This document shows positions 1 to 64,000 of a stretch of 64,000 bases of DNA, one piece after another. The position numbers and the translations under genes were made by a program. Position 1 is the first letter of the stretch, and every line of letters begins with the position of its first letter. Source of the stretch: Mesostigma viride (taxonomy: Eukaryota; Streptophyta; Mesostigmatophyceae; Mesostigmatales; Mesostigmataceae); assembly GCA_009746045.1 (NCBI GenBank), contig RPFO01000016.1, positions 1,661,920-1,725,919 on the forward strand, in the 5' to 3' direction. The notes under the pieces were generated by a model, which was given only the letters and a program-made list of their open reading frames with translations, ran no database searches and was not told the origin of the DNA.

Positions 1-2100
1 ATCTGTCAGAGCACCACTTTGACGTTTACGGGTTATTTTCCACCTTCGACGTCCACAGACCCGGCTTAGTATTTCGACTGACCACACATCCCGATACTGG
101 AGCTCCTGTTTTATGGGTCCGCGTACGCCGCTCCGCTTCTTGACCTGTGCCAGCGCCTCCAACGCGGCCATATTGCTTCCGCAGCCAAACTGACGACCAG
201 TTTCAGCACCTCGCACCTGACCTGTCTGGCTGGTCGCGACCGCGCCTTCAGCTCGCCGCACTCTTTTCCATCCGGCCTTCAGCGCTGTTCCGGCCGCGGC
301 CTCTGGAAACCCATCCCCTTGACCGAATCCACCCTCCTCCTCCACCTCCACGAAGCCATCTTACAGCACGTGACGCCCCTAGCTGCAGATGTGGCAGCTG
401 TGGGTCGCACGCTGGCTGCTAAGCTCCCCATGCCATCCCCACCCTGCCAGTGACCGCCACCCTCCTCGCCTCCACCCCCCCCCCTTCCGCCTCCACATGC
501 CCCCTTCCGCCTCAGTCATGGAGTCGGCGACTCCATCACCGCCCTGGCAGCTCCGCGACATCGACCAACGCTTCGAGGACAATGCCATCACGGGACACGG
601 TGCCATCGAGGCCACCGCCACCCTCCTCGCCTCCACCCCCGCCCCCCCCCCCTCCGCCTCCACCGACTCCATCACCGCCCAGCTCCGCGACATCGACCAG
701 CGCCTCAAGGACAATGCCATCACGGTGCCATCGAGGTCCTGCAAAACACCGCAGGCCTCACCGCCCAGGCGGTGAAGGACATTGCCGCCAAGCCAGCCCC
801 TGCTGGCCTGGCTGGCGATGCTCCTCCCATCCCGACCTGGGCGGACATGCTTAAGCAGCACACCACCTCCGGCTACCTCCGCCGTCGCAGCACCGGCAGC
901 TCCAGCAGCAGACGCTCGACCTCCGCGAGGAGGCCGAGCTCGCCAGGCGCAGCCTCAACGTCATCGTCAAGCACTTCGACATGGAGGAAGGTGAGAGTTC
1001 CGAGAAGATTGCACGTGCGTTTGAGAGAGAAATTCTTGGTCGCATGGGCCTTACTGGTGAGATCGAGCTGGTCCGGCCCACCGCCTTCCCCGCGCGCGGG
1101 GTAAGGCAGGGGCGCCCCCGCTCCTTCTCTGACACCTTTAAGAACCCGGCGGACAAGATTTCTTTTCATCAGACGCCGCAAGCTTGCGGCTCGAGAAGAC
1201 TCACTTCGCCCTTGACGACTTGACCCTGGCGCAGCAGCAAGTTGCCGGGCGACGGATCGAGCTATGGCCGACCTACCTCCGGCTCCGGCAAACCATGAGG
1301 CGCCGGCGGGGCAGCCGGTGTACTGGAATTAAGGGGGCGACCATCCACGTCGGCCACAACCCCCAGGTGGCATGCCGCGCGGACCCCCGCGCCGGCTGGC
1401 CCAGCCAACGATCCCCGCCTCCCACCCAGACCTGAGTGGACCTGCTCAAGCACCACACCACCGGCCTCCACCACGGCTCCACCATCGGTCCATCGCGGCA
1501 CAGCTCAAGCAACAAGCCCTCGACCTCCGCGAGGAGGCCGACCGGCACCCAGCGCAGCCACCATGTCATCATCAAGCACTGACTTAATTCGAATTTCGAC
1601 CAGCCGGCAGGTGAGACCTCGGAGATCGCTCTTCTCATGGCGCGACATTATTGCCCCCATGCAACTCACTGGTGAGCTGCGGATGTCGGCTGTCCGCCTT
1701 CCCCGCGCGCGGGGTATCAGCCGGCTGGTCCGGCTCCCCTGCTCCTCACCTTCAAGTACATGGCGGACAAGCTGTCGTTTCTTAAATGCCGCAAGAAGCT
1801 CTCTAGGAAGTTTCCTACACGCTGGACGACGACTTGACTCCCTGGCCCAGCAACAACGACGACGGGAGCTGTAGTATGGCCGACCTACCTCAACCTCCGG
1901 CAGAGTGCAGGGGGGACACCGGTATACTGGAGGGGGGACTGTCATCCACGTCGATCGACCACAAGCCCTGGCAGGTACCCCCTGCCACCCCAGCAACCCC
2001 AAACTAGGGAATATAGCAGTAGTGTAGATTAGTAAGGCTTAGCCTAGCACGTGGCCCACGCGCATGTGCGCCCATAATGGCCCCCATGGATCAGATAGTG
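1..2100 (+). mobile_element. Decayed ORF1-type LINE-like element(s), two C-terminal halves in tandem
   Basis: The + strand carries frameshifted pieces of the same ORF1 protein found at 30,092-31,543 and, inverted, at 2,870-4,258. Recognisable parts are a Pro/Ser/Thr-rich stretch (about 450-780), a segment with 'adleq/lreea' heptad-like wording, and the C-terminal signature around 'LDDDLTLAQQQRR.LW' followed by 'VYW.G..IHV.HK.W'. That signature occurs twice, at about 1,200-1,370 and 1,820-1,970, so two ORF1 3' halves lie head to tail; the join is near 1,380-1,400. A 3' UTR-like stretch follows from about 2,005. No intact frame survives and no reverse transcriptase is present. The 5' limit lies outside the window or is not recognisable. 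Confidence 0.6.
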
Positions 2101-2880
2101 CCTTAAGACTTTTGCCACGCTCTGCCTATAATGGGACTCCCCATTAATTATAATTAAGTAATTAATTAAAATCATAGCTCCGTGGGGAGCATATGTAACA
2201 CATAGCCCTGAGAAAGGGGCATCTATGGGTTTGTAATACAATCAGGGAGACAACCTGCAGGTGTATACATAGGATGTACAACTATCACCTGCTCTCCCCA
2301 TGGATGATGCATTAATTAATGATGCATTAAGAATTTAGCCAGCTAGCTCTGCCTATGCAGAGAGTCACTCTCTGATGAGAACTGCCATGCCATAGCCTTT
2401 GTATAGCCATGATGATCTTCCACCACCGATGTCTGCGCCCCCTAATTAATTAATTAGGAACATAACTCCGTTCGGAGGAACTGTGGTAGCACATAGCCCT
2501 TGAGAAGGGGCAGATGGCCTATAATACATTCTAAGCTACTTCCTGCAAGGGTGGGAATGTAAACGACACTTGCTCTAGGTGCACCAAATGCACCTGCACC
2601 CCCCAGAGTCTCAGATCGGGCAACACCCAGCTAAGGGGAGCCCGTCATAGGGGGGGAAGATCAACACATGTGGCTATATATACGAGAGCTAGGGCATGGC
2701 TTCTCATCAGAGAGTGACTCTCTGTATAGGCAGGGCTGAGCTAATTCTGCAGCATCCATGGGGGTCCCACTATAGGCAGGGCGTGGCTAAATTCTTAAAT
2801 GCATCATCCATGGCCATTATGGGCGCACATACGCTGGGGCCGCGTGGTAGGCTAAGCCTTACTAATCTACACTACTGCTA
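2005..2880. mobile_element. Retroelement 3' UTR and tail modules between two inverted elements
   Basis: The sequence just after the + element (about 2,005-2,095) recurs as its reverse complement at about 2,805-2,890, so two elements face each other 3' end to 3' end. Between them lie tail modules: a hairpin with arms GCTCC/GGAGC next to (TAAT)n near 2,140-2,190, and a second one with GCTCCG/CGGAGG near 2,450-2,485 next to (TAAT)n. Both match modules at 29.2 kb and 50.4 kb. No gene is seen here. Confidence 0.55.
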
Positions 2881-4425
2881 TATTCCCTAGACTGGGGGTG
2901 CCTGCCAAGGCTTGTGGTCGACGTGGATGACGTCCCCCCTCCAGTATACCGGTTTCCCCCCTGCGCTTTGCCGTATCTGGCGGGTAGGTCGGCCATAGCT
3001 CGCGTCGCCGTTGTTGCTGGGCCAGGGTCAGGTCGTCGTCCAGCGTGAAGTGAGTCCTCGAGAGCTTCTTTCGGTTTTTAGGAAACAACAGCTTGTCCGC
3101 CATGTACTTAAAGGTGAGGAGCACGGGTGCCGGGCCAGCCTTACCCCGCGCGCGGGGGAGGCGAACAGCCGACATGCGCAGCTCACCCGAGTAATGTGCA
3201 TGGGGGCTGTAAGAAGAGTCGTCGAGTCCTCACCTGCCGGCTGGTCGAAGTGCTTGACGATGACGTTGTGGCTGCGCGCTGGGTGCGGTCGGCCTCCTCG
3301 CGGAGGTCGAGGGCTTGTTGCTTAAGCTGTGGGCACCGCGATGGTGGAGGTGGTGGAGGTGGCGTGGTGCTTGAGCAGGTCCGCCCAGGTCTTGGTGGGA
3401 GGGGCGTCGTCGCCTGGGCCAGCGGGGGCTAGCTTGTTGGCAATGTCCCTCACCGCCTCAGTGGGCGGTGATGCCGGCGGTGTTCTGCATGCACTCGATG
3501 GCGATGGCGGTGTCCTTTAGGCGTTGGTCGATGTCGAGAAGCTGGGCCTTGAGCTAGGTGGCGGTGGAGGTGGAGGTCAGTGGCAGTGGAGGTGGAGGCG
3601 ATGAGGGTGGAGGTGGAGGTGACGTTGGTGGAAATGTGAGGGAGCTCAGCAGCCAGCGCCGGTGCCGCGCCCATTGCCGCCCCCATTGCCGCCACATCTG
3701 TGGCAAGGGGGGTCACGTGCTGCTCGAAAGCTTCCTTAGGGAGGGTGCGGACGATGGCTTCGGTCGCGACGGTTGGAGGGGGGGCCCAGATCTCGGCTTC
3801 GGAACGCCCGAGGAGGAAGCAGAGGGCGAAGCGCTGGAGCCGGGGGCGTTTCATGCGCGCGGAATGATATCAAGATCATCGGTGGTGCCAGGTTGGCCGT
3901 TGGGCCAGCGGCCGCGGTTGTGGGAGATGAGGTGCAAGCGCAGGGCTACAAGCGAGGCGTGCGTGCCGAAAAACACGTCTTCCATACAGGCTCCCGGGGT
4001 TCTAGTCCAGAAGCCAGGTGCGTTGATGTCAAAGGCGATCTCGTCCCAGTGCGGCTCGGCAGGGCGACTGCACTTAGGTTCAGGCGATGCAGATGGCGAG
4101 GCAAGCCCCGGTTGGGGCTGGGCAACCACCAGTGCGCGACTAGTGCCACCGCTACCTTCCGGACCTGGGGGCGAAGCTGCAGCCGGAGCTGCAGACGTAT
4201 TTTCATTGCTTAACGCATTCGCCAGGCTGTGTTGCGTAGAGGAGCGTTTGCTCGTCATAATAGCAGTTCACGTAATAGCTGCAGGCTGGTCACAATACTG
4301 CGTTACAGCTGAAACCGTTAATAGTAGCAGATGCACCTAGAAAAGATGCATCGGTTGCAAGTGATCTGACGGAATTTGGGGCTCAGACGCAAAAGTTCTG
4401 AGCTCCGCCGTCAGCCATGGCTACC
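2870..4425 (-). mobile_element. ORF1-only LINE-like element (family B), degenerate
   Basis: Read on the minus strand this begins with a 5' leader nearly identical to that of the intact element at 18.39 kb, including the short uORF. It then has an ORF1 starting at 4,258 with MTSKRSSTQHSL and running open to 3,851. The rest is frameshifted but recognisable down to the C-terminal 'LDDDLTLAQQQRRREL' and 'TGILEGG' remnants at about 2,900-3,060. The 3' UTR follows immediately, with no reverse transcriptase, endonuclease or second ORF. A related degenerate copy lies at 29.96-31.94 kb on the + strand. I read it as a dead, non-autonomous copy that would have needed enzymes from another LINE. Confidence 0.6.
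4383..4418 (-). other. Short upstream ORF in element leader (11 codons)
   Basis: ATG to TGA on the minus strand encodes MADGGAQNFCV. The identical peptide is encoded in the leader of the other ORF1 family at 18,389-18,424. It lies about 125 nt upstream of the ORF1 start at 4,258. Whether it is translated cannot be told from sequence. Confidence 0.45.
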
Positions 4426-4544
4426 TTGTGGCTCGTGGCTCGTGCGCCCCCTAGGTGCTGGAATACATAGTGGTGTGCAGGTACGTCACACTTTGTGTGC
4501 ACCCAGAGCTGGCGTTGTTTACAGCTACCCCTGCAGGAAGTAGC

Positions 4545-4830
4545 CCAGAATGTATTAAAAGCCATATGCCCCTTCTCAGGGATATTGCTACATGTACTCC
4601 CAACGGAGCTGTGTTCCAATTCACTTCACTTCACTTCACTTCACTTCACTTCAATCTTCCACCCCATGTCAGGCCTTTTAATATGATACACCGTGGTGGT
4701 GCAGGTGCACCTTGTGCACTCAGAGCAGGTGGTACTTTACATCCTGCAGGTTGTTGAGCTTATAATATATTTGAAACCATATGCCCCCTCTCAGGGATAT
4801 GTGTTACATATCCTCCCATCGGGGATATGC
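4545..4830 (+). mobile_element. Retroelement 3' end with (TTCAC)n tail and a second partial 3' end
   Basis: The block ends in a hairpin with arms ACTCC/GGAGC near 4,597-4,612 and then a TTCAC-unit tail at about 4,619-4,652. The same 3' UTR, with a TTCAA tail, closes the element at 31.94 kb. A second, partial copy of the UTR follows at about 4,680-4,830. Confidence 0.6.
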
Positions 4831-4859
4831 TATTAACGAATTGATTAGTTAAGCTCTTT

Positions 4860-6000
4860 GTGTGCACATGCATAAAAGGTTGGTCCTTAAAAATTGAAAA
4901 TCAATTCCAACACAAAATCAATGACAAAAGTAACAAAAACATTCCACAATCGCAAACCACAACACCTGCATTCGTCATACAAATCACAACTCCCACGTGC
5001 AGACCACACACACGCATGGCAAGAACAGGTTGCGCACCTTCTCACCACATTTTTCTATATCTGTGCAACCTATGGCAGTTTCCTACACTCGAGCTGCCAT
5101 TGAGCTGCCTTACATTCTCAATCAACAAAAACATTTGCTCAAACCAAAAAAATTCATGGCATGTGCCTGGACTAATGCCAAAAAGGAGTGACCCTGTCAG
5201 GAGGCTGCTGTTCTGTGTCAGTCATGCTGGACACAGTGCATGCTTTCTTATGTAGTCCTTTGGTATCTATATACAAACTGTATGTACACCCCACAAGGCG
5301 TGGGACAACGTGCCTTCAAGCCCAAACAAACAGACTATAATCTTATGCACAAGGGGATGTGTGGCAGTGCAGATTGTGAAGTCAGCACTGGGCAGCCCAG
5401 CCTAACAGCTAACAGTCAAACAGATATACAAATGCACACCATACGTGGCTGACAAGGCAGCCAAGGAGCCGATAGGGCAGCCAAGAAGAAGAGGGTACAG
5501 CCATAGAATACAACGCGGCTGCAGCGCAGCCGAGTGCAGCAGGGCACAAATGTAGTAGGACAGCGGGGTGCTTCACACCACCGCTGGTCATCCTGCCCAC
5601 TTCAACACTTCTCGTCATCGGCGTGCCCGCGCGTAATCAAGGCCAGTACTAGCTATGTACAACGAACGGAATGCAACACCCATCCACCTGGCAGCAGGCT
5701 CGCTCAACACGACCCAAGAATTGTGTCTCCCTCACCAGTCACACACCCGCCGTGGCCGCCAAAACCATGTGCCCAGCTGTCAAGTTGCGCACTCCCATCC
5801 ATGCCCAGTCGGGTGACTCGGTTGCTTTTACCCCCAGTCCCCCTGCCAGGAGCACCCAGTTTTGAGGTGACTGGGATGCTACGTCCCTTTTTTAAGCAAA
5901 GCCCCCCTGCTTCAGTGCAGCAATGCATCGTCAAAGCCCCATTGACGCCCCCACAATGAATACAGCGAGCGGCTGTCTAGAGCCGCTGGCCCCAGTCTAG
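4860..6000. other. No gene recognised
   Basis: Open frames here (for example 4,860-5,255 and 5,534-5,959 on +) have low-complexity or shifting composition and no family signature I recognise. About 5,940-6,260 contains decayed copies of the CtpA stop-codon region (GTCTAGA..CGCTGG motifs). Confidence 0.4.
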
Positions 6001-6262
6001 ACGTGTGCTCCAAGGCGATGCAGAATGGCGCTGGTACGATTCTGGCTCTATACAGCGCCTTCTGGCTCAATAAGCGCTGTCTGTCGTCAAGAGCGATAGC
6101 ACTTTTATATCGCCGCTGTCGCTCTTCTGCGGACTACGCCGACAGTTGCCTCTCTCTCAGCTTTCTTGATAGAGCCGCAGCTTGATGCAGCCGCTGCAGA
6201 TTGATAGAGCCACTGCATGCACTGCCCCTGTTAACCAGATCGCTCGTAGTGGCTTCACTACC
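5940..6262. repeat. Decayed copies of the CtpA 3' coding end
   Basis: Short blocks such as GTCTAGAGCCGCTGG (about 5,976-5,990) and the stretch at about 6,017-6,060 resemble the terminal coding end and stop region at 6,270-6,320. They lie just downstream of the stop codon in transcription direction. The resemblance is imperfect and judged by eye. Confidence 0.4.
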
Positions 6263-6274
6263 CGCTCAGAGTGT

Positions 6275-9200
6275 CTAGAAGCGCTGGTATAGTCCCAGCG
6301 CGCGCTCCGCCATCTGGATACAGTGGTCCGACTCGATCGCCGACGCCTGGCTCTTGCTGCTGCCCCCAATCAGCATGGGCATGCCCATGCGGACCACGCC
6401 CGTGGGCTCCGGGCGGCACACGCGGTCGGGGCGCACACCCACTTTGTCGATCGCGTGGAGGTGCGGGGAGAAGTATTTCGCGATCGTGACAAAGAGGCCG
6501 GAGCCGTCGTCGAGCTCGTAGACCGCCTGTTTGGGGGGGGGGGAGGAGGTAGGGGGTAGGGGGGAGACGTGCCGAGGGAAAGCATGCCACAGATGGAAAG
6601 GTTAGCGTAGGAGGTAAGAAAGGAGGGAGGTGCAAACACGGTGGAACCTTCATCTAACCGCTGTAAGCGAGCACTTGCTCAGCCGCTCATAGACAGCCTG
6701 AGGGGCTCTATCGTTTATAGACAGCTCGAGAGGGGGAAGGGGGGGGAGGAGATGTGTCCAAGAGGCATGTGCCATGGATGAAATATTAGGATGGAGGTAA
6801 CAAAATCCCTGAACTGTCGTCTAGCTCGTGAGCCGCCTGCATTGGTAGATGCAGTTTAAAAAATCCAATGTGGTTAGTTTTGGGATGGAGGGGTGAAAGG
6901 CGGGGGTGGAAGGAGCTTTGAGGAAGTAGGGCCAAGGAAATGCGTTGAGGTGATGGATGCCCTGCCACACGCACGAGGTTCTGCGGACAATTGAAACAAG
7001 ACGATGACTGATGCGGCACCGTCTTGTCACAATGCGGCCATAAACCAAGATGATTTCATTTGATCACATGAATTTCGTTTGATGCCGCCGTTCTTGAAGA
7101 GAGCTGAGGGATGTAGCGCGACCACGTCAGGGGAAAAACGGCAAACTTAACGAGGGAATAAGGGGTAGGCAGCTGGTATACGAGATCGGCACCTGGATGC
7201 GCCCCTACCCGTACGTACAGTCATTCACGCCTTTCGTTGGGTTGACCCGAGTAAACCCTCGCACTTAACTTACGGCGCGAATGACCTTACTACACGACAT
7301 GATTGTATAGTCCATGAGATGGCTATGGATTTGAAGCGAAGACAGCGACCGTACCCATACAAGAGGTCAACTTAATGAGGGAGTATCAGGTGAACTTAAC
7401 GAGGGAACCCCTTCTACCTAGACTTGGCCCTTGCCATAATAGAGGTGAACTTTGAGGTAGTAATCGGTGACCTTTCAACAGGGAACTGCCCATACCTGGA
7501 TGCGGTCCTATCCACAAAAGTGGTGAACTACTAATGGGGGAGTAATAGGTGAACTTAACGAGGGAACCGGTCCTACCTGGATGCGGCCCTTCCCATACGT
7601 GGTCTCCCCCATGACCAGCGCCCGCTGGTTGTCCTGCAGCGCGGATGCCAGAATCTCAGACGCGCTCGCCGTGCCCCCGTCGACCAGCACGACCATCGGC
7701 TCGTCCCCCGCGAGCGCCTTGGACCCTTCCATCAACTCCAGCCCGCTGATCGTGCCGTACCGGTCCACCGTGTGCACCACCGTGGACCCACCATCCAGCC
7801 ACATCGACGCGATCTCCAGCCCAGTGCTCACAATGCCCCCCGGGTTGGCCCGCAGGTCCAGGATGAACGAGTCCACGCCGCGGGACTTCAAGTCGAGGAT
7901 GGAGTTGTACATCTCCTCGGACGCACTCCCGCTGAAGCTGGTCAGGTGGATGTACCCGATGGAGCGGCGCTCGCCCGTCGGGGTCGTGTGGGTGATTGGC
8001 TCGGCGTACACTTGGTGGAACACGATGGGCTCGCGGCGGAGGGAGACCTCTCGGATGCTGCCAGGTGGCGCGCCAGATTCGGGGCTCCCGCTCTGCGAGG
8101 GGGCCATACAGGACACACAGAAAAGGAAAAGAATCCCACACGGCCGCGAATAAAGACAAGCCCGAGGATAAACACACGATCGGAGAACAATCCCATGATG
8201 TCTCAGAGGCGGCACGGCTATAGTGATAGTAGTGATTTGGACAAGGAATTTTCTGGGCCGGCTCTCTTATTGGAAGATGCATAAACAGATACCAAGGTTG
8301 GGCCAGCACGCCTGGCTTCCCCTGTAAACGTGCTACCAGTACCATGCTGCTTGTCTCCTTGATGCTACCAGTACCACTAGCAGCGTTATTACGCAGGTAA
8401 TAATAATAGTAAAAATAATAACGATACAGTTATGCAGATAATGATAATAATAATAATAATAACAATACTGTTATGCAGATAATATTAATAATAACAATAC
8501 TGTTACGCAGATAATAATCATAATAATTCTGCGCAGATACCCTGGCATATCTCACATCCTCAGATATCCTACCTTCGGACAGCGCATTACCGATGGGCGA
8601 TGGCGGCTTGATGCTGCCAAACTTTGTGTTGTAGAAAAAGACTTTATTGTCTTGTAGAAACAGCATAGAAAACCATCTCAACTTAAGTATAGACCATCTC
8701 AACTCAACGGATAATTTGAGCTCCAGGGTGGCAAACGTGCAATTGCCTGACCTATAGATAACTGGTCTGAAAGCTCCCAATTCCTTCAAAAAGAGGGAAA
8801 AAACAAGGCTGCATTCTCAAAAGGGGACCGGGGGGGGGGGGGGGGGGGAACTGCATTTGCAATGTAGATCCAAGAGTGGCTCACCGATTTCAGCTTGAGG
8901 TTGACAAACGTTCCCGATTCGCCCCGTAGCCGCGTGGCTGCCTCCTCCACGTCGATCCCGACGGCGGGCGCATCTGCAAGTATCAAAACCAAGGCAGGCG
9001 GACATTAAATCCCAAGGGGCAGGAGGATTGAGGGGAAGAAGAGAGGTTGAAATAGTGAGAGGGCACGTCCCGTGGATTCCCCACAGCCATGCCGACCGCC
9101 GATAGTGCAACCTGTGGCATGCCACTGGCATGAGGGAAGAGGGGAGTCCCTGCCCTTCCCGTTGTGCACGCATAGGCATTAAAAGCACTTTGTGCTCCTT

Positions 9201-12200
9201 GACTCCCCAACCGGAGCACGTGTTTTATTAAATAATTAGTTCATGCAAACCCCCACGCATATGCAAGTACAAAGTCCAAGGGAGGCGGACGATGCAGGGG
9301 TGGTGGTGGTGGTGTGGGGGGGGGGTAGAGGAAAGAAAGGTTCAACGGGTGCGACGACCGGACCTGTGTGTCCCCCACATCCATGCCGACGGAGGCAGTG
9401 TCTGCAAGTACCCATCCCAAGGGAGGCGGGCAGTAAGTATAATTAGTGAAGCGTATAGAAGCTATGCTTATCACGTATAATTATTGATATTAGTGAAGGG
9501 GTAGGATGGGAGGTGGACGATGCAGTGTTGAAATGAGAGGTGGACAATGCAGGGAAGTTTGGGCGAAGAGAGGTTAAACGGGCGTGACGACACCAAGAGC
9601 GAGGACGGGTCCCGGGCATTTTCCACACCCCTCGTTTCTGCGAGACAAATCATGTGTGCTTTCCACATCGCGGCCGACCGAGGGCGCACCTGCAACGACG
9701 TAAATGGGACTCCGGCTGGCAGGGAGGAGAGATCTCCACTGTGGGGAGGACACGCCATGTGCTGGGTATTTCACTGCCTCGGTGCCCGCAGGGCGGACAC
9801 CACTGCTACCATGGACTACAAGACAGGAGTGCAGCAGAGGAAACAAGGTTTGTCATGAGGGGAGGAGGCATCCAGGGTGTTCACCGCATCGATGCCCACA
9901 ACAGGGGGGCGTTGCAACGACTGACTCCAAGGGAGGTGGATTCCAAGGGTGGGGGGTGGGGGGTTGCAACAATTCCAAGGGAGGACTCCGAGGGGCGGGT
10001 GGGCAACCACCGGTGGATCTGCTTCCGTGGGGCACATGGATGAGGATATGAAGACCGGGGTCCATCAACCCCTAAAACCACTAGAGAGCGCCCCCGCGTT
10101 CTGGGTCGATAACTCACTGCACATACGCACCATTAATGCCGCCATACGCACCATTAATGCTCACATACGCACCATTAATCTCCACCAGTTCGTCACCAGT
10201 CTGGATGCCCGCGCGCGCGGCCGGGCCGCCATCAATGGGCGCCACCACGACCAACGAACCCGTGTTGGTTGCCCCCACGACGAGCCCCACCCCCTCCAGG
10301 GACCCTTCGGTCCCTACGACAAACTCCTGGTACTCGCGAGGTGGCACGATGCGCGTGAAGGGGTCGCCCAGCGACGCGATCATGCTCTTGACATGGTCAA
10401 ACGCCTTGTCGGGGGACGACTCGACGGCCGCTTTGTTCATGCTGTCGGCGAGCACAGCGATCCAATCTGGGAGGGCGAAAGCGGGAAATGGCCCAGCCGC
10501 GCGTGCAGAACGGCCCAAAGAGGTTCAGTGGCCCAGCGGTGCGCGTGTGGGGTGGGGAGGAGGGAAGGGAAGGGGGGCAAGCATTCGTGCACATGCACGA
10601 GAGCGCGCATGTGTCAGCGAGTACAGAGATACTCCAGTCAGTGGAGACGAGTAAAGAGGGAGGCTTTCTTTTGGGAAAGAGGTGGGGTGAGGGAGGCTGT
10701 TCCTTCATTGTGGTAAAAAAGGAGATGAGAGGGGGAGAGGCGGGCGTACGGTGTCAGGGGATATGGGTGGGTGGAGATGAGACGAGCCAGTTTGCGTGGA
10801 GGCGTTAAAAGGGAGCAAAAAAGGGTAGGGGAAAGAGGGGGGGAAGGGAAAAGGGGGTGTGGGTGGGAAAAAGATGAGTCGAGCCAGTCTGCGACATAGT
10901 GACCAAACGTCGGAGTGGGTGGATACGGGGAGGGTGTTAAGGGGTGGGGGAACCCATTTGTGGGCAGGTACAGCGGCGAGTGTTCCGCGGAGCACATGGT
11001 TCTGTTCGTGGGAACTAAAAGCTGCATTGGGGGAAAGGGGAAGTGAGAGGGGGGATATATTTATTTATATATATATTTAAAGCGAGAGGGGGAAGAGATA
11101 GAGAGGGGGGGGGGGGGGGGGGGGCGCGGGAGATGAGCCACGCACCGCGGTCTTATATCGGGTACAGTGACCGCAGCGGTGCACCGGGTGGGTGAGGGGT
11201 GGTTGAATGGGGTGGGTGAGGGGTGGTGAAAGGGAAGCAGGGGGAGAGTGCGCTCCTGCGGGGGACAGTGCGCTCCTGGTCTACGCAGGAGCATGACCAT
11301 GTGCGCGATCGACCCCACCTGTGAGCACGGCGGCGACTTGCTATGTATACTCTGCAAGTGGGGGTGGCCAACTTACTGTTTACTCTAGTGACGTCGCAGT
11401 AGTAACACGGAAAAGGATTGATTAGACCTCGTCGGGCTACAGGTCGGAGAATCGGCTCCCTCTTACCAGCACAGTGTGGCTGTAGACTGGGCTCATGGGC
11501 TCACCTGGGTGGCTCTGTGCATGCCCGGTTTCCAGCCTTATGTGACAATTATTTTAACCGTGCTTAGTGTTACCCATCTGACTCACTCACTTGCTTTCAT
11601 TAGTAGTACATTAATTATTGGACGCCCTACATGGCTCAGTTCAACGAGTTGGCTAAAATTGATTGACAGGCTAGATAATGTCTACCGAATCAGCTCACCC
11701 TGGCTGTTGAAGGTGTCGTCCACATACTCCTCACGGACGATGTTCCAGGACGCCATCAGGGTGCCCTGGACCATCATGACCTGGCAATGTAATAGAATCC
11801 AAGAGAAGAAAATATAACAACCATCGTTATGGCATCATTATACAAGAGGTGAAGAAAGGCAACATGCAAACACGCAAATACGCGCGCAACCACAGTCACA
11901 ATTTCCAATTAGAAGAAATGTTGAAGCGTCGCGACAGAGTGAGGACGTAATTATCAGAGGGACGTGACAAGTTCACAAATAGATGAGACTGGCGAGCACA
12001 GGTCTACAGGCAATGCCCCAGCCCCCAGACAATCAGCTCGCGCGCAACCAAATGACTTTATGAATTGTGGCGAAATACACGGCAAGAATGAGGGTCCCAA
12101 ATTTGTAAAAGTGAGCACAATCGGCGTGGAATTGAAGTAAAAATGTCCGCCGCGCCCGTCCCGCGTACCTCGGGGTCACCGGCGATGTGGATCTCCAGCA

Positions 12201-12510
12201 TTTCCTCTTGGGCAGGTGGCGCGGCAAACGAGGGGTTCACGAGTGCTGGGGACAGTTGGAGCAGAGCCGACGACGCTCCCGCAATCAATGTTGCCTTTAG
12301 TCCTTCGGCAACACGTGTCCTCCATGATCGCCCTGGTGGTGGTGCATTCGAACACAAAGTCTTGGTCCGCGCCGCTGGCCGTCTCCTGGGTTCGGGGTTT
12401 GGGGCCGGGCGGGGACTCCGAGATGCGCGGGCGGTGAAAGCTGCTGTTTTACAAGAGGAATTGACGTGGTGAGTGGCAGCTCCGGTTGTCGCGAACATCG
12501 ATGTAGCCAT
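6275..12510 (-). CDS. ctpA: Carboxyl-terminal processing protease (CtpA / D1 processing type), six exons
   Basis: Serine endopeptidase of family S41A. In photosynthetic eukaryotes the family removes the C-terminal extension of photosystem II D1 in the thylakoid lumen. Exons (-): 12,510-12,169; 11,780-11,699; 10,466-10,173; 8,973-8,885; 8,092-7,577; 6,526-6,275. All junctions are GT-AG with matching phases, giving 524 aa. Residues 1 to about 90 are Ser/Ala/Arg-rich, then a hydrophobic stretch ends in PSFA, as expected of a bipartite chloroplast/lumen presequence. The PDZ domain spans exons 3-4 (VGLVVG..., GIDVEEAATRLRGE). Exon 5 holds the core: LDLRANPGG, then GTASASEI with the likely nucleophile S412, and YGKG with K437, spaced 25 residues as in known D1 proteases. 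Exon 6 has GLFVTIAKYFSP and IDKVGVRPD. The start at 12,510 is chosen for the transit peptide; an in-frame ATG at 12,567 is possible. The substrate is inferred from family. Confidence 0.93.
6540..7576. repeat. CtpA intron 5 with decayed copies of both flanking exon edges
   Basis: Near the donor side, the exon 5 end (GGCCGCATCCAG|GT) recurs at about 7,490-7,515, 7,400-7,440 and 7,185-7,205, with an associated GTGAACTTAACGAGGGAA unit repeated between copies. Near the acceptor side, the exon 6 start (GTCTACGAGCTCGACGAC and its CAG) recurs at about 6,795-6,835 and more weakly at 6,655-6,710. The runs of G at 6,532-6,566 are low complexity. Confidence 0.6.
8831..8849. repeat. Poly-G run in CtpA intron 4
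   Basis: An almost pure G run lies just downstream of the exon 4 donor. The neighbouring intron stretch 8,400-8,530 is AAT-rich with a roughly 40 bp repeated unit (acaatactgttatgcagat-like). Confidence 0.8.
9050..9960. repeat. Serial decayed copies of the CtpA exon 4 start in intron 3
   Basis: The exon 4 acceptor edge (plus-strand text: cgatcccgacggcgggcgcatctgcaag followed by an aggcaggcgg-like block) recurs in degraded form at about 9,075-9,105, 9,245-9,290, 9,375-9,435, 9,665-9,725, 9,780-9,800 and 9,880-9,945. Most copies keep a CTGCAA-type acceptor core and the GGGAGGCGG-type block beside it. Confidence 0.6.
10117..10179 (-). repeat. Three tandem 21-bp units, each carrying a 5' splice site (CtpA exon 3 end)
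   Basis: On the coding strand the exon end ATTAATG and its donor GTGCGTATG form a 21-bp unit present three times (10,179-10,159, 10,158-10,138, 10,137-10,117). The first copy is the donor used in the model (exon ends at 10,173). The units are in frame and stop-free, so use of the second or third donor would add 7 or 14 residues inside the PDZ domain. Confidence 0.9.
11106..11124. repeat. Poly-G run in CtpA intron 2
   Basis: A homopolymer of G lies beside a TA-rich stretch (ATTTATATATATATATTTAAA-like, about 11,060-11,080). It is purely low complexity. Confidence 0.8.
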
Positions 12511-12562
12511 GGCTGAGCTGGTGTATATACGGCCGGGCAGATTCCTTCTCAACCGCTTCCCC

Positions 12563-12600
12563 CACAATTACACAATTACACAATTACACAATTACACAAT
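12563..12600. repeat. (ACACAATT)n microsatellite upstream of CtpA
   Basis: Several copies of an ACACAATT-like unit lie about 55-90 bp upstream of the chosen CtpA start. A TATATAC motif lies at about 12,522-12,529, very close to that start. I cannot assign a promoter with confidence. Confidence 0.6.
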
Positions 12601-14440
12601 GTATACAAATACAAAAAGTATGTACAAACAAACTAGTACCGTAAATTACGGTTGTAAGACAACCTTACAAAGCTATACACAGCGTGGAATTGGCATCCGC
12701 CCGGCACGGAGTTCCACCAGCGTCCGGCGTCTTTTGGAGCCAAATCGGGGTATCAGTGCGTGCGCCTCGCGAGCGTGGCTGAGCTGGCATGAGCTGGTAT
12801 GCCGGTGGCCAGTTATCATGCAACTTTTTAAATTTGATCGGGCGCACACGTGGACGCCGCGCCGGCGTGTGCACCTTCGGCTGGGAAGCGACCTGATGTC
12901 GTTAGGACCAGATACAAGATGGGCACAGGATACTCTCTAGTACAAGCGAGTTGTATTTTGAGTGCAGTGATTTTAGTTAACGATATTGTGGTCTGCCACA
13001 GGTCTGCCACGTCCTTCGAGACAAACGGTTGCCTGTCCTTTGAATCTTGTTTTCAGAGATCGCGGGAAACGGGCGCGCACATCGTTTCTGGGCGGGCCCC
13101 CCGCGAAAATGTAGCGCCTGGCTGGCAATCGTGCCGGCTCTTGGCATGCCAAACGAGAGGGCCAGCAGATCTGGAGCGGGAATTCCACACGGGCCGGGTA
13201 TCCTGTGACGTACACACGTACCATGGCGGATTCGGGGTAAACATTTTGCTCAAAATGTTATTACGTACGATTTTACAGAAGCTTACGAAGATATCATTGT
13301 ACCATAGTAATCAACGGGTCAATGCTAAGGGGCCGGGCGACCGGCTGGTTAGATTCCTGCCTGGACGCAGGCTGGACCTTTTTACGACTAATTGAGTTGC
13401 TGTGGGCTCGCTGGCGTAATCATGACGCAAGTAAAAGGCATACTTTGTATGAAGTTGGGTCCACTTTGCCTCCGTGGAAAAAGAGTAACGCCTGACATTA
13501 TGTCGACAATGCCAAAATTATCATGAAAACTAGCTGCCGCTCACGTCCCGCCCCATATACAACTGAGTCAATGCGTTGATAAGCTGGTAACGTTGGCAGT
13601 GACTTACATGTGGCGTCGAGAAAAGAGGAGAGAACAACAAGGGATGCAGAATGCGGCCTGTGTTTATAGACGTGGTCGACCCCGTTCCTAAGCCCTCGCA
13701 TGCATGCGGACAAATTTCATGGGGCGTCCTTGGATTCGGCCTGCTTGCGTTGCTTCCGAGGGAGCTATTAGCCGCTGCCGGACAGCTGGACTTCATTGTT
13801 ACTATTTTGTTAAGCTAGGGCCGGCACGATGAGACCGCATCGCCTGCCGCTCTGCCCTAACTATAATGCATGCCGGTCAGTATTATTATCTCCGGTCAGT
13901 ATTCAGGGATAATCTCCCGACTCCGTCACAGACTGGCATACACCCTCGAAATGGATGGATTACGGTGGGGGTGTAGGCCTGAAGGGCTCTCAGAATCATA
14001 GCAAGACGAACTAGATACTGCGTCGCAGGCGCTGGATCCCCGGTCCCCCAATTCAGTCCCACTGATTGCCGCGCACCAGTAAATAGTAATGTGCAGCTAC
14101 TATCTTTCCCATGCAATCGTTCATTTAATTGCAGCTACTGCGGTATTTAGAGGGCCAGAGGCAGACTTGTATGAACCATGAAAGTGATAGGCAAAATGTG
14201 CAAGTTTAGAAAACATCAATTGCTAAGCTATTAACCTGTTCGCCGACCCTGCAACGTAGTCATCATGCCATTGCATTGCCAATCCTTTATCAACAACAGC
14301 AATCTAACTGAACTCTCAGGTCAAGTGAGCTTTCAGGTCAGACAATCATCATCATGAAATTAACGCTGCTAGTACCGGCCTACAAGATGTCCCAGCTGAG
14401 TTAGCGTTATGGCTAGCTGATCGACAAGACTGGTCAAACG
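12600..14440. other. No gene recognised
   Basis: Only short, compositionally unconvincing frames are present on either strand. The region upstream of CtpA (12.5-13.4 kb) is the only plausible place for its promoter. Confidence 0.4.
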
Positions 14441-14464
14441 TTTGTCCGCATGGCATGGCTAACA

Positions 14465-14935
14465 TAACTAATTGAATTTGTGCTCCCGTTGGGGAGTCAC
14501 GGTTCATTAACCCCGCTGGATGGATGGATGGATGGATGGATGGATGGATGGATGGATGGATGGATGGATGGATGGATGGATGGATGGATGGATGGATGGA
14601 TGGATGGATGGATGGATGGATGGATGGGTGGGTGGGTGGGTGGGTGGGTGGGTGGGTGGGTGGGTGGGTGGGTGGGTGGGTGGGTGGGTGGGTGGGTGGG
14701 TGGGTGGTGGGTGGGTGGGTGGGTGGGTGGGTGGGTGGGTGGGTGGGTGGGTGGGTGGGTGGGTGGGGGGTGGGTGGGTGGGTGGGTGGGTGGGTGGGTG
14801 GGTGGGTGGGTGGTGGGTGGGTGGGTGGGTGGGTGGGTGGGTGGGTGGGTGGGTGGGTGGGTGGGTGGGTGGGTGGGTGGGTGGGTCGGTGGATGGGTAC
14901 TGACACACAATCCTTTACCGGTGTAAGCTATCTAC
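14465..14935 (-). mobile_element. LINE 3' end (family C) with giant internal TGGA/TGGG array
   Basis: Read on the minus strand: ACCGGTAAAGGATTG-like 3' UTR, then the array, then GGGGTTAATG, a hairpin with arms CTCCC/GGGAG (about 14,483-14,497), then an AATT-rich tail. The same order occurs at 22.84-23.15 kb, 32.23-32.32 kb and, without array, at 50.27-50.34 kb. It is a 5'-truncated, non-coding copy. Confidence 0.7.
14517..14892. repeat. (TGGA)n followed by (TGGG)n array
   Basis: About 28 TGGA units (14,517-14,628) turn abruptly into a TGGG array to 14,892, with a few 3-base slips and one GGGG. Long frames across it on both strands (MDGW / HPPT repeats) are by-products of the repeat. The G-rich strand could form G-quadruplexes. 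Confidence 0.95.
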
Positions 14936-14969
14936 CAAAAAAAATGGCTAACATAATGACTTCAAATTA

Positions 14970-16375
14970 AATTAAATTAAATTATAACATGCCTCCGTTG
15001 GGAGATCATGTAGCACCTCCATGGATGGGTGGAGGTGGAAGAAGCCGCGTCATCGAACTAACCTAAGTCTAAGCTATCTAGTCTAGAAAATCCTAACTAC
15101 ACTACTCAGCGAAACGCCCCTTCCTCTTGGGGGGGGGTGGCTTGCCCACAGGGGCTGGCGTGCACATGAGCCTGGACAATCTTCTGCTGGACCTCTTCTT
15201 GTTCTGCATGGCAGTCCAAAGAAGGGAGAGGGAGTGGATGCGGTGTTCAAACTGAGCTGGGACCACTAGGTCGGCCAGCAACATCTGTGTGTAGTTCACA
15301 TGTGGCAGGTTTACCTAGCTTCCTGGGAATGTCCTTGGGGCCAGGCCAGGTCAAGATATCAGCCGCCTTGGTTGGCCGAGCCGCTGGGGTCCGGCCAGAC
15401 CAAGGGCGGTGTCGACCTGGCTGGCCGGTGCGAGCAAGATGATACAAAGACTCTAATGACCTATGCTTGGAAAACCCTACATTCAGGACCTGTCGGAGCA
15501 TCCTGTAAACCGTGCCGACTAGCTTAGCCGCCAGTGTGTCCGTGCATGAGTGTCCATGCACGCCTCAGCGCCATACGTATAAGCACCGTGAGGACAAGGA
15601 CCTTGAAGAGCATGCGCTTGCAGTGAGCACTCGCCCAGGCCCTTCGAGCGCCAGTAGGTGTTGAGCGAACGGAGCCTGGCCCAGGCCAGCGCCGATATAT
15701 GCGCTGATATCCACATCGTAGGCGGTGTCAGGAAGCATGCTCCCCAACAGTTTGAAGCGGTCACGGAACGGGACCTCCGTCCCGTCGATCGAGCGGGCGC
15801 GGCAGCGGTGGGCGACTGGAGGCCCCAAACACCATCGCCTCAGTTTTGACGTGCACTAATTAATCTCCAACCCCACCGCCCTCGCCTTCAAGCCCAGACA
15901 GTCTGGACAGCCACTGTCTGAATGTGCTCGGGGGGCGCGATGAGGGTGGTGTACGTCGTCCGCATAAATCAGGTCGGCTAGGCGGTAGCCAGTGCCATGC
16001 AACCCCGCCGTGCTCGCGCTCGTTAAGGATGTCCAAGCCGGGCTCGAACCCCTTAAGAGAAGTAAAGCGCGCACGTGCCTGGCGCATGATCGACGTGGTC
16101 CACGACAATAATGAACAGGTATGGGGACAGGACACAACAAGCTTGCCACCCCCCGTGGTGAAGAGCTAGGGAATGGTGGGGTGGTGCCTTCCGCAGTCCG
16201 CACTACTGCCTGTGAGCCCTCATATACAGTCGGCGAATGGCGCAGCAATAAACGCTGGTGGCACTCGGTCCAGAGCTAGGATGGCCCAAAGAGCCTCCCA
16301 GAGGACCGTGTCGAATGCCTTGATATAGTCAACAAAAATGAAGACCAGTGTGTTATTAAGGGGAGGTGGCACCCC
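14970..16375 (-). pseudogene. LINE reverse-transcriptase relic (family A), 5'-truncated
   Basis: On the minus strand a non-LTR ORF2 can be followed through frameshifts: motif A FVDYIKAFDTV at about 16,340-16,305, the catalytic ADLIYADDV at about 15,975-15,948, a DRFKLLGSML region near 15,750, the post-RT segment TVYRMLRQVLNV..HRSLESLY near 15,500, and the C-terminus NYTQMLLADLVVPAQFEHRI to KRKGRFAE* at about 15,110. A 3' UTR with hairpin (CTCCCAACGGAG, about 15,000) and an AATTT-unit tail follow (about 14,965-14,990). Endonuclease and 5' RT parts are missing. Sister fragments lie at 20.99-21.52, 49.74-50.26 and 51.43-51.86 kb. Confidence 0.8.
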
Positions 16376-18368
16376 AAAAACCTTAAAACTTGACCCATGC
16401 TAATATCACTTGAATTTCAGTTGCACCATGCTAAATTATGATTGGGGGCACTAAATAACATCTCTAGTGAGTTGTCCATGCACTTGTTGGGGGTACTACC
16501 CCCACATATACGCCAATATAGCGCTATAAATAGAAAAAGACGCTAATTAGGGCTATGTATGCCCCAGCCAATGCACACATTTGTTGGCAACCAAAAATCA
16601 ACCATTTGTAGTTCCCTGAGTGTGTAGCTTGCTGAGCTATTTACATCATGGAAATGGCAAAACCTTGAACAGTTATTAATTTTCCCGCAAAACAGGTCTT
16701 TTTTTACCGGACATTGGGAATAAACATATCATAAACACTTCAGATTAGGCAACAAAATGTAGCGAAAATCCGGCTAACAGGGGGACAGCAGTGGTCCAAG
16801 TCCCAGGTCATTCCGACAAGTCTAGCTCAAGTTATTGCGTTTGGCGTGCTAAAACCTGAACATACGCTAAATGAGGTTTTTCTGTGTATAAGGCCACCTA
16901 GGCATCATGTTTTCCATCCAAGAAGCCAAAAAACATGCCCAACTCGATCACACAACATAAGAAAAGGCTAGGCACCTCATCTGCCCTCCCCTGCCCTCAG
17001 CATGGCCAGCCTTGCCAGCGTGCGCATAGCAACACCATCGCTAGGCATACACACACCAAGAGAGCATACACTAAGCTCAGCCCAAGGTTACCATGTAAAT
17101 TTATGCCAAGAACTCAGCAAGTATACGTGTAAAAACCTTAGAAAGACTGCCCAAGCAATAGAGGCAACTGCAGCCTGCAAACTTGGCAGCAAATCATACA
17201 TGTTGTATGCCAAGCATTCACATCCTATCCAGCTTGCCTTGCTGCACACATAGCAGGGAAGTCTTAATGGTTATAGCTCAAGGAAAGCAATGGAAACACC
17301 TATCTAATGCAATGCCACTCATGCAGTATGGCCAGCAAAAGAACCACTCTCACCTTCCTTTCCAATAGGGCAATTTGCTAAGAAGCTGATGCCAGCTTGT
17401 TAGCCTCTAGGCACATGCCGGATGTCGTTCTAAAACAGGCGTGTCAGATCCGGCACATAACAAAGCGTCTGAGCAAGGTCACGTCCAAAGGATTATGGAA
17501 AACAAATGTCAACACATTACCAACAACTTGACCTCGGCGCATTTAGCATGCCAGCCACAAACTACACGAAATTGTACGAAATAGCTAGGAATCTGACGAT
17601 GCAACCGAAAGAAATGGAGCGCTTCCTGCAGGGAAACTGCCCGAAAAAAAGGCGAAAGGCCGACGTTAATGCACCTGCCTGCGTGGAAATGTTTCATGCA
17701 TAAACTGTCACGCAAGCTCGAACAATAAAAGACATCATCCATTGATCAGGCGAACAAGGAAGGTGCGCCTTCCGTGAATACGTCGAAGGCGACATGCGCA
17801 GGCCTGCGTAGGTTCTTACCTTGAATGCCGGAAATGTAAAAGAAACCGGGAAGCTTCGGCACAAACTCGACAACACCATTAAGTTAGCTTCATAATCGCT
17901 CTTTAGAGCCTACGTTGCCTCACAATAGCTGCCGTAAACCTGCATTAAATTTCATGATCCGCAAGAGAAATTATATCCTGGACCCCCGCGCCCGTAGCCG
18001 TTCGAGAAATTAGCGATATTGCAAACCGTAAACTTTCCGCCACGCAATGAGGTCATCAACTAATCTTCTGCGAAATTCAAGCATTTTTTCTAGCTGTTTA
18101 CGTGCCATATCGATTAATATTGCATAAAGGCATGCCGCCATGGCCACTTCCGCGAGGGTTGAGCGGTCCGGGCACACATTATACACCGTACGGACGGTAC
18201 CGCGAATTTTTTGGCGCGGAAAATATTCGGCGCGCCACGTCCCCTTAAATGGAGGGTATTTATGTCCACAGATGGTGATTCCTTACAAAAATGGCGAGAG
18301 AATGATCACAGCAGTGGTACCTTACAAATTTCTGGACACTTCGCCTGAGTCAGATATAGATCGATCCA
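16376..18368. other. No gene recognised
   Basis: AT-richer sequence. Open frames at 16,935-17,253 and 17,506-17,742 show no family signature, no convincing splice continuation and no repeat homology that I can see within the window. Confidence 0.4.
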
Positions 18369-18388
18369 GCTACGAGCCACGAGCGGAC

Positions 18389-18424
18389 ATGGCTGACGGC
18401 GGAGCTCAGAACTTTTGCGTCTGA
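18389..18424 (+). other. Short upstream ORF in element leader (11 codons)
   Basis: Encodes MADGGAQNFCV, identical to the uORF in the family-B element at 4,418-4,383. It ends about 95 nt before the ORF1 start. Confidence 0.45.
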
Positions 18425-18452
18425 GCCCCAAATTCAGTCAGGCTACTTGCAT

Positions 18453-18479
18453 CAGATGCGTCTTTTCAAGACGCATCTG
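18453..18479 (+). promoter_or_regulatory. Perfect 12-bp hairpin in 5' leader
   Basis: Arms CAGATGCGTCTT and AAGACGCATCTG with a 3-nt loop, 41 nt before the ORF1 ATG. The family-B leader has an imperfect equivalent (GATGCATC .. GGTGCATC) at about 4,330-4,360. The position suggests a role in the element RNA, possibly in translation or RNP formation; this is inferred. Confidence 0.7.
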
Positions 18480-18519
18480 CTAGTATAATCGGTTACGGCT
18501 GTAACGCAGTATTTTGCAA

Positions 18520-19968
18520 ATGCCACCAAAACGCAGCCTTGACAAACATTTTGAGCTGTCGTCGGCATTCCCGTCGACAGCAGCACGTGCGACATCAACT
18601 CCTGCGGACGCCAACCTTTTTGCGCTGATCGAAGCTCTCCCCCCCGGTCTGCCTCCCTCGACGCAGTGCTCTACGCCAAATTCGTCGCCCATTCCCAAGA
18701 AAACCCGAACTTCCCATACCAAATGGGATGTCCGCCGCTTCGGCGCCGGCCAGCGGGATTTTTGCATCTTGGAAATCTTTACGCTCACGAAGGAACAATG
18801 TGACGATGTTATCAAGTTCCTGGCCCGCCATGACGAACTTTTCCTGCCTACCCCTGGCGACAAGGTCACCAAGCCCGCCTGGGAATGGCTGCTTCAAGAA
18901 CCGGAGGCGTACTTGAAGGCAGTCATCATGTGCAGCTACCTGCGCTGCGACGCCCACGACATCACCCAGATTGGCTACGCTGGCCTCAGGAGCCTCCTGC
19001 ATGAGCGCAGACGGGCAGCCACAGCAGCTGCAGCATCCCCGCAGAGCAGCACCTCCCCCAGCACGGACTCCATCCGAGCTGCAGTGGCGGAGCAGCTGGC
19101 GCCGATGGCTGAGCAGCTCGCCGCCCTGAACGCGCCTGACGGCCCACTCAACACTCTCTCGGCCAAGGTCAACAACATTGAAGCCAGAGTCGCCCTTAAG
19201 CTCCAGCCTCAGTTTACTGCTACGCAAGAGCACATTGCCACCAAAGTTTCCGAGGCCACAGCCACTGTGACCACCCGCCTTAACCAGGTGGAAGGCCGAG
19301 TCGGCCAAGGCACCGTGAAACTTGAGGCAGTTGCCGCCAAGGTAGACGCCCTGGCCACGCAGGTCCCCGAGATCGCCGAGCGAACGGCCACCATCGCCGC
19401 CCAACCTGCTGGTAGGGCTAGTGATGACCCCTCGACTCGCGCCTCCTGGGCGGACCTGCTCAAGAGCCAGGCATCCTCTACCACGACCGCCATCACCACC
19501 AAGCTCCAGGAGCTGGAAGACACGCGCCGCGAGGCCGCTGACCGCGACCGTCGCCGCTGCCGGGTCATCCTCAGGCGCTTCGACATGCTGCCGGAGGAGA
19601 CCCCAGACTCTCTTCTCGACGAGCTGAAGAAACAGCTCTTGGCGCGCATGCAGCTGCCAGGTGCGATACTGCAGGGCGCCTACCGCCTGCCCCATCCACG
19701 GGCCAAGGCTGGGCCCCCTCCAGTGGTCCTCACCTTCAGCGACATCACAGCCCGAGTTCGGTTCCTCTCTCGCCGCAAGAAGCTGGTGGACACCTCCTGG
19801 TCGCTTGACGACGACCTGACGCCAGCCCAGCAGCAGCAACGCCGCGATCAGTGGCCCGACTACATCCGCCACAAGACCAACCCCGAGAAGCCCCAAGTGT
19901 ACTGGCGGGGCGGGGACCTCTACGTCAACAAGAAACTGTGGAAGCCCCCCCGGGCTTCCCCGGGATAG
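18520..19968 (+). CDS. LINE ORF1-like protein (intact)
   Basis: Predicted 482-aa RNA-binding/chaperone-type protein of a non-LTR element. The N-terminus is Ser/Pro-rich. Residues about 65-165 form a globular block (WDVRRFG...CILEIFTLTKEQCDDVIKFLARHDEL). An Ala/Gln-rich heptad region (about 185-320) looks like a coiled coil. Residues about 345-400 (RRCRVILRRFDMLPEETPDSL) and about 405-470 (AYRLPHPRAKAGPPPVVLTF; LDDDLTPAQQQQRRDQW) resemble the RRM-plus-C-terminal-domain plan of L1-type ORF1 proteins. The start is the first in-frame ATG; the frame upstream contains no ATG. No stop or frameshift interrupts it, unlike all other copies in the window. A host gene of retroelement origin cannot be excluded, but the flanking leader, hairpin and tail favour a mobile element. 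Confidence 0.75.
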   Translation: MPPKRSLDKHFELSSAFPSTAARATSTPADANLFALIEALPPGLPPSTQCSTPNSSPIPKKTRTSHTKWDVRRFGAGQRDFCILEIFTLTKEQCDDVIKFLARHDELFLPTPGDKVTKPAWEWLLQEPEAYLKAVIMCSYLRCDAHDITQIGYAGLRSLLHERRRAATAAAASPQSSTSPSTDSIRAAVAEQLAPMAEQLAALNAPDGPLNTLSAKVNNIEARVALKLQPQFTATQEHIATKVSEATATVTTRLNQVEGRVGQGTVKLEAVAAKVDALATQVPEIAERTATIAAQPAGRASDDPSTRASWADLLKSQASSTTTAITTKLQELEDTRREAADRDRRRCRVILRRFDMLPEETPDSLLDELKKQLLARMQLPGAILQGAYRLPHPRAKAGPPPVVLTFSDITARVRFLSRRKKLVDTSWSLDDDLTPAQQQQRRDQWPDYIRHKTNPEKPQVYWRGGDLYVNKKLWKPPRASPG

Positions 19969-20338
19969 AGCACTCCAGCTAGTTGTCTAGATGGGGGCAA
20001 TCGATGATGGGATAGCTTAGGCATTACAGCACTTGAAACGATATTAGCGCACAGCGTTATAGTACCTTCAATTAGCTCTGGCACCTTGTGGCCATCAGCT
20101 TGCGCCTTAATTAGCCGACGTCTTGAGCCCACCTCACATTTGTAGCATAAGCTATGCGTCAGCCTACCTATGGTATTGCACTGGTTGTATTGCACCCACA
20201 GTGTTGCGCCCCGGCACCATGCCGTGGAGAGAGCGCTCTGTGGCCTGCCCACCTGCGGCAGTGAGAGAAGCTAGGGCGCCCTCCCTCCTTCTCACTGTGT
20301 ATATAGGGTTGAAGGTTCCTTTACTCTGTATTGGCACC

Positions 20339-20378
20339 CACGTGACGCAGTCACGTGCTTATTAATTAATTAATTAAT
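20339..20378 (+). terminator. Element 3' hairpin plus (TTAA)n tail
   Basis: CACGTGA/TCACGTG arms around CGCAG, followed at once by ATTAATTAATTAATTAATT. The same hairpin precedes an ATTA-rich tail at 32,575-32,610, and a variant lies at about 47,135-47,155. It is labelled terminator for want of a better class; the probable function is the reverse-transcriptase recognition end. Confidence 0.65.
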
Positions 20379-20439
20379 TCGCCTGAGTCCTGGCCGCCGG
20401 AGAAATAAAACGCATTGATAGCGAGTTTGTTTTTAGCTC

Positions 20440-20660
20440 TACACCGTCTAGTAGGTCTAGTTCTGAACATCAGCTGGCCAGCCATAACTTTTACGTACCA
20501 GGCTACACATTTCATTTCCACCACCATTCATATTTTCACGTTGTGGCTTGCCTCTGGGCATGCATGAGGGAAGATCTGGGTGTCTCTGCCCCCTTCCCAG
20601 TGTACGTGCAACATACAGGGATGAAAAGCACTTAATTCTTTAACTCAGTGTATTATTGTG
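20440..20660 (+). mobile_element. 3'-end fragments of two further retroelement families
   Basis: The block CAGCCATAA...CACATTTCAT...CACCATTCAT (20,480-20,540) recurs at 29,590-29,640 and 47,630-47,690. The block GGCATGCATGAGGGAAGA... (20,555-20,650) recurs at 9,115-9,240 and 22,325-22,440, where it ends in a hairpin and a TTAA-type tail. Confidence 0.5.
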
Positions 20661-20989
20661 CTCCGTCACTGGCAGTGAGAGATCAACGTACGCCGAGGGC
20701 GCCGCATCCCTCCTTCTCTTTGTGTACAACTAGGGTCGAAGGCCGGCCAGCTTCATTGGTACTGCTGCGGTCAGCGACCGCCAGCTCGACCACGGACGCC
20801 ATCGCAATGAAACCTCTCCAGGAGATGTCGGTCTGCAGAAGCACACCGCCATGCAGGCGGAGGAACGGGAGGCCGTGGACCGATCGCGCCCGCTGCGCGA
20901 GTGCCGAGTGATGCTGTCAGCCAGTTTCCCCCAGGAGCCAGGGGAGACGGCAACCACTCTTGCGGGCGAGCTCAAGAACAAGCTTCTTA

Positions 20990-21519
20990 AAAATTAAATT
21001 CATACGAAGGTTAAATTATAACGTGCATGTCTCCGTTGGGAGATCATGTAGCACATCTTCCTTTCTGGATGGATGGAGGTGGGCGAAGCCGCGTAATCGA
21101 ACGAACCTAACTAAGCTATCTAGTCTAGAAAAATCCTAACTACACTATTCAGCAAAACGCCCTTTCCGCTTGGGGCCGGGGAGGGGGCCGCTTGCCCACA
21201 GGGGCTGGCATGTGAGCCTTGACAATCTTCTGCCACCGCGCTTCTCGTTCTGCATGGCAGTCCAAAGAAGAGAGAGGGATTGAATGCGGTGTTCAAACTG
21301 AGCTGGGACCACTAGGTCGGCCTGCAACATCTGGATGTAGTTCATGGCAGGCTTACCTAGCTTTCTAGGAATGTCCTTGGGGCCAGCTAGGCCAGGTCAG
21401 GATGTGCCGCCCTGGTTGGCCAAGCCGCTGCATGGGGGCTGGCCAGACCAAGGGCGGTGTCGATCGACCTGACTGGTGCGAGCAATCTTGATGTCCTACA
21501 AATGCTATCCTACGCTCAC
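20990..21519 (-). mobile_element. 5'-truncated family-A LINE insertion with 12-bp target-site duplication
   Basis: Minus-strand copy of the family-A ORF2 C-terminus (NYIQMLQADLVVPAQFEHRI to KRKGRFAE*), 3' hairpin and AATTT-like tail. It is flanked by perfect direct repeats ACAAGCTTCTTA at 20,978-20,989 and 21,520-21,531. This is the signature of target-primed reverse transcription, and it broke the host ORF1 copy. Confidence 0.88.
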
Positions 21520-21535
21520 ACAAGCTTCTTACCCT

Positions 21536-21650
21536 CCGGATTAAAAGCACTCCGGTGCTCCGTGACACCTCAACGGGAGCACGAATTTAATTAATTAATT
21601 AATTAATTAATTAATTAATTGATTGATTGATTGATTGATTAATCAATTAA
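21536..21650 (+). mobile_element. Tail-only retroelement insertion with 10-bp target-site duplication
   Basis: Flanked by TTCTTACCCT at 21,526-21,535 and 21,651-21,660. The insert is only the last roughly 45 bp of an element (hairpin GTGCTCC...GGGAGCAC) plus an (AATT)n/(GATT)n tail. It overlaps the target duplication of the neighbouring insertion, so it came second. Confidence 0.8.
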
Positions 21651-22319
21651 TTCTTACCCTAGCTCCTGGGCCGGCCTGGCGAGTGAGCTGAGCCGAGTGG
21701 GCACCGCCACATGACACGGACAAGGCGGCCGGCTCCCCCACCAGTCCTGCTTTGACCTTCAGGTCCATCGAGGATAAGCGGCGGTTCCTCTCTCGTCGCA
21801 AGAGGTTGCACGACCTCCGGCCCCTGGATCGACGCTGGATGACGACCTGCCCCCCGCTCCTGAAGCAGCAGCAGCGACGCGTGACCTGTGGCCGGAATAC
21901 CTCTGCCACAAGCAATTAGACCCCGGCAAGAAGCCCAAGGTCTACTTCGAGGGGCGCGGACTTGATGATCAACCACAAGATGTGGGCGCCCCCCGCGGCC
22001 TAGCCGAATAAAGAGCCCTGTAGCTTGTAAGTTGTAGCCTTGTAGCCGTTGTAGCTGAGGCCTTGTAGCCACGGTAGCCAAAATGTACAATGATCATGCA
22101 TGCGCGGTTGTCCGGTTGATGGCCTAGCATTGCTCTACGGTCTGTTGCCAGTTGCTATTGTTGTCGGCCCCACCGCCAGCCTAGCTATCAAGGAGACAAC
22201 ACCGCCTTGCATCGATCGCACGTTCGCTCACGCCACCACAGCCATGGAACGCTCACGCGGGCCGGGCTAATTGCGCATCCATCAGATGATCGACGGGTCC
22301 GCCCATCATGTGCACCCCG

Positions 22320-22625
22320 GCCTGTGGCATGCCACTGGCATGAGGGAAGAGGGGGGTCCCTGCCCTTCCCGTTGTGCACTCATAGGGATTAAAAGCATTT
22401 GTTTATCAGTAACCCAACGGGAGCACGTGTTTAATTAATTATAATTCATTCGATCATTGGTACCTGCCCGTGCAAGTGCCCGTGCAAGTGCTTAACGGTT
22501 GGGGGATGATGCAGACGATATTTGTTTAAACTTTTGTGTAATTATTTTTCTAATGAGATTAGCATAGTACTCCGTGGCATGCCTTTGCGCATGACACGCA
22601 AGTACTTACTTACTTACCTGCCCGT
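22320..22625 (+). mobile_element. Two retroelement 3' ends in series
   Basis: About 22,325-22,450: GGCATGCCACTGGCATGAGGGAAG block, hairpin region CCCAACGGGAGCACG and a TTAATT tail. About 22,490-22,625: TGCTTAACGGTTGGGGGATG block ending in GTGGCATGCCTTTGCGCATG and a (TTAC)n tail, shared with 32,055-32,190 and 49,600-49,733. Confidence 0.65.
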
Positions 22626-22839
22626 GACACAGTCGATATCTTTGTGATTATAAATTTATAACAGTAATGAAACGATCGAAATGGTTCAGTAGTTTCTAGG
22701 ACTTCTGCTTGATAAATGTCATAAACGCTTTGACATGTTCGCATGTATGATAGCTGCTAACCTCAAAAACATAAATGATCATGAACCACTCGACAAATGT
22801 GAATAAGATACTATTGCAGGCTCGAGCTACCATTAACTA

Positions 22840-23460
22840 ATTAATTAATTAAACTCGTGCTCCCGTTGGGGAGTCACGGAGCATTAACCCCGATGGATGC
22901 ATGGATGGATGGATGGATGGATGGATGGATGGATGGATGGATGGATGGATGGATGGATGGATGGATGGATGGATGGATGGATGGATGGATGGATGGATGG
23001 ATGGATGGATGGATGGATGGATGGATGGATGGATGGATGGATGGATGGATGGATGGATGGATGGATGGATGGATGGATGGATGGATGGATGGATGGATGG
23101 ATGGATGGATGGATGGATGGATGGGTACACGCAATCCTACCGGTCTAATCTATCTAGGTACAAAATCAATCCTACTTATCTATTTTGCCCTAGACTCTAG
23201 GGGTCTTGCCTAGCATGCTTCCCCCGTTTGCAAACACGCGGGCGCTTCCCCGCTGGGGGGGGGTCATTGTCCTCTATAACCTGAGCCCACTTGGCCTTGT
23301 CCATCATCTCTAACATGGTCCAGATTCTCCAGGTTTGGAACTGGCCAGCATGCGCTTGTTCTCCCATTGATACATGCCGTAGCCCAGCCGTCTTCCCAGG
23401 GCACCCAGGTGACTGCATTTCAAACTGATACATGTCACTCGCAAGATAGGAGCAAGCTCA
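22840..23460 (-). mobile_element. Family-C LINE 3' end with 57-unit TGGA array
   Basis: On the minus strand: a coding remnant ending in MDKAKWAQVIEDNDPPPAGKR..* (stop at 23,197), UTR with ACCGGTAGGATTGCG, a CATC-unit array (22,896-23,124), hairpin (about 22,858-22,874) and an (AATT)n tail (about 22,835-22,852). The coding remnant recurs at 51.29-51.40 kb. Confidence 0.65.
22896..23124. repeat. (TGGA)n array, about 57 units
   Basis: A nearly perfect tetranucleotide array. The MDGW/IHPS frames across it are artefacts. Confidence 0.95.
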
Positions 23461-23909
23461 ACAATAGCTTATTCATCCCGCATAATCAGGGGACTCCATG
23501 AGTTCTTACTTGAATGCAATCATTCAGGTACTTCACGACTGCCAAGAAGCTACCGCGTCCACAGGATAAGACCCCGTAGCCGACACACTTGGGTTACAGA
23601 GTCGCGGTTACATGTACGCAGCGCAGCTCCCAACACTCTCACTGGCTTAGTGTGGGCACCAGCTGTCACTGACCAGTTTCGGCCAGCTGTCATCACATTC
23701 TTACACCCTGCATCTTATTTCGCTGCTTTCTCGTTCTGTTTCCCTGCTTCGCATATGCTCTGACGAGCAGCCAATCCATGCTCACGCTCGTTCATATCAC
23801 CTATCTAAAACTTAATACATTTAGAGTGGGCTCATTCAATTCATATCTCTTGCGGCCTCTAGGACTACAGAACCCAAACCCAAACTCTTAAGGACTACGG
23901 GTGGCATCC

Positions 23910-24048
23910 GTCAAGCCTATGGCAGCAGGCCTCCAAGCCTATTGCAGCAGGCCTCCAAGCCTATGGCAGCAGGCCTCCAAGCCTATGGCAGCAGGCCTCC
24001 AAGTCTATGGCAGCAGGCCTCCAAGCCTATAGCAGCAGGCCTCTTACC
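23910..24048. repeat. 22-bp tandem repeat (aagcctatggcagcaggcctcc), about six copies
   Basis: Located about 280-420 bp downstream of the VTA1 stop codon. The copies differ at one or two positions. It is not related to the VTA1 3'-end copies next to it. Confidence 0.9.
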
Positions 24049-24251
24049 ACAACCAGAACCGTTGCAATTGGCGCCCAAATAGAGTGCCCCTCTATGACTG
24101 CGGCCAACCTGCATGCGCCACTTCCCACGTTCCATGCAGCTGCCACGTTCAATGAGGGCGACCCCCAGTACAGGGTGTTCAGAACCATGGACCGCACATG
24201 GGGTGCCCATCACGAGTGCTCCTCTGCAAGTGATTCCTTCTTGTCCGGATC

Positions 24252-24332
24252 ATGACTGCGGCATGGTCATCAGCTCCTGCCCCTGTGCCAGGCATGGTCA
24301 GCAGCTCCTGCGCCTGTGCCAGTCATGCATCA
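24252..24332 (-). repeat. Two extra copies of the VTA1 stop-codon region
   Basis: The final coding stretch GCGCAGGAGCTGCTGACCA of VTA1 recurs immediately downstream as GCGCAGGAGCTGCTGACCA (about 24,315-24,297) and GGCAGGAGCTGATGACCA (about 24,285-24,268), separated by a TGGCACAGG-like linker. Confidence 0.85.
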
Positions 24333-25262
24333 CTGCGGCGTGGTCAGCAGCTCCTGCGCCTTGGCCAGGTACCCCAGCGCGCTCGCCACATCGTTGAACG
24401 AGAGCGAGCTGACCGCGAACTTGGCCTGCTTCTGGGCTTCCATGATGGCCGCGGTGGATGGCTGAAAACCCGACCTTGCGGCGGGAGGAGGCGCCGGTGT
24501 GCTGGCCGCGGGTGGCGGCTGCGCGGGGTAGTTCACGGGAGCGGGCGGGGCAGGGAAATTAGGGGCCACCCTGGGTGGGGCGGTCGCCGCTGGGGGAGGG
24601 GGGAGGTCCGTTGGTGGGCTCGGGAAACCGCCATTACTCGCAAAGGGGGGTGGTCCTGCCGTTGGTTGTGGAGGGAACGTGGCCGATGGGGCCGGGGGGA
24701 ATCCGGCGGATCGGAACGAGCTGGACGCGTCGAGAGCGGGCCGAGCGTCGTTAGGTCCAGGGGGCGCGGCGGGCGTGCCTCCCGGCGCAGCAACAGGGAC
24801 TCCCCCAGGGGGTGGGACCCTGCCTTGCCGGATCGCTTTCCCGATTTCAGCCGCCTTCCAGATCGCGTACTTTTGCTTCTCCTCGAGGTCGGGCTGCATG
24901 TCCCCGAACTGGTGGAGGATGTCGAAGAAGCAGCCCGCGGCGTAGAACGCTTGCGCGGTGCGCGCGTCGCTCCTCCCGGCCCGGTCGGTGTTGTCCGCGT
25001 TCGCAAATATTCGCATAGCGAAACCTTCACAGTACATGGGGTCCTGGGCGGGATCCAGCTTGAGCTTGCTTTTGTCTTTTTCTAGCTGGGTGAGCACGGC
25101 TTTCAACAGGCCGGTCACCTCGGGCGACCGGCTGGGCGTCTTGAAAGCTTTTTCCACGGCATACAACCGGCAATAGTAGGCGACCAGCGGTTCAGCTTTC
25201 TGTATTTCCTCCGCACGTTGCAGGAAGGGGAGGATTTGTTTGAGCTGAGGATCGTCGGGCAT
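24330..25262 (-). CDS. VTA1: VTA1/LIP5-like ESCRT regulator
   Basis: 310 aa, one exon, close to the usual 300-330 aa of the family. VTA1/LIP5 binds and stimulates the AAA ATPase VPS4, which disassembles ESCRT-III at multivesicular endosomes. The N-terminal tandem-MIT-like half (about 1-150) is clear: LPFLQRAEEIQKAEPLVAYYCRLYAVEKA and MYCEGFAMRIFANADNTDRAGRSDARTAQAFYAAGCFFDIL. A long Pro/Ala-rich linker (about 150-265) has no fixed structure. The C-terminal helix pair (EAQKQAKFAVSSLSFNDVASALGYLAKAQELL, residues about 277-308) matches the VSL domain that contacts VPS4. The start is the only ATG before the conserved helix. It is divergent from the TTC29-like gene 988 bp away. The stop region is repeated just downstream. 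Confidence 0.93.
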   Translation of the reverse strand: MPDDPQLKQILPFLQRAEEIQKAEPLVAYYCRLYAVEKAFKTPSRSPEVTGLLKAVLTQLEKDKSKLKLDPAQDPMYCEGFAMRIFANADNTDRAGRSDARTAQAFYAAGCFFDILHQFGDMQPDLEEKQKYAIWKAAEIGKAIRQGRVPPPGGVPVAAPGGTPAAPPGPNDARPALDASSSFRSAGFPPAPSATFPPQPTAGPPPFASNGGFPSPPTDLPPPPAATAPPRVAPNFPAPPAPVNYPAQPPPAASTPAPPPAARSGFQPSTAAIMEAQKQAKFAVSSLSFNDVASALGYLAKAQELLTTPQ

Positions 25263-26249
25263 TTTCTCCTGCTATGCTGCCACGATAAATCTCGTAACAA
25301 CTAAATTATGCCTTAACGGTGAGGACAAAGCCCATACTATAATAAGGAAAGAAGCAAGTCACAAGTCCCTCAGAATATCCGCTGCTGGGAATGAATGCGC
25401 CGAATGGTACCTCATCTCCCGTTTAGACGGGTCCTGGCTTCAGACTTTCTCACGTAAATAATGACGCTGCCATGGCTCCGAGCAAGCCATGATATAATGC
25501 GACGTTTCCGATGCAAGTTTGCCTGGAACTCCACCTGGCAACCTCGCTCGAGGTTGATGCGTTGGCTGCGCTGGACGCCTCTTCTGAGCTGGTTTTGAAG
25601 CTTCCGTCGCTGAATCCGTTCGATAGCCTGTCGCTCAGGCTACGGTATACTACTGCCGGACAGTTTAAGCCGCCTCAGCAGAGCTCAGCAGCTAGGAAAG
25701 ATACTTTATTACCGTACTCCTGAAGCAAACGTCCGAAGGCGGGCGTGGGCTGTCGTGCTTCTGCTGCCCGCGCCCCCGCTGGCCTCGCGAGTATTTTTGG
25801 TCCATTTTGGCCAAGCGAGTTATGAAGGTTCGCTATCGGCATAGCCCGTAACCAAAACCGCGATGGTGCCCTTGTGGTGCCTGGCAATAATTTGGAAGAT
25901 GACTCACAATAACTAATTCGTTGCATGCCCGGGGGGATCGGCCTTTGGTTCGATTTTAAAGGGCATTTAAATGGCTGATCTTACCCGCGCCCGGCGGCCT
26001 GTCCAGAAGAGGCTGTCCAAAACAAGCGTCCGGCAGGAACGTTAGCAGTATTCAATTTCACCGGCTTGCATTTTGGATGAAAGGATGTCATGGGAATAGT
26101 ATGGCGTGGTTTAGCTGTGGTTAGAATTTACCACCCCCCAAGTCAAGGTGGGGAGCGAAGTGGGTAATGCAGGAGGAGCCCTGCTCGTAGCTGTTACTAG
26201 GGCGCCCTATTCGCCTATTCTTCTTTCCTGTTGACAAGTTTGGGGGAGA
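25263..26249. promoter_or_regulatory. Shared divergent upstream region of VTA1 and TTC29-like gene
   Basis: 987 bp between two start codons on opposite strands. No convincing TATA box or other element was identified, and no gene is seen in between. A bidirectional promoter is inferred from layout only. Confidence 0.4.
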
Positions 26250-27599
26250 ATGCTGTCCGCAACGATGCCCGCTGGCATGGGGAGCGGGAGCCAGTCGCCG
26301 CGCCTGCCGCCTCTCTCCGCCACCACCAAAATCAGCTCCCCGAAAACCACCGCCAACATCGGCGACACCCTCGCCTCCACGCAGCCCATGTCGCCGCTGC
26401 GCAGCAAGCGCACGTTCAAGGAGAAGCTCTTCGCCGAGCTCAGCAAGGCCGAGATGGAGGCCGCGGCCCAGTCCGCGTCCAACCTCAAAGACAAACAACA
26501 GCTGAGCATCGAGATGCTCGTCGACGGCCACCCGCAGGCCTTCATCGACTTTTTCTACCTCACGCACCACGACGGGTCCGCCGAGGCCAGCCAGGGGGCC
26601 GGCGACGGCGTGATCCGGCCCGAGTCCCACACCCTCGCGGACGAGATCCCCACCCAACGGCTCCAGTTCCTCCGCGACAACCTGGTCCTCATCGAGACCG
26701 CCGATCGCAAAGGTGACATGGCGACCGTGTACGATGCCTTCCACGCGCTCGCGCTGTACTTCCAGTCCGCCGAGAACCACTCCAAGTGCATCTTCTTCCA
26801 CAAGCGGTGCCTGGCGATCGCGACGCGCTCCAACGACTACGAGCGCATGATGCAGGCGAATCTAAATCTAGGCACCGCGCACGAGCGGATTGGCGACACG
26901 GCGGCGGCAATTTCCTACCACGAGGCCCACCTGGCGATCGCGGCGCAGCTTGATAGTGCCAGCGATGCCTCCGGCGCCCACCGCAACCTCCTCCACAGCT
27001 ACCGGCAGTCCGCCGAGGAGCACGAGGCGGCGGGGGATTACGAGCAGGCCGTCCTGTTTTTAGAAAAGTGCCGGAATCTCGCCCAGGTTGGGAACGACCG
27101 CGAGGCTGAGGCGCTCGCAGACTACCGGCTGGGCATGGCGCACTTGCGTCAAGGGAGCCCGTCGACCGCCGTCATGTACTTGGCGCAGTCAATGGACATT
27201 TGCTGCGAGCTGGAGGACAAGATGGGCCAAGGGAACGCTTGCTGCGCGCTCGCCGAGGCCTATCAGCAGCTGGGGGAAATCTCGTCGGCGATCTCGAACC
27301 TCCATTCGTTCTTGGAGCTGTCCAAGGACGCGAACGCGCTGGCCCAGGCGCGCGCGTGCTGCTCCCTGGGGGTCATCTACCAGGAGCAGGCGCGCTATGA
27401 GGACGCGTGCCGCTACCTGGAGAAGTTCTACGAGATCGCGCACAGCATGGCGGACGGCAAGCTTCGGGACATTGCGAGGATTAACTTGGGCGTCGCGCGG
27501 GGCCAGGCGGCCATGCAGAAGTACTTAAAGGCGATCAAGGGGGACCTGCCCACTCTGCTGGCGTGGAAGAACGCGCGCAAGCCGCTCGAGGACAAGTGA
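26250..27599 (+). CDS. TTC29: TTC29-like TPR protein (axonemal)
   Basis: 449 aa, one exon; TTC29 family proteins are about 450-480 aa. The family is linked to sperm and ciliary axonemes, where loss impairs motility. The N-terminus (about 1-60) is Ser/Thr/Pro-rich. Residues about 110-155 contain LVDGHPQAFIDFFYL, then an array of TPR helices from about 155 to 430: MATVYDAFHALALYFQS, ANLNLGTAHERIGDTAAAISYHEAHLAIA, ADYRLGMAHLRQG, NACCALAEAYQQLGEISSAISNLHSFLELS and ACCSLGVIYQEQARYEDACRYLEKFYEIA. The start at 26,250 follows an upstream stop; inner ATGs at 26,265 and 26,277 are possible. The gene suggests a flagellated organism. Assignment to TTC29 rather than another TPR protein rests on overall organisation and the LHSFLELS/EKFYEIA motifs. 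Confidence 0.8.
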   Translation: MLSATMPAGMGSGSQSPRLPPLSATTKISSPKTTANIGDTLASTQPMSPLRSKRTFKEKLFAELSKAEMEAAAQSASNLKDKQQLSIEMLVDGHPQAFIDFFYLTHHDGSAEASQGAGDGVIRPESHTLADEIPTQRLQFLRDNLVLIETADRKGDMATVYDAFHALALYFQSAENHSKCIFFHKRCLAIATRSNDYERMMQANLNLGTAHERIGDTAAAISYHEAHLAIAAQLDSASDASGAHRNLLHSYRQSAEEHEAAGDYEQAVLFLEKCRNLAQVGNDREAEALADYRLGMAHLRQGSPSTAVMYLAQSMDICCELEDKMGQGNACCALAEAYQQLGEISSAISNLHSFLELSKDANALAQARACCSLGVIYQEQARYEDACRYLEKFYEIAHSMADGKLRDIARINLGVARGQAAMQKYLKAIKGDLPTLLAWKNARKPLEDK

Positions 27600-27699
27600 G
27601 GGGTGGAGAAGGGGGCAGCGGGGGGGAGGGGGGGGAACACTGGAGGATGAATCCGGGCGGTCAGGGAGTTTGGAGTGTGCCGACGTGGCGGCGTCGGCA

Positions 27700-27790
27700 T
27701 AATTGTCGTGGAAGAATGGGTGCAAGCCGCAGGACAGCAAGCAAAGGGGGGCCATGTGACGGACGACAAGTGAGGGGGGGCAAGTGACGA
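27700..27790 (+). repeat. Decayed copy of the TTC29-like gene 3' coding end
   Basis: GTGGAAGAA..G.GCAAGCCGC..GACA and GACGACAAGTGAGGGG echo the last codons, stop and flank at 27,563-27,605 (GTGGAAGAACGCGCGCAAGCC..GACAAGTGAGGGG). It lies about 150 bp beyond the stop codon. Confidence 0.65.
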
Positions 27791-27799
27791 TCAGTTACA

Positions 27800-29960
27800 G
27801 GGAGAGGATAGGGAGCAGCCGCATGGCTTGGGTGGAGGAGAGGGGGAGGTGGGGGAATGGGGATCATCCAACTTCCAAGTGGGTTACCTACAACTGTGGT
27901 GTGCGTGACCCCACACACAACTGGGTGTGAAACTTATGTGCAACGGGGTGGCCCACAGCTGGGTCGCCCTCGCGGCGGCACTTGTCCACCAGAACATTCT
28001 GTTACCGCTGCCCCAGCCATGCGGGTTGTTGCAAGATGCAGGGTTAATGCTCGGCGGCTCCCCAACGGGGCTGTGACTAATTAATTATTTTACGCGGGTT
28101 GTTGCAATATGCGATGTGTGGCAAACCGGGGCAGCGAAGCGCATCGGCTGTGACGATCGTTGTCGCACTTCAGTACTTGCAACTGTCCAGTAGCTTATAT
28201 GCCGACATCGGAGGACATCCGCAGTTCCGGATGCCACCAGGGGTGTGTAGTGCAGTTGGGCTGGGGATGCACGCCTGAACGCGGCATTCGCTCACTGGCA
28301 TCTGCTGGGGAAGATTTCCACTGGGTGCAAACGAGCAGATGCATGGGGTGCGGCCGGCGGATGCTTGTTCTGTGGCTGGTGTGGGAACAGGCTGTGCGCC
28401 CCCTGGATTGACTGTCTCTTCTTTTGCAAGGCGTGGGGTTATACTCGTCCAGGTGTGGGATAGGACGGCTTGAGAACTGGCCCTGCTGGACCCTGCACCA
28501 GGGCTGCGACATATAACATGGGCGGTGGTTGCCCGTTGCTGCATGGGTGTCAATTGGCTTCCGTGGATGATAGTAGTGAGTAGTCTCTCTTATTAGTAGC
28601 GAGGCAGCCAGAATATCGACGAGATAACGGCAGACTAGGCGGCTGAGCCTGCAGTCACTTTTACAACATAGTGTAGTACATGACTGGTAATTGCGAATGA
28701 TCTCGGCATTCCAATCCTGTTTGTCACCTCGGGCACATGCTGGCAAAATGCTCAATTAATTGCCACAGCAACTAGCTTAGGTTATCTATTGATGGCTCAG
28801 GTAGAAGAGGACAATGATCATCCCCCCCCTGGGGAGGCAGCGCGTTTCCCGCCATGGAAAGAATGCCCGGCGCGCCGGGCATTCTCACGTGACTGCTAGG
28901 GCCTAGCACTAAACGTTACCTGGCATGCCTTAGAATTAATTAATTAACTAACTAAACTCGTGCTCTAGCCCGTTGGGGAGTCACGGTACATAGTAAACAG
29001 GAAGATCCGGACTGGATCCAGATCGATGGAAGTTGTGCCTAAGAATGCATGGGAACAAAACGTGAATCAGCGTACAAATCCTCATTGCTAATATGCAATC
29101 TGTATGCATGAAATATTCAGCGCGCTGTGTAGCATCGTGGTGACGGCCGGCCCCGTGATATCGAGCCGAGCCTCAATCTAAATTAATTAATTAATTAATT
29201 AAAATCATAGCTCCGTTGGGAGCATATGTAACACATAGCCCTGAGAAAGGGGCATCTATGGGTTTGTAATACAATCAGGGCTACAACCTGCAGGTGGAGG
29301 ATGTACAACCATCACCTGCTCTGGGTGCACAAGGTGCACCTGCACCGCCATGATGGTTCATGCCTCCTTATCAAGCACAGGCACCCAGGGGGGGCTTGAG
29401 GAGAGGGCCTAGAAGGCCTGCATGACATATGGGGTGGAGGGTATGTGGCTAGGCTATAGCTGGTGTACACATGGCATCTCAGCAGAGAGTAACTCCCTGC
29501 ATAGGCATCGATATCGCATGGCTAAATTCTTAATGCAAGCATGCTGTTTCTGGCCCCACCGTCTAGGTCATCTAGTCGCTCCACACGTAAGCCAGCCATA
29601 ATTTCAATGCACAAGGATACACATTTCCATCACCATTCATCTTCATCATCCTGAACGACTCGAAAACGCGGAAAAGATAACGGCAGGCTCGAGCTACCAT
29701 GGTCCGGATTCTCCCGATTTCTGGCCTGCGCTGGTTGTCTCTTTGAAATTCTTAATGCATCATCCATGGGAGGTCCCATTGTAGGCTGGGCGCGGCTAAG
29801 TACTGAAAGCATCAACCTAAATTGGCACATTGTACTCGATCCATGACATGCATGCCAATGCGCCTGCCATGCATGCACACGAAACTTACTTCCGTACAAC
29901 ATCGCGTGCAATCGATCAGTGCATTTGTTAACTTTGCGGCCAAGCAAGTGAGTGTTCAGG
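27800..29960. mobile_element. Non-genic stretch with scattered retroelement 3' ends
   Basis: Recognisable pieces: hairpin CTCCCC/GGGG next to TAATTAATTATT on minus (28,055-28,090); family-C 3' end (28,940-28,990); TAAT tail with GCTCC hairpin (29,180-29,290); 3' UTR fragments shared with 50.4-50.6 kb (29,290-29,480); and the AGGCTCGAGCTACCATGGTCC block (29,685-29,750), shared with 47.73 and 48.83 kb. About 28.1-28.9 kb shows nothing I recognise. Confidence 0.5.
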
Positions 29961-31940
29961 CGTGAGCGGCACTACGTTGCAATATCGCTAGCTCCTGCTG
30001 GTTTGCACATACGAGAGACCATGCTCGACCACATGAGCACTTTCTAAGACGCACACACTGATATATATTTTCCGAAGCTATTACGCAATATATGACGAGC
30101 AAGTTACGCTCATCTGCGCAACGCAGCCTGGCGGCTGCGATATGCTCGATCTGAAAATACCTCTGCAGCTCCGGCTGCACATGCAGCTTCGCCGGCCTCA
30201 GGTCCGGAAGGCAGCCGTGACACAAGTCACGCACTGGTGGTTGCCCAACCCCCCGGCCCCGGGCTTGCCTCGCCATCTGCATCGCCTGAGCCCAAGCGCA
30301 GTCGCCCTGCCGAGCCCGGCGCACTGGGACGAGATCGCCTTTGACATCAACGCATGCATATGGCTACTGGAAACGAAGCCCGGGAGCCTTCATGGAAGAC
30401 GTGTTTTTCGGCAAGCACGCCTCGCTTGTAGCCCTGTGCTCGCACCTATCTCCCACAACCGCGGCTGCTGGCCAAACGGCCTTCCTTGCACCGCCGAGGA
30501 TCTCCCGCTTTTTCTTCGCATGAATCACTCCCGGCTCCAGCGCTTCGCCCTCGGCTCCCTCCTCGAGCGCTCTGACGCCGAGATCTGGCCCCCCCCTCCC
30601 ACCGTCGCGACCGACACCATCGTCCGCAGTTGACCTGAGCTTTCGAGCAGCACGTGACTCCCCTCGCTGCAGATGTGGCGGCAATGGGCATGCTCACGCT
30701 GGCTAGCTGCTGAGCTCCCTCACATTTGCACCGTCACTTCCAACTCCACCCTCCTCCCCTCCACCGGCCTCCACCTCCGCCTCGATCCACCTCCACCGCC
30801 GACATCAAAGCCCGGCTCCTCGAGATATCGACCAGTACCTCAAGGACCACGCCATCGCCATTGAGTGCCTGCAAAACACCGCAGGCCTCACCGCCCAGGC
30901 GGTGAAGGACATTGCTGCCAAGCCATGCAGCCCCCGCTGGCCCAGCCGGCGATGCTCAGGACTCCCACCCTGCAGACATGGGCGGACATGCTGAGGCATC
31001 TCACCACCTCCACCACCTCCACCATCGTGGCACAGCTCAAGCAACAAGCCCTTGACCTCCGCGAGGAGGCCGACCGCACCCAGCGCAGCCACAATGCCAT
31101 CGTCAAGCACTTCGACCAGCTGGCAGGTGCAGACCTCGGAGATCGACTCTTCTCATGGCGTTTAAGCGCGACATTCTTGCCCACATGCAACTCACTGGTG
31201 AGATGCGGATGTCGGCTGTCCGCCTTCAGCCTTCCCCGCGCGCGGGGTAAGGCTGGCCCAGCTCCCCTGCTCCTCACCTTTAAATACATGTCTGGCGGAT
31301 AAGCTGTCGTTTCTTCAATGCCGCAAGATCGAGCTAGCTCTCGAGGACTTCCTATATGCTGGACGACGACTTGACCCTGGCCCAGCAACAGCGGCGACGG
31401 GAGCTATATATATTTGGCCGACCTACCTCCAGCTCCGGCAGAGCGCAGGGGGGAAACCGGTATACTGGAGGGGGGACGTCATCCACGTCGACCACAAGCC
31501 CTGGCAGGCACCCCCTGCCACCCCGGCACCCCCAGTACTTCTAGGGAATATAGCTGTAGTGTATAGATTAGTTTAAGGGCTTACCCTAGCACGTGGCCCA
31601 CGCGCATGTGCGCCCATAATGGCCCCCATGGATGATGCATTAAGAATTCAGCCAAGCTCTGCCTATGCAGCGAGTCACTCTCTGCTGAGAAGCCATGCCC
31701 TAGCCTTTGTATAGCCATGCTGATCTTCCACGTACCCCATGACAGGCCCCCCTGAGCTCTGAGAGATCATGGTGGTGCAGGTGCCTTTGTGCACCTAGAG
31801 CAGGTGTAGTTTACAGATCCTACCCTTGCAGGAAGTAGCCCAGAATGTATTAAAAGCCATATGCCCCTTCTCAGGGATATGTGCTACATGTACTCCCAAC
31901 GGAGTTATGTTCCAATCCAATTCAATTCAATTCAATGCTC
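29960..31940 (+). mobile_element. ORF1-only LINE-like element (family B), degenerate
   Basis: ORF1 begins at about 30,092 (MTSKLRSSAQRSLAAAI), parallel to MTSKRSSTQHSL of the minus copy at 4,258. It is recoverable through frameshifts: HWDEIAFDINA, EDVFFGKHASLVAL, WPPPPTVAT, QLKQQALDLREEADRTQRSHNAIVKHFD, ADKLSFL-like and LDDDLTLAQQQRRREL, ending near 31,543. A 3' UTR of about 370 bp leads to hairpin ACTCCCAACGGAGT (about 31,893-31,906) and a (TTCAA)n tail. No reverse transcriptase is present. Confidence 0.7.
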
Positions 31941-31959
31941 GACCAGTGTACCGGGATCC

Positions 31960-32624
31960 CCTCCATGTCACCTGAGAAGTTCTATGTCCCTAGTAGCGAT
32001 TTCATACGTCTGCCATTACAGTAGAGGACAGCTCGGATGAGGATTACATCCCCATCTAGTGCTTAACGGTTGGGGGATGATGCAGACGATATTTGTTTCA
32101 ACTTTTGTGTAATTATTTTCTAATGAGATTAGCATAGTACTCCGTGGCATGCCTTTGCGCATGACACGCAAGTACTTACTTACTTACTTACTTAATTTCA
32201 TACCAATTTATTAATTCATTAGTTAATTAATTAACTAAACACTTGCTCCCTTTGGGTTATCACGGAGTATTAACCCCAATGAATGGATGGATGAACAAAC
32301 AATCCTACCGGTTCTATTCTATGCATCTAACTTTTATACCAATGAGACAACCAGCACAGGCCAGAAATCTGGAACATCCGGCCCATGATAGCTCTACCCT
32401 ACTGTCATCTTATCCTCATCAGTATTTTATATCAAAGAGACAACCAGCGCAGGCCAGAAATCGGGAGAATCCGGACCATGGTAGCTCGAGCCTCAGTAAT
32501 TTATATAGCCACATCTATCAAGGCCACCAAGGTCATCCATTCCATCCCATGTTCCCCTCCCACTGAGGACTTATGCTCACGTGACGCAGTCACGTGTACA
32601 TTAATTAATGGATGAATGAATTAA
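31960..32624 (+). mobile_element. Stack of retroelement 3' ends abutting the HPAT stop codon
   Basis: In order: coding tail SAITVEDSSDEDYIPI* remnant (32,010-32,060) with its (TTAC)n end (32,190); family-C 3' end with only three or so TGGA units (32,225-32,320); two blocks ARNLEHP/ARNRENP-like (32,345-32,500); and the hairpin CACGTGACGCAGTCACGTG (32,578-32,596) with an ATTA-rich tail ending directly beside the HPAT stop codon. Confidence 0.65.
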
Positions 32625-35600
32625 TCAAGGCCACTCGGGGAAGGACGCGGTTGCCTCATTGAGCATCTCGATGAGCTGCACGGTCGCGCTGGGCGTGCCC
32701 TTGGGGGGGAGTGGCAGGTTACGTGGGAGAGGCCTGGCCATGTAGTCGCGCTGCACGGGAAACATTACAGTCCAAGGAAGAGAAGGGGAAACACAAACAT
32801 TTATTTATTCCAGGAATAGTTGTCTCACTTAATATTATGTAGAAACCAAAAGGACAAGGTCAACAAGAAGGGGAAAACAAAAGGACAAGGTAAACAGGTT
32901 GTGAGGGAGTGGCTTGGCCATGTAATCGCGCTGGGCGGGGGAGGACGGTCCGAATGGACATGACGAAGAGCAAAAAACACATACTATCACAGATAAATGT
33001 TACAGTCAGTGACGCGGTCAAAGGATCAGAAGCAAGGCTGCGCCGTGGGCACGGCCAAATGGGCATGATCGATGGCATCACCACAGATCAGATCTAGTTG
33101 TGCGATAGGTGTCGACAATTTAGGGTGGTAAACGGGAAAGTTGAGGGTGGCCCCAGGATTTCAAGGTCAATCCAGTCCAGGAAAGGACAATCCAATGGTC
33201 GCAAGTCATGCTTTGCGACGACAACAAGATATACTACGCACCCAGGGGATGTGATTCATATACTGTGCACTCACGAGATGTGTGTGTAAGTGATTGATAA
33301 ATAATTAACTCAATTACGCGCAGTCCCGTTGGGGAGCCGAGAGATGTGATGGAGCAGCGGACACGCCCAAGAAGACGGTAACAAGGCAGGTTAGGCGGTC
33401 AAGGGATCCGTTCCAACATGTGATGTGCGGTATGCCTGGCCCAAGTGGACCCAACCAGCGACATGATAGCAAGAGTAATGAAGGTTGTGTCAGGAAATCA
33501 GTAGCAGCACCGAGTGGACAGTATCGGCCTGCCTTAAGTGGCAGGAGTTGAAGGGTGGGAGAGGTGCCACCGTCACGAGCAAAGGAGCGCCAGCGCCAAG
33601 GTAGAGAAGCCTAGTCCAACTTATACTGCACGATGATCAGTAGAATACTGCGCTGAGATGCTCTCTGTGCACAGAAAGATTTATTTGTTGGATATGCACA
33701 GAGAACTATAAATATTTAGAATGCAGTATACTATGGAATAGACTATTGTAGCAGTACACTATGGTATGATACTATTGTAGCAGTATACTATGGTATGATA
33801 CTATTATAGCAGTACACTATGGTATGATACTATTGTAGCAGTACACTATGGTATGATACTATTGTACTACACTGTAGTAGTATGTTAGTAGTACTAGTAC
33901 AGTGTCGTATGTACAAGAGTACCCTTGAGTGTGAGCACGCTCCTCAGCCTACATGCACGGTGCATCCACAGCCTACATGCACGGTGCACGCAGCGTTAAT
34001 CTACGACCCGTGCAGCCATGCGCATGCATGTGCTTTGTACTCAATACGACAGTGTCAACCGCAGTGTCCTTCTAAACAGCCCAAATTCCTACCGCTTCGC
34101 AAGGCAACACCCTTCACCATCTCCCACCAGTTAACCAACCGCACAAGAGGTTTTTACAAGGGTTGCATCAGTACCTTGTCAAAATGCCAGGGACCAACTT
34201 TGCCCGGGGTGTGGTTGCCATCCAGGTCAAAATCACACCCTGCGGGGACCCGGGGAGTTTGGCGCCAACCACAGGGGGGACCCAGGAAATCGCGCAGACC
34301 ACGAGAACCCGGATTGCGCAGCCACGAAAACACGGAGAGCACCCAAATGAGTGGCACGCCCACAATATAAGCAAACAAAATAGGCACGGTTATGGTCAGT
34401 ATGGATGGCAACTTGGCCATCTCATCCATTGCTGTGGCTCGAAGCTGCTCTCATGCTGGCTTTCGCCAACCGCGGCAGCCATACTCTTTCTTACTACCTC
34501 TTCTTTATCACCGCAACGCTCGCCCTAACCGTCACAGTATCCATGAACCTCCCAGTAGGCCTTCATTCAGGATGTGAAGAAACCCTTCTGGGGGGTTCTA
34601 TAGCGCAAACACACTCCCGGTACGTGTATTGCAGGATGTGGGGAGCTTATTGATGTTCACACCAGGAGGGTGTGGCAGCGTGGATGCGCGCACCGTACTA
34701 TGCTACAGTATGTACAGTGCAGTAGCTGGGAAGATTCTTGTTGTCAATCAAGAAGGTACTTGACCGCTGATGAACGCACCATACGTACTTGACCGCACAT
34801 GAACGCACCGTACGTATAGTGAAGGATGTAAAACGTCGACAGGTCCTTGTCCCACGGCGTCTGCGCAGCCAGCTTGGGCTCCAGATCGTGCTTCAGCCCA
34901 AACTGGAACAAGGGAGGAAAGGGAGATAAGGCAGAAGAGGGTAAAGAGAAGGGTGAGAGGACAGAGGCTCCAGGTCATGAGTCCGCCCAAACTGGAACAA
35001 ATTGGAAGTATGTAAAGGCAGAACAAGCTAGACAGGAGGTAAGAAAAGGCAGGCTCCAGATAATGTTTTGAGCCCAAACTTGGGGGGCGGGGAGGGGCGG
35101 GGGGGGGGGAGGCACAGAAAACAAAGGTAATGCGTCAGCCCAAACTCCAACGAGGCAGAATGAAGATAAGGCCAAATCAAGGGATAAGGGGGGCGGGAGA
35201 TGGGCTCCAGGTGATGCTTCCGTCGAATTGGGAAAGGAAGTGCGGGCAATATAGGCAATGCCTCAGGCCAGCTAGGACATTTTAGACATTTTGTAGGACA
35301 TTAGTCTTAAAGGCATTTTCGGGAGAAAGTGGGGGGAAAGACAGGAAGAAACAGGGAGAGGTGGGGGATCAAATTCTTTAAAAAGCCGTACCAGGCTTTC
35401 AAAGAATTTGTTTTTAGCTGGTACCAGGCTCCCAAACATCTCCATCTCTAGCACCCATCCCCACACCTGGTCGCCCTCTCTCTAGCCACCATCCACCTGG
35501 AATGCAGAAGAACAATGTTCTCCTATTCCCTTAGATCGCCAACAAAAAATGAACTCCTCCTTTTCCCTTGCTTCCCCCTTTCTTTTCTCTTCATCGCCCC

Positions 35601-38600
35601 ACTCACCATGTGTGCCGTGAGCGAGTAGCCGTACATCTCCAGCACCCATCCCCACGCCTTGTTCGCCTCCGCGTCGGTCTTGATCGCGATGGAGACGTTC
35701 AGCCACATGTCAGCCATGCGCGCGAGGTCATATTTGTTGACAAAGTTGGGCGAGTTGCCGATCGGGTCCATCAGGTCAATCTCCTCGTCCTGAAGGGCAT
35801 GTGCGGCAAAGTGGTGGTTGGATGAACACAACCAGGTGGTTAGGGACTTTGCCGATCGGGTCCATCAGGTCAATATCCTCGTCCTGGAGGGCATGCGTGG
35901 CCTTGAGATCATCGGGGTGGGGGAAAATAGGATGAGATGAGAACGCTTCAGTGAATGGGGAAGTCGACGAATCGGATTTAACTTGCATGCGCCACTCTAG
36001 CTATGCTAGTTACCTGTTCACTATACCAGTTGTGTATAGTGAACAGGACCGCCGGGGGGGGGCGGGGAGGGGGGGGCGCTTGGGGTGAACAGAGCGGATG
36101 TGCTGCGGAGAGGCAGCGTGCGTGTCCCACCCACCGTTGCCTGGTGGCCGATGAACTTGCGCACGATCGGCTTGTAGTCCTTTGGTTGGATGTAGAAGAA
36201 GGGGAAGGCAACCGGGACATCGCCGCGCATCAAGTTTGGCAGTGGGCGCAGGAAGATGTGGTCCGGCTCCGCCATCAGGATGTACTTCTCGGGGATGGTT
36301 TCGATGTACCTGTTGTTGTTCGATGATTAGGGCAATAATGGGCGGGGGCGCAAGCAACCGTGGGGGCGTTGAGGTGAGGGCTCGAGGATGTACATCTCGG
36401 GCATGGTTTCGATATGCTAGCTGTTGTAGGGGGTAGGTGTGGAAGCAGAACTGGTGGAGGTGATGTGAAGGGGAGGCCACGAGTATATCTCGGGGACCGT
36501 TTCATGTGTGGGGATGAAAGCAGACAGGGGCATAGATGAAGGGGCAGGAGCAGCAGGGCATGAGGATGTGGTTCTCAGGAGGGGTCTCGATGTACCTCCT
36601 GTGGAGATGAAAGCAGAAGTCAAAAGAGTGGTAGTATGGAGGGAGTGGCAGCGTGGTAGGTGTGGGAATGAGGACCTATCTCTTGGGGATGGTTTCGATG
36701 TACCCTATGTTTTGATACAAGCAGACGAGGGCATGGGCAGGAGCAGGGGGGGCTAGTCTTACAAGGCCGGAGAGGGCGCAGGTTTAACATAGCCCACATG
36801 CATGTAGTTTGGCACATCCATGTCATCCCTTGGATGGCTGGCAACGAAACGGCTGCCAAAAAATGACTCACACGTCACAAGAAACACACACTAGAAAAAA
36901 GAAGTCAAGTATTACTCACTGGCTTTGGTGCAATACGACCCTGTGTGGTGATACTCGTGCATCTGGCATCATGGAATGAAGAACGGTCCACTACCAACCA
37001 AACGCACACAATACAATGAACCGACACTAGTCTCAATGAACAGGCCCTATACAATACCATTAACGGGCCCTAGACAATACCATTAACAGACACTAGACGA
37101 TACCGAGTAGTCGAGTCTCCACGGACACTAGAGGCTATCGGCGCCACCCACTTGTGGCACCACTGGATGAACGCGTAGGGTCGCGAGAGGACCACAAAGC
37201 CATGGTCGTTGTCCAGCTGGTCCACCACCACAGTAGGGATCTCGTCCATCAGGTCGTCCGACACGCCCGAGTGAAGAAGCCGGGTGAAGCCTCCCATCGT
37301 CTCTGAAGGTTGAAAAACAGACAGCGGAAGATGGGGGCGGTAGCAAATGGGGGCGCACGAGGAAAGATGTTGGACAAGGGGCCGTATAAAGGGGGTCCAG
37401 AAGACAGCCACCCAAGACAGAAGATTGCCTCTCTCCTAAAGGGGAATCACATCAGAACGCGGCACCAGGAAATCAGGGCAACCGGGCATAGGGGCAAATG
37501 GGAAGACCGCTTCGTCAGGAGTCCAGGGTTTACAGTTTAAGAAGTCAAAACAAAGCCGCCCATCGCCTCAGTCGAACGTCACGTGTGATTGAGGCATGTG
37601 GGAAAACTGGATAATCGAGATTATATCGCATACTTCGTACATCACGTGTGATGGGGGCACGTGGACCAGGCGACAAGAGGGAACTATGAAACAAAGCCGC
37701 CCATCGCCTCTGTCGAACGTCACGCGATGACATTACAGGGAAATCGTATAATATGGATGGGCTCAAGGCACCATCACAAGGGTAGAAGGCTTAGGGAGAA
37801 AACACTATTTAATATAAACTTGGGGCAAGTTGGGGCACAGCAACGTCCTTCCACCGGTAGTAGGCGACGCACTCACACACAATACTACACTATAGTGGCC
37901 GGAAACACACACACACACATACACACACACCAGCTACATCACCTAGATGCCTCCACTCACCTGTGTCGTCGGCCGCTTTCTGCTTCTTCCACCAGTAGTA
38001 GGCGATGCGTGACTGCCAGCGCGTGTACTTGGCGGCGTTGCTCGTCATGATTGTGTGATACGCGCGCGACTTGCCCTTTTGAATGTTCTTGCTGGTGATA
38101 AGGGCATGGGGTAGAAGACAAGGTAAGGGGATAGTGGAGGCGTGGTCCCATGAGCACAAGGTAAGGGGATAGTAGAGGCGTGGTCCCATGAGCACAAGAT
38201 AAGGGGATAGTGGAGGCGTGGTCCCATGAGCACAAGGCAAGGGGATAGTGGAGGCGTGGTCCCATGAGCACAAGGTAAGGGGATAGTAGAGGCGTGGTCC
38301 CATGAGCACAAGGTAAGGGGATAGCAGAGGCGTGGTCCCATGAGCACAAGGTAAGGGGATAGTGGAGGCGTGGTCCCATGAGCACAAGGTAAGGGGATAG
38401 TAGAGGCGTGGTCCCATGAGCACAAGGTAAGGGGATAGTGGAGGCGTGGTCCCATGAGCACAAGGTAAGGGGATAGTAGAGGCGTGGTCCCATGAGCACA
38501 AGGCAAGGGGATAGTGGAGGCGTGGTCCCATGAGCACAAGGTAAGGGGATAGTAGAGGCGTGGTCCCATGAGCACAAGGTAAGGGGATAGTGGAGGCGTG

Positions 38601-41600
38601 GTCCCATGAGCACAAGGTAAGGGGATAGTAGAGGCGTGGTCCCATGAGCACAAGGTAAGGGGATAGTGGAGGCGTGGTCACATTAGCAGGGCGGGGGGGA
38701 AGGACTAACTCGGGACTAACTTGGGCCTTTACATGACACTTACTATGTGGTTGCCCAATTCCGTTACGTATAAATAATCGGGGACCTTAAGTGTGGGCAT
38801 GGAAGGAATGAGCGTCCAAAAAACATATCGGTGCTTGTTGTGTTTGGTTGTTCATGGGTGGGATGTGGGCGTACGGGGATGCCGTCACTACAGCGATGCA
38901 GGATTACTTGAAAAAGAGTGCACGAGCTTTGCAGGGTGAAGGCCAAACAAGAGGCACGAGCTGTGCAGGATGAAGGGCGAGCAAGGAGCAGGAATTTTGC
39001 AGGATGAAGGGCGAGCCAGGGGCAGGAATACTTGAGAAAGGGCGCACGTATTGTGCAGGATGAAGGGCGAGCAAGGAGCAGGAATACTTGAGAAAGGGCG
39101 CACGTATTGTGCACGATGAAGGGCGAGCCAGGGGCATGATGGAGACGAGCGTCCCGAGAAACAAGCAGCAACAAAACACGGCAGCGACGACGCTTGTCGG
39201 TATCCTAGTAGCAGTGGGCAAGGCTGGCACGCTTGGAGGTGTTGCTGCAGGACAAGCAGGACTCCCTTACACCAACATCGGGATAAAGTTGTGGGGTAGG
39301 ATGTAAGAAGTTATGTGGTGGAGTTCAACTAGTAAGGAATTTGGAAGTTATATGGTGGAATGTTAGAAGCTATACTATACAGGCGATGGAAACACGAGAG
39401 AATTCGGAAGTTATATGGTGTAATGTTAGAAGCTATACTATACAGGCGATGGACACACGAGAGGTCCCAGAGATTATAGGTACCAGCAAACAGCGGAGAC
39501 ATGAACAGAAAGGGAGGAATGAAAGGGCGGCTTCCCTGCCCGGCAGCGCGGTGGCTTCCCTGCCCGGGTTCCCAGGGAAGGGACAGGAAGGGGACAGGTG
39601 AACCAACCCTACGGATAAAGCGAGGCGTACGCTCACCCGCCCAGGTCCCGGTGCAGGGACCCTGATGTCCACGTGACGTGCTTGCCCCGGTTGGCGGTTG
39701 AATAGGAGATCGTGGGGTGCGCCTGCCACTTGAGCCTGTTCCATAGAAAGTACCGTATGGAATCGAACCAATAACATTATGCTTGCAAAGCATACGTAAG
39801 CCATGTAGGCACGGCCGGTATTCATGTTGGGTGAGAGCCCGCACGCACGCCTTTCACTCAAGCTTGTTTTACATGGACTACATATAGGGAACATTTACAG
39901 CACGCGATGGGTCAAAGACTGTTTGAGTTAGAGCCCACACGCATGCCTGCCATGTGAGAATGTTTTTTAAAAAGTACATATAGGGAACATTTACAGCACG
40001 GTTGGGATACAGCATGTTTGAGTTAGAGCCCGCACGTGTGGCTGCCACTTGAGCCTGGAAGAGAAAACAAGACACTGAAAAGCTTACCCTACACCCTATG
40101 GTTTTGCCTCAGGGCCAGAACCCACATATGTGAGCAACAGCCCTTCTAGCAGCAATACAGATGCAGCAGCCCAACCAACAAAAATAACGATACACGTACC
40201 AACAGATATATGCACCCAACACACAGCACCCAACTCAAAGTAAGTACCCCATTTAAAGACAGGACCCAACTCAAATTACCTATCGTCCGACATCCGCGTC
40301 GCGCCGATGCGATGAGACCCAGCCAACCACAGTACCCTCAACTTCATCAACGGCTGCAATGAAACCCGGCCAATCACAGTACCCTCAACCTCCCCATTCC
40401 GCAAACTTCATCGACGGCTGCAATGATCGCGTTGAAACGCAACTGATTGTACTATCCGCGACTTCATCTGCATTCGCTGCAATAAGTTCATTGGTGGCCC
40501 CCATCGAATAGTATCATCCTGGCTCATCCTGTATCATCCCATACAATAGTATCGTGCCGAATGGTATCATCCTGGCTCATCCTGTATCATCACATACAAC
40601 AGTATCGTGCCGAATGGTATCATCCTGGCACATGCATGCCACCGCTTGGTAGCTCCCCATTCCCCAACGAATACTATAATCCTGGCACATGTCAAATATT
40701 TTCGATATCATATATATTCATGGAGAATGATAAATTACGGAGGTGAGAGTGGCATCATATATGCGCATATATATACCACCAGCAGCTGCACCGAACCAGT
40801 AACTCGTCCATGAGCTACTATTTCACAGGCTAGGCTAGGAGCGCCACCATGCTGGAATACGGCCCCATTCCACCACGCCAGGCTAGGAGCGCCGCCATGC
40901 TGGAACACTGCCCCATTCCACCACGCCAGGCTAGGAGCGCCACCATGCTGGAATACTGCCATTCTACCACGCCAGGCTAGGAGCGCCGCCATGCTGGAAC
41001 ACGGCCCCATTCCACCACGCCAGGCTAGGAGCGCCACCATGCTGGAACACTGCCCCATTCCACCACGCCAGGCTAGGAGCGCCACCATGCTGGAATACGG
41101 CCCCATTCCACCACGCCAGGCCAGGAGCGCCACCATGCTGGAACACGGCCCCATTCCACCACGCCAGGCTAGGAGCACGAACATCTACCCACCCACCTCA
41201 CCAGCAGGGTACGAGACAAGCTGTGATGTACCCGAAAACCCATCCACCTTGCCACAGTTGCGACCAGCCAATTAGTAGAAAACATGCTAATGTCCTAGTC
41301 AATTTACACAAGCACACAAAAGATACACATATACATTAGTACGAGATAAACACACTCGAATCGTAGTCGATATGTATTTATACAACTACATATTGCAGCA
41401 TTAAGCAGACAACTGCTCACCAGCAGCTGTGTGCTGGCTGGCCGCCGCAACCCTTGCCGTGCGCGTCCGCACACCAGACCCAGGTGTTGCACTTCTTGAC
41501 GCCCGGGCCTGCCTTTGCTGCTTGCGAACGACACGATTCGCAGCAGGCGTCCGCCGTGGGCTGGATGTTGGCCGTGCCTTCCGTCACCAGGTCGCCCCAG

Positions 41601-44291
41601 TACTCAGAATTGGGGTCGTTGTGGCAGGGCAGGGGGGCATCATCGTCGGCTGCCGCTGCTGAAGCTGCGATGTTAGTGCCGGCGTCTTGCTGCACACGTT
41701 TAGCAGTTGAGGTGACGAAATATTTGTTAGTAAGCTAGAAATTAATGCCCCAGTTACTTGGTGGATTCAGTAAAGAAAAGTGCCTATGTGAGTTGATCAA
41801 GAAAGCAATTAACTGTGTTCCCATACACTTTCAGATGTAAGGGCTCACATAATTGAAGTAATGCGAACGATGACAGTACAGCCGTACTGCTGAAGGATAC
41901 ACCTCAGAAGCAAGGCTCGTGAAACAGATTCAGGAACTGCTCGGTGGCACCATAAGAGTATGGTCTAATACCATCAAATGCCACAGTGTGCAAGTATTGC
42001 GGTGTTGCAGTGTGCAAGGATTGTAAGCCTAATCCAGCACCACCAACCAACCCAGACCAACACCTTCATCACACAAGCCAGGGAAAATGACCCCGCCTGG
42101 TCAAAGGACATGCATAAGGCAAGATTGACAACAGGAAGAGTGATCAAGGGCCATCCCACTCAAAACAATTATTAGAACAGGAAGAGTGATCAAGGGCCAT
42201 CCCACTCAAAACAATTATTAGAACAGGAAGAGTGATCAAGGGCCATCCCACTCAAAACAATTATTAGAACAGGAAGAGTGATCAAGGGCCGTCCCACTCA
42301 AAACAATTATTAGAACAGGAAGAGTGATCAAGGGCCATCCCACTCAAAACAATTATTAGAACAGGAAGAGTGATCAAGGGCCATCCCACTCAAAACAATT
42401 ATTAGAACAGGAAGAGTGATCAAGGGCCGTCCCACTCAAAACAATTATTAGAACAGGAAGAGTGATCAAGGGCCGTCCCACTCAAAACAATTATTAGAAC
42501 AGGAAGAGTGATCAAGGGCCGTCCCACTCAAAACAATTATTAGAACAGGAAGAGTGATCAAGGGCCATCCCACTCAAAACAATTATTACTACTTCGCAAA
42601 AACAATTACTACAAAGTTGCAAGGCTACCCCTATCGATTTTTGGACTCCCCCCCCCCCCCCCCCCCCTAGCGGTTTGCCTGTTCGAGCAACCAAGAGAAA
42701 CTACAATCGAATCATTTACAACCAAGGGCGCTCACAGCAACCAAGGGCGCCACAGCGCATACATACAACAGCGCTCAAAACCCAATGGATCTGAACCGAT
42801 AACAGCCACAAAATTAAATTATTAAATTATAACATGCCTCCGTGGGGAGGTCATGTAGCACATATTTCATGATGGATGGGATGGAGGAAGCCGCGTGATC
42901 GAACTATCCTAACTCTATCTACACTAACAGCCACAAACAAGAGCAAAACCACAGATCACATGCATTTCTTTCACACCTGACAGGAGAGAGCCCTCAATCC
43001 TTACCTGTACCTGCTGCTGCTGTGCGGCGGCCACACTCGGCCCGTCCGCCCGCCCCCTGTTGCGTGTCAAGTCCCTGATAAGGCGCTCGTCATTGGCCAG
43101 GGCTTTCTCCTTCTCTTGATAGGCAAGCTCGCGCTCCTTTGACACCTTGCCGACCGCCTGGACAAGAAAGAAACGGAAATAGTGAGGTCGGCAGGGAGGT
43201 GGTGAGGAAGGTAATGCGGTGGTGAAGGCAGCACAGGCAGCACAGCTATACCGAACAGCTCACACTCACCTACCACCTTGTTGACCCTGGGTGGTAATGA
43301 CAAAGAAGAGGGAAAGGAGGGGGGGGGATAATGAGGATAGACAAGGAACAACAGCAAGGCGAGGGGGGATGGGGAGGGGGGGAGAGGGGGGAGGGGAGAA
43401 GGGGAGATGCCATAACCCTTACAAACCAAAAAAAGGACCCCTCCTATGTGCCATCATTTGAGACTAATTGCACTTGGCCGCATGCCACCATAAACGAGCC
43501 CCAGTATAAACTCATGCGTATGCCTCCAGCCATGCGGAGGCGGATGCTTGATTACGAAACACACCAGGCAAATGGGGGCTTCACTCTGTTATCAGCTCTG
43601 ATGTCTTGCCCGACTTCCAAAGTCAGCAAGTGACGGTAAGAAAGTGCCAAGCGCTCACTAATGCGGGATTCCTCATACCAAATCGTTCGCTCAACCTGCT
43701 ACCCGATACTAAGGCACGTGCGGTCATAGCTGATATCTCAAATGAATTTACCATATGTGACAAGTAAGCACAGTTGCCTTTAAGACGACATGATCTGTTT
43801 ATTGGTCGTAAAAACAGGATGCTTTAGAAGGCCACATGCTTAGCAGATACAAAAAAGTCACGCAGGTGGGCACGCAGGCAGGCAGGTAGGCAGACGGGCA
43901 GGCGGGCACAAAAGCAGAAAGACGGGCGCATGAACGAACGAAGGCGGGGTGCACACCCGCACTCCTCATCCTATTACTGCAACAGGCGGGGGCACCAGGA
44001 GAATGTATTGACATTCAGGGAAGATCAGGGACAGAGCATTCATATCCATCACGTATCCTACGTGCGCACCTCAAGCGCCTCCGTCATGGCCGTGACTTTG
44101 CTGATGAGGGCTGCTCGGTCCTGTTCAGAGCGCTGCAATGCCGCAGTCGTGTCTTCCAGCTTCATTTCCAGCTCATTTTTTACGTGCAGCACGTTGTTAT
44201 ACGGTTCCCGCTGAATAGCGGAGTACACATTATACATGGCGACAATAATAGCAAAGCCGCCGATGAAATGGACTACGCTAATGCGTGCCAT
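32625..44291 (-). CDS. HPAT: Hydroxyproline O-arabinosyltransferase-like glycosyltransferase, eleven exons
   Basis: Golgi type II enzyme family that adds arabinose (or, in the sister SGT group, galactose to serine) on Hyp-rich cell-wall proteins. Exons (-): 44,291-44,070; 43,157-43,005; 41,689-41,421; 39,735-39,637; 38,091-37,961; 37,302-37,152; 36,309-36,135; 35,789-35,607; 34,902-34,809; 34,239-34,175; 32,750-32,625. All phases join, giving 555 aa. Residues 2-22 are a signal anchor (VVHFIGGFAIIVAMYNVY), then a coiled coil (about 35-120), then a Cys-rich PAN/apple-like block (about 145-215, KKCNTWVWC..). The catalytic region has YHTIMTSNAAKYTRWQSRI, GGFTRLLHSG..DDLMDEIPT, ILMAEPDHIFLRPLPN (AEPD at 355-358), FPFFYI, IDLMDPIGNSP, WGWVLEMYGY and HYTYGCDFDLDG..GKVGPWHFDK. 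The C-terminus ends MLNEATASFPEWP. An ATG at 44,309 would add six residues. Arabinosyl versus galactosyl activity is not decided by sequence. Confidence 0.9.
32870..32945 (-). repeat. Decayed copy of HPAT last-exon start in the last intron
   Basis: The plus-strand text GAGGGAGTGGCTTGGCCATGTAATCGCGCTG resembles the exon 11 acceptor edge (GGGAGAGGCCTGGCCATGTAGTCGCGCTG, 32,726-32,752). It lies about 120-190 bp upstream in transcription direction. Confidence 0.8.
33725..33880. repeat. 29-bp tandem repeat in HPAT intron 10
   Basis: Unit gcagtacactatggtatgat plus actattgta, about five copies with few changes. Confidence 0.85.
34670..34808. repeat. Copies of HPAT exon 9 donor edge
   Basis: The exon 9 end with its donor (TACGTACG|GTGCGTTCATG) is followed downstream by a second TACGTATGGTGCGTTCATC (about 34,794-34,776) and a weaker one near 34,690. 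Confidence 0.7.
34903..35262. repeat. Four decayed copies of HPAT exon 9 acceptor edge
   Basis: The edge (plus-strand: gggctccagatcgtgcttca, then gcccaaactggaac) recurs at about 34,966-35,005, 35,050-35,085, 35,127-35,155 and 35,202-35,235, keeping GGCTCCAG and/or CAGCCCAAACT cores. A further block at 35,440-35,480 copies part of exon 8 (AGCACCCATCCCCAC). Confidence 0.75.
35840..35910 (-). repeat. Duplicate of HPAT exon 8 start with its own acceptor
   Basis: The coding-strand copy CCCTCCAG|GACGAGGATATTGACCTG..GACCCGATCGGCAA lies about 94 bp upstream of the true exon 8 acceptor (35,789). It is nearly identical for about 50 bp and then diverges. Translation of the copy gives DEDIDLMDPIGKVP. 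Confidence 0.88.
36330..36720. repeat. Four decayed copies of HPAT exon 7 acceptor edge in intron 6
   Basis: The edge (plus: gtacttctcggggatggttt, then cgatgtacctgttgttg) recurs at about 36,386-36,427, 36,481-36,505, 36,563-36,605 and 36,675-36,715, all with the order CTC..GGGATGGTTTCGATGTACC and spaced about 90-110 bp apart. Confidence 0.8.
37540..37880. repeat. Copies of HPAT exon 5 and exon 6 edges in intron 5
   Basis: The exon 6 acceptor edge (AAGCCTCCCATCGTCTCTGAAGG) is echoed at about 37,553-37,577 and 37,690-37,720 (AAGCCGCCCATCGCCTC.GTCGAACGTC). The exon 5 end (CTTCCACCAGTAGTAGGCGATGCG) is echoed at 37,848-37,872 with two mismatches. Confidence 0.75.
38129..38675. repeat. 38-bp minisatellite, about 14 copies, in HPAT intron 4
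   Basis: Unit gtggtcccatgagcacaagg plus taaggggatagtagaggc. Copies vary mainly at two positions (GTGG/GTAG and AAGG/AAGA). It gives long but spurious frames in all three minus frames. Confidence 0.95.
38885..39130. repeat. Tandem blocks around GCAGGATGAAGGGCGAGC in HPAT intron 4
   Basis: Five or so imperfect copies of about 30-55 bp. A separate 74-bp unit (AATT.GGAAGTTATATGGTG..) is duplicated at about 39,335-39,465. Confidence 0.8.
39749..39822 (-). tRNA. tRNA-Ala(TGC)-like cloverleaf, probably a relic
   Basis: On the minus strand: AATACCG / CGGTACT acceptor (6 of 7 pairs); a D-arm-like GCCGTG-CCTA-CATGGC stem; anticodon arm TATGC-TTTGCAA-GCATA with anticodon TGC; and a T-arm loop TTCGATT preceded by TTGG and followed by CC. 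Total 74 nt. The D arm and positions 8-9 are not canonical, and the T stem has mismatches or a bulge. It ends 14 bp before the 3' splice site of HPAT exon 4. Chance or a decayed tRNA is more likely than a working gene. Confidence 0.25.
39840..40060. repeat. Three decayed copies of HPAT exon 4 acceptor edge in intron 3
   Basis: The edge GCGCCTGCCACTTGAGCCTGTT (plus text) recurs at about 39,843-39,870, 39,930-39,965 and 40,028-40,060. Each copy sits beside a GAGAGCCC or GAGCCC and TATAGGGAACATTTACAGCACG block, the copies being about 85-95 bp apart. Confidence 0.8.
40826..41180. repeat. 48-bp minisatellite, about seven copies, in HPAT intron 3
   Basis: Unit ccattccaccacgccaggct plus aggagcgccaccatgctgga plus atacggcc. 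The unit is a multiple of three, so long frames run through it on both strands. Confidence 0.95.
42131..42590. repeat. 46-bp minisatellite, ten copies, in HPAT intron 2
   Basis: Unit acaggaagagtgatcaaggg plus ccatcccactcaaaacaatt plus attaga. Copies are almost identical, with a CCAT/CCGT alternation, so the array is recent or homogenised. A C-run follows at 42,648-42,667. Confidence 0.95.
42800..42930 (-). mobile_element. Family-A LINE 3' tail in HPAT intron 2
   Basis: TAAATTATTAAATTATAACATG, the CTCCG..GGGAG hairpin, CATGTAGCACAT and the GAAGCCGCGTGATCGAAC block match the 3' ends at 14.97-15.06 and 21.00-21.10 kb. It is a very short 5'-truncated insertion. Confidence 0.75.
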
Positions 44292-44309
44292 GGCCCCCAG
44301 ATACTGCAC

Positions 44310-44994
44310 GAGCAGAGAGCGAGCCTCCTAACGGCTGGACCACATGCTAACTGCACAGTTTCGAAGTCTTTCTATGCATAATTACTTTCCCTCCATGGCA
44401 GTAAATTCAGGTACTGACAGCCATAGAAAATGCCGGGGGTGGCAATTTTTCAGTAGAGCCGATGAAGTCACCATGGCGGAATGGCGACCACCACCCGTGT
44501 GTATTTGCTGTCACGTCGAGGATCTGGCAGCAGCAAGGCGCGTTAGTACAAGCCTCTTGCGCACCTCGTTTTCGCACGTCCGTTGCTGTCAGCATACGGA
44601 AAATTGAACCAATCCATTTCCCGCGTTGTAAACCCCGTGTAGCCGCCACTCCGGCTACCGCGTCCTGCCAACCCCATGGAGTGGCAGCATTACTGTCGTT
44701 GGTGTGGCAGACAGGACAAGAAAATGAGAGCTCGGCCACCCGGCCGTGGCGGCACAATTATGATACTAGAAGTCGCATGCACGTGACCTTATACCTAAAC
44801 AAATGGCATTTCCAGGCAAAAAGTAGTTACAAAAAGTAGTTCGCGAGTTTGTCCTTGACGCCTGCCAACTTTAGTGGTAACGTGTGCATTTGCTGACCTT
44901 CAAATGCTGGGGACTTTCTGTCTGGTCTAGCCGGTGGTGAGGCATTTATTTCACGCTCCCGTTTCCGGCGGGTCGGCTGTTGTAGGAGGCAAGG
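44310..44994. promoter_or_regulatory. Shared divergent upstream region of HPAT and TRM82
   Basis: 685 bp between divergent start codons. No clear core promoter motif is seen. A bidirectional promoter is inferred from layout. Confidence 0.4.
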
Positions 44995-46563
44995 ATGGCC
45001 ACCCGGCCTCTCCTTTCACTGCACCCTTCCGAGCAGTTCGTTGCCGTGGCATGCGGGCCGACCCTTCGCATATACTCCAGTGCGTCGGACGGGGTGGTAG
45101 AACCGGCAAACATTCTGGATGACGCCAAAGACTCCATTCTGCTCGTCAAGTTCGACCCGACGGGGAGGTTCCTCGTGACCTCTGGCACGGACAAAGTGGT
45201 CAAATTCTGGGACATTGCAACGTGGAAATGCCTATGGAGCCGCCAGGTGCCCAAACGCGCCAGCACGGCGGCCTTCACGCCGGACGGCGCCTTTGTCCTC
45301 CTGGCCGACAAGTTTGGCGTGGTGACCGCACTCCCCTCGGACGGCAGCGCTGCGGCCGGCGGGGCCGACGATGGCGACGAGGGCTCCGAAAGCCTGCCAG
45401 GGACCCTGTTCGGTCACTACTGCAGCGTGATCACTGACATCGCCGTGTCCCGCGCGTGCAAGTGGGTCGCCACGTCGGACCGTGACAACAAGATCCGGAT
45501 CAGCCTGCTCCCGCGCCGCGCAAAGATGCTGGACGGCGCGTTCGAGATCCAGACGTTCTGCCTCGGCCACACGGACGCTGTCACGGGCATCTCCCTCCTC
45601 CCTACTGTTCTCGACTCGGATGGAAACGAAGCCTTTCTGGTCTCTGGCAGCGTCGATGGGACGGTGCGCCTGTGGACGTCCCTGGATGGGGAGCTACTGG
45701 ACACGCTGCCCCTGGCCGACGCCCTGGGCCGAGTTGACCCGACGGGTGACGCCCCGAGGGGAGGTGACCCGATTGGGGAGGCATCCAAGGAGGGCGATGC
45801 AGGCTCCCAGGAAGAAGAGGACAAGCCAGAGGAAAAGGGGGTCCTTGGGCAAGCGGGCGCAGATGCCATTATCAGTGCCATTTCCAGCAAGTCTCGCCCA
45901 CCAGCCGTGATGGCGCTGACCGCGACCGCGTGGCATGCCCAGGGGGCAGACGGCAGCAGTAGCGGGTCATGCATCGTGGCCGTGAGCGTGGAAGTGCTCC
46001 CATTGGTCCTTCTACTGGCCGCCGACACGAATACCCAGAGGTTGTCCCGCATCCAGGCCGTGCACCTGCCGTGCACGGCCCCGCCCGCGTGCTTGGAGTT
46101 TGACCGCACCGGTCAGCTGTGGGCGCTCATGCTGGCCGCGTGTGGGCCACGGAGCGGTGACTCCAGCCAAGATAGCAAGGGCAAGGATGAGGGTCATGAG
46201 CAGGGCAAAGAACAGGGAATGGAGCAGGGCAAGGACACGGGGCTGGGTGAGAGCGAGACAGGCTCCAGGAAGCCGCCCGGCAAGGGCAAGGTGACCGGTC
46301 CCTGCGAGCTCGCTCTCCAGGTGCTGAGGCAGGCCCTTGGGGGGCCAGCGGGTGGGGACGCGGGCGCAATGGCGGTCGTCACCGAGGAGGACTCGGCGGT
46401 GCTGCGAGGCGTGCGCAAGGTGCTGTGCTCGGCCCCCCTGGCAGGGTGCGCGCCCGTGACGCACCTGAGCGAGGAGATCCGCAAGAAGGAGTATCCCTCG
46501 GACGAGGTGGAGGGGAAGAAGCGGAAACGGGCGGATAAGAAGCTCAAGGCGGGGGCGGAATGA
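44995..46563 (+). CDS. TRM82: WDR4/TRM82-like subunit of tRNA (guanine-N7)-methyltransferase
   Basis: 522 aa, one exon. The family is the non-catalytic WD40 partner of TRM8/METTL1 and stabilises it for m7G46 methylation of tRNA in the nucleus. WD-type blades are visible: ILLVKFDPTGRFLVTSGTDKVVKFWDIATW (about 43-75) and KRASTAAFTPDGAFVLLADKFGVVTAL. The family hallmark GHYCSVITDIAVS..KWVATSDRDNKIRIS follows (about 140-173), then CLGHTDAVTGISLLP and FLVSGSVDGTVRLWTSLDGELLDTL. Residues about 245-290 are an acidic, low-complexity insert and about 385-430 a Lys/Glu/Gly-rich one. The last 30 residues are Lys/Arg-rich (GKKRKRADKKLKAG), a likely nuclear signal. It is longer than yeast Trm82 (about 444 aa) because of the inserts. 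The start ATG at 44,995 sits directly before the first blade. Confidence 0.88.
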   Translation: MATRPLLSLHPSEQFVAVACGPTLRIYSSASDGVVEPANILDDAKDSILLVKFDPTGRFLVTSGTDKVVKFWDIATWKCLWSRQVPKRASTAAFTPDGAFVLLADKFGVVTALPSDGSAAAGGADDGDEGSESLPGTLFGHYCSVITDIAVSRACKWVATSDRDNKIRISLLPRRAKMLDGAFEIQTFCLGHTDAVTGISLLPTVLDSDGNEAFLVSGSVDGTVRLWTSLDGELLDTLPLADALGRVDPTGDAPRGGDPIGEASKEGDAGSQEEEDKPEEKGVLGQAGADAIISAISSKSRPPAVMALTATAWHAQGADGSSSGSCIVAVSVEVLPLVLLLAADTNTQRLSRIQAVHLPCTAPPACLEFDRTGQLWALMLAACGPRSGDSSQDSKGKDEGHEQGKEQGMEQGKDTGLGESETGSRKPPGKGKVTGPCELALQVLRQALGGPAGGDAGAMAVVTEEDSAVLRGVRKVLCSAPLAGCAPVTHLSEEIRKKEYPSDEVEGKKRKRADKKLKAGAE

Positions 46564-47090
46564 CAATCGCAATTGTTTATTGGGGGGGGTTGAGGTTTTG
46601 GGGCGATGTGGAGGGTTGGGATGAGGGTGCGATGGGACGGAGGAAAGGTCATGATGGGGACCCGCCATCATGGTTGTATTTCCTGCGCATCAGCTGCTGC
46701 TGGTGCCTCACAACCCCCAAAGGGGGCACGTGGCAATCCATTTGGTTATAGTTTCAGGTAATAGCGACCTGGTCAGCGAGATCAATCATAGTGCGTACCT
46801 GCTGAACTAATTATTTGTACGTGCATGAGCATGGTATTTCGTTACAAGTATGTACAGCTGCAGAGCTGGATACTTTGTATCGTCGTGGCAAACGACAATT
46901 AGTGAACAGAATGCTGCTTGCTGCTGGTGCGCGAGAAAAGCTGGATACTTTGCATGACTGCTTTCATTACTTACAGTATGTGGTTCTCCTGTCAGAAATC
47001 AATTGCAAAGATGAGTTGAGGAGAGACCATAATTTGGATCGTGATGGATCCTTCTCGGAGGTTGTTCGATTTTGCACAGCACAACATTAT
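46564..47090. other. No gene recognised
   Basis: A frame at 46,815-47,096 (+) contains a KDELRRDHNLDRDGSF-like string but no family I recognise, and it runs into the inverted retroelement tail at about 47,095. Confidence 0.35.
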
Positions 47091-47094
47091 GTAT

Positions 47095-48750
47095 AAGCCC
47101 GAACTGGTGGATTTGCATTTATTAACTAATAAGCAAGTGACTGAGTCACGTGGGTACGTGCCAATACAGAGTAAAGGAACCTTCAACGACTATATATACA
47201 CAACGCGAGTTAAGGAGGGATCGGCGCCCTAGCGCTTCTCTCACTGCCACAAGTGGGAAGGCCACAGAGCGCTCTCTCCACAGCATTTTGGCGGGGCGCA
47301 ACGCTGTGGGTACGTGCAATTAATACAACATGCAATACCATTGGTAGCCTGACGCATAGCTTACGCTACAAAGCCGGTGAGGTGGGCTCAAGACGTCGGC
47401 CCTATAAGGCGCAATTAGCTGCATGGCCACAAGGTACCAGCGCTATAACTATAATATAAGATACCAGCTAGAGCTATCTCAGGGTATTTCCTCGTAAATG
47501 GTGGGAGAGCGATCGCAGCAATGTTGCTCACCACTAGACACTCCCGGCCAGTTAGGCTCGAAACACACGCCCTGATCAAGCATGCTGTTTCCGGCCCCAC
47601 CGTCCAGGTCATCTAGTCGCTCTACACGTAAGCCAGCCATAATTTCAATGCACAAGGATACACATTTCCATCGATCACCATTCATCTTCATCATCCTGAA
47701 CGACTCGAACACGCGGACAAGATAACGGCAGGCTCGAGCTACCATGGTCCGGATTCTCCCGATTTCTGGCCTGCGCTGGTTGTCAAGGATCCTTGATAAT
47801 ATAAGATACCAGAGCTATAACTATAACATAAGATACCAGAGCTATAACTATAATGCTGTGCACTAATATCATGTTTCAAGCTAGCTAGTGCTGTAATGCC
47901 TAAGCTATCCCGTTATTGTCAATTGCCCTCATCTAGACATGCAACTAGCTTGAATGCTCTGTCCCGGGGGAGCCTGGGGGGGCTTCCACAGTCTCTTGTT
48001 GACATGAAAGTCCCCGCCCCGCCATGCATGCAGTACACTTGGGGCTTCTTGGGGCTGGTCTTGTGGTGGATGTGCGTCGGGCCACTGGTCGCGCGCGGCG
48101 TTGCTGCTGCTGGGCTGGCGTCAGGTCGTTGTCAATTAAGCGACCAGGCCGGGGGTGTTCACCAGCTTCTTGCGGCGAGAGAGGAACCGAATTCGGGCTG
48201 CGATGTTGCTGAAGGTAAGGACCACTGGAGGGGGACCAGCCTTGTCCTGTTGATAGGCCGGGCAGGCGGTAGGCGCCCTACAGTGGGCACCGTTCCTTGC
48301 ATGCAGCTCCATGCGTGCCCGCAAGAGCTGGTTCAGGACTGAGCTCGTCGAGAAGAGAGTCTGGGGTCTCCGGGCCCGGCGCCTTGTCGAAGCGCCTGAG
48401 GATGACAGGCCCGGCAGCGGCGACGGTCGCGTTCAGCGGCCTCGCGCGCCAGGCGTACGTCTTCCAGCTCCTGGAGCTTGGTGATGATGGCGGTGGTGGT
48501 AGAGGTTGCCTGGCTCTTGAGCAGGTCAGCCCGGCAAGGAGGTGCGAGTCAAGCTAGGGCCGGGTCATCGCTGGCCCTATACACCGGCAGGTTGGGCGGC
48601 GATGGTGGCAGGCCGGGTTCGCTCGAGGCGGTATCTCGGGAACCTGCGTGGACAGGGCGTCTACCTTGGTAGCAACTGCCTCAAGTTACACGGTGCCTTG
48701 GCCGACTCGGCGCCTTCCACCCGCCTGGGGCCGGTCACAGTGGCGTTGCG
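47095..48750 (-). pseudogene. Decayed, inverted copy of the ORF1-A element, itself interrupted
   Basis: On the minus strand the ORF1 C-terminal half (about 48,650-47,960) is the frameshifted counterpart of residues about 280-482 of the intact ORF1 at 18.5 kb. The 3' UTR follows (to about 47,160, shared with 20,000-20,330), then a hairpin variant near 47,135-47,155 and a short tail. Between about 47,467 and 47,800 sits a foreign block flanked by near-identical ATAATATAAGATACCAG repeats. Confidence 0.7.
47467..47800. mobile_element. Insertion of another retroelement fragment with flanking repeats
   Basis: Flanks AACTATAATATAAGATACCAG (about 47,448-47,467) and ATAATATAAGATACCAGAGC (about 47,797 on) look like a duplicated target, which has then re-duplicated. 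The insert shares about 200 bp with 29,545-29,750. Confidence 0.6.
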
Positions 48751-48779
48751 GCCTCGGAAACTTAGCTGGGCGGCATTGG

Positions 48780-49330
48780 ATTTGCATGCAGTGCAAGTTT
48801 GCGACATATATTTATTTAGGAACGGCAGGCTTTGGCTACCATGGTCCGGATTCTCCCGATTTCTGGCCTGCGCTGGAATTGTCTCGTTGATAGGGACAAC
48901 TTGTACTTTCGATTGGGTTCTCTAGGTTTGTAATTAACATTAAAATTAAATTAAGTATACATGGGCCGGCCGGCCGGCCGGCCCGGCCCGCGGCGCCTTT
49001 GTGGCATCTAATCGGCAAATTTAGTTCATGTTTTCACCATGTTGGTTGCATGGCCGGGTCCTACTCTAAACCATGCACCATAGTTGCATGTCGCATGCTT
49101 ATTATACACCTATAGGTGGTGAGCTATAGATATAAACGCGTGGGGTCCCTTATTCAATTCTTTAGCATGTACATGCGTCCATGATGTGGGCCCTGCCGGG
49201 GGGCTTAAGACGGGCCAACCAGGTAGACACCTCCTCCTATGGCAGGGTCCCCTTGTCCCATATCGCAACCCACTGGCAAACTTGCGCGCGCCGGGCACCG
49301 GCGCGGCGCGACCCGGACCTTAGTATGTGA
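48780..49330. other. Mixed repeat debris
   Basis: The GGCTTTGGCTACCATGGTCCGG block (48,828-48,885) is shared with 29.69 and 47.73 kb. A GGCC-rich palindromic run (GGCCGGCCGGCCGGCCGGCC) lies at about 48,964-48,985. No gene is seen. Confidence 0.45.
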
Positions 49331-49735
49331 CACAACTGCTTGAAGACGCAGGGCTTCTGGGACTATCCGTACTCCGCGCCCGCATGATTGACAAGGAGAA
49401 ATGGGCTGCCATCTGCGATAAGCATCTTCCCGAGGGGTATGCTCCTGTTTTCTCCCCACGGGCCCCGCGGCCCGTTGCTAGCCAGGGTAGAAGTCCGCAG
49501 GTGGAGGTTATTGGTCCTGAGGATAGCCGTTACACTACCGCCTCGTCTGCCATTACAGTAGAGGACAGCTCGGATGAGGATTACATCCCCATCTAGTAGT
49601 GCTTAACGGTTGGGGGATGATGCAGACGATATTTGTTTAAACTTTTGTGTAATTATTTTTCTAATGAGATTAGCACAGTACTCCGTGGCATGCCTTTGCG
49701 CATGACACGCAAGTACTTACTTACTTACTTATGCG
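49320..49735 (+). mobile_element. Retroelement coding tail and (TTAC)n 3' end (family D)
   Basis: The frame 49,327-49,596 ends in SSAITVEDSSDEDYIPI*, an acidic C-terminus repeated in part at 32,010-32,060. Its upstream part (LEDAGLLGLSVLRARMIDKEKWAAICDKHLPEGY) resembles the KAKWAQVIEDN segment at 23.3 kb. The 3' UTR ends GTGGCATGCCTTTGCGCATG...(TTAC)n. Confidence 0.65.
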
Positions 49736-49739
49736 TCCA

Positions 49740-50262
49740 TGTTGTCTAGCTCGCTCAATACAACTCGTGTCCTCACACGACTGCAGGTCTTCCTACAGAT
49801 AGCCACGCGGCTCGATCCTGCGGCCTTCGCGCCAGATCAGATAACAACCCTAGTCCTTGGACCACCGGGCGTTCTCGAGTGCTCTTCAAGGTCCTGGTCC
49901 TCACGGTGCTCACCTATGGCGCCGAGGCATGGACGCTCGCGGACACGCTGGCCACACGGCTGGACGGCAGGGTTACCAGGATGCTCCGACAGGTCCTGAA
50001 CGTAAGGTTTTCCACACATAGGTCTTTAGAGTCTTTGTATCAGGGTATGCCTCGCACTTTCGGACGAGATTAGGCAGCGTAGGATAGCATTTGTAGTAGG
50101 ACATCTTGCTCGCACCAGTCAGGTAGACACCAACCTCGGTCTGGCCGGCCCCCTGCCAGGGCGGCACATCCTGGGTTGGCCAACCAGGGCGGCACATCCT
50201 GACTAGCTGCCCTGACCCCAAGGGCATTCCTAGAAACATGGGTAAGTCAGTAACCTGCCATG
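49740..50262 (+). pseudogene. LINE ORF2 fragment, post-RT region (family A)
   Basis: Encodes LFKVLVLTVLTYGAEAWTLA..LATRLDGRVTRMLRQVLNV and then HRSLESLYQ, a very typical post-RT segment of non-LTR ORF2, followed in another frame by RQRRIAFVVGHLARTSQ. It stops at ATGAACTATTA, where the sister copies continue NYTQMLLADL, because another element's tail joins there (50,260). Confidence 0.78.
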
Positions 50263-50760
50263 AACTATTAATTAATTAACTAAACTCGTGCTCCCGTTGG
50301 GGAGTCACGGAGCATTAACCGGTAACCCCGATGGATTAATTAATAAATTAATTAAAATCATAGCTCCGTGGGGAGCATATGTAACACATAGCCCTGAGAA
50401 AGGGGCATCTATGGGTTTGTAATACAATCAGGGCGACAACCTGCAGGTGTAGGATGTACGACTATCACCTGCTCTGGGTGCACTAGGTGCACCTGCACCT
50501 CCATGATGGTTCATGCCTCCTAAACAAGCACAGGCACCCAGGGGGGGCTTGAGGAGAGGGCCTAGAAGGCCTGCATGACATATGGGGTGGAAGGTATGTG
50601 GCTAGGCTATAGCTAGGGTACACATGGCCTCTCAGCAGGGAGTAACTCCCTGCATGGGCAAAGCATGACTCGAAATTGCTACGGCTATTGCAAGGGCGGG
50701 TGTGGGCCCATCACGTAGGCATACATGGCCACGTCACTAAGCTTCTAGTCTACACTACTG
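50262..50760 (+). mobile_element. Two retroelement 3' ends (family C without array; GCTCC-hairpin family)
   Basis: 50,265-50,345 has (TTAA)n, the CTCCC/GGGAG hairpin and GAGCATTAACC..CCGATGGA, with no TGGA expansion. 50,340-50,670 matches 29,180-29,500 and begins with TTAATTAATAAATTAATTAAAATC and the GCTCC-GTGG-GGAGC hairpin. Confidence 0.65.
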
Positions 50761-50769
50761 CTATATATT

Positions 50770-51090
50770 CCCTAGGCTGGGGTGGCTGGGGTGGCTGGGG
50801 CGGCAGGGGTCGCCTGCCAGGGCTTGTGGGCGACGTAGATGTCCGCCCCCTTCCAGTAGACCGGCTTCTGCCCCGCCGTCTGCCGAAGCTGGAGGTAGGT
50901 CGGCCATAACTCCCGTCGCCGTTGTTGCTGCGTCAAGGTCAAGTCGTCGTCCAGCGTGTAGGCGGTCCCCCCAAGCCGCTTGCGACACTTGAGGAACTCC
51001 ATCTTATCTGCCATGGTGTCAAAGGTGAGGAGCAAGGGGGAGGGGCCGGCCTTACCCCGCGAGCGGGGAAGGCGGGTCACCCCCCGCGGC
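50770..51090 (-). pseudogene. ORF1 C-terminal fragment (family B), frame still open
   Basis: The minus-strand frame reads VTRLPRSRGKAGPSPLLLTF, DTMADKMEFLKCRKRL, LDDDLTLTQQQRRRELWPTYLQLRQ, KPVYWKGADIYVAHKPWQ, then stop at about 50,772. It is better preserved than the other family-B copies and gives the consensus C-terminus. It is 5'-truncated. Confidence 0.75.
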
Positions 51091-51099
51091 TTGCCCTTA

Positions 51100-51430
51100 C
51101 CAGTGATAGCCATGGGGACAAGGATAGCCATGGGGACCCCGATGGATGGATGGATGGATGGATGGATGGATGGATGAATGGGGACACGCAATCCTACCGG
51201 TCTAATCTATCGACAACATCAAGCCAAATCTGTTATATCTAAGCTCTCTACCCTAGGGGTCCTGTCTAGCGTGCTTCCCGCGTTTGCAAACACGCGGACG
51301 CTTCGATCCCCACGGAAGGGGGTTCGTTGCATGTACTCTATAGATGACCTGGGCCCACTTGGCCTTGTCCATCATCTTGTTCCAAATCACGGCCGGAGAT
51401 GCCTAGCCCCCCCATGTCCTCTACTAGCTG
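51100..51430 (-). mobile_element. Family-C fragment with short TGGA array
   Basis: About eight TGGA-type units (51,140-51,180), ACCGGTCTAATCTATC UTR, then the coding remnant also seen at 23.2-23.4 kb (AKWAQVI..). It abuts the ORF1 fragment at about 51,100-51,130. Confidence 0.6.
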
Positions 51431-51860
51431 TTCTTTGAAGGTGCGGGCCTTGCGGCATCTAGCATCGCGGGGCCCGGCCCACGTAAGGAGGTGCCGGCCA
51501 GGCTGAGCCATGAACTATACACAGCAGTTGCTGGCCGACCTAGTGGTCCCAGCCCCGTTTGAACACCGTATCCCCTCCCTCTCTCTAATTGCTTGGACTG
51601 CTATGCAGAACAAGGAGAGGTGCATGGAAGACGATTGTCCAGGAGCTGCTCACACGCCAGCCCCTGTGGGCAAGCCCCCCCCCCTCCAGGAGGAAGGGGC
51701 GCTTTGCTGAGTAGAGTAGTTAGGGTTTTCTAGATTAGCTTAGAGTTAGCTTAGTTCGGTTACCTCCATATCCATCCAGCAAGGAATACGTGCTACATGA
51801 TCTCCCAACGGAGTCATGTTATAACTTAATTTAACTTAATTCAATTTAATTTCCCACGGC
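51430..51860 (+). pseudogene. LINE ORF2 C-terminus and complete 3' end (family A)
   Basis: NYTQQLLADLVVPAPFEHRIPSL to a frameshifted KRKGALC-type end near 51,710, then 3' UTR, hairpin CTCCCAACGGAG (about 51,802-51,815) and an (ACTTA)/(AATTT) tail to about 51,853. Confidence 0.75.
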
Positions 51861-52550
51861 GTCGGATCGCCATGCGTCCAGGCATAGTTGTCTCACATAA
51901 TCATGCGTCCAGGAATAGTTGCCTCAATCAGGCGTAAAATAATTCGTTGGATTACAATGGTTGTCATACTAATGAATAATACGCATACTAGCCTTCACCT
52001 ACTGACGCAAGTCTCAGATACAGGACAAAGTGCGTTTCTTCTTCTACATCCTAATTACATCACAGGAGCCTCTGTGCCATGACCCCGCTGATGATTGCAC
52101 AGTGGCATGAACCAATAGCAGCTGCTGAACGGCGCGTGCTGCAGCGCATACCACTCCACAAGCAAGTCAGCTTGTGGAACAGGGATTGCAACAGAGGCGA
52201 CAAAAAAGTGCCCATCCCGCCCCCAAGGTCATTCACATCATTGCGCACCTACGTGCTCACAATGAGAACAAGGCGCTAGGCCCGCTACATACTCTTGCAA
52301 ACCTCGCAGATTAAATAAAGTGCGCCAGGTGGTTGACTGTGAATATCTCCCGTCTGTCTGGCTGATTTTGGTGCACGCACCAAGCCTTGGAAAAAGAAAA
52401 CAACCATTCACAGATGGCCCAGCTCTGCCATGCTTTGAGTTTGCTTACACCTTCACCCCCCTCCCCAAAAAAAGTCATGCGACGCGCCAAGGCATTGAGC
52501 ATCCGCATGCCTGCGCCAATGCTTCCGAATCCATGCCCCCCCCCCCTTTC
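51860..52550. other. No gene recognised
   Basis: Contains a small tandem block TGCGTCCAGG.ATAGTTG.CTCA (51,872-51,925) and no recognisable coding region. Confidence 0.4.
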
Positions 52551-52557
52551 TCCTTGC

Positions 52558-52800
52558 TTAGGATGCTTCCGTCCTTCCCGTCCATGGCCAGTGCAGGTAG
52601 TACTCCGGGACGTCCCCCTGCACACACGCAAGTACTTGCTTACTTTTGACCACCGCGCACTTGTCACCGTATGACATTTGGACCCAATCGGTTGCATACA
52701 AGAAGCGGTCGCCGAGCAGAGCCATGAACCGTGGCCCCCCCCGCACGCAACAAAAGGCCCCGCGCTCCTGCAATGTGCTGACCGGAGCGGGTGGCATGCG
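52558..52800 (-). CDS. Unidentified possible terminal exon
   Basis: After a plausible acceptor (CACATTGCAG, exon from about 52,769) the minus strand is open to a stop at 52,558 and reads FMALLGDRFLYATDWVQMSYGDKCAVV then KSKQVLACVQGDVPEYYLHW. The composition is protein-like and unlike the surrounding repeats. I do not recognise the family and found no matching upstream exon. It lies about 1.1 kb beyond the dymeclin stop on the same strand, so it could be a separate gene's last exon or a pseudogene fragment. Confidence 0.3.
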   Translation of the reverse strand, partial: RMPPAPVSTLQERGAFCCVRGGPRFMALLGDRFLYATDWVQMSYGDKCAVVKSKQVLACVQGDVPEYYLHWPWTGRTEAS

Positions 52801-52989
52801 GCAGCGGCCAACAGGGAAGCCCCGACCCCACAGGGTAAGCAAGGGGACCCGTGCTTATGCTATTCTCCACGACCTTCTCGTGCAGCGTGGGCAGTGCCAA
52901 GGGCTCGGTCGTGTTATTGCGAGACATGGCGGCACCCATCGCGAGAGGTGCATGGCGCCAACCATCCCAGCGCATTGTAGTACCGGCAT

Positions 52990-53900
52990 CAACAGCGCCT
53001 CACCACCGAGAGGGGCCAAAAACCGAGAGGGGTGAAAGTATTACAGACTGACAGGGGTCAAAGATGGCCTCATTTGGCCCGTGGTGAAAACCAGCACATC
53101 CTCGGGCGCACAGCAGGTTCTACAAGGCCCCCATTGATCCCTGGCAAAGAGCATCGTGAGGCCAACATGGGTCACAACGCCCGTGTCTAACAAACGAGCG
53201 TTGGCGGAACATCAGGTCTGGTCGAATATCGGGTACCAACATGAGGCGTGGACACGAGCGTCCTTTGGTGGTGGAAGCCGAGGTGTGGGGAGAGCTGGCC
53301 AAACCACGGCTGTCGTGCCATGGTGTCAAATGACAGCATCTGACGCCGAGTGCCCTTGAGCCCCTGTCCGCAACTGCTCTCTGCAGTTCCTTGTCAAAGA
53401 GCCGGTGTCAGGCGCGGCTGTTCCTACCCAGCTTCGTGCCTGCGTGGCGGTAGTCACCCTATGTCGTTCACCCATCCCTCGCTTAACCGCCGCGGCCATC
53501 CGGCAGTTGGGAGTCCTGCTACGTGGGCCATGCCCACACAGCCATGTGCCACCCGATCGGCAGAATGTCCCCCAGAATGCCACCTGGCCATGTGCCCCGC
53601 GACACGAGCCCATGCCAGACGGCTTTTGCCACGCAGTTTCGTGACCGATGCCTTGCAAGAAGACTGACGTGGCCCCGCTCTGATGCACTCTGTATCTGTA
53701 CACCGCCTTTGCCATGAGGTAATGGGTGTGTCTCGCTGCATTCGCCCATGCCTACGTGGTCGCATAGCCACCGGACTGGGCCGCATGCCTTACTGGATGG
53801 CTGTCGCCATGCGGTAGCTGGCGTCCCGCTACCTGTATCTTCCTAAACGTGCTGCACCACGTGGCCATTGTGAGCCTTGCTGCATGTGCCCCGTGCCTTT
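52990..53900. repeat. Dymeclin 3' flank with decayed copies of the last coding end
   Basis: The final coding edge (CCGCCGTCGCGACGCGGTAGTTGGAGTCCTGGGGC, 53,907-53,941 on plus) is echoed at about 53,488-53,523 (CCGCCGCGGCCATCCGGCAGTTGGGAGTCCTGCTACG) and 53,795-53,830 (GTCGCCATGCGGTAGCTGGCGTCCCGCTACC). GCCATGTGCC/GTGCC-like spacers lie between them. Confidence 0.65.

Positions 53901-64000
<10,100 letters not shown>

Follow-up and report, generated by a model that had tools for sequence, protein, structure and literature searches.

Serial worn copies of exon edges in introns of Mesostigma viride, probably in the main the readable part of a general tandem duplication

In tandem exon duplication a whole exon is duplicated together with both of its splice sites. 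Intron lengthening by means other than transposons is hard to read, because duplicates of non-coding DNA erode on both sides. Introner elements are another of the nearest known systems, and intron gain by tandem genomic duplication is an established route by which exon-derived sequence likewise comes to lie in introns, according to the portion of PMC3443670 used here. A sequence-only reading of one stretch of DNA proposed a further pattern, namely that each locus repeatedly duplicates its own exon-boundary DNA outward into the neighbouring intron or 3' flank. The stretch, called the window below, comprises 64,000 nucleotides from Mesostigma viride, an early-branching streptophyte alga, and is part of a 439.9-Mb assembly. 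The published genome of this species measures 441.8 Mb with a mean intron of 1142 bp; it is described as transposon-rich, repetitive elements make up 30.1% of intron space, and the long introns are linked to these repeats (Liang 2019, PMC6947507, in the parts drawn on here).

Pfam domains were found at the genes named in that reading (Vta1, TPR repeats, WD40, PDZ, HPAT and dymeclin), and the gene models used here were built independently of it. The dymeclin exons of the window match residues 267-934 of protein P0103 exactly, and each of the nine introns in the model has a single GT/AG solution within the searched range that reproduces P0103. For CtpA (5 introns) and HPAT (6 introns), conserved blocks and splice sites guided manual models, without transcript support. 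The HPAT gene is supported by a PF23452 match; the CtpA blocks presumably resemble those of other CtpA proteases, and one reading frame of the CtpA region gave no match against PDB. For the first exon of both HPAT and CtpA the start was guessed, and neither start served as an edge. In the edge test, the outer 60 bp of an exon was aligned to its outward intron or 3' flank (at most 1200 bp); only exon bases served as query, so splice-site composition makes no contribution to the scores. Dinucleotide shuffles, antisense alignments, other flanks of the same gene and flanks of other genes were used as controls.

A second set of edges was taken from chaperonin genes outside the window, whose selection took no account of the pattern. 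A PF00118 search gave 58 matches, of which 50 were used, in 11 stretches (L020-L030). These yielded 86 edges, which were set by the profile end plus the best GT or AG and are less exact than those of the window; edges with a flank under 200 bp were left out. L026 and L027 are near-identical copies of one locus, and their edges are not independent. One further chaperonin frame (G000:C2011:1347332-1348840) is intron-less and full-length (profile 1-489 of 490), unlike the multi-exon genes, and may be a contaminant or an organelle-type copy.

In dymeclin, CtpA and HPAT, 20 of 43 edges matched their own flank at z>3, with 3 of 43 in antisense. Against 500 dinucleotide shuffles, 19 of the 43 reached p<=0.01 (antisense 2/43), which speaks for real edge copies and not by-eye bias; they comprise nine of 20 donors, nine of 20 acceptors and one of three stop edges, and the other 24 window edges gave no significant own-flank match. 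At least one significant edge was found in 15 of the 20 introns, so the pattern is common, although the claim that it occurs in nearly every intron was somewhat too strong. Copies had also been read beyond the stop codons of VTA1, the TTC29-like gene, dymeclin and probably CtpA. With 60-bp stop regions, the scores of the first three were reached by 0 of 200 shuffles, and these three regions carry about 40 bp of coding sequence; the CtpA copy did not hold up (28/200 shuffles reach its score). The stop region of the WDR4-like gene was weak (15/200) and that of HPAT not significant (55/200). One to four copies per edge were seen in the window at the threshold used, which fits the one to six first proposed. 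The source exons and their copies are as follows, with identities given as identical positions over aligned length and with retained splice dinucleotides noted.

36135..36309, minus strand: HPAT exon 3, source of an acceptor-edge ladder (hand model, PF23452)
36385..36413, minus strand: HPAT exon 3 acceptor copy 1, shift 108, 27/29 identical
36478..36507, minus strand: HPAT exon 3 acceptor copy 2, shift 200, 25/32
36559..36595, minus strand: HPAT exon 3 acceptor copy 3, shift 286, 29/37, AG kept
36668..36703, minus strand: HPAT exon 3 acceptor copy 4, shift 394, 30/36
35839..35883, minus strand: acceptor copy of HPAT exon 4 (35607-35789), shift 94, 41/46, AG kept
35443..35474, minus strand: HPAT exon 4 donor-region copy, shift 192, 29/33
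34966..34991, minus strand: acceptor copy 1 of HPAT exon 5 (34809-34902), shift 89, AG kept
35052..35078, minus strand: HPAT exon 5 acceptor copy 2, shift 176, AG kept
35201..35227, minus strand: HPAT exon 5 acceptor copy 3, shift 326
32895..32930, minus strand: acceptor copy of HPAT exon 7 (32625-32750), shift 180, 30/36
37848..37870, minus strand: copy of a stretch near the HPAT exon 1 donor, shift 138, 21/23
62309..62526, minus strand: second dymeclin exon of the window, from which a donor-edge ladder derives (model based on P0103)
62206..62246, minus strand: dymeclin exon 2 donor copy 1, shift 108, 37/46, GT kept
62102..62147, minus strand: dymeclin exon 2 donor copy 2, shift 207, 36/46, GT kept
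62002..62044, minus strand: dymeclin exon 2 donor copy 3, shift 310, 33/47, GT kept
58144..58195, minus strand: dymeclin exon 6 donor copy, shift 293, 44/55
57418..57468, minus strand: dymeclin exon 7 donor copy, shift 121, 44/53
55860..55887, minus strand: donor copy of dymeclin exon 8 (55928-56519), shift 70, 25/28
55528..55572, minus strand: dymeclin exon 8 donor copy, farther, shift 398, 38/45
55152..55175, minus strand: acceptor copy of dymeclin exon 9 (54494-54705), shift 470, 21/24, AG kept
54155..54177, minus strand: acceptor copy 1 of dymeclin exon 10 (53901-54069), shift 108, 22/23
54241..54276, minus strand: dymeclin exon 10 acceptor copy 2, shift 207, 30/41
54372..54411, minus strand: dymeclin exon 10 acceptor copy 3, shift 342, 30/41
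53482..53518, minus strand: dymeclin stop-region copy, shift 418, 29/37
7496..7524, minus strand: donor copy of CtpA exon 5 (7577-8092), shift 79, 24/29, GT kept
7193..7216, minus strand: CtpA exon 5 donor copy, farther, shift 384, 21/24, GT kept
6776..6836, minus strand: acceptor copy of CtpA exon 6 (6275-6526), shift 310, 44/63, AG kept
24255..24293, minus strand: VTA1 stop-region copy, 37-75 bp past the stop codon
27703..27736, plus strand: TTC29-like stop-region copy, 104-137 bp past the stop codon

The chaperonin edges matched their own flank at z>3 in 18 of 86 cases (antisense 5/86), and the remaining 68 were without a significant own-flank match. For the comparison of own with other flanks, the 102 of all 129 edges with a flank of at least 580 bp were taken. 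A score of at least 18 was reached by own flanks in 20 of 102 cases, by the other flanks within a gene in 0 of 340 and by flanks of other genes in 8 of 4732; at a score of at least 14 the corresponding counts are 35/102, 17/340 and 174/4732. Each locus therefore copies its own edge, as had been proposed, and the same sequence in many introns was not found among the other-gene flanks at a score of at least 18. The sequence-only reading had named its own test, in which matches to own flanks no better than those to non-flanking edges or shuffles would point to by-eye bias; own flanks are in excess over both. The edge-copy pattern is real, and it is general in the sampled genes.

At least one copy with a score of 14 or more was found at 50 of the 129 edges (window plus L020-L030), giving 91 copies in total. 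The junction is the exact starting point of 43 of the 91, and 70 start within 8 bp of it; the exon part measures 20-50 bp in 58 of these 70, with a median of 35 bp. The copies stem from donor and acceptor edges and from some stop regions. The splice dinucleotide is kept in 30 of 43 junction-aligned copies, eight of them in one array, which indicates that the copies cross the junction. When that array is set aside, the proportion is 22/35, about what an identity of roughly 80% per base leads one to expect, so nothing points to copies being retained or eliminated for their splice sites. At 20 edges the nearest copy lies at most 150 bp away (range 48-128 bp), and at 17 of these it lies at 70-128 bp, set against a proposed spacing of 70-110 bp; at 15 further edges the nearest accepted copy is more than 150 bp away. 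Shifts within ladders are fairly regular, with 108, 200, 286 and 394 bp at HPAT exon 3, 108, 207 and 310 bp at dymeclin exon 2, and 108, 207 and 342 bp at dymeclin exon 10. The proposed decay with distance is a weakly supported trend, the nearest copy being more like the exon than the farthest at 13 edges, less like it at 4 and tied at 1.

Likeness on the intron side at the same shift has z>2 in 15 of 68 copies, with a median z of 0.63. Among the 20 edges with a nearest copy at most 150 bp away, the exon share is at most half of the shift at 17, compared with about 7.3 predicted by evenly placed breakpoints. The seven acceptor units in this set all retain 48 bp of intron or more, and donor units as little as 17 bp. 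Mean identity is 0.78 between copy and exon and 0.70 between copy and copy, and the former is higher in 15 of 17 ladders, a comparison biased by the choice of copies for their exon likeness. Only 3 of 40 window copies overlap a tandem-repeat (TRF) call, the calls being 32 merged intervals from 72 rows.

The window also holds near-perfect minisatellites at 38118-38688 (38 bp x15), 42130-42588 (46 bp x10) and 61200-61882 (45 bp x15), the last inside dymeclin intron 2 of the window. A 21-bp tandem repeat in three copies (10120-10179) places several possible donors in a row at the end of CtpA exon 3. A segment of about 600 bp occurs in near-tandem duplicate at 793-1994 (66% identical), and open frames at 18598-19986 and 47854-48339 share an ALSRGS-GGLPQ motif and are perhaps a dispersed element.

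Young arrays were found in the chaperonin genes. In L024 (G000:C1702, oriented ~4481-4960), a 48-bp unit stands ten times head to tail with few changes. The unit consists of the last 31 bp of the exon and 17 bp of intron, donor included; the first unit forms the exon end and donor, and nine further units follow, each with a GT donor. In L030, a 76-bp unit made of 20 bp of exon and 56 bp of intron occurs four times. Head-to-tail adjacency in one orientation is seen in both arrays, antisense excess in the edge tests is absent or small, and for the old ladders serial spacing is what the data give. Copying of the unit over its whole length is likewise clear in the young arrays, set against the 15 of 68 copies overall with intron-side likeness. 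The young arrays look like the starting state, of which the window ladders are the worn form.

Recent change can also be read from L026 and L027 (G000:C887 and G000:C1641), the near-copies of one chaperonin locus, which share 96.3% identity over 3.7 kb and 93.3% over 1.5 kb. Five gaps of at least 8 bp occur before the alignment breaks, one of which is a 3.1-kb insertion. Among the four short gaps, two are clean intronic tandem duplications (18 bp and 43 bp) and two are not clear-cut. In this one locus pair, which may represent haplotypes or a segmental duplication, neither tandem duplication lies at a junction and none of the gaps at a ladder.

Duplication away from exon edges was measured by comparing 60-bp tiles with the neighbouring 1 kb and counting a score excess of at least 5. 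In the window, a local repeat was found in 30.0% of 786 intron tests (antisense 2.4%), in 12.8% of 1897 intergenic tests (antisense 3.2%) and in 6.7% of 164 exon tests (antisense 4.9%). Seventeen loci pooled from around the window and elsewhere gave 17.9% of tiles at threshold (antisense 4.0%), a few loci being very high; L006, L012, L013, L017 and L019 had no local-repeat excess. For the random loci 18 stretches were obtained, one of 542 bp was left out, and L002, L004 and L016 contain many N. In the window as in the chaperonin and random loci, most shifts of non-exon duplications measure 60-140 bp, those below 60 bp being undetectable by this test.

With 40-bp tiles at the 129 edges, 26% score just inside the exon and 2-3% deeper in it, while 23-31% score in the first 120 bp of the intron and 13-24% at 120-700 bp; tiles beyond 700 bp were too few to count. 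Similarity between exon and flank ends about 40 bp inside the exon in the window and L020-L030. Junction-proximal intron tiles exceed deep ones on average (28.2% vs 17.4%, 71 edges, Wilcoxon p=0.022), but edge by edge 31 are higher and 27 lower, so the enrichment is modest. A strong process acting on edges only was rejected, as intron interiors and non-genic DNA are duplicated too. Of the proposed general outward duplication of exon boundaries, there remain copies that are real, specific to their own locus, often serial and lengthen introns; targeting of the boundary is not supported, since interiors and intergenic DNA share the process. For the same reason, exon edges appear to be mainly the most readable part of a general tandem duplication. 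Edge copying is not proven to be specific to exon edges, although the unit takes in less exon than would be expected.

The reading we prefer, with a probability of about 0.8, is that introns are lengthened by serial tandem duplication of the ordinary kind (minisatellite birth and decay), in part of junction-spanning units, and that the duplicates later decay. It starts from local direct repeats that are specific to their own locus, from junction-spanning arrays both fresh and decayed, and from the same size class off exons. The recent 18-bp and 43-bp tandem duplications that distinguish L026 from L027 also speak for it. Short segments, mostly of about 50-140 bp, would be duplicated in tandem repeatedly in non-coding DNA. 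Where a segment spans a splice junction or stop codon, the unit on the exon side would stay functional and the outer units would drift in the intron or 3' flank, and repeated rounds would leave a longer intron with a ladder of worn junction copies. Selection holding the exon would make decay one-sided; a pair of copy and exon decays on one side and a pair of intron copies on both, which is probably why exon edges stay readable. We infer the order of events, their neutrality, the junction used and the molecular step, be it slippage, unequal exchange or end joining. Against ordinary tandem duplication stands the weak intron-side likeness, which is expected if both sides drift and also if the copy never had an intron part. 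The short exon share (17/20 against about 7.3) and the modest junction-proximal enrichment count against it as well, as do the edges lacking a significant match (24 of 43 in the window, 68 of 86 in the chaperonin genes), the five loci free of local-repeat excess and the position of both recent duplications away from junctions. Selection may explain part of the short share, as an acceptor can be retained only together with a branch point and pyrimidine tract of its own; acceptor selection does not account for why units at donors and stop codons hold so little exon.

A rival reading is a duplication process aware of exons, in which chromatin, transcription or events coupled to splicing would direct breakage or copying to exon ends, with units starting 20-50 bp inside the exon. 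The fall in tile similarity from 26% in the outer 40 bp of the exon to 2-3% deeper, units that are no more than half exon at 17 of 20 edges where about 7.3 are expected, the richer first 120 bp of intron (p=0.022) and the roughly 40 bp of coding sequence in the three supported stop regions all agree with it. However, the same size class and process are seen in intron interiors, intergenic DNA and random loci, selection can set part of the bound (seven acceptor units hold at least 48 bp of intron, donors down to 17 bp), and we know of no mechanism for such guidance, which we judge unlikely. That introns grow largely by a junction-duplication ratchet, gaining a unit of about 100 bp per round with breakpoints placed within the outer ~50 bp by an exon-aware mechanism, is doubtful. 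If true, the steps of growth would stand in order within each intron, and decayed units would make up much non-transposon intron DNA.

If an exon segment with an AGGT were tandemly duplicated, a new intron could arise with exon copies left in it; such intron birth accounts for exon-derived intron sequence but misfits the geometry. It predicts a single donor-exon copy at the far end of the intron, directly ahead of the acceptor, whereas the copies here run outward in series beside their own edge and often carry that edge's splice site; for these copies, intron gain of this type was rejected and is very unlikely. Insertion of a dispersed mobile element, or of an introner-like family, next to exon ends would suit a genome rich in transposons (Liang 2019, PMC6947507, in the parts drawn on here), yet in the sampled genes the flanks match their own edge and not the edges of other genes, with no antisense excess, which makes such a family extremely improbable. 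By-eye bias or shared base composition with no real copies could draw on the 24 of 43 window edges that are not significant and on the antisense hits that exist (2-3 of 43 in the window, 5 of 86 in the chaperonin genes). The shuffle, antisense, same-gene and other-gene controls and the near-identical arrays leave it scarcely credible, and it was rejected for the whole pattern, though individual weak copies may still be chance.

Under serial tandem duplication, the exon edge is a fixed reference, and the copies outward from it keep the spacing and relative age of the growth steps. Repeat annotation may miss much local duplication, since 30.0% of intron tile tests are positive in the window and few of its copies (3/40) overlap a tandem-repeat call. 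Splice sites duplicated in this way also provide material on which alternative splicing can draw. The term "tandem repeat" is absent from the main text of the Mesostigma genome paper, as far as that source was available (Liang 2019, PMC6947507). Junction-spanning edge ladders are apparently without earlier description, a provisional statement set against a narrow literature, mostly that paper and one review.

Compared with tandem exon duplication, the ladders have duplicated exon sequence inside an intron in common, but the copies are mostly 20-50 bp of one exon end with one splice site; whole-exon duplication was not seen at the 129 edges, where similarity is at background beyond about 40 bp into the exon. 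With introner elements they share repeat sequence that makes up intron DNA, although no family common to the loci was seen here and each locus has its own source. Intron gain by tandem genomic duplication likewise involves exonic sequence that is tandemly duplicated and spliced out (PMC3443670, in the portion used here), whereas here existing introns lengthen serially at their own edge and no new intron is shown. Minisatellites also have head-to-tail units of tens to about 140 bp in multi-copy arrays that decay over time. Most ladders here have diverged too far for a tandem-repeat caller to pick them up (3 of 40 window copies overlap a call), and, unlike in a minisatellite, units lie across a working splice junction and the one at the end belongs to the gene.
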